From Owenia fusiformis (Eukaryota > Annelida > Polychaeta > Sabellida > Oweniidae): a stretch of DNA of 64,000 nucleotides. The translations under genes and the position numbers were made by a program. Position 1 is the stretch's first letter. Each line of letters starts with the position of its first letter. The notes below the pieces were generated by a model. It saw only the letters and a program-made list of their open reading frames with translations, did no database searches and was not told the DNA's origin. Of this stretch, positions 1-64,000 are shown one piece after another. The stretch covers positions 5,370,001 through 5,434,000 of the forward strand of contig CAIIXF020000002.1 in the NCBI GenBank assembly GCA_903813345.2, written 5' to 3'.

Positions 1-156
1 ATTCGCTCGTGCATTCGGGACAGAAAAACCTGGTTGTGTCCTCGATGAACAAACCATCAGATTGCCTGCCGGGTCCTTTGCTGCCATCTATATTTGAATG
101 TTCAGCTACTCCTGTTTTTGAAGACTCCCCGTTGACTTCCCACTGCGTGAGATATT
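1..156 (-). CDS. Alternative terminal zinc-finger exon A (partial, cut by window edge)
   Basis: The minus strand has a good acceptor (TTTTTCAATTCAG) just above 156. Read in phase 1, as for all other terminal exons here, the frame stays open to the window edge for about 52 codons. It runs through a polar linker, then FIEDTTRFFCPECTSE, the first C-x2-C pair of a finger. The linker resembles exon B (FIEDPSTFSCLKC), so A and B look like a sister pair. The junction codon would be Glu rather than the Gly of the other exons. The remaining fingers and the stop lie outside the window. The array therefore probably continues to the left. Confidence 0.65.
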
Positions 157-779
157 CTGAATTGAAAAATAAATACACACATGACTACTTAATAACGTTA
201 AATTGTTTTTTATCTTTATTAAAATCAGATAGTTATTCTTATAGTCTTATTTAGTTTATATGCATACTTTTTACAAACAATATATAATTTTTATCCTTAA
301 CAAATAGTTTTCTTTTTTACTAACAAATCTTTTTTCTTAAAAATACACGTTAAGGATTGAGCTCCTTCAATCAGAGCTCCTTCAATCATAGTATGTAGAT
401 GCGTGTAAAAGTGTCTAGAACTTATATCTAATATCAAATATATTCAGTTAATGACTATTATCACTCGTGCCAAGAGTTTTCCCTCTTTACTGTCCAACTG
501 ACTTGTCTGAATATTGCTTTAAAAATTAAAAAAAAACATATTTTTCCCTTCATTATTCTTAACTTATGTGTTCTCTTTAAGCCTATGTATTCACAGATTC
601 ATTACTTGTATTCATAATAATTTTAATTTTGTAGATTTTCTGTGTATTTTTAATACATTCATAAATTGTATAAAATTAAAACTTCCTAATTTGGTGGTCT
701 ACCAAACTGCCAAAATTACAGGTTGGGTTAAATAAAGGATGCAGAACTGTGTGTAAACTAAAACTTCTTGAGACGACCC
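157..779. other. Spacer between terminal exons A and B
   Basis: AT-rich sequence with no convincing coding signal. A minus-strand ATTAAA near 648-653 could serve as a polyadenylation signal for exon B, about 130 bases past its stop. Confidence 0.5.
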
Positions 780-1270
780 CTAATATGCATGATGCGATCT
801 CAAATGTTTCCCTCTGTCAACGATGTGAACCATTTTGTGGCACAAAATACATTGCTGGAACTTCACTTTATGCAGCTTCAATCCGGTTTTACTCGCGAAT
901 AACTTGTAGCATAAATCACACTGGAATGGCTTCACATCAGCGTGAATGGATCCATGATGGATCAATCCCTCCTCAGGTTCATCATCGAGCCTCTTTTGGC
1001 AAACATCGCAGTACTTATTATGCACGACTGAGTGATGATACTCAGAGCATGATTTAGACGGGAATTCTATGTTACATTTCAAACAGCTGAAAGTGGAAGG
1101 GTCTTCAATGAACATATCATCTTTAGAAGTGGATCCATGTGTAGCAGATGTTGTGGGATCAAGGGATTGACCCATCTGTGGCCATGGTCCACTCTGTTTG
1201 TTTAGGGATTGATCATTGTGAGCCCAAGCTGCACTTTGAGGGGTGTCAATTTGGCCAGTCATGGAGAAGC
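780..1270 (-). CDS. Alternative terminal zinc-finger exon B
   Basis: The acceptor TTCTTTATTCAG precedes 1270 and phase 1 gives a Gly junction codon (G|GC). The exon encodes 162 residues plus TAG; joined to the constant exons the protein would be 364 residues. A Gln/Ser/Pro-rich linker of about 75 residues precedes four fingers. ZF1 is C-LK-C-x12-H-x4-H and keeps the EYHHSVVH end. ZF2 is CDVC...HGSIH with a slightly longer spacer. ZF3 is CDLCYKLF...GLKLH and lacks an ordinary second His. ZF4 is CILC...HLRSH. It is the most divergent complete copy in the left half of the array: FPSKSCSEYH replaces the usual FPTSRCMEYH. Role by family: sequence-specific DNA or RNA binding; the target is unknown. 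Confidence 0.85.
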
Positions 1271-1936
1271 CTGAATAAAGAACAAAATGATTCTGATTAA
1301 AAATATATTTTGAAGTTTTATTCAAAACAATGACTTTGTTCTTTTACAAAATGGTTGCAGTCATACAAAGGGACATTATAACGTTCAAATCATTTAGGAA
1401 ATAACATTTTCACACATAGCCATACAGTGGTAATATTCTACACACCTAATAGGTGTACATGGTCTATATAGAGTATGCATGCTTTTAAACTGAAAATGTG
1501 CCAATAATCAGATAAAACACACTCAATTCTTGCAAAATATAATGAAGGGCACTGATTTCATTAAACTGCTTGTAATGCATGACCATATGAAAAAATATGG
1601 AGAAGCATGAAAACTGATCATCATTATTAATATGAGATAGTATTGCAACTTTTAAGTGCATATATTGCCTGAACATTCATAACTGCTCACATCAAATGTA
1701 TGTATTGTCTTTTTAATTCAACTTTTTTTTTTATTAATCATTAGTTTTTATACTTAACAACTCCTTCTTAACTGAGTGTATAAAATCTGATTGTGTTACT
1801 GTGATTTAACTTAATTGACTAACAAGTTTTTGTACCCATTAGTTATCAAATGTACTTGCACACTGATAAATAAAACGAGGCATTAACATGACAAAATGTC
1901 ATCACTTAGTTGACACAATATTATTAGTTCAATCTT

Positions 1937-2340
1937 AAGTCAGATTTGAATTTCTGAGAACTCTGTAGATGATTTGTTAAAAAAAAATTGGTCAATTTGA
2001 AGCAAGATTTTTTACCCTGAGAAGGTCAAATTTCAAATCTAAAGTCAGATTTGAACTTCTGAGAACTAGGTAAATTAAAAAAAGACAGTTTTAAACGGTC
2101 ATTGAAGGTCAAATCTTTTTTGACCTTGAGAATCTTAAATTTTAAGTCAGATTTGAACTTCTTATAACTTGTATATGATTTTGAAAAAAATATTTGATCA
2201 ATTGGAAGCAAGTTGAAATAAGACCCTTTTGACCTTTTTTTTACCTTGAAATGGTCATTGAAGGTCAGATCCTGAATGTAAAGTCAGATTTGAACCTTTG
2301 AAAACTTGTAGATGATTTGGAAAAAATGAAGTCAGTCTAA
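1937..2340. repeat. Degenerate tandem repeat, four units of about 100-140 bp
   Basis: The anchor AAGTCAGATTTGAA recurs at 1937, 2042, 2144 and 2281. Each is followed by a variant of 'gagaacttgtagatgattt' and an A-rich run. Units are diverged, so the array is old. Confidence 0.75.
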
Positions 2341-2444
2341 ACAGACTATTTGTTAAGTTATTGGAATTTTTAAGAATTTGTTACAGATGCCAACCGCCAC
2401 AGATGCCAACCGCCGCTCGCCACCCGAAGATCACCAACCACCGT

Positions 2445-2510
2445 TACCTCTGCTACAAAAAATGGAGACCATAACAATATGTCACGACATCCTGGTGGTG
2501 ACATAATAAA
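2445..2510. repeat. Short dispersed repeat, copy shared with 22035-22100
   Basis: Both copies share a block with 'ataacaatatgtcac' (or 'ataacaatgtgtcac') followed by 'ggtggtgacataata' in the same orientation. One copy lies in intron 1 of the zinc-finger gene, just below the exon 1 donor. Probably the end of a mobile element. Confidence 0.55.
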
Positions 2511-2995
2511 AATAAAACAAATTTGCTCAGCTGGAGTATAACTACATATATGGAGTCTTCATGAAATTCCAAGATAATTCTTAGAATTGTAATAGATTAA
2601 ATATACAGTATGACAAAATATATATCGAATAGCAGTATCATTTTGGATTACAGAACATAAAATTATGAATCTAAATTAAAGCTGTCGTTCTAAATTGTAG
2701 TCATATTGTCCTTTCAACTAAATACAGTTTACTGTTCATGTTCCGTTAAATTCTTCAGCATATATAAAAGGCATGAGATATACAATCTAATATAAGTGCA
2801 GACTTTTTCAATTCAAAATGTGAAAATGAAGTTTAATAATTTTATCTTATAGCCATTCACTCAATTTTTGCCTCATCTACGAAAAAATGATATCCAATAT
2901 TAGTAGTAGCAATGTATATCCCATCTCATATATGAATTTGCCTCTCTGGGCCTAATATCTAGAAACTGAATTCACTCATGTTTATATAAACGACT

Positions 2996-3086
2996 CTAGA
3001 ACTGTCCCTTAGAAGCATGCCTCTTCATATGTGTGGCTTTATTTTGTGAAGGTACAAGTTTGTTGCAAATATGACATCTTATTTCC
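2996..3086 (-). pseudogene. Relic of a terminal zinc-finger exon (3' end only), relic C
   Basis: Minus-strand translation gives EIRCHICNKLV, then PSQNKATHMKRHASKGQF and a stop. This is the last finger (C-x2-C...H-x3-H) and tail of the array exons, closest to exons E and G. Upstream of 3086 the similarity stops abruptly, and the bases that should encode fingers 1-3 are replaced by unrelated AT-rich sequence. There is no acceptor or linker. It is therefore a truncated exon copy left by deletion or partial duplication. Confidence 0.8.
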
Positions 3087-3299
3087 TATAAGCTGTTTAT
3101 TTCCTAATTGTTTAAATGTCAAAGTTCGACAGGAATACACAATCAACGGCTTAAATTGATAACTGTATGAACAAAAATGATATTTATTTATCTTATTGCC
3201 AGACAAACTGCCTTCCATAAATTGCGTACAACATGCGTACAACAGTACACGTTGGCCCGATGCTTCATTTAAAAAATTCCTTCAAAATCACTCAAGTGT

Positions 3300-3685
3300 C
3301 TAAAACTGTCCTAGAGAAGCATGTTTCTTCATGTGGGCTGCTTTATGTTGCATAGCAACAAATTTGTTACAAATATGACATTGCAGCTCCTTTGTTTTAT
3401 GACGTTTCAACCCGCTATCTGTTTTAAACAACTTAAAACACAATTCACATTGGAATGGTCTAAGTCCCGTATGTTTCAATCCATGGCTTTCACGATTGGT
3501 TTCATGATCAATACGTTGGTTGCAAACATCACAGAATGCATTGTGTACAACTGAGTTGTGATATTCCATACAGCGTGATGTGGGAAATACATGGTGGCAG
3601 CGTTCGCATACAGAGTCAGGTTCCTCATTGGGGGCTTTCACTTGTACATGTGCTATAGGATTCCCAAGTCCCCAGTCTCCCAATC
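3300..3685 (-). CDS. Alternative terminal zinc-finger exon D
   Basis: The acceptor ATCTTCTTTAG sits above 3685; phase 1 gives Gly at the junction, then LGDWGLGNP. It encodes 127 residues plus TAG (329 with the constant part). Fingers: ZF1 CERC-x12-HNSVVH with FPTSRCMEYH at about residues 27-48; ZF2 FCDVCNQRIDHETNRESHGLKH; ZF3 CELCFKLF...GLKRH, with the usual second His missing; ZF4 CHICNKFVAMQHKAAHMKKH. The tail is SLGQF-stop. ZF1-ZF2 are nearly identical at base level to exons H, J and K. AATAAA-type motifs occur on the minus strand near 3182-3192, about 110 bases past the stop. Confidence 0.88.
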
Positions 3686-4549
3686 CTAAAGAAGATATAA
3701 AAAATTAATGTTCAATGATGTAGCACTTAGGCGTGGATGGCAGATGCTTCCTCGTAACTTTATTTGAGATACACCAAAGTACAGTAAAACCTGTCTAATC
3801 CAGACACAGGTGTTTACATTTCAGGTTTTTTAAACATGTGAGTCAACGGGAGATTTATAATAAATCTGAGACCAAGAAAAAGTGTTCATTTTTAGAGATT
3901 TTTAGACTCCACTGTTTAACTAGGTGTTACAATTACGGAAAAATTATTATCGATTGAATACACTGTTAAAACTTTTTAAACATTGCAAACCAAAAAGGGG
4001 TTAACATCTAAGAGGTTACAAAAAAAACCATCCACCTAAGAAGATTGTTTTGTTTGTTCCCTTATATTTACTGACTTACCCAAGGGAAATTGTTCTATGT
4101 TTGATTGTTGTATTTGGTATATCATAGAAAAAGGCACTGGGGACTAGCTATTAAAGCTATTTCATAAAAATGCCTTGATTTCGCTTATTTGACTCTAATT
4201 TCTGCATCTCTAAATTTTAAATACAACAATTATTATTACAATAGAGATTTCTAATCCATTTCAGGGACATGTGATTATTATAAAGATATCTTCCGACATA
4301 AACACTCTCTATTCACGAGTTGCAATTGTTTATATATTTTTATACACAATTTATTCAATGTTAAAATCACATATAATACACATCCCTGTGGTTTAAAATG
4401 AAAGGCTTAAAAATTATAATGAGAAAACTCAGCCACAATTTTTACAGACTTTTTGAATATCTTTCTAAAATATATAATCAAGCATGTCCTCTATAAACCT
4501 CTTTTCATGAGAAAATCTATAGCATTTCTTTCAACTAAAATGTCAGTAT
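3686..4549. other. Spacer between exons D and E
   Basis: No gene seen. TACAGTAAAACCTGTC at 3780 is one end of the pogo/Tigger-like MITE family found complete at 6622-7060; I cannot find a clear matching end. A minus-strand AATAAA near 4347-4352 may serve exon E. Confidence 0.5.
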
Positions 4550-4935
4550 CTAAAATTGCCCTTGGGAGGCATGTTTCTTCATGTGTGCTGATTTATTTTG
4601 CACCGACACAAAATTATTACAAATGTGACATCTTATCTCCTTTGATTTGTGACGTTTGAGCCCACTATCTGTCTGAAACAACTTGAAACACAAATCACAT
4701 TGAAATGGTCTTAATCCTGTATGTTTCAATCCATGGTTTTCAGGGTTTGGCTCCCCATCAATACGCTTGTTGCAAACATCACAGAATCCATTGTGAACAA
4801 CCGAGGTGTGGTACTCCATGCAGCGTGATGTGGGAAATACATGGTGGCAGCGTTCACATATAGAATCTGGCTCCTCATTGGGGGATTTCCCTTGTACATA
4901 AGCTGCAGAGTTCCCAAGATTCCAGTTTCCCATTC
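4550..4935 (-). CDS. Alternative terminal zinc-finger exon E
   Basis: The acceptor CATCTCTTCTTCAG precedes 4935. Phase 1 gives Gly, then MGNWNLGNS. It has exactly the length of exon D (127 residues plus stop). ZF1 is CERC...FPTSRCMEYHTSVVH; ZF2 FCDVCNKRIDGEPNPENHGLKH; ZF3 CDLCFKLF...GLKRH; ZF4 CHICNNF...AHMKKH; tail SQGQF-stop. Its ZF2 (GEPNP) groups with exon G, whereas its linker groups with exon D, so it looks like a mosaic. The decayed copy F lies immediately upstream, and its linker (GLGNW) is also of this type. Confidence 0.88.
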
Positions 4936-4996
4936 CTGAAGAAGAGATGAAAAATTAATACGCTGGGTGCTAAAAAAATACACTGATGTTACTATA

Positions 4997-5817
4997 CAGC
5001 GTGATGTGGGGAATATAAAGTGTGAACAACCGAAGTGTGGTACTCCATGCAGCGTGATGTGGGGAATATAAAGTGTGAACAACCGAGGTGTGGTACTCCA
5101 TGCAGCGTGATGTAGGGAATATAAAGTGTGAACAACCGAGGTGTGGTACTCCATGGAGCGTGATGTGGGGAATATAAAATGTGAACAACCGAGGTGTGGT
5201 ACTCCATGCAGCGTGATGTAGGGAATATAAAGTGTGAACAACCGAGGTGTGGTACTCCATGCAGCGTGATGTGGGGAATATAAAATGTGAACAACCGAGG
5301 TGTGGTACTCCATGCAGCGTGATGTAGGGAATATAAAGTGTGAACAACCGAGGTGTGGTACTCCATGCAGCGTGATGTGGGGAATATAAAGTGTGAACAA
5401 CCGAGGTGTGGTACTCCATGCAGCGTGATGTAGGGAATATAAAGTGTGAACAACCGAGGTGTGGTACTCCATGCAGCGTGATGTGGGGAATATAAAATGT
5501 GAACAACCGAGGTGTGGTACTCCATGCAGCGTGATGTAGGGAATATAAAGTGTGAACAACCGAGGTGTGGTACTCCATGCAGCGTGATGTGGGGAATATA
5601 AAGTGTGAACAACCGAGGTGTGGTACTCCATGCAGCGTGATGTAGGGAATATAAAGTGTGAACAACCGAGGTGTGGTACTCCATGCAGCGTGATGTAGAG
5701 AATATAAAGTGTGAACAACCGAGGTGTGGTACTCCATGCAGCGTGATGTAGGGAATATAAAGTGTGAACAACCGAGGTGTGGTACTCCATGCAGCGTGAT
5801 GTAGGGAATATAAAGTG
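4997..5817. repeat. 53-bp minisatellite, 15.5 units, grown from a zinc-finger exon
   Basis: Fifteen full 53-bp units (4997-5791) plus 26 bp of a sixteenth. On the minus strand each unit reads from the CAC of ZF1 (CHFIFPTSRCMEYH) to the end of TSVVH. The breakpoints share CAC microhomology. Units differ at two positions (gtggg/gtagg and aagtg/aaatg). From unit 3 to 13 they alternate, giving a 106-bp higher-order dimer. Because 53 is not a multiple of 3, the array is read in all three minus frames, and none contains a stop. Each unit has a TATAAA on the plus strand. Confidence 0.95.
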
Positions 5818-5921
5818 ACAGCTTTCACAAATGGCATCTGGTTCCTCATCAAGGACCTATCTTTGTTGTGTCATTGGAGTTTGTAACATTTGGGACTTTC
5901 CATAGGGCCAGTTTCCCAATC
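4997..5921 (-). pseudogene. Decayed terminal zinc-finger exon F, with in-frame stop and minisatellite
   Basis: The acceptor CATTTCTTTAG above 5921 is intact. Phase-1 reading gives Gly, then LGNWPYGKSQMLQTPMTQQR, then TAG, and the same frame resumes with VLDEEPDAICESCHFIFPTSR. The linker and first half of ZF1 are thus clearly exon-like, but a stop would end translation about 21 residues in. The frame then enters the 53-bp minisatellite. Fingers 2-4 are absent: below 4997 there is unrelated sequence and then the acceptor of exon E. If spliced it would give the constant region plus a short tail without fingers. Confidence 0.85.
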
Positions 5922-6263
5922 CTAAAGAAATGAGAAATCAGATTACACACAGAAAAACTTGATTGGATTGATTTTGAACCTCTATTCATGATTACGATGT
6001 TGGCTTAGATCGCAGGGGTTTCAAAATATTATATATTAATTATGCGCTTGAGGTGATTGTTTTGTTAAATAAAAGTTGCTCTCCATCTGCTGTTATTTTC
6101 TTATTCTTATTCAGCTTTATCATTTTGATAATACTTCTAATATTTTCAGCCAAATTTAACACTTAGACATCCTGTCAAGTACCAGCTTAACATATACTGT
6201 ACATGAACAACATTTGGTAAGTGTATATCAAGAGTAGAAAATGACAAACTTAAAAGTACTAAT

Positions 6264-6345
6264 GTCATTTCTGCGGGCAATATAGTGAAATATTGGACCT
6301 TGGGCCTTTGGTCCAATATTTCACTATATTGCCCGCAGAAATGAC
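6264..6345. repeat. Perfect 36-bp-arm hairpin (MITE-like)
   Basis: Arms 6264-6299 and 6310-6345 are exact reverse complements, with a 10-base loop. The outer end (agaaatgacgttattg followed by actattaatt) is shared with the hairpin at 49223-49264, so this is a dispersed family. Confidence 0.9.
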
Positions 6346-6621
6346 GTTATTGCACTATTAATTCATAATATGATGAAATGAAAACAGTTTATAAAAATGT
6401 ATTATTTTCAAAACCAAAACAATCACAAATTCAAAAAATATATTCCATAATGTTAGTAACTTTTATTCAGGTATTGTGGTCCTTATAAATTCTAGCTCCA
6501 TGAAATTTATTTCCAATGAATTACATCTCCAGATATGATTAACTAAAACAAAATCTTAAGTAAAACAAGTTAAATGGTTTTATTTTAATTGTTACCATAT
6601 AATTCACCTATATTTTATATG

Positions 6622-7060
6622 TACAGTAAAACCTGTCATGACACCTCACAATGTGAACACTTTTTGTTGGTCAACTTTTTCAAACTGACATAGACTTTCA
6701 TGTCAAGAAACCCTCAAAATGTGAACACTTTTTCCTGGTCACCTTTTTCAAACTGACATAGACTTTCATGTCAAGAAACCCTCAAAATGTGAACACTTTT
6801 TGTTGGTCAACTTTTTCAAACTGACATAGACTTTCATGTCAAGAAACCTCAAAATGTGAACACTTTTTGTTGGTCAACTTTTTCAAACTGACTCGCGACT
6901 CTCATGTCATGAAACCTCTCAATGTGAACACATTTTGTAGGTCACCTTTTTCAAACTGACTCGCGACTTTCATGTCAAGAAACCTCAAAATGTGAACACC
7001 TATCAATCCAACACTTTTAGCTGGTCCAAATGATGTTCAGATTAGACAGATTTTACTGTA
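6622..7060. mobile_element. 439-bp pogo/Tigger-like MITE with internal tandem repeats
   Basis: Ends are TACAGTAAAACCTGTC and ...GACAGATTTTACTGTA, inverted and including flanking TA, as in pogo/Tigger-type Tc1-mariner elements. About five internal units of about 70 bp (anchor 'aatgtgaacactttttg' plus 'tcaaactgac') lie between. No transposase. Related ends or copies occur at 3780, 8157, 9126 and about 13449. Confidence 0.85.
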
Positions 7061-7081
7061 TTTAAACTCTTCAACGGATTC

Positions 7082-7497
7082 TCAAAACTGTCCCTTTGAA
7101 GCATGCTTCTTCATGTGTGCTGCTTTATTTTGCATCTGTACAAGTTTGTCACAAATATGACATCTTATTTCCTTTGTTTTATGGAATTTCAAGCCGCTAT
7201 CTGATTGGAACAATTTATAGCACAAATCACATTGGAATGGTTTTAATCCTTTATGTCTCAATCCATGTATTGCAGGGTTTGGTTCTCCATCAATACGTTG
7301 GTTGCAAACATCACAGAATCCATTGTGAGCAACCGAGATGTGATATTCCATGCAGCGTGATGTGGGAAATACATACTGGCAGTATTCGCATATAGAGTCA
7401 GGTTCCTTATTTGAGGATTTTCCTTGTACATTTTCAAGTTGTGCCACTGGAGGTTGTGATAGCATTTCAGAGTTTCTTAGATCCCATCCTCCAATTC
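7082..7497 (-). CDS. Alternative terminal zinc-finger exon G
   Basis: The acceptor CAATTTTTCTTTAG precedes 7497. Phase 1 gives Gly, then IGGWDLRNSEMLSQPP. It encodes 137 residues plus stop (339 with the constant part). Four fingers: CEYCQYVFPTSRCMEYHISVAH, FCDVCNQRIDGEPNPAIHGLRH, CDLCYKLFQSDSGLKFH with no ordinary second His, and CHICDKLVQMQNKAAHMKKH. It ends SKGQF. The linker is about 10 residues longer than in D and E. A complete MITE (6622-7060) lies only about 20 bases past its stop, so its 3' untranslated region probably includes transposon sequence. Confidence 0.87.
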
Positions 7498-8459
7498 CTA
7501 AAGAAAAATTGAAAAATCAGATTACAAACATACAGAAAACTTTTGGGTCACACCCTCCTGATTACAACTGGTTTAGGTTGCCAAAATCTAAGAATCTATT
7601 TCCCATGTTAGAAAAGAGCTTCATAAATACACTTTGATTTTGATCTAGCCTAAATTAAATAAGATTCATGCATTCAGGTACCTAATCAGAACTGCATTAA
7701 CAAAATGTTATGTTTTCATAAAAACACTGCACCTAAGGAAAGTCAGCCCGATATAAAGGTCTATGTTAAACTCTTTTGAGAAAATGTGATTTAAAAAGAG
7801 GTGATTATTGAATTAAAGTGTATGGAATTGTTTAATCTGTCAATTTAATTTTATGTACTGATAGCAGTAACTGTGCAACATTTCTCCGTTGAAATACAGA
7901 TATTTCTAATCCAGAAAATTAAATGTTACAATGACAAGATGGAGGATACACATATAAAAAAGATAAAGTGTCTTTATTTAATTTAATGCAGTCACATCCC
8001 ATCATTTCTTAGTAATCATGAACTCTTATTGCACTTTGTGAATGTGTCTCCTCTTGATTCAAGTTGAACATTATCTGTTCCATTCTTTCCGTTCCAAGTC
8101 CAGTTATGATTATATATGGACGTGAATCTCTTCATTTGCTCAACTGGGGTATACAGTACAGTGAAACCTGTATATCCAAATTCATCTCCAATCCAAACAC
8201 CTCTCAATATAAACACCTTTTTCTTGTTCCCAAATTGTTATTTCCAATAAACTCACATATTTGAAAAAAAAGAAATGTGAACACCGGCTTATCTGAACAC
8301 TTTTCTGGTCCAAGTGGTGTTCAGATTAAACAAGTTAATAAAAAGTAGTCTGCTTGACACAATTAGCAGTAATGTTTACTGATATACTCCACATGTAATG
8401 TTCCTACATTATATCTAGTTGATTTAACTAAAACATGTCTTTTTCTTGTCTTTATAACA
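7498..8459. other. Spacer between exons G and H
   Basis: No coding signal. It contains a degenerate MITE at 8157-8336. Small open frames at 8016-8264 overlap that element and look accidental. Confidence 0.5.
8157..8336. mobile_element. Degenerate copy of the TACAGTRAAACCTG MITE
   Basis: Begins TACAGTGAAACCTGTATATCC and carries 'aacacctctcaatataaacacc' and 'ctggtccaagtggtgttcag', matching the inner ends of 6622-7060. The right terminal repeat has decayed. Confidence 0.65.
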
Positions 8460-8869
8460 TTAGCCAGTAGACATGTGTTTCTTCATATGTGTTGCCTTGA
8501 TTTGCCTTTGGACCATTTTTCCACAAATGTGACATCTTATTTCCTTGGCTTTGTGATGCTTAAGTCCAGTTTCTGTTTGAAATAATTTCAAACACAATTC
8601 ACATTGGAATGGTTTCTGTCCAGCGTGTTTCAATCCATGTATTTCACGATTGGTTTCATGATCAATACGTTGGTTGCAAACATCACAGAATGCATTGTGT
8701 ACAACCGATGTGTGATATTCCATGCAGCGTGATGTGGGGAATATACGATGACATATGTCACAGGTACGGTCTGGCTCTTCTTGCGTCTGATCATTCAGAG
8801 AACCAGGGTCAACTTGGGCAGCACCCATATCTTGTTTGTAGTCTGCTGGCTGAACATTGATCCAACCTC
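8460..8869 (-). CDS. Alternative terminal zinc-finger exon H
   Basis: The acceptor TTGTTTTATGATAG lies above 8869; phase 1 gives Gly, then GWINVQPADYKQ. It encodes 135 residues plus TAA (337 in total). ZF1 CDICHRIFPTSRCMEYHTSVVH; ZF2 FCDVCNQRIDHETNREIHGLKH; ZF3 CELCLKLFQTETGLKHH; ZF4 CHICGKMVQRQIKATHMKKH, ending MSTG. The ZF1-ZF2 block is almost base-identical to exons D, J and K, while linker and ZF3-ZF4 differ. Confidence 0.88.
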
Positions 8870-9125
8870 CTATCATAAAACAAACAAAGCAGACATTTAC
8901 ATATTATAAAACTATATTTCTACAACTATAGTACTTTTTACAATAATATGTACTTACAGTCTACAGATTATGCATGTGGTGCTATAATACACATAAATAT
9001 GAGTAAAACCAACACAGGTTAGATAAACATAAAGTCTTACAATATACACATAAATACAAATCCTTAACATTTAGCAGAAATAAATTAAAAGTTAAAACTG
9101 AACCTTTCCAACTATCATTTTCAAA

Positions 9126-9298
9126 TACAGTGAAAAGTATCTGTAAGTATGATACACCTCTTATAGTGGAGCACATTACAGAGTCCCAATACCAACTGAC
9201 CAACTTAATGTTACACGAATCTCAAAGTGGAACAACTCTTAAGTAGACCACTTTTTAGAGGTACCAAAGGTGTTCCACTTAAAAAAGGTTTCAATGTA
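9126..9298. mobile_element. 173-bp MITE, TACAGTGAAA family variant
   Basis: The left end TACAGTGAAAAG and right end GGTTTCAATGTA are imperfect inverted repeats. The interior has 'agtggaacaactctt' and 'aggtgttccactt', also inverted. A different subfamily from 6622-7060. Confidence 0.7.
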
Positions 9299-9916
9299 TC
9301 CTAGTTTACAAAACCTTTCCATATCTTGAGATATCTGGCAGTTGTATTTTAGTAAATACATTACTTAGCTGAATTACATCTCCAGTATTTCCGATATTCT
9401 AACAGAAAATGCCCTTTTAATAAAATGTTATTGTTTTAACTAAGGCTAAATCCAAAGCTAAAGCATCTGTACTGTTTATATGCCAGTTAATTAACAGTTA
9501 ATTTATTATGTAATTTACACATTTATCATAGTCAATGAAATAGGTGTAATCTTTTTACACAAAACGGAGAAAGATATATATGAGGTATACATTTTTGCTT
9601 ACTATTACTTATCTATTCTAAAACTAATCTTGAACTTAATAGTGAATCTTAAAGCATAAATAAATGAGACAGAACTTTATTGTGTCATAATTTAACAGAA
9701 AATAAACATTCTTTATTTAAGTTTCAAGAGGTTCATTTGCCTTTAAGCCAAACTTTTTCCATAGGAAAGACTTGCAAAACATTTGAGTTTAAAGTTACAA
9801 ACATCCTTAATTACAAGTTTTACACATGGCACTGATTTGTGCATATTCAGTTCAAAACTGGCCGATTGCCTAACCAACATGTTTTTCATGGGACACCGAA
9901 ATGTAATAGCAGTGAG

Positions 9917-10071
9917 TTCAAAATTCCCCTTTCATGATTGTATTAAGGATTATATGGTAGATATATTTATGGTTAAAGGACTGCAAGTGCACACATTCAA
10001 AATTCCCCTTTCATGATTGTATTAGGATTATATGGTAGATATTTATGGTAAAAGGACTGCAAGTGCACACG
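9917..10071. repeat. Tandem duplication abutting exon I stop
   Basis: Two units of 79 and 76 bp start with 'ttcaaaattcccctttcatg' at 9917 and 9996. A third start, 'ttcaaaattgtccttt', at 10072 coincides with the stop codon and last codons of exon I (10073). Confidence 0.8.
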
Positions 10072-10072
10072 T

Positions 10073-10473
10073 TCAAAATTGTCCTTTAGCTGCATGCTTT
10101 TTCATATGAGCAGCTTTAGTTGATCTTGGTAACATCTTGTGACAAATATGACATTGAATCTCCTTTGTCTTATGATGCTTCAGTCCTGTGTCAGTCTGGA
10201 ACAATCGGTAACACAAGTCACACTGATATGGCTTCTGTCCCTTATGCTTCAATCCATGATTTTGTCGATCACTCTCCGCGTCTAAACGTTTGTTACAGAT
10301 ATCGCAGTATCCTGAATGTACTATAGTTGTGTGGTATTCCATACACCTTGATGTTGGGAATATTCGTTGACAGTGTTGACAGAGTGAATCAGGCTCCTCT
10401 TGGGTGTCGGGTGTTGGATTATAGTTTTGCAGCCCATGACCAGCAAAATCAGTAGAATTCACGTCCCATAGCC
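10073..10473 (-). CDS. Alternative terminal zinc-finger exon I
   Basis: The acceptor TTTATTCTTATGGTAG precedes 10473; phase 1 gives Gly, then LWDVNSTDFAGHG. It encodes 132 residues plus stop (334 in total). ZF1 CQHCQRIFPTSRCMEYHTTIVH; ZF2 YCDICNKRLDAESDRQNHGLKH; a linker KGQKPYQ resembling TGEKP; ZF3 CDLCYRLFQTDTGLKHH; ZF4 CHICHKMLPRSTKAAHMKKH; tail AKGQF. It is more diverged from D, H, J and K at silent sites than they are from one another, so it may have escaped recent exchange. Confidence 0.87.
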
Positions 10474-11002
10474 CTACCATAAGAATAAAATAGAGTTATT
10501 TCAAATTTGGTCAGAATGTATCAATCCAAAACACAAACATATCTGCCCTTACATGTATCATATAAAGCACATCCAGTTAGAACTCTTACATAACAAAAAG
10601 GCATCCAGATGTACTTCCTTGATGAGAGATTGAACATTGTTAAAAGGTTATAGATTAAGAACTACTTTTATTTCCAAATCTAAAGAGCTACTCTATGTCT
10701 AAACTACATACACTCTGACATAGTAAATGTTAGTAAACAATTTCTTGTAAGTATCAGTGTATTCTTTCTGACAAAACAAAATGGATTATATTCCTTCTAT
10801 TGTTCTATGAACTTATATTTCTATGTAATCCCTAAAAACAGACTTAAGTTAACAAACATTTCTAAAATCCTCTCCTACAGATTTACTCTATATTTGTTAC
10901 AATAGTCCAACAACAATTGATATTGTTACAATAGTCCAACAACAATTGTACAATGTCTATTAAAATACATAGATGAAACTATTGAACAGCAATTGTGTTG
11001 TC
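10474..11002. other. Spacer between exons I and J
   Basis: No coding signal. A short direct duplication (anchor 'ttgttacaatagtccaac') lies at about 10898-10948. Confidence 0.5.
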
Positions 11003-11448
11003 TTATATTTGTCCTTTGGCAATATGCTTCTTCATATGTGCTGATTTTGATTGCTTTGGCATCATCTTGCAACATACAAAACACTGTATTTCCTTTGCTT
11101 TATGAAGGTTTAAACCCACATCAGTTTTAAACAATTTGTAACATAATTCACATTGGAATGGTTTTTGTCCAGTATGTTTCAATCCATGGTTTTCACGATT
11201 GGTTTCATGCTCAATACGTTGGTTGCAAACATCACAGAATGCATTGTGTACAACCGATGTGTGATATTCCATGCAGCGTGATGTGGGGAATACTGTGCTA
11301 CACAGTGAGCACATAGAATCGGGCTCTTCTGCAAACTCCTTATTTGGTATGTTGGGGAGTGCAGATAGATCTGGTCTGGGTTGCGATATCATCCCTTTTT
11401 GTGTCATGCTGGGTAAGAAGTTGTTCGGGTTATATTCTGACCAGGTGC
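11003..11448 (-). CDS. Alternative terminal zinc-finger exon J
   Basis: The acceptor TTGTTTATTTCTACAG lies above 11448; phase 1 gives Gly, then TWSEYNPNNFLPS. It encodes 147 residues plus TAA (349 in total). ZF1 CSLCSTVFPTSRCMEYHTSVVH; ZF2 FCDVCNQRIEHETNRENHGLKH; ZF3 CELCYKLFKTDVGLNLH; ZF4 CFVCCKMMPKQSKSAHMKKH; tail AKGQI. The bases for ZF1-ZF2 match exons D, H and K closely. The linker is the only place with substantial length change. Confidence 0.88.
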
Positions 11449-11812
11449 CTGTAGAAATAAACAAGAAAAAAATCATTAGATTAAGTGGATAACCTGAAAC
11501 ATGTGTATTTGTGAACACCTATTTTTATTTGGCAAATTAACACGCAGACTGTTTCTGAAATATAGAAATGGTCAGTCAAAATTGTTTTGCATGAAACTAT
11601 TCTCATGATGTTCCCAGTTTCCATATAGTTCATCAGAAATGCATCTCATGAATTCAACACCACTTCAAAGTAAATCTAACGTGCTCACAACAGGATATCA
11701 CATGTCTGATGCAAATAATATTGCCTTTCCAAACACCAGTAGTTAACTGTGCTATGTAACATTATATTCAAGAATAATCTTAAACTGCATGCACATACCA
11801 CTCATAAATATT
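11449..11812. other. Spacer between exons J and K
   Basis: Only 364 bp; nothing recognised. Confidence 0.5.
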
Positions 11813-12264
11813 CTACATGTTTGGCATGGCTACTTCTCCTTTCTTTGCGTGCCTTCTCATGTGCTCTGCCTTAGATTGCTTTGACATCATCTTACTACAT
11901 ATTACGCATCTTATCTCTTTTGCTTTATGTAAACTTAAACCAGATTCAGATCTGAACAATTTCATGCACAAATCACATTGAAATGGTTTTAATCCAGTAT
12001 GTTTCAATCCATGCATTTCACGATTGGTTTCATGATCAATACGTTGGTTGCAAACATCACAGTATGCATTGTGTACAACCGAGGTGTGATATTCCATGCA
12101 GCGTGATGTGGGAAATACTTTGTAACACTGGGGGCATACACTGTCTGATTCCTCAAGCCCCTGTTGATCTCCTGAATATACTTGGTTTTCATCTAAGTGT
12201 GATTTTGGAGTTGCTTTTCTTTGGGCTCTTAACTGTTCCATTTCCATGTTTGCCAGCCAGTGTC
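11813..12264 (-). CDS. Alternative terminal zinc-finger exon K
   Basis: The acceptor AATTATTTTTTCCAG precedes 12264; phase 1 gives Gly, then HWLANMEMEQLRAQRK. It encodes 149 residues plus stop (351 in total). ZF1 CPQCYKVFPTSRCMEYHTSVVH; ZF2 YCDVCNQRIDHETNREMHGLKH; ZF3 CDLCMKLFRSESGLSLH; ZF4 CVICSKMMSKQSKAEHMRRH; the tail AKKGEVAMPNM is slightly extended. The ZF1-ZF2 block again matches D, H and J. The linker here is charged rather than aromatic after the G.W start. Confidence 0.88.
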
Positions 12265-12924
12265 CTGGAAAAAATAATTTTATTTAGTACATCGTAGTTA
12301 TTTATGTTTTATGTGACTTACGCTACGTAACCATACATTTGTTATATCCAAGCAGGTTTATGCCATGTTACATGGTATATTAAGCAGACACTTCTTAATA
12401 TTTTGTACAATTACTAAAAGAACTTGCAAGAGCCACTTCAACTAAACAGAACAACACTGCCTCATACTGTGCCATATATGTTTTCAAGCATTCCTCTTTC
12501 TTACTCCACAATAACATATCCAGTAAATGTTTATTTCATAACATACAAAAAGGAAAAGTCTGATATATACAAGTAAAAGTTGGTCTGTTCAAAAAGCACA
12601 ATTTAGTGCAAACTAACTGATAAACTTTCAATAAATCAAAGGACTAATGAGTCATTCCACATACTATTATTTTTAATTTCCTTTTTTATTTCCAATAATC
12701 TGATGAAAATTACTTTTAAGGTGGATGATACCCAATTGGTCGAATTATCCATGCATTTTATAGTTAACTTATCCAAGAATTATTTAAACCATGAATCTTT
12801 ATCAGAAGTGTTCTGTGTATAAGTGTTTTCATATGAAAATTATCCTTGTAAGAGCTGTTATTGCTAATTAGACTGTCTCAGATGGAGCATCATGAATTTA
12901 TCAGTGTATCAACGATCATGATTT
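12265..12924. other. Spacer between exons K and L
   Basis: AT-rich, no coding signal seen. Confidence 0.5.
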
Positions 12925-13439
12925 CTACGATAAACTGTTAGCTTCTGCACCATGTTTTTTCATATGTGCAGATTTTGATTGCCTTGCGATCATTTTCCCG
13001 CAAACATGGCAGCGCATCTCCTTGAGCTTATGCCTAGTGAGTCCTGACTCAGTTTGAAACAATCTGTAACACAAGTTACATTGTACTGGTTTCTCTCCTT
13101 TGTGTTTCAATCCATGATGCTCCCGTTCATTTTCATCATCAAGTCTTTTGTTGCAGACATCACAAAAGCCATTGTGAACTATAGCAATGTGGTACTCCAT
13201 ACAACGTCCTGTTGGGAACACTTTTGAACAAATCGGGCAAACTGCATCCGGTTCATCCATGTTAGTAATATCAACATCTACACTGATTGCACTTGCAAAG
13301 GGATCAGCTAGAGGGGATCTGGATCTTGCCTCCTTTGGCCTCCCTGCCACATATGGGCTACCAAGTGGTCTAATTCCTTGCCATGCAAACCCCTCTGGTC
13401 CAGTCGTACTTGAGGCATGGTGCTGGTATTCCAGATATC
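12925..13439 (-). CDS. Alternative terminal zinc-finger exon L
   Basis: The acceptor TTCACTGTTCTTGCAG precedes 13439. Phase 1 gives Gly, then YLEYQHHASSTTGPEG. It is the longest terminal exon: 170 residues plus stop (372 in total), with an Ala/Ser/Arg/Pro linker of about 70 residues. ZF1 CPICSKVFPTGRCMEYHIAIVH; ZF2 FCDVCNKRLDDENEREHHGLKH; linker KGEKPVQ; ZF3 CNLCYRLFQTESGLTRH; ZF4 CHVCGKMIARQSKSAHMKKH; tail GAEANSLS. Silent-site divergence from the D/H/J/K group is visible. The pyrimidine tract of its acceptor lies in a CAGTGAAACCTG transposon end. Confidence 0.87.
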
Positions 13440-13664
13440 CTGCAAGAACAGTGAAACCTGTTTGTAGTAAATGCCTTGGATGCAAAAATCACTGTTCATA
13501 ATATGTTCCTTTATAAATCCAAGCGCTTGAGGTCACATGGAAGTCACTTGGCATATATTGTATTGCTTACTAAAATACAGTTGCAATTCCTAAATATTGC
13601 TTGTTTCTTCCTTAACTAACCTATTATCCAATCCAATCAAGATAAGCCTATTTTGTTTATCACT

Positions 13665-13711
13665 AGTGGATCTGGGAGGGGGGGGGGTGCATAGACCAAG
13701 ATCCGCCCCTG
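13665..13711. mobile_element. Internal-deletion remnant of a GGCGGATCTGGG element
   Basis: Ends 'agtggatctggg' and 'agatccgcccctg' flank a G-run. Same ends as the fuller copy at 23295-23576; another half lies at about 28000-28085. Confidence 0.6.
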
Positions 13712-14296
13712 TTTATCATCTGAAAAATTTGAATACCTTTGTTGCGAACAAAATGTGAACGTAAATAGTCACAAGGTTGATGTTTAATATATACATGATT
13801 ACGTGGAAAATCATTTTTTTATCTTTTGAAAACATTATACTATGAAACTTGGGAAATAGAAGTGCATCTTTACTGATCTCGGCAAATAACCATGAGGTTA
13901 TTGGTACAAGTGCTATGAGTCCTTTTTTGATTGTTTTTTCATTTCCTGCTATCTTCATTGTCCTGATGTACATGGGCTTTTCTTTTGTATTATCCTGTGG
14001 TATAAGGTAGCCAAATCGTCTATGTACCTTCTGAGGACTTTGAGGGTGAAGCAGACAAACGGATGCATTGAGAAATTAATTTTTAATGATGACTTTTAAA
14101 TCACTGGTTGTTATTTTGTTTAGTACAGTTTAATAGTTGATTCCTTTGTACTTATCCATTAAACATTTGAACATTTTAGAACAATTCCATATCTACTTCC
14201 ATATAGTATCCCTTAAAAATTTAAGGGTTGCTCAAAAAATCTTGAGAGTGATATCGGCTCTTGAATGGTGGGGGAAAGGGGGTATTAGACATTGTT

Positions 14297-14430
14297 TCTT
14301 TTCACGTTAGATCATGGTTTTTGGATATATGGAGTTTTGTTTTTCTTGACTGGTATGCACTTAGAGTTTGTTTTTTCTTGCTAAGTTCCATTACAACTTT
14401 TGGTCCTTTCCCTTTGGCATATGTGCTTGG
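14297..14430. repeat. Dispersed repeat, first of two copies (second at 17100-17242)
   Basis: The copies share 'tagatcatggtttttgg', 'cacttagagtttg' and 'tttttggtccttt' in the same order and orientation. In the second copy the minus strand stays open for 49 codons with a lysine-rich tail ending PKTMI; the first copy is frameshifted. Confidence 0.6.
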
Positions 14431-16389
14431 ATATTGACATTTTTGCTTAAATTGCATTTCAAAGTGCTTTATCTATTCTTGCCGATACATGTTGAGCATC
14501 CAATTGTCCCTAAAGTACTTGTCCGAACATATGATGAGTCTATTTTGAAAGCTTCTGTTTTGATATGATGCAGTGTGCTAAGCTCATCACTTTAAATTGT
14601 TGAACAATCTTTAACTCCTCTGCTGTTGAATGCATTCCCTATAGCATATAGAATTTTGGATTTATATCCCACATCTTTTTTATTCAGTACTAAGATGTTT
14701 GTATAAATCTGTAAGAAAATATTCAATAAGCATGCATCCTTCTTTAAAGGACTTCATTTATGCTTATTTATCATAAATACACTTGCAGCAAAGATGAGAG
14801 CATGGGCTTGTAATGGCTATGGCTACAATAGATCTACATCACTGCCCTTTCAGTTCCAATCTCCACTTGTAACTTGTAAGATTGTAGGAATGCGCCACTG
14901 TTTGAACTTGACTAATACACAATTATTTTGTCAGATTATGTACCAAATGAACTGAAATCAATAATTTCCTGGTGTTTTACTTTTTTCAAGCCATGGTTTA
15001 GTACCGCATGATTCATCAATTGATACAACCTAACAAATTTGAATGGTTGAATTTAACCAAACTCATTTCATTTGGGGATGAGACCTATAAATAACACTAT
15101 TCTGAAATATGAAAATATGATATTAATATATATATTTCAGGATGAAATAATGGGAAAGTCAAGCAAAAACTACACTTTATATCTTGGGATGCTGTTAAGA
15201 GAAACTTTTGCCAATATAATCGTACATTCCAATGGCTGAAACATTATAATCAAGTGTTCATAATAAATCATATTAAATCCACTGCTTGCTCTCCTTGTTG
15301 GTATCTCCATAGTTTGCATGTACAGCTTCACATGATTTATACCAAACTCCTTTTTATTTTTTCTCCATATATTCTATTGCATATTTTAAGAGAGAACATT
15401 TCCATATATCTCCATATTTGTTGTATGTCCTACTGCAAATTTTACAGCTGTAGTCCATTTTATTTTTTTCAGTGTTTTCCTTTGTCTCTGGTGAAGGTAG
15501 ATAAATCCGCTCTAAAATGCATGCTTCTTGTTATAAGATGGCCAGGCATCTCTGATCGTGCACCCTCATTTTCAATACTTAGGATGAGAAATACATATGG
15601 ATGAGTGTGGGTGTGAATTTATGAATGTGGAGCAAGGACTCACATACCTATACATTACAAGGAAGAAGATACTAAAAAAACTGAATTCCAACAAATAAAC
15701 TATACTCCAAATCAAAACTGACTGCATAAGTTCCAATTTCTTTATTTTGAAAACATTTGGAGGTTAAAATATCAATATTTGACATTAATCCAAATTTATT
15801 TGTTCAATTCTGACATCTCCTTATAGCTGGATGGCTCCTCAAGAATACATATAAAAACACAATATCAGAATTTGATACAGAATAAATGTTACTCTTTGAT
15901 GATCCAGACTGAAACTTATATTAGACTTAGATGGAGCATAAGATGTTTTACCATTATACACACGCTGCCACCAAATGTGATTTAATGTAAATGTATCACA
16001 CAGAAACTGTGTTGACTTGGACACTACAAACCATATTACTTTACTCGATAGAATTTAAAAATATATAGAGTTAAAACCATGTGTCACATTTGATGACATG
16101 ATTTTGCAATATGGATATTCAAATATATTCATAATTTTTATTTAATTGTAGGTTAATGTAATGTAGTGCTACAAATTGTATTTCTTAAAGGTAACCTTTG
16201 TTTTCTCCATCACTAACAATGTAACATAATACCTGCAATTCTTCATGCATTACACCTACTTTATAAATTACAATTTACAGTCAATTAACTACATACTGAT
16301 AAAGGAATGGCATTCGATCCCTGGGTTTATTTCAAAGTATTTGAAAAGACAGTAAGGCTTGTATTTAATTTTAAAACTCTTTATGTTCA

Positions 16390-16800
16390 AGTCGAAAAAA
16401 AGATTGCTAAAACATACCCCATTCTCTTACACTTCGTAGCATCGAAGGTCGCATTTTAGGTGGGAGATTTGTAAGTACTTATTTATTTTTGTCTTCACAG
16501 AATATGAGCCTCTTTTTCATAGAACCATTGACCATTCTATGTAGAGATAGGTCTGGTACCACTTTGTCTAAACATTCATTCTGAACACGATAACAATTTT
16601 CTCAAATCTTCTAGACACCCCAACAATTTTTTGAAAAAAATATAATGCTTCAAAAAAAATCCTCATATTTTCCACAATTTCAGCTCAACAATTGTGGAAT
16701 ATTGAATAGATTAACAGTAAAATTGTTAGACATCATCCAGACACTTCAGTTTCGAAAATTAATGAAAGACTTCAACAAAAAGTTTTATTACGTCCATGTG
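16390..16800. repeat. Left arm of a diverged ~400-bp inverted repeat around exon M
   Basis: Blocks such as 'accccattctcttaca', 'attgaccatt', 'tctcaaatctt' and 'atgaaagacttc' recur as reverse complements, in inverted order, at 18770-19185. The two arms enclose about 2 kb that includes exon M. Confidence 0.7.
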
Positions 16801-17099
16801 TAGAAATATTTTATTTGATTATTGCACATAAATACAGAGGTACTATACTGTAGATGTTAATGTTTTAGAAAGTCTATCATTGTAAGCCTTGAAGAACAAG
16901 TACCAAATTGAAAGCCAAAGTTTTTATGAATAGCAATTACATACTTCTTATAAATAAGTAGATGTAATAAAACTGTCACTTAGATCACTTTAACTTTTTT
17001 TACACAGTACAATATTTTCACCTATGGGACATTCCATGCAAAAACCATCATAAACCATTTCCAAAAATTGAATGTTTCATTTAGTACAACGTTTTCATC

Positions 17100-17242
17100 T
17101 AGCTCTTTTCGCTTTAGATCATGGTTTTTGGGATATATGGGTTTATTTTTCTTATGACAGGTTTACACTTAGAGTTTGCTTTCTTGGTGGTTTTCTTTAC
17201 AGTTTTTGGTCCTTTACCTCTGGTACCAGTATTTGCGCTTAG
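17100..17242. repeat. Second copy of the dispersed repeat at 14297
   Basis: See the first copy. Its minus strand encodes a short basic open frame (GKGPKTVKKTTKKANSKCKP) with no acceptor in phase; origin unknown. Confidence 0.6.
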
Positions 17243-17582
17243 ATTTGGCAAAAAATAGAACATGTGGTACTTGTCCCTGGATTATATCAAGTTCTGGCAA
17301 AGATATGTTTGACTGCAAAAGTCAGGTGACCTAACTAATGAATTGTACTCTGGCATAAAGCAACTAATAAGCAGGGTTATTTTATAAAACATACACACTT
17401 TAAAGTAAGGTATTTTATTCATTATAAATACTGTTACTGATCCTCAAAAAATACATAAAAATGTAAGTCAATTCTTGGAAATATATAATACAGGAAGTGT
17501 CAAAGACAAGTCACAAATGCACAATGTCTATGTACAAAATTGAAAGATCATGAGAGGAGATACTTCTAGTGTCAAAGAGAAG

Positions 17583-18001
17583 TCACAAATGTACATGCCT
17601 ATGCTTCTTCAATGACGCACGCCATCTAAACTTTTTCCCACATAAAGGACAAAGATATCTTTCTTTTTCATGAAGTCCTTTTTGGTGTTCTTTCAGGGTC
17701 TTTTTATTTTCAAAACGTACGCCACATGGATTACATACATATACTATGTGTCTGTGTTTACTGTCCACATGTCTCTTTAAAGCGTCCTTGGTTATGAAAC
17801 CTTTCACTTCACATTGTGGACATTTGAGTAACTCTGCGTCATGGGTTGATCTCATGTGGCAGCACAGATTTTCCTTGCTGGTGTACACTTTGCCGCAAAG
17901 TGAACAGGTGTTCTTTTTAGAAACCAAACCACGCCGTGAAACATTATATTTGTACCGACGATTTGTCCGGGGAGCTGTAGTGTAACAAGCCAGAGACAGA
18001 C
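17583..18001 (-). CDS. Alternative terminal zinc-finger exon M, nearest to the constant exons, canonical fingers
   Basis: Two acceptors are possible, both in phase 1: CACTCCCTTTCAG above 18001 (better pyrimidine tract) and TTACACTACAG above 17974. It encodes about 138 residues plus TGA (340 in total, or 331 with the inner site). Four ordinary C2H2 fingers: CSLCGKVYTSKENLCCHMRSTH, CPQCEVKGF...RHVDSKH, CNPCGVRFENKKTLKEHQKGLH, and CPLCGKKFRWRASLKKHRHVH. Unlike the other exons, all four are complete and there is no FPTSRCMEYH. It is probably the oldest or least duplicated member. A tRNA-derived sequence sits just upstream of the acceptor, and ~400-bp inverted repeats flank it. Confidence 0.82.
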
Positions 18002-18029
18002 CTGAAAGGGAGTGTGCTAAATTCAATGC

Positions 18030-18098
18030 CCAATATGGGAATCGAATGCAGGACCTTCCACACAAGAGTCTGAAGCTCTACCACTTGCGCTTTCAAAA
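18030..18098 (-). tRNA. tRNA-derived sequence (SINE head or tRNA pseudogene)
   Basis: The minus strand has an A-box-like 'agtggtagagc' (18075-18086), an anticodon-arm-like stretch, and a B-box-like 'gcattcgattccc' (18037-18050) at tRNA-like spacing. I cannot fold a clean cloverleaf and no anticodon can be assigned, so a functional tRNA is unlikely. It ends about 30 bases above the exon M acceptor. Confidence 0.5.
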
Positions 18099-18769
18099 CT
18101 TGAGTCAACACAACTTGCTATCCAAGGTCATAACACATGTTACAGAACCAAACATTTCCCTTTGATGTAAAAACAAAAGAGTGTAAATTATCACACAGCA
18201 TGGGTTTTGAAATTACGTATATCTTTGTAATTTTGGAGAATTCTCGCATCAGTAAAATAGTTTTTCAGTGCCAGTTGCTTTGCTAGAGACAATTGTCATG
18301 GTAAGTATCTGGTATTGAGGTGTCCATGAGATAAAGGGATATATTGTTTACATGGCTGAGTATGCTGATCTCTGGGATCACAGGACATAACCAAAACATA
18401 TCAACTTGCTAAAATATTTTTATACATCAGAATCAAGTCAATTCATACAAGTAAGGAAAATGAAGAATCTGAAGATTAGGTATATCGCAAACACACAATG
18501 AGGCTCATGAAGCAGACGAGCACACTCTCACTCAATTATCTGCACCTATATACAGATCGAGTCACTTTCAGGTCACTCTCACGGCTTTGTGTGATATTAC
18601 AAGGTAGGCAACTCTTTTATGTCTTTATGATGTTAAGGACTAAGAAATTGAACTGTCTGCATTAGAGAAACTAAGTTTCAATCCACATACATTGATTTCC
18701 CTTAGTCTGAATTAGAGTTCAACAGGTGAATGTCCGATGCCCTGAAAACTCCATACACCGAGCTCTTCA

Positions 18770-19185
18770 TACAATTTCAACAAAAAATTAATTTCTCTGA
18801 AGTCTTTCATTGATTTTGGAAACTGATGTGTCTGAAGGATGTATTAAGATTTTCAATCTAATCAATATTTCAAGATGACTGAGGTGGAGTTGTGGAAAAT
18901 ACGATGATTTTCATGAAAATTATCACTTTTCAAAAAATGACCTGCTTCCTATAAGATTTGAGAAGTTCTATATCGTTTTCAGATGAAATGTTGAGATGTA
19001 GTGATACTAAAGTTATCTCTTCATATAATGGTCAATGATTCTTTGAGAAAGAAATGCTCATTTTTTGTCAAAACGTTGAAATAAATTAGCACTAACCAAT
19101 CTCTTGCCTTAAAAACTGATCATAATGTATACTTTGGTGCTACGAATTGTAAGAGAATGGGGTTTGTTAAAAGCAGAAATACTTT
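18770..19185. repeat. Right arm of the inverted repeat around exon M
   Basis: Reverse-complement partner of 16390-16800, roughly two-thirds identical by eye, with indels. It is too diverged to be a recent insertion. Confidence 0.7.
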
Positions 19186-19267
19186 TGTTTGTGCCATTGA
19201 TTTTGTGGTACCGAAGCATTACAATAAAATTTTCCCGAAGACATTTTATAGTGTGCTTAAAAACAGG

Positions 19268-20042
19268 TACCATATTCTCTGTAATTAGTGCCCAGGGCAT
19301 TTAGAAAATTGAAAATACATCATTCAGACAATTCTAATAAGTGCCCAAATATGAAAGAAATCAGAAATCCAGAGGGATTTCATGTATGGCAATTTTTCTT
19401 GCTAAGCATGCGCCTTATTTCAACATACTTTTATAATAATGATAAGTATTGTTATTGGAGAGAATACAGTAAAGATCGCTTAGACAATATTGCCAGTGAT
19501 TGAAGACCCGTCTATGTCTAATTTATTTTCAGAATGCCCACTTTGTCTTATCACGGATAACCTTCAATATTTCCACTAGAGACTGTTGGATATCGATCTA
19601 AAGTGATACCTTATTTTTAATTTGATGAGAGATCATCATTTTTCATGCAAAAGTTGTAAAAATGTTAAAAAGAAACCAGATTGTTCATTACCTTGACAAT
19701 TGCGCAGAACATCTGCGCAGTTAAGCTTTCAAAATTACTGAATGCTGATAAAGAACAATTCCTTCATTCATTATGTTTTATTCTGAGACAATATTAGCAT
19801 AGTATGGTGTGGGAAGCACCCATCGATAGATATTTATCGAGAGGATGCATAGAATTATAAAACGCTTTGAGTTTGCAGCAGTTTAGGGTAAGTACTCTAT
19901 TACCGCCCGCTCATGGATTTTCGGAAATATGATTTTTTCTGATAGATTCTTCAATTCTTATTGGTTCCTTGATATTTCTGGACTTTGTGAAGTGGGGTGG
20001 GCGCTTATTAGAGGGTGGGCGGTAATTACAGAGAATAAGGTA
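19268..20042. mobile_element. 775-bp DNA element with ~26-bp terminal inverted repeats
   Basis: The left end TACCATATTCTCTGTAATTA is mirrored at the right by TAATTACAGAGAATAAGGTA, followed inward by GTGCCC or GGGCGG. An additional inner end ('tactctattaccgcccgc', 19894) suggests a nested or rearranged copy. No transposase. Confidence 0.75.
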
Positions 20043-21044
20043 TTTCATATTTACATAGAAATATAGCAATAATTTTTGCTATTTATTTTTACTAAAATGA
20101 CATTAGGCCTATCTTCATTTGGAATAATTCATTTTAATTTCAACATATCCAGCCTAAACTTAGTTGATGAAGAAGTCATAACTGAATTTTAATAGGTAAT
20201 GTTAGAGTGTCACAATACATTTCAGACAGACCCAAGAAATAGCCAAATATGGTTATGTCTATGTAAAATCTGATTTTTGTGACTAAATATTTTGGAATCA
20301 TACCTAAAATCAACAAATTGCAGTTTGTTACATGTTTTTAGTTTTTTCCGTGAATGGAATGTAAAGAACTTTCTGCATTATCTGCCATAATATCTGAGTA
20401 AGCCACCTAATGTTGATTCTAGAAACTAACAACTAGGTATTTAAGTAACAACAAACAACATATCTTTCCATCAAACCATGTGAACACTACGTTAGGAATA
20501 CAGAAGCCAGATTCAATATGGTATCAATTTGTAAAAACAAAATTCTAAGAGGTTTTCAAAATTAGTGAAAGGCTATGCTATAATTTGCTAATCTTATTTG
20601 TAAGCACCTACAACTAATAATGACAAGAAGGTCTATTCTCCCTCATTTTCAGATTCTCCTTTATTTCAGATTCTCCCTCATTTTTATTAGATTTTTTGAA
20701 TGCCATTCCTTTGATGGAAAAAGTACAAGTTTCACATTCCAAAGAAAAAAAGAGTAGAATTGATTTCTTGTGTGTTTGTGTATATTTTAACGTTCCGATT
20801 GTGTTTATCTATAGAATTGACAGGCCACTCAAAATACCTTGTATCGCCAAAGTGTGATGTTTGGATCTACAAAATCTGAAACTAAAATTCATATTTCACG
20901 CTGATATTTCAAACATTTCATTTCATTGTTTATAAGTGACTATACTGCTCAACAGAAATCGAAACATTAAAACAATAAGATGCAAGAAAAAAATATAATT
21001 AGGAATAAATAAATGTATTTGTGTTTGCCAAAATCAAGTTATCA

Positions 21045-21390
21045 TTGGAAGAAAAGAGATTAAAAAATACTGTTATAAATGAAATACTTTTTTTCCAATT
21101 GGATAGCACACAATCTAATTAGTTTGCAAGAACTATATTTGTGCTTATTATTGAAAGAAGATTCAAACATGATTGTTAATTACTTTTTTCCAGATTGGAT
21201 TTAGAACTTTCAGGCTACGTATTTTCCAAGAAGAAATGTATCTGCGATTAATGATATCAATTTAATTTCAAAAAAGGAGATTAAAAGAATACTGTTATCA
21301 AATACTTTTTCCAGATTAATTAGCACTTTCAAATTCATCCAAGAGGAAACGTATTAGTGAATGCCAATATCAATTCATTATGTGACATCT
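21045..21390. repeat. Degenerate tandem repeat in intron 2
   Basis: Three related stretches share 'gagattaaa(a)gaatactgttat' and 'atactttttccagatt', spaced roughly 110-130 bp. Confidence 0.5.
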
Positions 21391-21467
21391 CACTTGGAAC
21401 AGAAATAAAAAACGAAAGGAATGTGAATCGTTGTACTTTTTCCTCATGAAAAGAAAAATATACCAAC

Positions 21468-21644
21468 CTTGATTCGGGTCTGTGTATCCGTCATTACTGT
21501 TTCCTGGTGTCACGCTTGTTGGTTCTTCGACTAAAATTTCACTTTCTCCAGGTTCTACTTTGATATATTTCTCCTCCGTGCTAGCTTCTGGGGCTGGAGC
21601 AGCGCGCCTTTTTCTTGATTTACTTGGTGTAGAATCAGGCGTCG
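21468..21644 (-). CDS. Constant exon 2 of the zinc-finger gene (linker, basic motif, SUMO-type site)
   Basis: The acceptor TTATTTTTTACAG above 21644 and donor CAAG|GTTGGT below 21468 define a 177-base exon, phase 1 to phase 1 (59 codons). Translation begins TPDSTPSKSRKRRAAPAPEA and ends NDGYTDPNQ. KSRKRR is a likely nuclear-localisation signal. YIKVEPGESE contains the psi-K-x-E SUMO consensus (IKVE), common in transcription factors. The rest is acidic and proline-rich, probably disordered. The donor starts GTTGGT, which is weaker than GTAAGT; a weak donor could leave room for regulated choice among downstream acceptors (inference). Confidence 0.85.
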
Positions 21645-22122
21645 CTGTAAAAAATAAGAGAATATAACAGAGGTTTCACTAGAATTTCTCATAATAGAAA
21701 TCATGAATTTAACATTAAAAAGTGCCTAGCAACAGGCGATTTTGTGAAAACAACTGGTGAAAATCCCATATTGTCTGCTGCTAATGAAACTCCTGTGTAA
21801 GTAGGCTTTATTCCATTTCTGACATGAGGAACATGGAATATAGCGTTGTTGTTTCACTAAATAATTTGACTGAACTTTTATATGTTAGACCTGACACCAA
21901 ATACATATTCAAAGGAATGCAGTGACTGGCTGCATTAAACTTCCATCAAATATAACCTACTCATAAAGCATTAACATGCAAAAAGTCACCAACTGTCATT
22001 TGCTACAGATGCCAAAAGCTGACAGCAAAACGCTGAACACCATCCACAAAAAAGTTGGAGATCATAACAATGTGTCACTACATATGGTGGTGACATAATA
22101 GCACTCTACTGTATGTACTTAC
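21645..22122 (-). other. Intron 1 of the zinc-finger gene
   Basis: GTAAGT donor at 22117-22122 and TTTACAG acceptor at 21645 onward. It contains the dispersed repeat copy 22035-22100; nothing else seen. Confidence 0.75.
22035..22100. repeat. Dispersed repeat copy shared with 2445-2510
   Basis: Same-orientation match containing 'ataacaatgtgtcac' and 'ggtggtgacataata', about 20 bases below the exon 1 donor. Confidence 0.55.
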
Positions 22123-22549
22123 CATATTGTTGTTGCTGCTCCGAATTGTAATAGCCCCCACCCCCCGAGTCTTCATCATAAATACTGGGCTTTGGCATTT
22201 CATCAAACGATACATTAGATGTTACGTTTTGGGGGTATGCATTTGGATCAATATCCCGACCCTGTCTATTTCTTTGACGTTTATGAGGTGTCGCTGATGA
22301 TGTTGATGAAGGTGTACTGGGATTAGTATCCATTTCAGGAGCATACTGGTCTGGCTGTGTTACAGGCTTCATAATTGTTCTGTGCATTTTCACGACTATT
22401 TCTTTGGCATCCTGTCCAGGTGTAATACATATTATTCCATCTATTTCCAGAGACGCATCAAATGTAACATGCTGTGTGCAAAGTTTTAAGATAGCGTCCT
22501 GTATCAGGGATGTTAATACGTTAGACCCCATTGTTGTTTGTTCACTCAA
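22123..22549 (-). CDS. Constant exon 1 of the zinc-finger gene, start codon
   Basis: The ATG at 22549 opens a 142-codon exon ending in a strong donor (TATG|GTAAGT), phase 1. Residues 1-60 (starting MSEQTTMGSNVLTSLIQDAI, then LEIDGIICITPGQDAKEIVV) look like a small folded alpha/beta unit I do not recognise. Residues 70-100 are Pro/Ser/Thr-rich, with basic PHKRQRNRQGRD. The end is Gly/Tyr/Gln-rich. No BTB domain is present, unlike Drosophila lola, mod(mdg4) or tramtrack. I chose this ATG because the frame opens just upstream, no other exon is needed, and a second in-frame Met follows at residue 7. An E2F-type site lies about 160 bases upstream. Confidence 0.85.
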
Positions 22550-22706
22550 ATTGCACGCTGGAATTGCACTTCAGAAAAGAGACAGGGATTTTGCTTAGAT
22601 TTTCTTGATAACTGCAAAATTAAAATCTGAAATAACAAATAGGATCAGAACGATCATTATATGCGTCTGTGTGGGCAAACACGAGGTAGATTGTTATTTT
22701 TGGAAA

Positions 22707-22716
22707 TTTTCGCGCC
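22707..22716. promoter_or_regulatory. E2F-type motif upstream of the zinc-finger gene
   Basis: TTTTCGCGCC matches the TTTSGCGC E2F consensus and lies about 160 bases upstream of the start codon at 22549, in a CpG-poor background. It suggests the core promoter is here. Confidence 0.4.
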
Positions 22717-23294
22717 GGTGAAATCTAGGTCAAATTACAAAACAGGTTTTATGCAAAGAATCCCTTTTCAAGACAGATAAATGGGATCATTTTGCATTCC
22801 TGATAAAACGATATTTACATTAGCTTATATAAGTATGCATGAAACATCGTAAATATGCAATAGTTTACCTTTATTTATCAATTTTAAAAGATCTTTGTTC
22901 CGCACTTCTGACCGGAAACACACATTCCATAAGCGAATTGTTTATAAATGGTTAAAAATACACCAAATGGATATAATCTATGGAAAATATTGAAATGTTT
23001 GTTTACTTAGATATAATTCAGATCCATTGTGCAATGAATGATTGATGGTTGACTATTTTTTTGAGAAATATTAAAAATGGACTGTGTTTACATGAATTAG
23101 TGCATGCTGCCATCTATCAGAAAATGTGATGACTGAACCCTCAGACATCAATAATTCAATATGTTCCCATATCAATCAGTCAAATTTCAATGTGTTCCTA
23201 TACCAACCAAAACAACGCCTAAAAGCGATACCAAATGTCCAAATATAAGACCAATGCCATACTAATGGGACCAACGCCCGAAATAGGAAGATGT

Positions 23295-23576
23295 AGGGGC
23301 GGATCTGGGAACCAACAAGGGGGGGGGGGGGGCAAACCTCTGGTTTGAGAAAAAAATGTGGGCCCCTAAAACCAAAAAATGGGCCTAAATGTTGAAATTT
23401 TTAGGCCCATTTTCTTCAAAATTTGGTCTAAAATTAAAAATTAAGGCCTTAGAAGGCCCATTTATGACCAAAGGCCCACTTTTTGGCTCAACATTTTTTT
23501 GGGCCCAATTTTTTTTCTGGGCCCACCCAAGGGAGGGGGGCGGGCCCCTTGGCCTCCCCCCCCAGATCTGCCAGTG
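23295..23576. mobile_element. 282-bp MITE with GGCGGATCTGGG ends
   Basis: AGGGGCGGATCTGGG at the left and CCCAGATCTGCCAGTG at the right are inverted. The interior is low-complexity 'ggcccattttt' and its complement. The open frames here (23385-23618) come from this repetition. Same family as 13665-13711 and 28000-28085. Confidence 0.75.
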
Positions 23577-23871
23577 AGATGGCTGTGCAAAAATAGTAAT
23601 ATCCGGATATGAGCCCATGAGATCCTAGGCTACAAAACGATCTGGCCAACATCTAATGAGAAAAGTCTGACCACTGACATACCTCAAAAGTCATGATTTG
23701 GGGGGGGGGGGGGCATTCTCATGACCAAAGTCATAAAATTTGGGTCCATCGCCAAATGTCAAAAAGGTAGTCTAGATGCGGATCCCCGTCAATGTTTAGG
23801 CCTATAAAAAGTGAATCCCCGGGGAGGGGATGAACCTCTCAAAACACAATGGAAAAGGCACTTTAATTAAC

Positions 23872-25358
23872 CCAATTGAAAAATAAAACTAATTACCAAC
23901 TTATTACCAACTAATTTACAACTAATTATCAACAATTCTGCTGGCAATTGGAATTAAAGTTAAGCGTTAATTAAATCAATGGTAATTATGGCCTAATTAT
24001 CAGTAGCAAGTTCAACGTAAATTAACTTACAATAATGCTGATTTATGATTTTTAGTTGATAATTAAGATATGAAATGTTTGAGGGTGAAAGTAAGTGGTA
24101 AATTAAAACGTTTTTGTTCTGAAGTAGATTATTGGTTGATAGTTAACATATAGGTTGATTATAATGATAATTAGTCGTAAATTAGGCCCATGATTTAGAA
24201 ATACAAACCCCCTAAATTTAATTTCAAGATGGTGGAAAAAGAAAACATGTGAGAGATATTTCTCTCATAAAATTGAGAATTACAACGTGAATGGTGCGTA
24301 TACTACCATGAAATTTGGTCAACATTATTATAAGGGTATGTAGAACATGAATACAATGTATGTTAAACCTTATTCACACTTCTGTCTGAAATGTTTATGA
24401 ATTTAAAAATCTTTTTGAATCAGATCATATAATATCAATCCTAGAATGCAATTTAGGTACTAACATGGGTTACCTACTGTATATTTCACAAGTAATCCAA
24501 ATGTGCTCTTCTAAATAATGATTGTTAGATCAAAGACATTTCAAAACATATTTTGATTATATCTGTTACGTCCTTATTATGTAACATTATAGTCTAATGT
24601 TTGTGTTCTGATTTTAGTTGTTGATGGCAATAATGATGTTTTCACATGCTTTTCATGAATCTTAAAAATTTGCAAAATAGAATAGCTTTAAAAAAGAGGG
24701 GGAGAAACCCCAGGGTTCAAAGATGACATACGCTTATAATGTAAATCTGTATTGAGATGACATCGTCGCTGATTGGTTAAGTGAGTCGATCGTTGATTGG
24801 TTTAAAACTAGGTCAATTTGAAAACTTTGAAAACCAAGATGGAGGGTATGTTTTCGACAAAAGGAGGTGTGCGAAGGAGGAAATCGTATGTCATCAATTA
24901 AATCATGGGGTTTTCCCTCCTCTTGCTGTGAAATTTCAATAGTTCAAGTTCAATGTTGTCTGTTCTGAAAGATCCTAATTAAGATGAATATTTCGTCACA
25001 AAATAGTTCAAGATGAAGCAAAAATCTCCAATTGAAGGGAAGCAAAAAAGTCATTTTTGAGATGTCACAAAACTGACTTAAACCAAACTATCAACTAATT
25101 ATCAATAGTAAGTTAGGTGATAATTAGAGTTTAACTTACATCAAACTTACAACTAAATTTCAACTAATTTACGTAAATAGCTCATTTGCATATTGATGGT
25201 AGTTAATCGTTAATTAAGTTGCAAATTAAGCGTTAATTAAGTTGATAATTAGCTCATTTGCATGTGAATTTTTACACCTAACTTTCAACTAATTATCAAT
25301 AGTAAGTTAGGTGATAATTGGAGATGATTTTCCATAGGCTTTTTTCAATTGGGAATCG
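23872..25358. mobile_element. ~1.49-kb TIR element rich in CAACTAATTATCAA subrepeats
   Basis: Bounded by CCCAATTGAAAAA and TTTTTTCAATTGGG. Both ends carry many direct and inverted copies of 'aactaattatcaa' and 'gcgttaattaa'. No transposase frame. A second element is nested at 24696-24922. Confidence 0.7.
24696..24922. mobile_element. Nested 227-bp MITE
   Basis: The ends 'gagggggagaaacccca' and 'tggggttttccctcctc' are inverted, and so are the inner 'gatgacatacg' (24723) and 'cgtatgtcatc' (24885). Two ATTGG boxes and an AAGATGG start lie inside, but they belong to the element. Confidence 0.65.
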
Positions 25359-26094
25359 TCCATAAACCGTCCACATCCGGGTTAACAAATTAACAATGAA
25401 ACGGGCGAGTAAGCCTTTTTTCAGTTCCATTTGGTTCTTGAGGAATCACTCATAAGAAATGTGTTCAAAAAGGCAATGACAAATCCATGATGAAAAGGCC
25501 ATGATAACAATCTTTGACTGGTGCAAGGCCCGAAGGGTACAGCCCCAGCTGGGATGTCTGGTTCGCTGGAAGTGACGAAATAGTGTGTATTTTTCTAACT
25601 AAAAGTAATGCATTTTTTATCTTTAATGTATTGCAGTGAGCACTTTATGTACAATGATACAAATGAGTGTCAAAACAGGACTCTCTGGATATTTCCCGGG
25701 TAGTATTTGCGAAGCTCGGTAATTGGAATTGATTGTACTAAGTCAATCAAAGATGGGAACGTTAAACATAGCTCCAATTTTAGTAAAATGCTTTTTACAG
25801 CTATAAAACATCATATTTTGGGTCATTAGTCTACATATTGATTTTCAAAATATGCAATAATTGTATTTCTTATCAGGCAATGCTTTATCATATATACTTG
25901 ACTATTTACTATATATAACTTGAAAATATAAGGAAAATGTTATACAAAAAAACCTGAAAAGTGTCACTTATTTGTGAAAATGATGTGCTTATTTGTATAT
26001 CAAATATGGTATTCGAAATTTAAAGAAAAACTTATTTACATCAATTATTCTACATATTCAAATATAGAAGTTCACTGATCCACCCCTGAAATAA

Positions 26095-27083
26095 CCCTAC
26101 TATAACACCTAACTAGTTCTCACTACGTTCTCGAAAACAGTGCACGGATAGATTTGACGAACTAAGAACCCACTAAGAACCGTTTGGGATCTGTTTACAA
26201 ACTTCATGAAACAACTCGAACGAGCAGGGCCTCCAGAACTTAGAGCCTGCTCAAAATGTTCTGGTGATCGTCACGTTCTGCAATCAGAACGAGTGACAAC
26301 GTACTTAAGACGACCTGGACGCACTGCAGCACTGCAGCCGTGAGTACCCCAATCAGGAAAATAGGGGATTAAAATGCGTTCTGCACGGATTAGGGACACG
26401 ATGTTTACTATTTTAGAACGAGTTCAACCGTATGGAAATTTGGTGGATAATTCAGTAACATATAAGGACGTATTGAGAACGAGGTACAACTAATTGTCAA
26501 CTGGTTTAAACTGATTAAGGACGTAATTGAACTGCTTGGATACGTTGTGTAGACGAGACGAACTCACAATTTAACCCGATCTAAACTTAATACCGATGTA
26601 CTGTAGACGGAATAAAGACGAGGTGAACGTATTAAAAACTGCTTATGAACGAATTAACAAAAATAGCTATCACACCAGAACCAGTTGTCACTGCGTTCTT
26701 CAAAACGTTGCCGAGTCGGTTTTAAACTGTGTGCGAACTAAATGAACGTAGCTACAACATTCTACGGTCTGTTTACGAACTTCATGGACTTTCTCGGACG
26801 GGGAATGTGATTTAGAATTTTGAATCGATTCAAGGCGACCATACCGTTCTGTAATCAGGTCATGATGACCTTCTAGACTAAGGGACGCGTTATAGGACGT
26901 TGTACACCGACGTGATGCGACCTGAACGAACTGCGAATGATGGACGTATTGAAGACTGTTTATGAACGAAGTAGCTAATTATTTTAGACATATTCCCCGA
27001 CCACAGCCAGATTGGGCCCGTTTTACGATGTTTTCGTAGGACTGGCAAGAACGGGTAAGAACTAGTTTGGTGTGATAGGGGGG
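26095..27083. mobile_element. ~0.99-kb non-autonomous DNA element with ~40-bp ends
   Basis: Left 'ctataacacctaactagttc' and right 'gaactagtttggtgtgatag' form imperfect inverted repeats that continue to 'acgttct' and 'agaacgg'. The interior is richer in CG and in gttc/gaac motifs than its surroundings, with inner duplications ('tctgtttacaaacttcatg', 'tctgtttacgaacttcatg'). Confidence 0.7.
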
Positions 27084-27287
27084 TGAGGAAACTTACTATT
27101 TACTTAATATACTAAAATTATATTTCACATGAAAGATTTTGAGCTGTTCGAAAAGTTTTTGATTTACTAAAATGTGTAGTGGACAAATGTCATACGCCTG
27201 TAATACTGCAGCATAAAAGCGCTGCATCACATTATTATAATATCATATCGCATATCATGAAGCATGACCGTACTTTGACCTAAAGTT

Positions 27288-27807
27288 CTAAACACGATGT
27301 AACTTCATAACTGCTTTATTGAATGAATACCCATGGCCAGTTCCTGGATATTGCGCCCAGCATACGCATGCAGCATTTGCATGACAACGTGGTCCTTGCT
27401 CATATATCCCGAACAGGTTTGAGTAATGACATGCATTATGCCACCATGCCCCTTTAAACGTCACTGCACAGTTGCTAGCATAGGGGTCATTGTCTTGATC
27501 ATATGTTGTGAATTGCCGTCCATTTTGATATGCCATTGCATCACCTGCTGTCCCAGAATACCCACCGATATTAATACGGTATTTATCACTCACATCAGCC
27601 ATGTTAAATGTGGAATACTCCGCAAATCCAGTGGCTGGGTTAAGATTGCTAGATGGCCATGGTGTTAAGTCGAATCGAACTTTATAACTCATTTGCTTCA
27701 GGATACTGGCAAGGTTGTCAAGTCCAATGAAGTGTTCAAGGCTGACATTACCAAAACCTTGCTGAAATTCGACCCAGTTGCGGTAGAAGTTTTCACTTCC
27801 ATCAAAC
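27288..27807 (-). CDS. Fibrinogen-related protein, exon 5 (C-terminal part of the fibrinogen domain)
   Basis: The acceptor CCTTGTTTTAG precedes 27807 in phase 2, exactly matching the donor of exon 4; the stop TAG is at 27288. It encodes 172 residues. Hallmarks of the fibrinogen C-terminal (FReD) fold: NFYRNWVEFQQGFG near the start, GLDNLASIL, calcium-loop-like DQDNDPYASNCA, and the WWHNACHYSNLFGIY motif where family members have WW-x2-C-x3-N-L-x-G-x-Y. It ends YSFNKAVMKLHRV, like the YSLK-x-MKIRP ending of the family. An insert CHANAACVCW adds extra cysteines. Family role: secreted recognition lectin (ficolin/FREP-like), often in innate immunity; the ligand is unknown. Confidence 0.9.
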
Positions 27808-27999
27808 CTAAAACAAGGACAAAAGTCATGTATTTGATTTCCTTGAAGAAAGGGCATATTTATGTTTTCTTTTTATTGATGCACCATTGAAAGGGTTTGT
27901 ATTAACATTCACATTCCTGCATTCCCAGTTAATATTTATAGCTCAAATACAAACTATTTCACACCGGAATACCCTGACAACGGTAAAATCAGATACTTA

Positions 28000-28085
28000 A
28001 AAGGCCAGATTATGCCCAAAAGGCCCATTTTTGAGGCCCTACAATATTTTGGGGCCCCATGCCCCCCTCCCGGATCCGCCACTTG
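28000..28085. mobile_element. Half of a GGCGGATCTGGG-family element in the intron
   Basis: 'aggcccatttttgaggccc' and the terminal 'cccggatccgcc' match the interior and end of 23295-23576. Confidence 0.5.
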
Positions 28086-28141
28086 GTACGGTGTCCTTCT
28101 TGTTTTTTAAGCAATGCCAGTTTTCTCATTACAATGCTCAC

Positions 28142-28253
28142 CTGTTGAAAACATAGGTCCACCCTTGGTCACAGTAAGCATCAAAGATTCTCCCTTCATC
28201 TGTTTGGATTCTTCGAACACCAGTGTATGTAGGATCTCCACCACAGTCCCCAT
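28142..28253 (-). CDS. Fibrinogen-related protein, exon 4 (start of the fibrinogen domain)
   Basis: Acceptor ACATTCTAG above 28253, donor CAACAG|GTGAGC below 28142; 112 bases, phase 1 to phase 2. It translates as DGDCGGDPTYTGVRRIQTDE, then GRIFDAYCDQGWTYVFNR. The DC...G, VYCD-like AYCDQGWTY and following RFDGSENFYR across the splice are the N-terminal signature of FReD domains (CDM..GGGWTV.QRR.DGS.nF.R). The two cysteines match the usual first disulphide. Confidence 0.88.
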
Positions 28254-28676
28254 CTAGAATGTAACAAATTATAGGAACATAAACAAGTCATTATTTATGA
28301 GAGTTACTATAGTATATACCTATCCATCGAATGAGTTTTTGGGGATATAGAGAACGGATCCGTCCGTATGTCCGTTCTTCCGTAAGTCAAGCCGTTTTTC
28401 CGGGCAATAACTCAAATACGGTGATTCAATATCGTTTATATGTACGTATATGCTTAATGTGAGTACAAATTCTGCTCGAATGCCGATTTTCTTAATGGCC
28501 ACCGGTTTCAAAATAGCGGTCATTCCAATGTCAATTTTACAGTTTTTAGGCACAGCAAATATATTTGGCTAATTGGTGGCCATTTTCAAAAATAACAGTC
28601 ATGGCCGTTCGATGGGATTTGCTACACCCTGGCGTTGCTGCTATATAGAGAGGCGTTGGACCGAAGTAAGTCTCAC
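28254..28676. other. Intron between the EGF and fibrinogen exons
   Basis: No coding signal. The minus-strand open frame 28320-28553 has no recognisable content. Confidence 0.5.
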
Positions 28677-28790
28677 CTCTTTCCTCGCATGTTGCTCCCG
28701 TGAAACCTTGCAAACATTCACATGTGTAATCAAAAGGCCCAGTAGGAGTACATGTACCACCATTTTGGCAGGGAGCATGAACACACCCAT
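28677..28790 (-). CDS. Fibrinogen-related protein, exon 3 (EGF-like domain)
   Basis: Acceptor TTGTATTACAG above 28790, donor AAAGAG|GTGAGA below 28677; 114 bases, phase 1 to phase 1, the classic EGF-module exon. Six cysteines in EGF order: [33 protein letters not shown]. It has the GF.G motif but no D/N-x-D/N start, so calcium binding is not evident. It would link the PAN-like region to the fibrinogen domain. Confidence 0.9.
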
Positions 28791-29170
28791 CTGTAATACA
28801 AATATCTATCATAATCTCTTTGGACAAGTTGGGCATTTGGCATTTGTTAGCAAAACATCACATAATATTCAAGTTATTTTCTAAATCAGGCAGTGATTGT
28901 CATTGATGTTGAGAATAACGGGTTATGCTTTTCCATGATACATTTGTAATTTGGTACCTGATTTGTCTATTCTTCCTTTTTCATTTTAAGAAATGACTAA
29001 AACATTGCAGAAACACGATAAAAGTTGGTCTAAGAAAGCATTTGCGAATTTAATTGCTGGCTGACGGATTAATCTACAATCATGTATTATAGGATAAACT
29101 ACCAATGCAAAAGAGAAATCGGCTTGAAATGAATGTACCTTTAAGAGTTCAATATATAGTCCATACTTAC
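28791..29170. other. Intron between exons 2 and 3 of the fibrinogen-related gene
   Basis: Nothing recognised. Confidence 0.5.
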
Positions 29171-29210
29171 TGCACAGTGGAATAGCTGGTGATGTCGCTT
29201 CTTTGGAAAT
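29171..29210 (-). CDS. Fibrinogen-related protein, exon 2 (40-base linker exon)
   Basis: Acceptor TATTTATAG above 29210 and strong donor TGCA|GTAAGT below 29171. Its 40 bases encode ISKEATSPAIPLC and one extra base. Phase 0 in and phase 1 out exactly bridge exon 1 (phase 0) and exon 3 (phase 1), which is the main evidence. The final Cys may close the PAN-like region. Confidence 0.75.
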
Positions 29211-30169
29211 CTATAAATATAAATTAATATTATAGATTATACAGTCAGCCAATGTTATTAAATCAATGTATCTAAGGTGATTATTTAGGTCTTTTGGAAA
29301 AATATATAATTTCATGAGAAAAATGATCATGCATCGTGTGTTAAATAAAAATATAAACGAATCAAACACTTATCAAATTTTGTGTTTTTCGATTATACCG
29401 ATTTCGTTTTTTGCAGGATTTTTTGACAAAATAGAAAACCAGGATGCTTTTATGATAGATAGATAGACCCGGATGTTTTGTGATAGTTTTTAATGCAGTC
29501 AGTTACAGTATTTGGTCCAAGAAGGATTTCCAAAATGATTACTGAATTCAAAATGGTCTATATAAATGCTGATGACCTTTAGACGTAGAAAGCTCAATAA
29601 GAAATGTTCAAAGTGACTGCTGAATTCAAAATGGCCAATATTTAATTTCATAAAATATATTTTCCCTATTACTAAAAAACTGAGGGTCAGATTTGTTTAA
29701 GATTTTATGTATTGATGCCTTATTAGCATCAATGCCAGGAAGATATGCTGAATTCAAAATGGCCGCCATCTCTCATGAAAACTATGATAATATGACCTCT
29801 GCTTGAGGAATAATTTAATCACAATTAAGTTTCATCACGGATGCAAATTCTTCCAAAATAGAAAAAACTGTTTATAAATGTTATCATGTAATGCCCATAA
29901 TGACAAGAAGGTATTTAATAGAATATTGTAGGATTTGCAGTGTCCTTGAGTTGCTTTCTAATTTATAGCATAATGAACGATGAATACTAATTAATCTAGA
30001 ATCTGATATACAAAAAAAGTAACTGTAGAAGTCGAATCAGCGGATGGCAGAGATGTCTTTCAAATAAACTACATAAAAACACGTACAAAGTTATAAATCA
30101 TAATACCGACTGTTAGCAATTCTTAAATATCAATTAAATTATAATTTTAGTCATTAAAGGTCAACTTAC
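29211..30169. other. Intron between exons 1 and 2 of the fibrinogen-related gene
   Basis: Non-coding. The phrase 'aattcaaaatgg' recurs four times (29540-29765), a degenerate repeat related in style to the foldback element at 31-34 kb. Confidence 0.5.
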
Positions 30170-30469
30170 TAGTTCGTAATAGGTCATGGTCGTGTTGGGC
30201 ACTAATGCCGAATTGTTTGCATCCAAGGAACAGTACATCAGCTGGCATAGTGGCATCTTTTGTTTTGAACCTAGCTCAAAATTGAACGAGAAACAGGCGG
30301 AATTTGTAGAGCATAATTCCCCACACTTTCCCAAACTTTTCACATTTATACTGTCCATTGTATATCCATGCAAAGTGAAACCAGGTACTTTCTTGTATAT
30401 AGTTGGGAATACTGATGATATTTCGCTAGTTATTGCAAATAAATAAATAAAGTATGTCAAATAAGACAT
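30170..30469 (-). CDS. Fibrinogen-related protein, exon 1 (signal peptide, PAN/apple-like region)
   Basis: The ATG at 30469 opens MSYLTYFIYLFAITSEISSV, a typical hydrophobic signal peptide. The following about 78 residues have the cysteine pattern of PAN/apple modules: GKCGELCSTNSACFSFNF, later CQLMYC. The exon ends at CTA|GTAAGT, phase 0. The five exons total 1086 bases, giving a secreted protein of 361 residues: signal, PAN-like, EGF, fibrinogen. That order is known from marine-invertebrate fibrinogen-related proteins. No regulatory site was identified upstream. Confidence 0.85.
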
Positions 30470-31285
30470 AATTAAATCCTTGCCAAAAATGTACCTCCCC
30501 GCAGTTTTCTGAAGTATTCAATGAATTTATTGCTGTTTCGTCATTCATGTACTTTAACTGAACAATGCTTGTCGATATCATGTTGGGCTTTTTCATATAA
30601 TATTCATACTTTAGATGGTTTCATCAGGGCGCATTCTCGTACACCGTTGCTCAAATATCTGGAATATTGGAGACTTCACAAATATCCGGAATATTGGAGA
30701 CTTCACAAAAATCAGTATATTATCTTAACGTATGAGAATTGCAAAAGCTTTAATTATACGAAAATATTAGCAAGAATGATTGTTCTAAAATGTCCATGTT
30801 AAAAAGGTATTTCAGGAAACCTTTATTAGTCTCGAGAAATGGTATTTTACCGGCATATTCTCAAAAATTTAAATGAATTCTGACGGATTAATTCCTGGGA
30901 AATGAAAACTGTAATTGATTATAAATGCATGTGTTTGGTGAAGTTTTTCAATCTATGAAAAAATATTTGATTAAACATTGAGCATTAAAACAAGGAAACC
31001 AGTGGTAAATTGGATGATATTCCATAAATATGAGTTACGGTGTATACCGGATTTTCTCGCATATACGCCCCCCTAAATTTAGGCCCATGGGCCAAAAATC
31101 GAATGTAGTACGCTTATACGCCCATGGGCCTATAAAAAAATGACTATTTATTGATTTTTTCAATAAATTTTGTCACTGGCAGATCGTTCTGTCGTTACTT
31201 TGTTTCAACATTTAGTTCAACGCTGTGCCGTAAGTGGCAGTGGTGGATCGTTCTGTTGTTACTTTGTTTCAACATTAAGTCCAAG
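30470..31285. other. Upstream region of the fibrinogen-related gene
   Basis: A short direct duplication 'aatattggagacttcacaaa' is at 30661-30710. At 31046-31133 there is one end (ACCGGATTTTCTCGCATATA) of a TIR element whose mirrored end is at 43853-43880, with part of it repeated directly at 34350-34400. No gene seen. Confidence 0.5.
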
Positions 31286-34239
31286 TAGGCGATCAGCCTG
31301 GGGGGGGGGGGGGGGTGGTCGGTATCAAATTAGGGGAATAATCGCCATAGTGATTTTTGGGAAGGTTAAGACCTCTAGAGTAAGAAAATATGTGATAGCA
31401 TTGTAACAGTTGTAGCTAAATGGGTGTAATCACCCTTTTTTCAAAATGGCCGCCGGTGCACGTGTCACAATATAAGAGTGGGTATATCTAAGCACACTGA
31501 GATGCAAAAACTGTGATTTTAGGACCTATGTCTAGGTTTTAGGGGTCAAGGATTTCATTTATGTCTAAATCTAAGTCATCAAACAATTGTTTCTTATAGA
31601 AATCCAAGATGGCCACCAAAATGGGTGCAAAAACGAATATTTAACTCCTGTTAATGCTCAATAAACACTTAAGGACAGTGATTTTGGAGCCCATGTCTAC
31701 GTTTTAGGGGTCAAGAATTTGATTTATGTCTAAATCTGAGTCATCAGATAATTACTTTTAATAGAAATCAAAGATGGCCACCAAAATGGATGCCAAGTCG
31801 AATATGTAACTATTAATTTAAGCTCAAAGAATAGTGAATAACAGTGATTTTAAAGACCATATCTAGGTTTTAAGGGTCAAGGATTTGACTTATGTCTAAA
31901 TCTAAGTCATCAAACAATTACTTTAAATAAAACTCCAAGATGGCCACCAAAATGGGTGCCAAATGAATATTCAACTATTAATTTAAGCTCAAAGAACAGT
32001 GATTTTGGAGCACATGTCTGCGTTTTAGGGGTCAAGGATTTCATATATGTCTAAATCTGAGTTATCAAACAATTACTTTATATAGAAATCCAAGATGGCC
32101 ATCCAAATGGGTGCCAAAATGAATATTTAACTATTGTTTTAAGCTCAAAGAACAGTTAAGAAGAGTGATTTTGGAGACAATGTCAAGGTTTTAGGGGTCA
32201 AAGGTTTCATTTATGTCTAAATCTGAGTTATCAAATAATTGCTTTTCATAGAAATCCAAGATGGTCACCAAAATGGGTGCCAATAACAAGTAAATTTTGA
32301 TTTAAGCTCAAAGAACAGTTTATAACAGTAATTTGAGACCATATCAAAATTTTTGGTGTCAATAATTTCAGTTATGTCAAAAACTATAACTAATTCCTTT
32401 TCCTTTAATTGGATCCAAGATGGCTTCCAACATTGCTGAGTGAAAATAAGCTTTATTATCTAAAATAGAGGAGTTAGAACATTAATTTTTGATATTTTAA
32501 GTTTGTGAGGTCAATGATTTTAATTTTGTCTTTAATAAAATCAACAAACAATTTATTTATATAGATATCCAAGATGGCCCCCAAAATGGCTGCCAAAATG
32601 AATTCATATAACTATCCATTTAACCACATGGATCACCAAGAACAATAATTTTGGAAGCAATGTTTACTTTAAGGAGGTCAAGAATTTCAGTTATCTAGAG
32701 CATATGCCATGAAACAATCTGAGATTAATATCAGAATTCAAGATGGATGCCAAAGTGTTAAAATCACTAAAAGGTAAAAAAAATAAGAACAGACAATAAC
32801 ATGAAAATTTGCGAAATAAAGTCTTATGATCATCGCATTAGCAATATTACTGTAATTTGCCTTCCTTTCCCTTAGTTTTGTTGTGGCTCAGTATCATAAA
32901 CATTGACTATAGAAAGAAGTAGACTGCCCATGGGAAGAAGTAGTTTATTGGATGGAAAAGATCAAGAAAAAGAAATTCCTCAAAGACAAGTGTATCATAC
33001 ACCAGAAAGAGTTTGATGAAGATAAACATTTTAGTCACTCCTCAAAATGTGACTCTGCAGCCATTTTGGTGGCCATCTTGAATATCAAAATAAAGGAATT
33101 ATTTTATGACTTAATTATAGACAAAATTGAAATTCTTGGCCTCTTAAACCTGGACATGGTCTCCAAAATCACTGTCCTTAACTGTTCTTTGAGCTTAGAT
33201 CAATAGTTACATATTCATTTGAGCACCCATTTTGGTGGCCATCTTGGATTTCTTTAAATAAAAAGTAATTATTTGATTACTTAGATTTAAACATAAATGA
33301 AATCTTTGGCCCCTACAAACTAGACCGAGTCTCCAAAATTACTGTTCTTAACTGTTCTTTTAACTTAGTTTTAACAATAGTTGCATATTCATTTTGGCAT
33401 CCATTTTGGTGGCCATCTTGGATTTCTATAAAAAGTAATTGTTTGATGACTTAGATTGAGACATAAATGAAACCCTTGACCCTTAAAACCAAGACATGAT
33501 CTCCAAAATCACTATTCTTTGAGCTTAAATCAATAGTTACATTTTCGTTTTGGCACCCATTTTGGTGGCCATCTTGTATTTCTATGAAAATGTAATTATT
33601 TGATGACTCCGATTTAGACATAAATTAAATCCTTGACTCTAGAACTGTGACATGCTCTCCAAAATCACTGTTCTTAACTCTCCTTCGAGCTTAAATCAAT
33701 GGTTACATACTGGTATTCGTTTTGGCATCCATTTTGGTGGCCATCTTGTATTTCTATGAAAAGGTAATTATTTGATGACTCCGGTTTAGACATAAATGAG
33801 ATCCTTGACTCTAGAACTGTGACATGATCTCCAAAATCACTATTCTTAACTGTTCTTCGAGCTTAAATCAATGGTTACATACCGGTATTTGTTTTGGCAC
33901 CCATTTTGGTGGCCATCTTGGATTTCTATAAGAAGTAATTGCTTGATGACTTAGATTTCGGCATAAATAAAATCCTTGGCCCTTAAAACCCCAGCATAGG
34001 CCCTAAAATCACAGTTTTTGCATCTCAGTATGCTTAGATATACCCACTCTTATATTGTAACACGTGCACCGGCGGCCATTTTGAAAAATGGGTGATAACA
34101 CCCATTTAGCTACAACTGTTGCAATGCTATCACATAGTTTCTTACTCTAGAGGTCTTAACCTTCCCAAAAATCACTATGGCGATTATTCCCCTGATTTGA
34201 TACCGATAACCTAAATTTTGGGGTGAAGCTGATGGCCTA
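31286..34239. mobile_element. ~3-kb foldback element with subrepeat-built inverted arms
   Basis: The outer ~350 bp of each side are near-perfect reverse complements: 'tcggtatcaaattagggg' versus 'cccctgatttgataccga', then 'ctctagagtaag', 'gctaaatgggtg', 'gcacgtg'. Inward, the left arm has eight subrepeats with CAAGATGGCCACCAAAATGG (31606, 31771, 31937, 32092, 32258, 32418, 32571, 32740). The right arm has six in reverse (33061, 33228, 33402, 33558, 33730, 33901), a period of about 165 bp. A loop of about 300 bp (about 32760-33050) has no transposase. The structure is that of Drosophila FB-type foldback elements. Confidence 0.85.
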
Positions 34240-34636
34240 AAGGTTGTAGGTGACATTTCCTTTATAATTCTTACAAAACATGCGGTATGACTACAACAGT
34301 AGGTACGGTAGTCTTTAGGAACCATTGTATTCATCAGCTCTTCTCACCTTTACGCCCACTGGGCCAAAAATCGAAAGTAGTACACTTATACGCCCATGGC
34401 ACAAGACAAAATCGTATGGAATAAATTGCAATAAGATGGTTATTAAGCTTGTTATTATGGTCTTACTAGTGGTTATTATTGAGTAATGGTACAGGTATCC
34501 GATATGGTATTGCAGCTTACACTTAAGTAATGGTACACGTATCCTTGGATTTTAGGCCCGAATACCGAGGTTTATTTTTTTGATTATCGTGTATTATTAT
34601 TTTGTGTTAATATTAGTTAACCATCTAACTATTGGC

Positions 34637-34727
34637 TACCCTTTGCATTCGTTTGACTTCACTTCTTAAAATAGAGCTTCGTCTTCGTCTTGTAGTTTAA
34701 CTACATGTAGACTCTGCACGCAGGGTA
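34637..34727 (-). mobile_element. 91-bp MITE with 9-bp target duplication, copy 1
   Basis: TACCCTTTGCATTC to CTGCACGCAGGGTA with imperfect TIRs, flanked on both sides by ACTATTGGC. A 9-bp duplication is typical of Mutator-like transposition. Inverted relative to copies 2-4. Confidence 0.85.
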
Positions 34728-34770
34728 ACTATTGGCATGATATTGATAACCTTGTTATATTAATATAGCG

Positions 34771-35009
34771 CATAGGCGTAGCCAGGGGGATGCGATGGGA
34801 TGCGATCGCACCCCCCCCCCTCCATAACCAATGAAAATAGAACCATTAGATAGAAGAGAAAAGTCTTAAAATGCTTTTTTTGAAGCTTCTAGCTCGATTT
34901 TGAACGAAGTTGCACCAATTTTTGTAAAATTCAAAACAAATCTTCAAAAACATTTTTAATGCCACGATCGCACCCCTTCCCCCCCGACTGAAAGCTGGCT
35001 ACGCCACTG
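34771..35009. mobile_element. 239-bp MITE with GGCGTAGCCAG ends
   Basis: Left CATAGGCGTAGCCAGGGGG and right CTGGCTACGCCACTG are inverted; inner 'tgcgatcgcaccccccc' and 'cgatcgcacccc' repeat. A fragment of the same family lies at 38079-38115. Confidence 0.75.
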
Positions 35010-35244
35010 TTACGTGTAATCAATACGCTACATTTTGTATGTTCAATTTGTATACTAAAAACTGTTATTAATCCACAGATTTAGATGAAGACAAGATAAA
35101 AATCCGAATCAAGAATGAAAAGGTGTCTAAGTATATAAATCTTAAGGGTAATGCATATTTGAATTAAACAGAGGCGGGTTAATTTATATTGTACTATGAA
35201 TTACGCTATTATTCAAAATTGCAGCTAAGATGCCTGTTTTATGA

Positions 35245-35332
35245 TACCATGCGTGCAGAGTCTAGTTAAACTACGTATACACTAAGACGAAGCTCTCTTT
35301 TAAGAAGTGAAGTCAAACGAATGCAAAGGGTA
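35245..35332 (+). mobile_element. 88-bp MITE with 9-bp target duplication, copy 2
   Basis: Same element as 34637-34727 in the opposite orientation. Perfect flanking 9-bp repeats GTTTTATGA at 35236-35244 and 35333-35341. Confidence 0.9.
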
Positions 35333-36174
35333 GTTTTATGAAAAATATCACGAAAGATGTATTCTAGATATCAGTAGTATTCTCAGAAATTTATTATCCG
35401 AAACGGATAACATCTGGCCACTCAGACAAACAATCGCAGACATTGGCTAAGCTTGTTTATTTAACAGTTAGATTTGTTGACTTACCGATCCGTATTTCAA
35501 TCTCCGGGAAGACGTTCTTTTCACTTTGTATTTGCGTGCAGTGTAATATAAGTTGATACTTTTGTTCAAAAATGTACTTTTAATGGCCATTTTATGCCTT
35601 TTATTTTCAAATTATGTTTTGATGTAAGTGTGAAAAGTCAAGAAACGTCAACCCCAACTTTTAATTAAAAAATGTTGGTTAATCACTTATGGCAAATCAC
35701 AAGGTTGATGATGTCAACGGACCATGATCGTGGAAGGCTATCAATATCAGGTGTATATCGGATAGAAAATAAATATAGCTAATTTTTCGCACTGATATGA
35801 TGATGACTATTCTGGCGAATCGGGTAGATATTTCTCAGTTTTTTTCCGATAATAAAACTATTCATTTCTATCAATTTAACAAACAGGGTCCTTTGAATGC
35901 ACATTAAAACTATAAAAGTATTTATTGGGCGTACATACTCGTTCTGTCATGTTACTTTCATTTCATTTGCAAGTTGTCCACATATTAATCCAGCGTTTTG
36001 TTTAATCAAATTTCCCGCCCCTTGAGGTTTCCGACTGTAAAACTTAATATTTAATACTAACCAATGCATCAGTTAATATTTTCAGAATACAAAATTTTCC
36101 ATTTTTATTTCTCTAATAGATAAAGTCTCATTTTGAATCTGTTCGTGTATTAAAGAGTATGCTTTTATAATGCT

Positions 36175-36306
36175 GTGGTCACATTTGCTCAGATTTTCAG
36201 CACCGGCGCCCGGCCGATGAGTATTTTGTTCAAAATTGTATTCAATTCTGAACAAGATACTCAATCGGCCGGGCGCCGTAATGAAAATCGGAGCAAATGT
36301 TACCAA
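36175..36306. mobile_element. 132-bp hairpin MITE with CGGCGCCCGGCCGAT core
   Basis: Left arm 'tggtcacatttgctcagatt' and right arm 'ggagcaaatgttacca' are inverted, with inner 'cggcgcccggccgatgagta' mirrored by 'actcaatcggccgggcgcc'. The overlapping open frames on both strands are products of this palindrome. Confidence 0.85.
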
Positions 36307-36362
36307 GTCATAACTGATGAAAAATCAAGTGAGAACATGAACATGGATAATAGGGGCACTAT

Positions 36363-36446
36363 TACGCTGCGTGCAGAGTCTAATTATAAACTACGAGAAG
36401 ACGAAACTCTCATTTAAGAAGTGAAGTCGAACAAATGCAAAGGGTA
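36363..36446 (+). mobile_element. 84-bp MITE with 9-bp target duplication, copy 3
   Basis: TACGCTGCGTGCAGAGTC to GCAAAGGGTA. Flanks GGGCACTAT and GGGTACTAT are a 9-bp duplication with one mismatch, so it is probably older than copy 2. Confidence 0.82.
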
Positions 36447-36714
36447 GGGTACTATAGAAGGGGATCATATAAAAGCATGATCTATTTTACAACGCCTTTA
36501 AGTTTTGTTGCCCTTTGTGCATTTCAAAAATAAAATATCTTAATCTGATTTGTTCCACCTTTCTTTTCGCTCAGTTCTGCAATATTATGTCCATATGTTG
36601 TTTAGGATTATGTCATTTGCGAAATAGCTGTAAGACATTATGAGAATGAATATGGGAGATTCCACGATAATGTTGTTCACATGATTTTATACACATACCT
36701 GCACAACAATCGCA

Positions 36715-36893
36715 GACAGAAGTCTTAATATTGTCCAATAAAAATTAAGAATCTAACATTTAATGATAACAAAAGGATTAATTGCTTAGTTCTCTTTGTT
36801 TTAGTCTTTGTTTTCTTAAATGCGGAAGTGTACCAACATCACCTAGATTACATAAGAGATCATCTAACAGTCTAAAATTGCTTTTAATTGCAA
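36715..36893. repeat. Direct repeat, first copy (second at 37213-37397)
   Basis: Both contain 'gaatctaacatttaatgat', 'acaaaaggattaattgct', 'gcggaagtgta' and 'catctaacagtctaaaattg', about 500 bp apart. Origin unknown. Confidence 0.7.
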
Positions 36894-38339
36894 GTTAATG
36901 CATTCCGACCAAAATTTGTATACCTGTAATTTGGGGGGGGGCGATGTTACATCACATAACTACAACGTTCATATATAAATATACAATAAGCATGTCCGTA
37001 TAAAAGCTAAAATTATAAAAACTCATTTCAAAGTCATTCTGTTCATGGAAGCGTCAAGTTATGAAAAACAATGCTAAACACTCAAAAAAATCGACTTGAT
37101 TACCTTTGAAAACTTCTTGAGAGGAAATGAACAAATGTATTTTTCTAACTCATTAGAGCGTCTGTCTGATTGAAATACTATTTTTTAAATACAAACATAA
37201 ATGATTTAATCTTGGTCAGAAGTCTGAACATTGTCCAACAAAATAATAAGAATCTAACATTTAATGATTACAAAAGGATTAATTGCTATATACATTAGTC
37301 TTTGTCTTAGTCTTTGTTTTTCTAACGGCGGAAGTGTATCAACATCACCTTGATTACAGAAGAGATCATCTAACAGTCTAAAATTGCTTTTAATTCCCGG
37401 GTTTTAATTACATTTTATGTATAGACTTTTTGCCTCTATTCTCATTTTTAAACCTGTTTCTGTTTGCTTATTTAACAATTGTGATAAATTATTCAGTTAG
37501 TGTCGAAATCAAAACAATTTTCTACTTTATAGTCCCCTCCTCTTGCACTGACTAAATATTAAAATAAGCCAGTCTGATTGCGAATTTACAAATCCTGTAA
37601 AAGTAGCTCCAAACCGCCTTTTAATCAGAGAAAACAATAAGTTGATTCATCTGATTGCGAAAATACGAATCAATCTGATTATCTGATCCCCATGCTATTT
37701 GATTCGTGCATCATCTACAAGTCAGTCGGGCAAGGGTGAAATTATTTCATTTGAAAACAGAAATAAATATCAGAACCCCTCTAGCATAACTATTCGGAAG
37801 AAATTCATAAAAAAAATAAGGTACACAACTGATGAAGGGTCGCACACAATGCACGCACCCCTCTCCTCCTCCTCGGTGTTTGCCCACACACGACCATATT
37901 TGACAATTTTTCTAAAAGCGTTTTCCCCGGGAATATAGGTGTAGCGGTTGCCAGAAGTCGCACAGCTTGGGAGTCAGGGTATCCTAATCAATGCCTCAAC
38001 GCCTGACGGGTCTGATATTTAGAGGGGGCGCAAGAATTATTAGGGGGCGGGGTAAACGTGAAAGTTGCATAAATATCCATAGGCGTAGGGGGGGGGGGGT
38101 GCGATGGATGCGATAACAATAGGCTTTATATATGCTTTAATGTTTTATTTAGCATGATGCTTTTATGTAGGCTATTAATTACAGTTCTTTTTGCAATATA
38201 AAACTGGTATGTTTATGCAAATTCCGATTGGACTAATATAAAGGGATATTGTTTCATTATGTGGACTTGAGAAAGTACGACATACTCATTGCTTTCAACC
38301 CAAAACTTAAAATAGGAAGTTATCAAGATTCCAAGAACA

Positions 38340-41300
38340 CGATATAGACAGGTTCCAATTCTAATAATTCAAGTTTTTGAGGCATTTTTTAGAAAAAGCA
38401 ACAGACCTATTTTTACTCGATCAGTTTTTCAAGCTGATAAAGATATTAAAAGATGACAGCTCAACGGGGTGGTCGTGACACTGAATTTTGGCATGTTTAC
38501 CCCCCTAGGAAAATATTCTAGGGGGTACTATGAAACTAGTTCATAACTCAAAGGATATATGAGCTATTGTTCTGAGTTGTACACCATACATTGCTAGAAC
38601 ATATATGAATACTATCCTAAAGTTATAGGTTGATACCCTTGTTGGTCTCAGAAAAATACAATAAACAGGAAAAAGATACGCAATTTTTGTCTTGACAATT
38701 TTATATTTGTAGCTTCAAGCAAAATATGACAGCTTTAACAGCTCATAGTAGTATTCTAAAAACATTTCCAGGCTATATGGGGTATTGTAATACATCTATT
38801 TTAGTTATGAAGTACTATTTTGTAATTTTAATATGACTTTATAGTGCCCTACCCCTGGAAAATTGAAGAAAGTGGATGTGGTGAATTTAATCATTTTGCA
38901 GCATTAAGTTAGAAACATGTATTGATAGACACCAAATCAATAAATTCATACCATCATCAAATGTTAGGTGACATTCTAATTCATTTATTACTAGAATATA
39001 GGACTTAAGATATTTTATATGTAAGTTTTCAATTTAGTACATGTATCATAATGAAATCTAGTGTAATCACATACTAGAGAGAACATTGACATAAAGTCTA
39101 AACATTATAATCATCAATTGATCTCATTTGAGCAACTAGACTATGGTGGTCATCATGCACAAGTAATGTACTACAGTGCCCCATGTACTAGGGCACGAGT
39201 CATTTGAGCCATATATACCTCCTGGTATATACCTTTACAACCCATTCAGAAGGGTCATTTACAATGTGCAAAACATGGCAAAAGTTCCCTAAAACTGTTA
39301 GTTCTCATCATCTGACCATATAGCAGAGTCCTCATTAAGCCATGAAGCATCACAGCCAGATGTTAGAAAAGTAGCTAAGAATCTTTTTTATTAACCAAAG
39401 ATGACTTTCCCACCGATGTTGCATCACACTGTACTGTCAACTGTACATGTTGCTTTCAATTTTGTTTACTCTACATAGATCTGATTCTGCATTTAAATAC
39501 CAAGACTTCAGTTTACTTCAACTGTCATGACTAAAGCATTTGATAGTATTTACATAATAATGTTATAAAGGAGCATGTAGGTTATCGCAAACAACTTCAG
39601 ACAATGGTCCTTTTTCCATATAGCTTTGAAATCTCGCTAAGGTCTTGTTTTTAATGAGATTTTAGGAGATCTGCATTTTTAACCATTAAAAACTAATGTT
39701 TTCTTCCATCTGATGGCATATTTGAATTCTGTGAGTAATTCTCTATCAAAACAACTTTGATATGCACTGTAATTTACCATTATTCAATTTCTAATGATTT
39801 ACTGGTTGTCTAAAAAAGGTCAGGCTAAATCCCCATTGACACAATGCTGAAAAACCTTAAAAAGTTCATTTAATCTTCCAAGGATCACAATTTTAATGTG
39901 AAATCACAATCCACATGTCAATAAGATCATAAAGTTACATTCCAATGATGTTTTAAGTTGATCCAAATGGAATTACTTCTTAAATCAAGAAATTAAATAA
40001 GTGACTCTGGCAATACATTTACATGTATTCTAGCCCTACCCAAGCTCTACCAATACCCATGATGCCATCTACATTTATATGGAAAAAGGTCAATTCTAAC
40101 TTGAATTATGAATATTTTCTGACCATGAACATATTTATATCTTTTAGATCTATTCATTATCTTCAAGAAAAGTAAATATAATGATTAATCAGACCTAAGT
40201 GATATTAAAGGGAATGGCCCAATCAACATACTTTTTACTAAAAATGATGACCTAGTTTATACCAAAGATGCAACCTTTAATTATATTGTTGAATGCATAA
40301 TTAGAATATGCTTTAAGACATGTTCTATTTCCTAAGAAGAAAAGTGGATTGCTCCAGGGACTTTAAAGACACTGAATTTGGATGACCAAAATGAACTGAA
40401 ACCAATGGATAGCATGAATTTTTTCAAAGGGGAGATAACATGGGAACACTAATCTTAGGGGAATTCAGTTTTCGTTCAAGAGCTATTTGATATATTAAAA
40501 TAAAGAAAAGTAATGCATTAAACATTGTTAAAATGATTGCATTTTTGGTGAAAATGAGGTCAACAACTTTGAAAAAATATATTGATGGGTTGATTGCTAG
40601 TGAAATATCTCGGAGTCCGATTGACTTTATTATCCCTGTATACCTGTCTTCATGGTCAGGAAATAGTCATAATCAAAGATATAACTGTCTGAAATTGTTT
40701 GTGATAACTTACCTGAACATTTGCAGGTCAAATCAGGAGTGACACAATTTATTTCCACCAAATTTTTGACATGTCTTCAAATATACGATAGTATTTTCTT
40801 CATTTCACTTGTGAAATTTATTGATTGACCTGAGATCGTATCATATCTTTATGACATAGATGCGAAATAGCCATATTGAACTTTAATGAATGTTGTTTGC
40901 CACTTTTCGACAATTTCGTCAAAATTTGGGGGTTTTGGGGGAGGGGTACAATTAAGTAAAAAATTCACCTGATTCAGACTATCCTTAAATGAGCACTGAT
41001 TCACCCGAGAGCATAACTTTTCCAAAACATGTTAGTGTTATTTTTGGACCACTCACATTGATGTTTCGTCTAATTTTCCCTCAGAGTTTCCTTATCATTG
41101 TCTTAGGCCATATTTGTTGAGATATATGAATGTTCATTATTAAAATCTTGCCTTCCTTTGCAGTTGGAGAAGACTCGGCATTAGGTGTTATAAGTCCCAG
41201 ACCACGATAAATAAAAAATAACAACACAATGACATAGAACTGATAAACGTTTTCTCTTGTGTGTGTCAGCCATGGTCTACCAAATTAATTGCTATTCAGT

Positions 41301-42420
41301 GGGAAGAAACTCATTTTTCAGTTTCCATTTTAATTTCCTGACAAATAGAGCGATCATCCCAGCATTTTTTCTATGATCTATATATTTATGTGCCTTAGCA
41401 ACTTCTGTTTTAGAGAACAATAAAACAATAGAAAAGATTACTTTACCATAATTCTAATCATCCCACATTGTAGACATATTTAGAATTAAAAATATGAAGA
41501 GAATGACAAAACCTCTTAAAACACATTTCTTAGGAAACAAATAGTGTGGTATTCTTGTTACTATGGCAACAGAGTTTTTTCTTTTTGTCATTTTTGTCAT
41601 ACAGATTACCTATCATACCAGGACCAAATCCTCTTAGATATATAGGTTTCTTATAGTATCCCCTGCAGATTTCATCGGAGTATAAGGAAAATGCTCTGAA
41701 GAGGGATGCCCAAGGATGCCACTTAACAGTTCTGGTATTTTTGAGGTCCCAACCCTCTATTCATGGGAATAGTTAACCATTGTAAAGCTACTCATGGTTA
41801 ACTGACAGAATTGATTGTATCTTCAACTAAGAAGTCAATAAAATGTTAAAACCAGAAGAAAACCACACCAACTTTCTTCTATTTACCAGGGGTAGGGCAT
41901 TATAAAGTCATATTAAAATTACAAAATAGTACTTCATCACTATAATAGATGTATTACAATATCAAACATAACTTGGGAATGTTGTTAGAATACTACTTTG
42001 AGCTGTTAAAGTTATCATATTTTGCTTGAAGCTACAAATATAAAATAAGCAAGAAAAAATGACAAAAATTGCATATTTTTTCTAATTAATTGTATTTTTC
42101 CGAAACCAACAAAGATATCAACCTATGACTTTAGGATAGTATTCATCTCTGTACTAACACTGTATGCTGTAGAACTCAGAACAATAGTTTATATATCCTT
42201 TGAGTTATGAACTAATATTATAGTACCCCCTAAGATAATTTCCTAGGGGGTAAAAACGCTAAAATGCAGTGTCGTGACCACCCCGTTGAGCTGTCATCTT
42301 TTAATATCTTTATCAGCATGAAAAACTGATCCAGAAAAAATAGGTCTGTTGCTTTTTCTAAAAAATGCCTCAAAAAGTTTTTCCCTTGAGATATTCTGAA
42401 ATTGGAACCTGTCTAATACG
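38340..42420. mobile_element. ~4.1-kb element with ~550-bp inverted ends
   Basis: The left arm 38340-38884 and right arm 41862-42420 are reverse complements: 'tagacaggttccaatt', 'agatgacagctcaacggggt', 'tcctaggggg', 'gccctacccctgg'. The inner 3 kb (38885-41861) is AT-rich, with no open frame above about 70 codons and no recognised transposase. It is either a non-autonomous long-TIR element or a decayed autonomous one. Confidence 0.8.
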
Positions 42421-43251
42421 TTTGTAAAATCCCGGCGATCGAAATGCAATCAAACTTTCGCAATCAGGTGCCTAATTAGTCTTTTGATCTCTAAAGTTTT
42501 ACGACTGAACGTTTCAATGAACTCGTGAGAAGCAAACGCAATCATCATATAAACGTTTTTGAAAAGTCAGTCTCGGAAGAATTTTCCAAGCATTCCCTGC
42601 TTCGATGCGTTTTTATTGCAAGGGCCGTTTAGCGCCGATATAAATTCATTTTAGGGCATTAGGGTTGTGCTTTATTTGTTTTATTTATAAATGTGTACGA
42701 CACTTTAATGAATTATTTTTAGGGTTACAATGCATATTTGACTTTTCCCTCAAAACGTTTAAAATTCATCTTTATACTTTTCTTAGTTTGCTTCAATAAA
42801 ATTTAACATTGGATCCCAGACAGTTATCAAATTCTCAGACATTTGATTAATATAGATATTTGTACTTCCGTTGACCAGTGGTGCTGGTGTGACTGAGATT
42901 CGAATCTAATATGTTTCATTTTTATGTAAATTGAGAGGAATAAAATTTTATTTTAAGCGTTTTAACAATCTTAACGTTTGGCGTGCAGCTCAACTTAATA
43001 CACAATCAAAGGTCAGAATACAGAAATAAGAATATGCCTTTTATTTGTTATTCAAGCTCCAGCAATATCCCCGTTATAAAACCAAAATAACTGCGGTTAG
43101 GTACCATATCTTGATTACAGTTAAGACAGGCCATCTCATTTTGGTATGCCAGAGCCACTCTTCGTTAAACAGTGCCAAAATATATAAGTCAGAGCCAAAA
43201 ACAAGACTATTTTTATATTTAAATCCCCTCACCTTGTCAATGTCTATGCCT
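42421..43251. other. Non-coding stretch
   Basis: Nothing recognised. Confidence 0.45.
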
Positions 43252-43663
43252 CAGGCCTGTCAACTTGGGAACACCTAACATGAGTGACTTGGAAATGTTG
43301 AACACCTCCCCTCTAAATGTGGACACCTTGGTCCAAATCTGAACACCTCGATCCAAATTTTGAACACCTTGGTTTAAATTTTATAGGTAGGTACGAACAT
43401 TTTCGGACGGAATGCGTGACATATTAGTGATTCGCGTGAAAAGTCCGAACGAAATGCGTACGTTTTTTTTCGGCGTTCGTATTTTTGCTGTGTAGACGAA
43501 CTTTTTTAGAAATTTTTCTACAGAAATTTTTTTGCTTGACAATTACCAGGTAAAATGCGTATTTGCGTGACATTTTCTGTCACGCAAAAATAACTGGCGT
43601 GACTTCAAATTCTTCAGCAAATGCGTGACAAATACGCAAATTGCGGGACAGTTGACAGGCCTG
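43252..43663. mobile_element. 412-bp MITE with CAGGCCTGTCAACT ends and 6-bp target duplication
   Basis: Left CAGGCCTGTCAACT and right AGTTGACAGGCCTG are perfect inverted ends. ATGCCT occurs immediately outside both (43246-43251 and 43664-43669). The interior starts with four variants of 'aacaccttggtccaaat'. Confidence 0.85.
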
Positions 43664-44519
43664 ATGCCTGCATCTGGTTTTCCCACCTTTGGGAGGGAGC
43701 CAATATACACATAGATTACTTACTGGCCATGGACAGGGGGGGGGGCACAGAAACGAACATTCTGGGGTCATAAGGGATACTTGGGGAAGAGGGCGAAAAA
43801 TAAAAGGTAAAATAACAGACGAAATTACCCCTTCTTTCAGTTTTACGCCCAGGGCTTATATGCGAGAAAATCCGGTACCAGAGTATCGCAATAATGTAAA
43901 ATAATGATTTCTCATTTTTGAAAAGAAATGCCAATTTTTAGCCACTGATTGATTATGTAAATATATATTTTCTTTGTTTCATACGTCGGAGAAAATAATC
44001 CATATTACACCTTTGATGTCTAACGAAGAGTTTTCTTTTGAAAAACCATTGAAAACTCCATGTAAGCCAAATTTTATTGTATAAAAACGTTATGTAATGA
44101 TTTTTAATAAAATATTGTGTCCGTGGGTGGTCGTTATATCACGAGGCGTCAGCGTGGCATCTTTTTCTAGTTCATGTATTTTCTGTATTATATTTTAATC
44201 ATTGAATTTAAAAGGCGAATCTATTAAGACACTTTCAACGGTCAAGGCATTTTAACAGTTAATTTAAACCCAAGATCTACCCCGTAATAATACTTAAAAA
44301 TGTCAGACAAAATATATCAAACAAATTCCACTGAGGAAAATGACATAATTCTAGCACATATTAAAGCAACAATTACATAAATCCTACATGTACGATATTC
44401 ACTTAGGATGTATCGGACAGGCATAGTTAAGGGCCAGAGAAACACTTTTTTAAATAAAGATGGCAGTTCGATCAATCCGTTGTTTATGTTACGCAGAATA
44501 TGGCATCTATTCATGGTTG

Positions 44520-44710
44520 TGCGGTATTTGTGATACGGGTGAATATGCCATACTCACCTGTGGTATATGGCATATTCCGCAGATGAGTATGGCATATTCC
44601 GCAGTGAATATGCGATACATTGATTTCAGTGAATACTCGATACTCACTGCGGAATATCTCATACTCTCCTGCAGAATATGACATACTCACCTGCGGGATA
44701 TGCCATGTAC
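44520..44710. repeat. Cluster of short direct and inverted ATATGCCATACTCACC motifs
   Basis: About eight variants of 'atatgccatactcacctg' and its complement 'gagtatggcatattccgca' within 190 bp, in both orientations, so the strand can fold into several alternative hairpins. Origin unknown. Confidence 0.75.
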
Positions 44711-45097
44711 CAAGATATGCCAAGATAGAGAAAGCCTCGATTTGATTGGTCAAAAGAATCGATTCTAAATTAAAACTTAGCCGGATACCAATAAAGTTAG
44801 CAAACAATACATGTACCACTGGTTATGTTATACAATTGTGTATGAGTTGATATACTCAAGGGCTTATTTAATACCCGGGGCTTAGTTGTGTACCAAACGA
44901 AACCTGAAGTCCATGGTTTAATTGGCTAATTCAAATCGGATGCGGTGAAAAACCGAACGCCAATTTGCGAACGTTCCGGTTATTACGTTCGCCCTTGATA
45001 TACTCAATCCACTGACATGTTGATTCAGGAATCATACACCGCAAGCCATATTCGTTACGGAATATGACATATGGATATTTGTATGGATAACAGTTTT

Positions 45098-45405
45098 TAT
45101 CCTATGCCAAGTAGAGTTTTAGGGAGATAAGTTGGTAAGATATATCCCGTATCCTGATTTTGAGGTTTCCATATCCTGAACCTCCATATCTCCCGACATA
45201 TCTCCCGCTCCAGGGCATATCTCCCCGCTTAGAAAAAAATTAGAAAAATAAGAAGAAATTGAAAAAAGAAAAAATGTGAAAAAATTAGAAAAAATTGAAA
45301 AAAGAAAATAAATAGAAAAAATTGAAAAAATTAGAAAAATGTGAAAAAATTGAAAAAAGAAAAAAAATTGAAAAAATGAAAGAAACTCTACTTGGTATAG
45401 GATAA
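45098..45405. repeat. Inverted repeat around an A-rich low-complexity tract
   Basis: 'tatcctatgccaagtagagt' (45098) and 'actctacttggtataggata' (to 45405) are inverted. Between them are GAAAAAATT-type repeats (45231-45380) on the plus strand, which give a spurious Phe-rich minus-strand frame. Confidence 0.8.
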
Positions 45406-45428
45406 AGCAGTTATGTACGGTCGGTTTG

Positions 45429-45527
45429 GATATGGAGTTTATCCTTCGTGAGATATGCACATCTACCTTCGGTCCCTACGGTCCCTCAGGTAGATATGCA
45501 TATCTCCCTCTGGATAAACCCCATATC
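45429..45527. repeat. ~100-bp hairpin
   Basis: 'gatatggagtttatcc' and 'ggataaaccccatatc' are inverted, as are the inner 'gagatatgcacatctacct' and 'aggtagatatgcatatctc'. Confidence 0.8.
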
Positions 45528-45692
45528 TAAAACCTCCCAGTACATAACCCTTATATAATAAATAGTGAATATGGGTAGGTTAATCCGGTAGCCGACAGCC
45601 GAAAGCTGCATTCGCGAATACAAGCATAGGTTTAATACAGAGAATAGTAGAGGGAGGAAGGAGGTTGAATATATATATATATATATATATAA

Positions 45693-46193
45693 AAATTAAT
45701 ATGCAGTCGCAGACAACCGAAAAACATCAAATCAATTGTAACCAAATCACAATATATATCGTCTAACCTTGACATTAACCATATTCAACAAAACGTTAAA
45801 AAATGCGGGGACAAACGATGTTTATGTTGTGAACATTTGCATGAAGAGGGCACATATACCTACAAGGACAAAATAATCGCCCCTAAAAGAACGGTTAGTT
45901 GCAGTTCCAGTAATCTTTTATATGTTCTTATATGTGCCGGATGTGGTGAACTCTACCTTGGTCAAACAGGGGATGTATTGAGAAATCGGATCCGTGTACA
46001 CAGACAACAGATTAGGGATGAATCTGTACGAATGTTACCTGTGAGCGATCACATCGCAAAGTGTGCATTTAAAGAAAAGACAAAATTCAAAGTATTACCG
46101 TTTTTTACATTCCAAACGGACAATGTTTCTTTGAGAATATTATATGAAGAACACTTCATAAAAATATTTAAACCCAAATTGAACTATAAATAA
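45693..46193 (+). CDS. 5'-truncated Penelope-like element, GIY-YIG endonuclease domain
   Basis: The frame is open from a stop in the (AT)n tract at 45690 to TAA at 46193, without a necessary Met. It shows the Cys-rich KKCGDKRCLCC motif, then NLLYVLICAGCGELYLGQTG (the GIY-YIG core, with Y...LGQT) followed by DVLRNRIRVHRQQI, and a later EEHFIKIFKPKLN end. This order (Cys motif before GIY-YIG) is that of endonuclease domains of Penelope-like retroelements. The reverse transcriptase is missing. The AT run at the 5' end fits 5' truncation. Probably inactive. Confidence 0.8.
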   Translation, partial: KLICSRRQPKNIKSIVTKSQYISSNLDINHIQQNVKKCGDKRCLCCEHLHEEGTYTYKDKIIAPKRTVSCSSSNLLYVLICAGCGELYLGQTGDVLRNRIRVHRQQIRDESVRMLPVSDHIAKCAFKEKTKFKVLPFFTFQTDNVSLRILYEEHFIKIFKPKLNYK

Positions 46194-46720
46194 ATAAAAG
46201 TAACCATAACAACAAGGTAAATATATAATTGAATATGAATTATATTTGATTTACTACGTAACTATGGTATCTACTATGTATTTTTATTATAATGCGAATT
46301 AATGTAATTAAATGTCGTAATTGAATAATTGATATACTTATTACGTAATACATTCGCATGTTTATCCATTTCCAATGGAGATCAAAGGTATAACGTCATA
46401 ATGTGCGATTTAAATGATAATCAGTTACCTGAAGAATAAAAGTGAAACCGGTAGTGACTGAATTACTTCTTCTGTTATTTTCTGTTTTTATAATCAATTT
46501 TTTTATATATATATATATTATATATATATGCAGCCTACGCAAACGAGTATTTCGGTCTGCATTCGACCCTTTCTCGAAACTTTCCCATGTTTGTGAAACC
46601 CGTTACCTGTTAATAATCACCTAAACCTTGAGATACAGGTGGTTGCTAATCAATGCTACTTGGGGCGCCTACCAATTAAGATTGGGAATGACTGGAGCAT
46701 GGACTACAAGAAAAATCCTT

Positions 46721-46732
46721 TGCGCATGCGCA
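46721..46732. promoter_or_regulatory. Perfect NRF1-type palindrome
   Basis: TGCGCATGCGCA matches the NRF1 consensus exactly. 'ggactacaag' lies upstream. No start codon or first exon is evident just downstream, so whether this is a promoter is open. Confidence 0.35.
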
Positions 46733-46969
46733 GTTGCACAGTCTATTCTGGAAATCCCAAAGCAAACTACCAAGTCGGTGGCCAGTATTGAAGATCATTT
46801 TTTGTTTATTTTTCTCTGATTGGTTTTACAATAGGATTATCCTGAAAATGGCAATATCCTGAGATAAATCAAAAGAGTCACTTTTTAATTAGAATAAATA
46901 CTTGAATCGATTATTTCGCACGTTTAACATACATGACAAGATGTCAAAACCTTTTTAGATATTTCGAGA

Positions 46970-47100
46970 TTAATTTAATTTGTTTAATTTATGTTTCTTG
47001 AAAACAAAACTCAATGGTCAATGTCTCTTTAGATGTCTGTAAATGAGATAATTAAATCTACAGTAATTAATTGTTTATAATGAATTAAATGACCTTCTTT
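46970..47100. repeat. Direct repeat, first copy (second at 47505-47645)
   Basis: Shared 'tttagatgtctgtaaatgag', 'ataattaaatctacagtaat' and 'aaatgaccttctttca'. Spacing about 540 bp. Confidence 0.75.
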
Positions 47101-47104
47101 CACG

Positions 47105-47160
47105 TAAAGCTAAGTTCACACCAACGGCGCTTTGATGGCGCTGGTGTGAACTTAGCTTTA
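47105..47160. repeat. Hairpin with 19-bp perfect arms
   Basis: 'taaagctaagttcacacca' and 'tggtgtgaacttagcttta' flank 'acggcgctttgatggcgc'. It is inserted at the end of the direct-repeat copy (46970-47100). Confidence 0.85.
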
Positions 47161-48102
47161 TTAGAATTCAAATTCAAGCCTGAGTTATTGAAAATTATTA
47201 TGAAGGATGATATAAGAATGCTTTCAAAATTGCCTTAATTTGATCGCTCTCCTTGGGTTCGAGTCAATAAATCATGGTCAAAATTAAACTCGGATATAAA
47301 AAACGTATTTTGTGTACGCTCTAGTTGAAAGCCCATGGAGATACAGTCAGGGTAGACCTACTTTGTTTGCATCGTAACTGTTCTTGTATTCATTGAGCAT
47401 ACGAATGGAAAATTTAAGTTTCGATAAGCGCAAACTAAGATAGGTTTTGAGGGACGGCGGAGATTAGACGTGTAACAAATGCCCAAATGTGCCAGGAAAG
47501 TGCTTTTTAATTTAATTTGTTTGTTCAATGTTTTTTGAAAACAAAACTCTGACAATATTAATGTATCTTTAGATGTCTGTAAATGAGATAATTAAATCTA
47601 CAGTAATTACTTGTATTTTATGAATCAAATGACCTTCTTTCATGTTATTAGATCAAATTCAAGTGGAGGACATTTTTAACCGATTTTTAGATATTTTTTA
47701 GGTTTATTAAGCAAAACGAGATTAATGGTGTTTTACGACATTTTTTAATACAACCCTTTAAATAAGTAGTCTCAGATAATAGATTATTCTACATACGAAT
47801 ACCTTTTAAGCCTTGGATATTGCTAAAATTTACAAAATACTGACAGACACACATTGGGCACTAAAACATAAATTATGAAGGTAGAAATTCTATATAAGAA
47901 GCTGGGTACATTTTATTGAAAAGATTATTATGGAAAAAATGGTGAAAATCTGCATATAAATGATATCCACTTTCGGTTAATAGCATTTTAATACAAGAGG
48001 GGACCTCAGGTAGCAATGCGTATACCTAGTACTCACCGTGAATTGAAAGTACATATTATCACTGCTACCCACCTAATTACACAGACGTATCGTCGGTGTA
48101 TC

Positions 48103-48207
48103 ATGGCGGAACTTCCTCCGGGTCAAGGTTTCGGTAAGATTTTTTTATTTCCCGATTTACACCTACTTATAAGTCACGTTGTGGATAATAATTTGGCTCG
48201 AAGTTAA
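48103..48207 (+). pseudogene. Plus-strand copy of the putative first exon, donor lost
   Basis: Encodes MAELPPGQGFGKIFLFPDLH and 14 more residues to NNLARS, then TAA. At the point where the minus copy has CGAAG|GTAAGG, this copy has CGAAGTTAAGG: a G-to-T change removes the GT and creates the stop. The upstream sequence is the same as for the minus copy. Confidence 0.5.
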
Positions 48208-48455
48208 GGAAGATAGTCTAGTTTGAGAATGTGTCGATGGTTTTAGGTTTTATATGTTAACAAAGACACAATTCACGTATTTAGTCCCTCGCTTTTCTTA
48301 CACTGACGATCGGCATTAATATTGCCAATATTACACTGATATTGGTCGTTCGTCAGTGTAAGAAAAGCGAGGGACTAAATACGTGAATTGTGTCTTTGTT
48401 AACATATAAAACCTAAAACCATCGACACATTCTCAAACTAGACTATCTTCCTTAC

Positions 48456-48556
48456 CTTCGAGCCAAATTATTATCCACAACGTGACTTATAAGTAGGTGT
48501 AAATCGGGAAATAAAAAAATCTTACCGAAACCTAGTCCCGGAGGAAGTTCCGCCAT
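48456..48556 (-). CDS. Putative first coding exon, minus-strand copy with intact donor
   Basis: The ATG at 48556 (context TATCATGG) opens 33 codons, MAELPPGLGFGKIFLFPDLH to VVDNNLAR, followed by the strong donor AAG|GTAAGG (phase 2). An inner GTTTCG|GTAAGA is an alternative donor. I do not recognise the peptide and cannot place the next exon to the left. Support is the Kozak-like start, open frame and donor; it could also be part of a mobile element captured in the palindrome. Confidence 0.4.
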
Positions 48557-49222
48557 GATACACCGACGATACGTCTGTAATTAGGTGGATAGCAGTGATT
48601 ATGGCAACTTAGGATCAAAAGTTATATAACACATGGGTTTGGATAACTCTCAATCCACAGACCCAGGTTAAACAATTCCTGATTTAACAGGTAATCCATA
48701 TCAAAAACCCAATTAGATTGTACTAAAATAACATGCAGCCCCAAGAAAATAGCATTAAGTTTCAAGATGACCGTCAGACTAAACATTTCAGTTATTCATT
48801 TCTTTGGCAGATGTATCTTGTTTTGCTCGAACTTTTAGCCTAATTGCAAATCCCAATATTTATCTTACATCATATCCGACCGTATTGTACAATCTTACTT
48901 CAATTAGTACTAACATCAATGATTTATTACACAAAATATGGTCAAGGGACACACATTTACTTTACATTGTTGCCCATAATCATAGAATATTGTCCATTAT
49001 TACCACCTTGCCGGGCCAGTTCTAGGGGTTTTAGTGCTAGTTGAGAAGGCATTCATTTTACTATATCGACCTGAGAAATATGTGACGTCATAGTGGTGGT
49101 CCATATGGACCGGTCTAGAATATATTCTGGACCGGCAATTTTCCCCGGGAAATTAGATATCGTTCAATGCGTAAGATTTTCTTGCTGTTTCAGTCCTGGT
49201 CGTTAACGGTGGTAATAATACT

Positions 49223-49264
49223 AATAACGTCATTTCTGCGATTGCCCTTAGAAATGACGTTATT
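49223..49264. repeat. Short hairpin of the 6264-6345 family
   Basis: 'aataacgtcatttct' and 'agaaatgacgttatt' are inverted, followed by 'gtactattaatt' as at 6346. Confidence 0.8.
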
Positions 49265-50199
49265 GTACTATTAATTAACAACGGTTGATTTTCTTCATAT
49301 ATTGCCCGATTACTTCACAACCAGAGAAAGGTGAATTGATCGAAGTATTTTGTCCGTCCGTTCGTTCGCTCTCTCGTTGATCGTCTGTTTCGTCAATAAC
49401 TCATATACCGGTTAACAGATTTTAAGTGTCTATCACTCATCAACATACAGAAAACTTACATGTAATAATTGGAGTAATCCCATCTTGAATCCTCCAGGGA
49501 GGATTGGCTCCCAGAATGCAATCTCGATAGTTTCCAACAATCATTACTGAACATGGCTATCATAATCAGCAATCAAAATGCCATGATTTGAGGAAATATA
49601 TTGATCACTTCTGCTAGTGTGTTTTGTTTTAATTATGCAAAAGGATTGAAAATCTGAAGTGAAAAAACGGCGACAGATAAATTTTGAATTTCACAATCGG
49701 GGCATCCTTCAAGGTTGGGCTTATTTACCCGTGTGTTAATGTACCAAATGAAATGAAAGAATATGAAAATTGCATCCTGGAAGCCAATTCTCCTTTCTAT
49801 TGGTGTATTAAAACCACCATGGAAGTCAAAGATGGGGTGTCATTGAGTATTATTTTCATTGGTAGTACATTCCCGTTTATCCTATGGATGCAAAGATGTT
49901 ATGATCAAATATCACGTGAAGATATATTTGTTATGTGGAGCAAGATATCACATTTTAGCAAATATTTGATTGTTTCAGAAGTAATATTCGATCGTTTCAA
50001 AAGTGATATTCGATGGTTTTGACAATGTTTTTCCGATTTTTTTTTCATTAAAAAAAACAATTTTTCAGGATTTTTTTTTTGAAAAATCACAATTCTTTTC
50101 GAATTTTTTTCTGAAATCTTTTCAACATTTTTTTTCGCAGGGTAGTGATTTCCCGTGAGATAAACTGACAATTTCAAGTCACAAATGGTTTTTCAAAAA

Positions 50200-50720
50200 T
50201 ATCAATCATATCCACTCATTTTATCAATATTTTCACTCATTCGCTGCGCTCACTCATGATGGATATAAATGATATCTTTTTCAAAATCATTGGATATTCC
50301 TATATTATCCTACACTTAGTGTACTAAATGTATAATAACATTAAAAAATAAATTTGATATTTATGGGCAAAATGAATATCCGGAGGATATCGTGACGATA
50401 TACTCCGGGCGGAGGATATCGTGACGATATACTCCGGAAAACCCAATATGCGGAGGATATTGTGACGATATACTCCGCTTGTTGATTTCCCGCCAAATTG
50501 ACTCTATTTGGCATGAAATTCATTTTGCAATGATATTATACATTTAGTACACTCCTTGTAAGTGTAGGATAATAAGAACATCCTATGATTTTTTTCAGAA
50601 TATCATTTTAATCTACTCGGTGATATTGATATATGCACTCGTTCGCTTCGCTCTCTCGTGCAGATATCAATACCACCTCGTAGATAAAAATGATATTCCT
50701 CAAAATCATAGGATATCCTA
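50200..50720. mobile_element. ~520-bp palindromic element with three 27-bp palindromes at its centre
   Basis: Arms such as 'attatcctacactta' and 'gtactaaatgtata' (50265-50342) are mirrored at 50518-50610. The centre carries three near-identical palindromes CGGAGGATATCGTGACGATA... at 50381-50407, 50410-50436 and 50451-50477. Outer 'ttcgctgcgctcactc' and 'ttcgcttcgctctctc' blocks are palindromic too. Confidence 0.75.
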
Positions 50721-52304
50721 TAAATATTCAAAAGGTTCATGTGGATATCTAGACCCCAGATAAGAAGTTACAATGACACTGAAGGAACCCCGCATCCAAG
50801 ACCTATTATATCATCGTGATTAAACCAATAAATCATTAGATGTTAAACATTCAGCATTTCATGTCGCTGTACAAAAAACGTCGATTGAGAAAATTGAATC
50901 AGGTTAAAGTACAGGGCGTTCAATAAGTACTGATAAAATTGCAATGTGCATACACTCCCCTCCATAAGTTTGGCAACCTTAGCTCACTCATTGAACTACA
51001 TGTTAAAACCTCTTTACGTTTGAATCTTTATTTACTTAACCGGCGATGAAATAATTTATAATATTGATGGAACGTAACTTGACTTTATTTCCAATACCTC
51101 CAAAGTTTCTAAATTTTTTCCTCAATTACAATAGGTCGAAAATTGATGAGTCAGATGTATTTGATGAATTTTTGCAAATCGTCATTCCCATGTAATCCTA
51201 TGGGAAATGGAGGGTTCGGGGCAAATCAGAAATCAGAATATCTTTTCGGTAAAAGATTCAGCAAAAGTAGTTTTATATAGAAAATTGAATTGTCTAATTT
51301 TTTTGTACACAAAGTGTTCAGTTCATTTGACGAATACTAAAGTTACAGCGCTTCAAAGTCATTTTTGAAAATAATTTTTCGTCTCCTGTGTTATTTCAAT
51401 GGGAGAGGTTTTTTGAAAAACAATTTCGACTTTAAAGCCTCATAACTTTGTTGGACCTGAAGTAACATATACATTTTTTGTTAAATAAAGTTAGCAAATT
51501 CAATTGCCTGCCTAACTCGTATTTTTTGCAAGGACTTGGATGGATGGATATTCTGTCATATGACTTGCGACAAACCTACCATTTCCCATTGGTTAATATA
51601 GCAGGCTAGGCGAGTCTCTCCCGAACACTGTGGTATGTTGCACTAGGCTTGGATACTAGGCGTTAATAAGATACAGGGTAAAATGTTATAATGGCCATCT
51701 ATGGGAAACTTTCTGGAGTCTCCAACCAACAGTCTGAGGCTCGGGAATAAGACACAAACTGTTTAAAATTATTTTTCATTATTGTATTTTAGGCCAAATA
51801 GATGTGGTTTAATTAAAATATGTTTTACTGCATCCCTGAATCTCAACAAACAGTTATTTACAACTGGCAAGAAAATTGGATTTGCGGCATTTACGACAGC
51901 AACTTTGGCCAAAGTACATGTAGTAAACCATCATACACAGAAGAAACACAGACGTTAAATTGCACACAATGGCATGTCAGCGTTTGACGTTTGGCTTTAT
52001 ATCGTATAGAATGCAACTTGGACTCGGTACAGGTATATACCCAATGGAAATAAAAATCTACACAGAAATGAATCGTTCTCGTAACTTGATGACGACCAAT
52101 GAGTATGCAACAAAGCAACGTATGAGCATGTGCATTAAATGACGCTCTGAGGGCACCCATCAGCAACCCCGAGGCAAGGATACCCATTAACAGCCAGCAG
52201 CAGGAGGAAACCAGCAACGCGGTCTATTAAAACCATGGCCGTGTTTAATAGAACTAATAAGCAATAAAGCAGCGATGAAGAAACATCACAGAGCAGTTTC
52301 CGAA

Positions 52305-52311
52305 TATAAAA
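52305..52311 (+). promoter_or_regulatory. TATA box upstream of a putative secreted-peptide exon
   Basis: TATAAAA with flanking AGAG; an initiator-like TTCAGAAC at about 52329-52336 is 27 bases downstream. The start codon follows about 200 bases later. Confidence 0.4.
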
Positions 52312-52529
52312 GAGAATTATAGTTTTTATTCAGAACCGGAATATCATCTTATATAAAACAGGCTAACAGCAATGGAAATAGGCTTGCTATCCTATCAGAA
52401 ATTCTTCTCACTGATGTAACTCACAGCCATAAGTCGCCCCGGTGATAAATACCTGACAGCGTAAGGAATACTTAAGTTATTTGTCAGTCTATAGTTAACC
52501 TAAATCAATTTTGATAAATCATTAGGAAT

Positions 52530-52750
52530 ATGATGGCCTCGCAGTTATACCTGTTAGACATGCGTTTGGGATTGATACTGACCGGCATACTGCTGGCGTC
52601 GACGCTAACACTGACGGAGCAGTTGTCACAGCACAAGATACATCACAATCACCTGTCCGCTCGGACCCTAAAAGGGGACAGGGAACCAAATTTACACAAT
52701 ACAGGAAAAGAATCAACTACAGCAAAGCAGTATGACAGCAATCAGAAAAG
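52530..52750 (+). CDS. Putative first exon of a secreted peptide (partial)
   Basis: Tandem ATGs (52530, 52533; the second has GATGGCC). The start MMASQLYLLDMRLGLILTGI followed by LLASTLTLTEQ has the length and hydrophobicity of a signal peptide. The mature part is His/Asn/Lys/Thr-rich without Cys. The frame meets AAAAG|GTATTT (phase 2) at 52750 and stops ten codons later if unspliced. The next exon is not identified. A TATA box lies 220 bases upstream. Not recognised; it could be chance. Confidence 0.35.
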
Positions 52751-54268
52751 GTATTTGAGTAAATGTAGATTAACACCTTATTAAAGGGTCAACAAAGATT
52801 TGGGACGAATTGAGGGAAAACTATTTAAAAAATTTTCGCAATTTTATAATAAGTTTTGGTCTCATTATTCTATTATTTAAAGTTGCAACAAAGATAAGGC
52901 CTACTGTATGTTCGAAGCAATCAATCCTTAAGTGTCTACATGTGGATATATCTACAATAGGATTGAAATATCTGATTAACTTGGGAAAATTGAAAAATGG
53001 ACTCCACCTTTCCAATATAATTACCAGATTGTAATCAAAAAGATTTTCATGATGAAATGAGGGAATTATTTGATTTAAAGAAACACTGGGAAGTATAAAT
53101 GACATGGAACGCTGTAAACAAAAGATTATGATCATCTTTTAAAAAGCATCCCTCAACTCTCTCATAGTCTTTGTTACACCTTTATATGAACTCAACATGA
53201 GAAAGTGTACTACTTTTTTTAGATTTTCTAGTTTGCAAAAATATCACATTACTTACTAAATACATATTTGAATAATCAATGCTTTGATATTTTGCAACGT
53301 TTTCACACATACACAACTTACATCAAAAAGCATTAGAACGTATTCTTATATTCTTTTGATGGGGTTTATTTCCGTTGATTTTTACTGGGGTAGTTTATTT
53401 ACATCTGCATTCTGTTATGGCGTACTGAGACCGAAAGAAATCAGTAGATAGTGAATGCGTAGTGAAACACTTCTATTATTGCTGCAAGCGATCTTCTATA
53501 GATGACTAGCCTTTGCTAAAAATGAACTGATAAGTTTCATCGCTAATCTATATCTCTGCTTTTATTAGCTGATGATGGATCAAGGGGCTAAAGGAAATAC
53601 CATAACAATCAAGGTATACCAAACTGGCTTGTCACTTGATCATTTCGTGCAGTGTAGCAGGTGTCATTTGCGCTCTATCCTATTTTACACAAATAGGTTT
53701 TGTACAAATAACGGGATGATATAATACTTTGATAGCATACTGGTACCTGTATAATTGATTGTGAGACTTATATCCCAAAGGCAGCATATGATATAGATGA
53801 TGTTACATGCATTATTTCCAATACTATGATTTATGACATACTATGATAGCATGCCCGTACAATTTGTTGTTACTGTTATTACAGGAGGCAGCGAAGGATA
53901 CAGATGAGATCGCAAAATGTTGAATGCATTATTATTTGCAATAAAAAACGGCAATGTTGTATGGTACTCAAATGACTGTTTTGAGACACCATCTTATTTT
54001 CGAATTCATATAGTACTCGCATATTGTAGTATGTCACGAGGCACGGCGAAGTAAATGTTCCATGGAGTCCCAATGGGCTCTCGTCCAGTTTGCATCTTTA
54101 CTGCATTATTGGGTTAACGGTATAATCACATGCCTCTTTGAATTCATTGTATACGAAAACATCTTAGCTTCTCACGGGAGATGCGTAATTTTGAGGACAA
54201 CCTCTGATAACAGGTTCTTTCAGCTATCTAAGTGTGCCGATGTTAGATCTGAGAGAACACAATACAGC

Positions 54269-54358
54269 TACAGGGTGTCCCGAAGGTAGGTTTACAGTTT
54301 GCAGAAGGAGAGATTGTTGAATAACTGTAAACCCACTTTATTTTTGGGTCACCCAGTA
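54269..54358. mobile_element. 90-bp MITE with TACAGGGTGTCCCGAA ends
   Basis: Left 'tacagggtgtcccgaaggta' and 'ggtttacagtt' are mirrored by 'aactgtaaacc' and 'ttgggtcacccagta'. Confidence 0.75.
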
Positions 54359-56875
54359 TATTTAATATAACCAATACTATGACAAATTCCCTGTTTCTAA
54401 TCTCTCACAGTTCAGATTTTATGAACTACCATGTATTTTCTTTTCTTCGTGGAGCTTAACTCCGAAATAAGTTTACGTCATCCAGATCAGTACTCAGGCT
54501 TGGACGTGTTCGAGAAACACCAAATCCTCCCCAAAAATGTACTAAACAAAACAACTCATTCTGAATCTTTAGTCACTCTTGGTTAAGCATACTGTTCTTC
54601 GAGCATTCTACCAGCATAATAGTACTGATTGATAAACTATTCCACCTGCCCAAACATTGCATCCAAGATGATGCATATTTTTTCAAGTAAATTAATTCCT
54701 AGCATCTACCATGCACTCAACTACCTTTCAAGTAGTTTGATATTGCTACCTTAAAAGAGAGCTTCATAATCTTAATATACTAGCTAGGCTCTGATACTCA
54801 AGACAGCAAACGGTGCTTCCAGAATCTCTTCCATAACCAGAGACAGCTCGTATGCAAAATAGGCAAATGCTTTGCACGCCATAGTGATTTTATATTTCTG
54901 CGTCTGTATTTGAGGAATTGTAACCCGGTTAAACCCGTATACACAATGCACGAGGGTGGAGCCGTCGTACATATACATAAATATTTTTAAATCAAATAAA
55001 GAATGATACAGGGTTCTTTATTGCAACTCAAATATACTATCACTTCTATAAAAACGACATTGTCCAGTTCTTTATAACACCACAATGCACTGTGATGACG
55101 CCACCCTTTTACTAATTATGACACTGCTCAGTTCATTATAAAACCATAATGCACGGCACAATGATGTTTCTCTCAGTTGCCGATATACAGGAGCATTGAA
55201 TTTATGCCTCTGCATACTCTAGGCTGATTGGCTGAGACACATTCGGCATTTTTGAATAAACACTGCATTACAGAATTCATTACAAAACACTTGACGCCAG
55301 ATAACATAAGTACCATGAGTTATACATGATAAATGCTCATCTCAGCTATCTCTAATAACCCCCTGTTTTTGATAATCCAACGCTATTATTCCAAAGCACG
55401 GTTATTAACATGCTGATAACGATGAATCCAAGAGACATTGCTTAGAATACATCGTCTCCAGTAATTACCAATAATGAGAGGAATATCGAATTAAAGGGCA
55501 CCGGGAGAATTGCCTTAGATATTTCATTATTCGAACAAAACAATGGGCCTATCTGAACTTACATCAATTTGACTTAGCAGGCTATGACAGGGAAACGCAA
55601 TTTCAAATTTGCGAGGCGTAGCTCATTGAATCTATCGGTTCTTTGTTCTAATCAACAACCAGGCTTTTTGTGTTTTTATCTTTTTCTGGATTCTTGATCA
55701 CATTATAGGTAGCAAATTAGGGTTTCCATTGTTATGGAATACAATGGCACTTTTCTTCTTTCTTGATTAGATGATGCCAGGGTTTCCTGTCAGGGGAGGG
55801 GATCTCCCAAAGTTCAGTGTTGGTATTGGGTCACGTGGTGTGTGTGTGATTGTTCCATATAAGGCTTATATGACCATATAGGAATTCAACTTACTGTTGT
55901 CTGCCATTTTGAATGTCAAGTGAAAGATCCATATAAGGCTTGTAGGACCATGTAGGGAAAGCTAAGGGGAATCCCCTAAAACGATGTAACACCAAAGAAT
56001 TCTGGGAGCTACTCACTTCTGGGTTCCTGTTGAATCGAGTTCCAAGAGAAACGGAATTCAAAATTGTCAGTATGACATAACGGGGATAATTACAGTGTTC
56101 TTTATTGTATTCCTTTTCATATTTAGTTTGTATTTATCATAGTTTTAATTACTTAGCCTTTCATTAACTATTTGATGTCTATTACATAATGATTTATGTT
56201 CGTCAAGATTTGTTTAAATCTGTGTTTACTATTAATACTGTAATACTATGGCAATGTACTTCGATATTTAGCGTTCAATTACTTGAAATAATTGACTACT
56301 TTCCTCATAAATTCAGAGCTATCTCTCAAATAATTTGTAGCAATTTCAATGAATTCGGCAGCATGGATTAACAATTGAGTATTTACGAATCACTTTCATA
56401 CTTGAAACTATTAATCAAGTCTCAAATTGACTTAATGAGGCAGCCTAAAGTTCAATCTCGTTGATTTATGTACAGACTTTTGGTGATGAATATCCCAACA
56501 ATCTGGTAATGTACAGGTTGTCCCGAATGTATGCCCCCCCAGGCAGACATACACCAATGTCCCCATAGTATGTGTCATATATCATTTTAAAGCTTATCCA
56601 AAGTTACATTGATTTCCCAAGTATCATTGTTCAACTCACAAATGGGAAAAAGTTACAGGCATTTCAAAACTTAGTGTTTGGCCAAAATTAAAGTTAAATT
56701 CAGTATCCTGGAACCAGCACTAGCCTCAATGTGACCAAAAATGTGGATGCTATCGTCAAAGAGAGGATGGATATTGAGTTGTAAAAAGAGATTAGTGAGG
56801 GTAGATACTCCAAGGAAATTCTTCTAAAATCTGTATATGCCAGCAATGGGTAATGTATGTGCCCACAATGGTTTA

Positions 56876-57225
56876 TACAGGGTGAGTCAAAAAGGTAAAA
56901 AAAGAAATTATTATCCAAACAAATGTATGTTAATAACTCAGCCATTCAGCATGGGTTTAAAGTCATATTTGTAAACTGCCATAAAATCGTGACCATTGAT
57001 TTTTATGAACTACTTCACCCGACACGTTCAAGTTTGCCTCCAAACACGACGCCGGGAGATTATGAATATTTTTAAAGTGCCATACCTTTACCATAGACCA
57101 ATGAAACTTTGTAGAATGAAAGAACATTGAACAAGTTTTAGTATGCCAAATATGAATTTCGACTTTCGAGCCTTGCTGAATGACTGAGTTATTAACATGC
57201 GTTTAGTTTACCATTTTGACTAACC
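56876..57225. mobile_element. 350-bp element with ~70-bp inverted ends (GGGTGAGTCAAAAA)
   Basis: Left 'ggtgagtcaaaaaggtaa' and 'atgttaataactcagccatt' are mirrored by 'aatgactgagttattaacat' and 'ttaccattttgactaacc'. Confidence 0.75.
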
Positions 57226-58637
57226 ATATCCACAATGAGTGATACACATGTCCACAATGCATATCTACCACAACAATGGTTAACGCAAATTGAAGACTAC
57301 ATTCAATGTACTACATCTTGTGGAGAAATTCAACATACAATACGTACAGTAATGAATAGGCATTGCGATATTGACTTATTGTCCAATTCATTCCCTGTCA
57401 CGGTTTGATACAGAATTCGAAGAAGCTATGATATATTGGGTAGGCGATGACATCATGGTAGGTTCAAGGAAAATATGATTAACTCATTCCTTCATAATTT
57501 AAAAAGTCATTCCAAAATTATAGGGTAACGTTTTTTGGGATCACTCTGTGTATCCTATATCTTCTTTGATGCACAAAGGTAGCCATTGTCATGACGACTT
57601 CCAAATAGTCTTAACTAGAATTTGGAGCAACTGGCACCTTGTGAATCAAAATGAAAGGGACAGAGTTAATTGAAAAGGTCTTGCGATATCAATATCAGCT
57701 TTGGACCAAGGATGTTCTTTACACCCCGGGCTCATCACATTCATTTATGGGTCCTACGGGTTCAACCATTCTGCTACGGTTTACTCATCTTATTTCCTTT
57801 CTGATAATTAATTACAGACTCATGATGAGATTTAGCAACCTTCTCGTGGTGTTTATTTCTCTCTTATATACTTATCGTTTATTCTTTCGCGAGGCCCAAA
57901 GGCTTAGTAATTTCTAATAGATAGATCAAGTGCTCTCTTAAAGGAATGAGGATGGATAGAGATTGTAAAATGTTGACGGATGTCTTTAAAATCAAAAAAT
58001 ATCTGGAATTAAGATCAGAACATTCAGATTTTTCAGAATGACGTGGAATGACAAGAAAAATATGGTAAATTATGTCAATTTCTGTGAAACTTACTCAATT
58101 CGTTTTAGTCACTTCTTATTCCTCTAAGGAAGCTAAATCACATTAGAGAGATTTCGCAACTCACTCATAGCATGTTTATTATTCCCGTATAACGCATAAC
58201 CCACGAAGCGTTCGATTACGTCATCATTTATTGCGCAGTTATACGACTCGTACGTCCATTAGTTTGATATTCTGAGGTTAGCCAACGATTTATAAGTAAA
58301 AGCAAGTTGCGAAAAGTCTCTACTATTGAAAAAGGTGTCCTTATATATTCCTCAACCCCTTCAATCTCCCAGGAGGGCATGCGATAATGTTAACACAAAC
58401 GCTTGCATCAGATGACACTTTCAAGACTATCTTCCAATAAAAGTCCCCAGACAAATCAAGAGTCGAATTATGAACAGAACACAGCTGGGACTTTTCTAAG
58501 TGAATTATCACAATTTTTACCCTTTTGAATAATTTCGTTTCGCTTCTTTGTAGTTTCATCTTTGTTATTACTGGGCTTTTTGGGCTCGGTAGGGTTATGG
58601 GACTGAGCTGAGACTAACATAAAAATGTTAAACTTAC

Positions 58638-58830
58638 ACGCTGTACCATGTAAATGGGCATGTTTGGCTATGTTCATTTTTTCTTTTGAGGACGACTGGC
58701 GATATTCACCACGTTTGTACATTTTTGTGAGATCATCCTTTACATTTTGCACCTCGACCGATGTTGCTACTATACCGCGCTTTTCTTTTCTAGTTTTTCT
58801 CTGAGTATTAATGACTGTGACTGACCAGTT
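58638..58830 (-). CDS. Possible exon with helix-turn-helix-like segment
   Basis: Minus strand: acceptor TTGGCTCAG above 58830 and donor GCGT|GTAAGT below 58638; phase 0 in, phase 1 out, 64 codons. The segment RGEYRQSSSKEKMNIAKHAH-LHGTA resembles, in spacing, the 'Y...s.ee...Ig.yA.e.G..aa.r.F' helix-turn-helix stretches common in invertebrate transposon-related proteins. The frame also continues through the donor to 58468. Neighbouring exons not found. Confidence 0.35.
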
Positions 58831-60219
58831 CTGAGCCAATTTATGAGAGACACTTTTTCATATTTTTGGAAAAAACTTAACCTGAAGTGACCTAAATACA
58901 CTGGACGAAATACCCTAGATAATTCCCGGGGATTCATTCTAAATTTTGGCGAAGATTTATATTGGCAAATTTTTCAATTTCGCCAAATTCGCCAAATTAA
59001 AGCGGGCGCCAAATTAACCCAATCTACAGTAATGAATTGATTTTCAATTTTTTTAAGTATTTAAGATAATACATGACTAACAAAAAAAGTTACAATCAAT
59101 GGAAAATGTTCCAATTTTTTTCTCAATGCAATGGTTTCCTCCCCCACCTGAACAATCAGTCTGAGCTCTATTTGAGAGTCATTTATGGCTTAAATGACAG
59201 GTTTTGAGACATATTGTGCCAGTTTTGAAAAAGAGCTGAGGTCAGTTTAGCTATATCATTCAATAAATACATGTCTTGCTTCTCCTAAAGACAATTACAT
59301 ATGATTTAATTGATGGAAATTGTGTTGAGACCATTTGAAGGGTACATATTGCATGGTATGAAAGACACTGCATTTTCAGCAGTGATGTCTCAAGCAGAGA
59401 AAATTTGGAAATTTTTCATGACACATGCAGAATACAGATTATGACCATGACAAGCCAAAAACATTCATACATACATATTTGTATCTTTAACATTTTCACA
59501 AATAATCATTTTACCATCATCTGAATTTTTGTGGACTGAACTGCAAAAATAAAGACACTTGAATTAATAGAATTTTCAAGTATCACACATTTGATACTTA
59601 AGTCTTGAATGCACTTTTAATAATAAAGATGATATCTCAGTATAGTAACTGGCTTGGACATGTGGTGTCATGAGAAATAGCAAAGATATTTTAGAATATC
59701 TCAAAGGTTCTATAAAACTTGTTTTAAATTAAGGCTTGTGTGTGAAGGACCTCGGCACACCTAGACCCAAGCAAGCCCAGAAGTCGCAGCATTAAAAGTA
59801 AAGAGTTTCTGGACCACACTGTATAAGAATTACACAATTCACACCTGTATCAAGCATGCATTGACAAATCATGTATTCTATGTTTTAACTTACTACATAT
59901 CATGTGATATGTTATACATACCTCAGATTGTTTGTGTTACAGTATCATGTAACTGCAGCAGGTCATATCATATCATATTGTAGAAAAGAGTCATAGGGCT
60001 CAATGTCAGCATGTAATGGACTCCAGGATGTTGACTCCTGCAACCATAACTAGACTTTAGAATCAAAATATGATTTTGTATCAGAATAGGCACCTAAGTT
60101 ACATATCATGGTAACAATGTGAAAAGACCAATGGCATATATGTACATGTGATCTGTTTGTTTAACTCTACCAATAGAATGAAAGGCATCATCATGAATAA
60201 AAGTAGTACAATGCATTAC
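58831..60219. other. Non-coding region
   Basis: At 58930-59035 there is a cluster of GCGAAATTTGGCGAA-type direct and inverted motifs, probably a decayed MITE. Otherwise nothing recognised. Confidence 0.45.
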
Positions 60220-60441
60220 CTTTGACTCGGCCCAGCATCTTGAGTCTCTTTCTTCCGCTTGTAGCTATGATGATCTCTCTTCTGCACAATAAGGCTTTTC
60301 TTCTTCCTCCTCTTCTTCTTAGGTTTCTCCACATCCATCCTTGTACAATTAGCTGGGTTTTCATCATCAATGGAGGGTTGTATTTCGGGCAAATTGGTCT
60401 CTTTGGCAGCAACTTCATTCTCTGGGGTGTCTATGAACTCC
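60220..60441 (-). CDS. Lysine-rich nuclear-type protein, downstream duplicated exon
   Basis: Acceptor ATATTGTAG above 60441 and donor CAAAG|GTAATG below 60220; 222 bases, phase 2 to phase 2 (74 codons). The first half is acidic and proline-containing (starting EFIDTPENEVAAKETNLPEI). The second half is PKKKRRKKKSLIVQKRDHHS-YKRKKETQDAGPSQR, with strong nuclear-localisation character. The second half is the duplicate of exon 60670-60799. I do not recognise the family. Symmetric phases mean duplication leaves the frame intact. Confidence 0.65.
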
Positions 60442-60669
60442 CTACAATATAAGTAGAAATATGTACAGTACATGTATGTAATACAATATGAAGCATGAAT
60501 AATAGATCTACATCAAAATATGATTTTGTATAAGAATAGGAACCTAAGTTACATATCATGGTAACAATGTGAAAAGACCAATGGCATATATGTACATGTG
60601 ATCTGTTTGTTTAACTCTACCAATAGAATGAAAGGCATCATCATGAATAAAAGTAGTACAATGCATTAC

Positions 60670-60799
60670 CTTTGACCCGGCCCAGCATCTTGAGTCTCTT
60701 TCTTCCGCTTGTAGCTATGATGATCTCTCTTCTGCACAATAAGGCTTTTCCTCTTCTTCCTCTTCTTGGGTTTCTTCACATCCATAGTACTAACAAACT
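60670..60799 (-). CDS. Lysine-rich nuclear-type protein, upstream duplicated exon
   Basis: Acceptor TATTTTCCAG above 60799 and donor CAAAG|GTAATG below 60670; 130 bases, phase 1 in, phase 2 out. It encodes FVSTMDVKKPKKRKKRKSLI, then VQKRDHHSYKRKKETQDAGPGQR. Its donor phase fits exon 60220-60441, giving ...GPGQ-R-EFIDTP. It lacks the acidic first half of its sister. The 5' exons would lie to the right, across the 200-bp satellite array. Confidence 0.6.
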
Positions 60800-60863
60800 C
60801 TGGAAAATACAAATCAAAATATTAATGTTGGTTTGAAAAAACAAAATGGTATGTAAACCATTT

Positions 60864-62626
60864 GACCATGATTTCAGTTGACTATGAAATTGAAAAGAGG
60901 AAACCTATCATTCAAATGAATAGTTCTTTGTGATCTACATAGTTTGCTCTTTCCAGTGATGTATGACTATAAACCATATCAAGGGGATGTCTGGATCAAT
61001 TTATTTAGATCCTTAGTATAGAAAAATCTTCGGAGATTATCGCGACGCGAGGGGAAAGTTGGGCCAATACCATGATTTCAGCTGACTATGACAATTAAAA
61101 GAGGAGGAAACCTATCATTCAAATGAATAGTTCTTTGTGATCTACATAGTTTGCTCTTTTCAGTGATATGTGAACCATATCAAGGGGATGTCTGGATCAA
61201 TTTATATAGATGATGAAACTTTAGAAAAATCTTCGGAGATTATCGCGACACGGGGAAAAGTTGGGCCAATACCATGATTTCAGCTGACTATGACACTTAA
61301 AAGAGGAAAACTATCATTCAAATGAATATATCTTCGAGATCTACAAAATAGGCCCTTTTCAGTGTTATATGAACCATATCAAGGGGATGTCTGGATCAAT
61401 TTATATAGATGATGAAACTTTAGAAAAATCTTCGGAGATTATCCCGACACGAGGGAAAAGTTGGGCCAATACCATGATTTCAGCTGACTATGACACTTAA
61501 AAGAGGAAAACTATCATTCAAATGAATATATCTTCGAGATCTACAAAGTAGGCCCTTTTCAGTGATATATGAACCATATCAAGGGGATGTCTGGATCAAT
61601 TTATATAGATGATGAAAGTTTAGAAAATCTACGGAGATGTACCGTGACGGGAGGGGAAAGTTGGGCCAACACCATGATTTCAGCTGACAATGACAATTAA
61701 AAGAGGAAACTTATCATTTAAATGAATAGATCTTCGAGATCTACAAAGTAGTCCCTTTTCAGTGATATATGAACCATATCAAGGGGGTGTCTGGATCAAT
61801 TTATACAGATGATGAAACTTTAGAAAAATCTTCAGAGATTATCACGACGTGAGGGGAAAGTTGGGCCAACACCATGATTTCAGCTGACAATGACAATTAA
61901 AAGAGGAAACCTATCATTCAAATGAATACATCTTCGAGATCTACAAAGTAGTCCCTTTTCAGTGATATATAAACCATATCAAGGGGATGTCTGGATCAAT
62001 TTATATAGATGATGAAACTTTAGAAATATCTTCGGAGATTATTGTGACACGAGGTGAAAGTTGGGCCAATACCATGATTTCAGCTGACTATGACACTTAA
62101 AAGAGGAAAACTATCATTCAAATGAATAGTTCTTTGTGATCTACATAGTTTGCTCTTTTCAGTGATATGTGAACCATATCAAGGGGATGTCCGGATCAAT
62201 TTATATAGATGGTGAAACTTTAGAAAAATCTTCGGAGATTATCGCGACATGAGGGGAAAGTTGGGCCAACACCATGATTTCAACTGACAATGACAATTAA
62301 AAGAGGAAACCTATCATTCAAATGAATAGATCTTCGAGATCTACAAAGTAGGCTCTTTTCAGTGATATGTGAACCATATCAAGGGGATGTCTGGATCAAT
62401 TTATATAGATGATGAAACTTTAGAAAAATCTTCGGAGATTATCGCGACACGGGGGAAAGTTGGGGCAATACCATGATTTCAGCTGACTATGACACTTAAA
62501 AGAGGAAAATTATCATTCAAATGAATAGTTCTTTGTGATCTACATAGTTTGCTCTTTTCAGTGATATGTGAACCATATCAAGGGGATGTCCGGATCAATT
62601 TATATAGATGGTGAAACTTTAGAGAA
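60864..62626. repeat. 200-bp satellite array, about nine units
   Basis: The anchor AAGGGGATGTCTGGATC recurs at 60981, 61182, 61381, 61581, 61781, 61981, 62181, 62381 and 62580, a period of 199-201 bp. Each unit also has 'accatgatttcagctgacta' and 'aagttgggccaa'. Units 2-9 are very similar; the first is more diverged. No open frame spans it. Confidence 0.95.
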
Positions 62627-63893
62627 ATTTGTTTTTGGGTCAGAAATATCTGAAGAAAAATGAATGAAAAAAGTTAACAAAAAAGTAAGAAGTAAAGCAC
62701 CAGTCATTTATACATATTCATACATGAAATAATCAATACTGATTTATGTACAAGGAACCTTACTTTTAACACTAAACGGCAAAATCCACGTTTAATTTTA
62801 ATAAAAATGTCGATTCCTTGGACTTCGCAATTTTTTGGCTTTCCTCATTTTTCAATCACTTTTTCTTGTTGTAAGAGAACGGTGTTTCCGTAAGTATTTC
62901 CCTCTGAATTTTAACAAATATGCATTCATGATAACCATTTTATTGATTAAATACATACCTTAATGGGTATGTACATAGATCCCGGCCAGATTCTTTTGTA
63001 GTAGGATCAGTAGCTCAATAAATATTCTTTGAGCGTATGAGATCCTACTACAAAACGATCTGGCCAATATCTGTGGGTATTTACGTCATAATTGTGGAGA
63101 ATTTGTGAAGAATGTAATTTATTTTCTCAACAATCCACGATGTCCGAAATCTCGAGGGGAAATCTCGCAATATCTCGTATGGCGCGCCAAGTTTGAAAAT
63201 TTTATATGGAGGTCAATGGGAGGCTTCCAATCCCTCTAGATATATTAGTCTCAGGACTGAGTAAAACTTCTCGAAAATTGCTGTTTCGGGATGACATCAT
63301 CCATCACAGGAATATCAACAATACAAATATATTTAGTAGGAATAATTTATCATTATAGAGTGCTAAATTAATATTAGAAAGTGCACTTAAAGCGAGACAT
63401 ATAATTATATAAATCTTGAGCAGAAGTGTGTAACAAGTAAGTTACAGCGAACTTGATGAAACCACTTATGAATTCTGTTTCGTAATGAGGGCATATGTTG
63501 CATGATAGGGAAACAAATGATGTATAAAGTACATTCTACTGATTGTGCAACAACCAGCGGACGTGGGCCAGTCAAAGTACTGTATTTAAGTTGCAATTGT
63601 TTCTTTGACTTTCATAATTCTTTGACTCATTTTGGTGGACACTTTTAAAAAAAATATGCAAAATTAAAAAAGCAGGTCAAATTACAAAATGTACATCATA
63701 AGAACATGGTAAATTAATGAAACCAATAAAACGTATTCGTATTACTGAGTATGACATGTATGATCATATATTTTAACATTGAAAAGTACAACATTCTGTC
63801 TAAATTCACAATATCCACAATGTGGAAAATTATAGAATGCCCGGCAAAAATTGTGAGATCTGGGAAGCTAAAACTTATGCTGATACTTCGCAT
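62627..63893. other. Non-coding right end of the window
   Basis: Contains the hairpin at 62965-63080. Short open frames have no recognisable content. Confidence 0.5.
62965..63080. mobile_element. ~116-bp hairpin MITE
   Basis: 'cggccagattcttttgtagt' and 'actacaaaacgatctggcca' are inverted, with 'gctcaa' and 'ttgagc' at the loop. A half copy is at about 23600-23655 ('ctacaaaacgatctggccaa'). Confidence 0.8.
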
Positions 63894-63973
63894 ATACCCT
63901 GCGTGCAGAGTCTAGTTAAACTACAGACGAAGCTCTCTTTTAAGAAGTGAAGTCAAACGAATGCAAAGGGTAT
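63894..63973 (+). mobile_element. 80-bp MITE with 9-bp target duplication, copy 4
   Basis: ATACCCTGCGTGCAGAGTC to GCAAAGGGTAT, flanked by perfect ACTTCGCAT repeats at 63885-63893 and 63974-63982. It has an internal deletion relative to copy 2. Confidence 0.88.
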
Positions 63974-64000
63974 ACTTCGCATAATCTTCTTACCTGAAGT

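Follow-up and report, generated by a model that had tools for sequence, protein, structure and literature searches.

A putative zinc-finger cassette gene of Owenia fusiformis with a new N terminus

A gene of the annelid Owenia fusiformis appears, from the genome sequence alone, to join one constant N-terminal part to any one of about fifteen interchangeable zinc-finger endings. The genome holds dozens of related N-terminal parts, most of them on one chromosome, and the arrangement therefore looks like an undescribed way of making many DNA-binding factors from few genes. The gene lies on the minus strand of a 64 000-nucleotide stretch of DNA (termed here the window; assembly GCA_903813345.2, contig CAIIXF020000002.1, positions 5,370,001 to 5,434,000), and the following features were recognized, all on the minus strand of the window:

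22123-22531 (-), constant exon 1, coding part from the ATG (409 bases), with the N-terminal module
22358-22522 (-), N-terminal module of about 50 amino acids, one of 50 aligned copies in the genome
21468-21644 (-), constant exon 2 (177 bases), ending in phase 1
17583-18001 (-), terminal exon with four classical C2H2 fingers (another type, membership least certain)
12925-13439 (-), terminal exon, four-finger type
11813-12264 (-), terminal exon, four-finger type
11003-11448 (-), terminal exon, four-finger type
10073-10473 (-), terminal exon, four-finger type
8460-8869 (-), terminal exon, four-finger type
7082-7497 (-), terminal exon, four-finger type
5743-5856 (-), broken exon relic, finger 1 only, running into a 53-bp minisatellite made of the same sequence
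4550-4935 (-), terminal exon, four-finger type
3300-3685 (-), terminal exon, four-finger type
2996-3076 (-), broken exon relic, finger 4 and stop only
780-1270 (-), terminal exon, four-finger type (second subtype in the tree)
1-156 (-), terminal exon cut by the window edge, continuing into the neighbouring DNA (L010) to position 9729

The exon structure of the constant part was examined first. Exon 1 runs from the ATG at 22531 to a donor at 22123 (ATG/GTAAGT), and exon 2 has an acceptor at 21644 (TTACAG/) and a donor at 21468 (AAG/GTTGGT). The constant part is therefore 586 coding bases long and ends in phase 1. The original prediction had described two constant exons of 604 coding bases, ten complete terminal exons and one cut by the window edge, with phase-1 acceptors throughout and totals divisible by three ending in a stop, and this observation was confirmed. 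Note, however, that the 604 bases counted from 22549 have the same phase but start 18 bases before the ATG, that the exon at 17583-18001 carries a different, classical set of C2H2 fingers, and that two broken exon relics lie among the intact exons.

The ten complete finger ORFs have phase-1 acceptors at 1270, 3685, 4935, 7497, 8869, 10473, 11448, 12264, 13439 and 18001, and in every case the total with the constant part is divisible by three and ends in a stop. The best-scoring acceptor before the fingers was in phase 1 in 10 of 10 exons. As a control, a random 150-nt stretch was found to hold an acceptor in a given phase at the lowest of these scores (14) in 18.5% of draws, and at a score of 17 or more in 1%, although the exons are related and so these are not ten independent trials. 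The cut exon starts at 156, in phase 1 as read by eye. The array continues for 16 kb past the window, where five more finger ORFs follow. Four of these have phase-1 acceptors, read by eye, while one (9426-9857 of the outside stretch L009) has no good acceptor. In total, the array comprises 16 finger exons, 15 of which have a clear phase-1 acceptor. Poly(A) signals follow 10 of 10 exons but also 84% of control stretches, and so are not informative on separate 3′ ends.

Next, the identity of the N-terminal module was explored. The two constant-exon ORFs of the window gave no Pfam match at E values up to 1. When 50 module copies were compared with Pfam, seven weak families below the cut-off were listed (best E 0.024; DUF1930 in 8 of 50 copies at best E 0.028), with no BTB among them, and these are treated as chance. 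No match was found in NCBIfam or PDB. A BTB origin was considered because of an H-R/K-x-V/I-L/M likeness to the BTB core, but hhalign against six BTB domains of the same genome (of 146 BTB matches) aligned only 8 columns with a probability of 0.2%, and this origin was rejected. A predicted structure of the module, based on one sequence only, was poor (pLDDT of 61.9) and gave no PDB fold match at E up to 10. The absence of a BTB domain, which also distinguishes the predicted protein from BTB zinc-finger (ZBTB) proteins, is thus judged by sequence only.

The terminal exons were studied in the same way. One four-finger exon matched zf-H2C2_2 (E 1.6e-5, below Pfam's cut-off) and exon 17583-18001 matched zf-C2H2 (E 1.9e-13, above the cut-off). 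No FLYWCH domain was listed at E up to 1 for the four of ten window exons scanned, with only the best 25 of 31 families inspected for exon 17583-18001. The zinc ligands were kept, as invariant Cys/His columns, in the 14 aligned exons, but finger 3 lacks a clear fourth zinc ligand and the contact residues of finger 1 hardly vary among the main subtype, so it could be that some fingers do not read DNA. A finger model built from nine rows (mean pLDDT 66.4) gave a best Foldseek E of 0.027, none at 0.001 or less, and TM-scores of about 0.2; the 50 of 156 hits inspected come from zinc-finger entries, which is no more than a hint.

Nine window exons show purifying selection, with pN below pS in 36 of 36 pairs and a dN/dS of 0.12-0.31 in the 15 of 36 pairs with dS under 1.5. 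The predicted DNA-contact positions are modestly more variable than other non-ligand columns (p 0.023 for 14 exons; p 0.035 for 32 exons), and the contact strings of fingers 2-4 differ in 15 of 15 four-finger exons of this gene.

To establish whether this gene is a single case, the genome was searched with the module. Of 50 module matches at E<=0.001, 44 lie on one contig, which makes up 7% of the genome, and 50 of the 56 matches obtained in the search were aligned. No second module was found near or inside this array. The acceptors that were read in paralogues are in phase 1 too, being 5 of 5 in the stretch L011, 5 of 5 in L060 and 1 of 1 in L063, and the two paralogue exon 2 donors that were read end in phase 1. 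In a wider survey of contig C2, 46 of 198 finger hits were not assigned to a module, and a mirror control with all module strands flipped still assigned 71 of 198, because modules often sit in head-to-head pairs. A nearest-module test covering six modules was therefore added. Of 61 strong finger exons, 50 lie 3′ of the nearest module on its strand and none lies 5′ of it, while the other 11 (also among the 46 unassigned hits) sit in one assembly piece that looks mis-oriented. Note also that 15 of 44 module loci had no finger hit assigned; of three of these that were read, two hold a finger ORF and one showed none in 9.5 kb.

The interpretation that we consider likely is that one gene makes a set of transcription-factor isoforms, in which two constant exons supply the module and a linker, and the phase-1 donor at 21468 is joined to one of about 15 terminal exons, each with its own acceptor, finger set and stop. 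The sequence itself establishes the constant exons, the compatible phases, the presence of one module for this array, the purifying selection on the exons and the recurrence of the layout in paralogues. It is by inference that splicing would be alternative and mostly in cis, that each transcript would end after its own finger exon, that the fingers would bind DNA, and at different sites, and that the module would do what BTB does in lola, namely self-association or cofactor binding. Exon 17583-18001 could belong to something else. The original prediction, that this is an independently built multi-specificity factor laid out like lola and mod(mdg4) but with an unrecognized N-terminal module, is supported in part: the layout, the module and the differing contact positions are supported, whereas the joining of one constant part to many ends and the different DNA specificities remain inferred. 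It also missed that the gene is one of dozens with the same module and that the array is longer than the window shows.

Other explanations were considered. An unlikely but not excluded one is that the terminal exons are separate primary transcripts, on either strand, joined in trans to the constant exons, as is documented for mod(mdg4) and lola in insects (PMC4667647). One paralogue, at 35.37 Mb of C2, at first seemed to have 11 exons on the opposite strand. However, its exon 2 is cut by one run of N and resumes beyond another in the opposite orientation, the first part being on minus (stretch L002) and the rest on plus (L013), so that the piece of about 35348.6-35373.6 kb between the two runs is most simply mis-oriented. 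In the present gene all 16 finger exons are on the strand of the constant exons, although same-strand trans-splicing is not excluded.

Less likely still is a cluster of independent zinc-finger genes, each with its own small unseen 5′ exon, lying merely downstream of an unrelated gene. Finger genes often occur in clusters, and 7 of 10 window exons hold a Met before the first finger, but 3 of 10 do not, the phases fit the constant donor, no further module was found inside this array, and the module-then-array order recurs for the six modules tested, on the same strand and 3′ apart from the mis-oriented piece. Equally improbable is a mostly dead array with one or two exons in use and the rest decaying duplicates, which could be suggested by the two relics, the exon without a good acceptor and a retroelement-like ORF inside the array, but which is opposed by the selection values of the nine window exons and the zinc ligands kept in the 14 aligned exons.

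Among the closest known systems is Drosophila lola (longitudinals lacking), where a constant N-terminal part is joined to alternative C-terminal ends to give at least 20 isoforms, most with zinc fingers of differing DNA specificity (PMC5127561). The constant part of lola has a BTB domain, which was not found here, lola is one gene whereas here dozens of paralogues share the module, and lola isoforms mostly have two fingers where most exons here have four. The mod(mdg4) gene of insects has common 5′ exons and at least 31 alternative isoforms (PMC4667647), but with BTB, FLYWCH ends and trans-splicing, some ends being on the opposite strand; here no BTB was found, no FLYWCH was found in the four exons scanned, and all exons of this gene are on one strand. 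Cephalopods show lineage-specific growth of their C2H2 repertoires (PMC12513265), but that study kept proteins matching PF00096 and the longest isoform per gene and so would not show alternative terminal-exon arrays, whereas here the repertoire grows by exon arrays behind a shared module. None of the papers listed in literature searches described this family, although this covered open-access papers only and does not show that the family is unpublished.

A more far-reaching reading, which is possible but tentative, is that of a separate, large cassette system for DNA-binding specificity. In this view the undescribed module may pair with itself and with its paralogues, and heads some 44 loci on one chromosome with probably more than 100 interchangeable finger exons, so that pairing of isoforms from different genes would give a very large set of composite DNA sites.

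The module is a defined target for structure and interaction work, and the exon arrays give a natural series for studying how new DNA specificities arise by exon duplication. Surveys that keep the longest isoform per gene, or that count PF00096 proteins, would by inference miss most of such a repertoire. If the present reading is confirmed, the lola solution, with one constant partner domain and many spliced DNA-binding ends, arose with an unrelated, unnamed module and was then multiplied into a large family, mostly on one chromosome.

The stretch of DNA studied, C2:5370001-5434000 (C2 is a contig of a 498 Mb genome), was first examined for the layout of the gene, which lies on the minus strand. 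Exon 1 and exon 2 together give 586 coding bases and end in phase 1, and between position 18001 and the start of the window lie ten complete finger ORFs, each with a phase-1 acceptor and a stop, together with an eleventh that is cut by the window edge. The original prediction of two constant exons followed by ten complete terminal finger exons and one cut exon was therefore confirmed, although the 604 constant coding bases that it gave include 18 bases before the ATG. For each complete exon the best-scoring acceptor before the fingers was found to be phase 1 (10 of 10); note, however, that the exons descend from each other, and this represents fewer than ten independent observations. The features discussed below that lie in the window, or in the next 20 kb (L009 and L010), are as follows.

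22531-22123, minus strand, constant exon 1
21644-21468, minus strand, constant exon 2
17583-18001, terminal exon of another type, with classical C2H2 fingers
5743-5856, relic of a broken exon, running into a minisatellite
4997-5817, minus strand, 53-bp minisatellite of 15.5 copies, made of finger-1 coding sequence of a broken exon and open in several frames
2996-3076, second relic of a broken exon
L009:9426-9857, finger ORF beyond the window, behind an inserted repeat
L010:2537-6556, plus strand, uninterrupted 1339-codon ORF inside the exon array, read by inspection as a Ty3/gypsy-type retroelement polyprotein
27288-28857, minus strand, ORFs that by inspection read like EGF and fibrinogen-type domains of a neighbouring gene
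45693-46193, plus strand, 166-aa ORF that by inspection reads like a GIY-YIG retroelement end

The next 20 kb of DNA beyond the window was found to contain the rest of the cut exon and five more finger ORFs. Four of these have phase-1 acceptors, as read by eye, while the fifth, L009:9426-9857, has no acceptor that convinces. The array therefore holds 16 finger exons over about 34 kb, reaching 38 kb from the N-terminal module, and 15 of these have good acceptors. The two relics and the putative retroelement ORF point to exon birth and death within the array.

The fingers were next compared in an alignment of 14 exons, from which the cut exon and the exon at 17583 were left out and in which the doubtful L009:9426 was included. 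The Cys/His ligands of fingers 1, 2, and 4 are kept, while finger 3 has C, C, H and no obvious fourth ligand. The DNA-contact positions of the classical scheme (-1, 2, 3, and 6) were found to be more variable than other non-ligand columns, with 1.79 against 1.31 bits in the 14 exons (p 0.023) and 2.34 against 1.84 bits in 32 exons of six genes (p 0.035). The effect is modest, and finger 1 hardly takes part in it in the main subtype. In pairwise comparisons of nine window exons pN was below pS in 36 of 36 pairs, and in the 15 pairs with dS under 1.5 the dN/dS ratio was 0.12-0.31, although the pairs share exons. The membership of the exon at 17583-18001 is the least certain, as its nearest relative, which is 70% identical with one TGA inside, lies far away at C2:7681627-7681962 (minus strand) with no listed module within 100 kb.

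The front end of the protein was explored by searches of domain and structure databases. The two constant-exon ORFs matched nothing in Pfam at E up to 1, and 50 copies of the module gave only seven weak Pfam families, with a best E of 0.024. A search of NCBIfam with the window protein returned nothing, and a search of the PDB returned nothing with the profile and one hit at E 6.9 with the single protein. A profile comparison with six of the 146 BTB matches of this genome gave a probability of 0.2% over 8 columns. A structural model predicted from the single sequence (helix, hairpin, helix) had a pLDDT of only 61.9 and found no matching fold. Fifty of the 56 genomic matches to the module align, with the consensus IQDAVLKLCTQ...SLEIDGIICVSPG....IVVKMHRTI.KP.

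To establish whether the module occurs outside this gene, the whole genome was searched. A total of 56 matches was listed at E up to 10, of which 48 are on C2, and at E up to 0.001 the figure is 44 of 50, while C2 makes up 7.2% of the genome. The copies are related, so no simple probability applies. Eight pairs of module loci on C2 (for example 34398042/34404640) stand head to head 4-11 kb apart, and among the 44 no tail-to-tail or tandem pair is within 12 kb, which raises the possibility of shared promoters. The same module was also observed in tandem pairs at the loci L048, L050, and L051, within ORFs in which Pfam listed no zinc finger.

A search with the four-finger exon, in which 150 of 1606 candidates were scored, gave 61 strong matches (E up to 1.3e-16), all on C2 and in clusters. 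For 50 of the 61 the nearest of the 44 modules on C2 is on the same strand with the exon 3′ of it, and none lies 5′; the remaining 11 lie 3′ but on the opposite strand, all at 35.35-35.37 Mb. The piece that holds these 11, at about 35348600-35373600 of C2 (covered by L002, L012, and L013), is bounded by N runs that cut exon 2 of the local gene, such that the start of the exon stands on the minus strand in L002 and its continuation on the plus strand in L013. The simplest interpretation of these data is a mis-oriented assembly piece, which would give that paralogue 21 finger matches (10 minus, 11 plus), of which one has a stop codon in its aligned stretch and one is a fragment.

The survey was then widened to three finger queries. 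In this case, 152 of 198 merged hits on C2 lie within 100 kb 3′ of a module on its strand, against a mean of 13 and a maximum of 58 in 500 draws of random module positions; the mirror control, in which the module strands were flipped, gave 71. Of the 46 unassigned hits, 11 are in the odd piece at 35.35-35.37 Mb and 20 or so are in a block of long finger ORFs at 24.1-24.3 Mb. At least one hit was assigned to 29 of 44 modules, and three or more to 17. These figures are lower bounds, since each search scored 150 candidates, but they also include hits in long ordinary finger ORFs. The DNA behind three of the 15 modules without a hit was read, and two were found to hold a finger ORF while one showed none in 9.5 kb. 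Other arrays use other finger sets, such as five two-finger exons in 7 kb at the locus L011, again in phase 1. In addition, five two-finger matches spaced 16-49 kb apart, each with one TAG inside the matched stretch, were observed on the minus strand of C2 at 575-692 kb.

The history of the exons was studied using a tree of 32 exons, 15 of this gene and 17 of five paralogues. Nine exons of this gene, comprising the eight nearest exons of the four-finger type and the exon L010:8025, form a cluster, while five of the other six fall with one exon of the 35.37 Mb paralogue and the sixth falls elsewhere. Branch supports were mixed (0.44-0.95). The nearest neighbour is in the same gene for 19 of 32 exons, where 8.4 would be expected by chance. 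It is inferred that two exon subtypes are older than the split of the two genes, and that one set grew later by tandem duplication.

Two of the closest known systems are from insects. The lola gene has at least 20 isoforms with a common BTB N terminus and differing finger ends (PMC5127561), and mod(mdg4) has at least 31 isoforms with BTB and mostly FLYWCH ends, some of which are encoded on the opposite strand and trans-spliced (PMC4667647). The present gene would work like these but is not a member, as no BTB was found, and searches of an open-access library listed no description of it. The interpretation in the original prediction, that of an independently built factor with many DNA-binding specificities and an unrecognized N-terminal module, is partly supported, and the finding is wider than was proposed there, as this is one gene of a family. 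While the anatomy of the locus and the selection on its exons are demonstrated by the sequence, the choice of splice acceptor, the binding of DNA, and the binding of partners are inferred. In the most likely mode of action, one donor would serve many terminal acceptors, with each transcript taking one finger set and ending after it, and the constant module probably brings partners or cofactors, as BTB does in lola.
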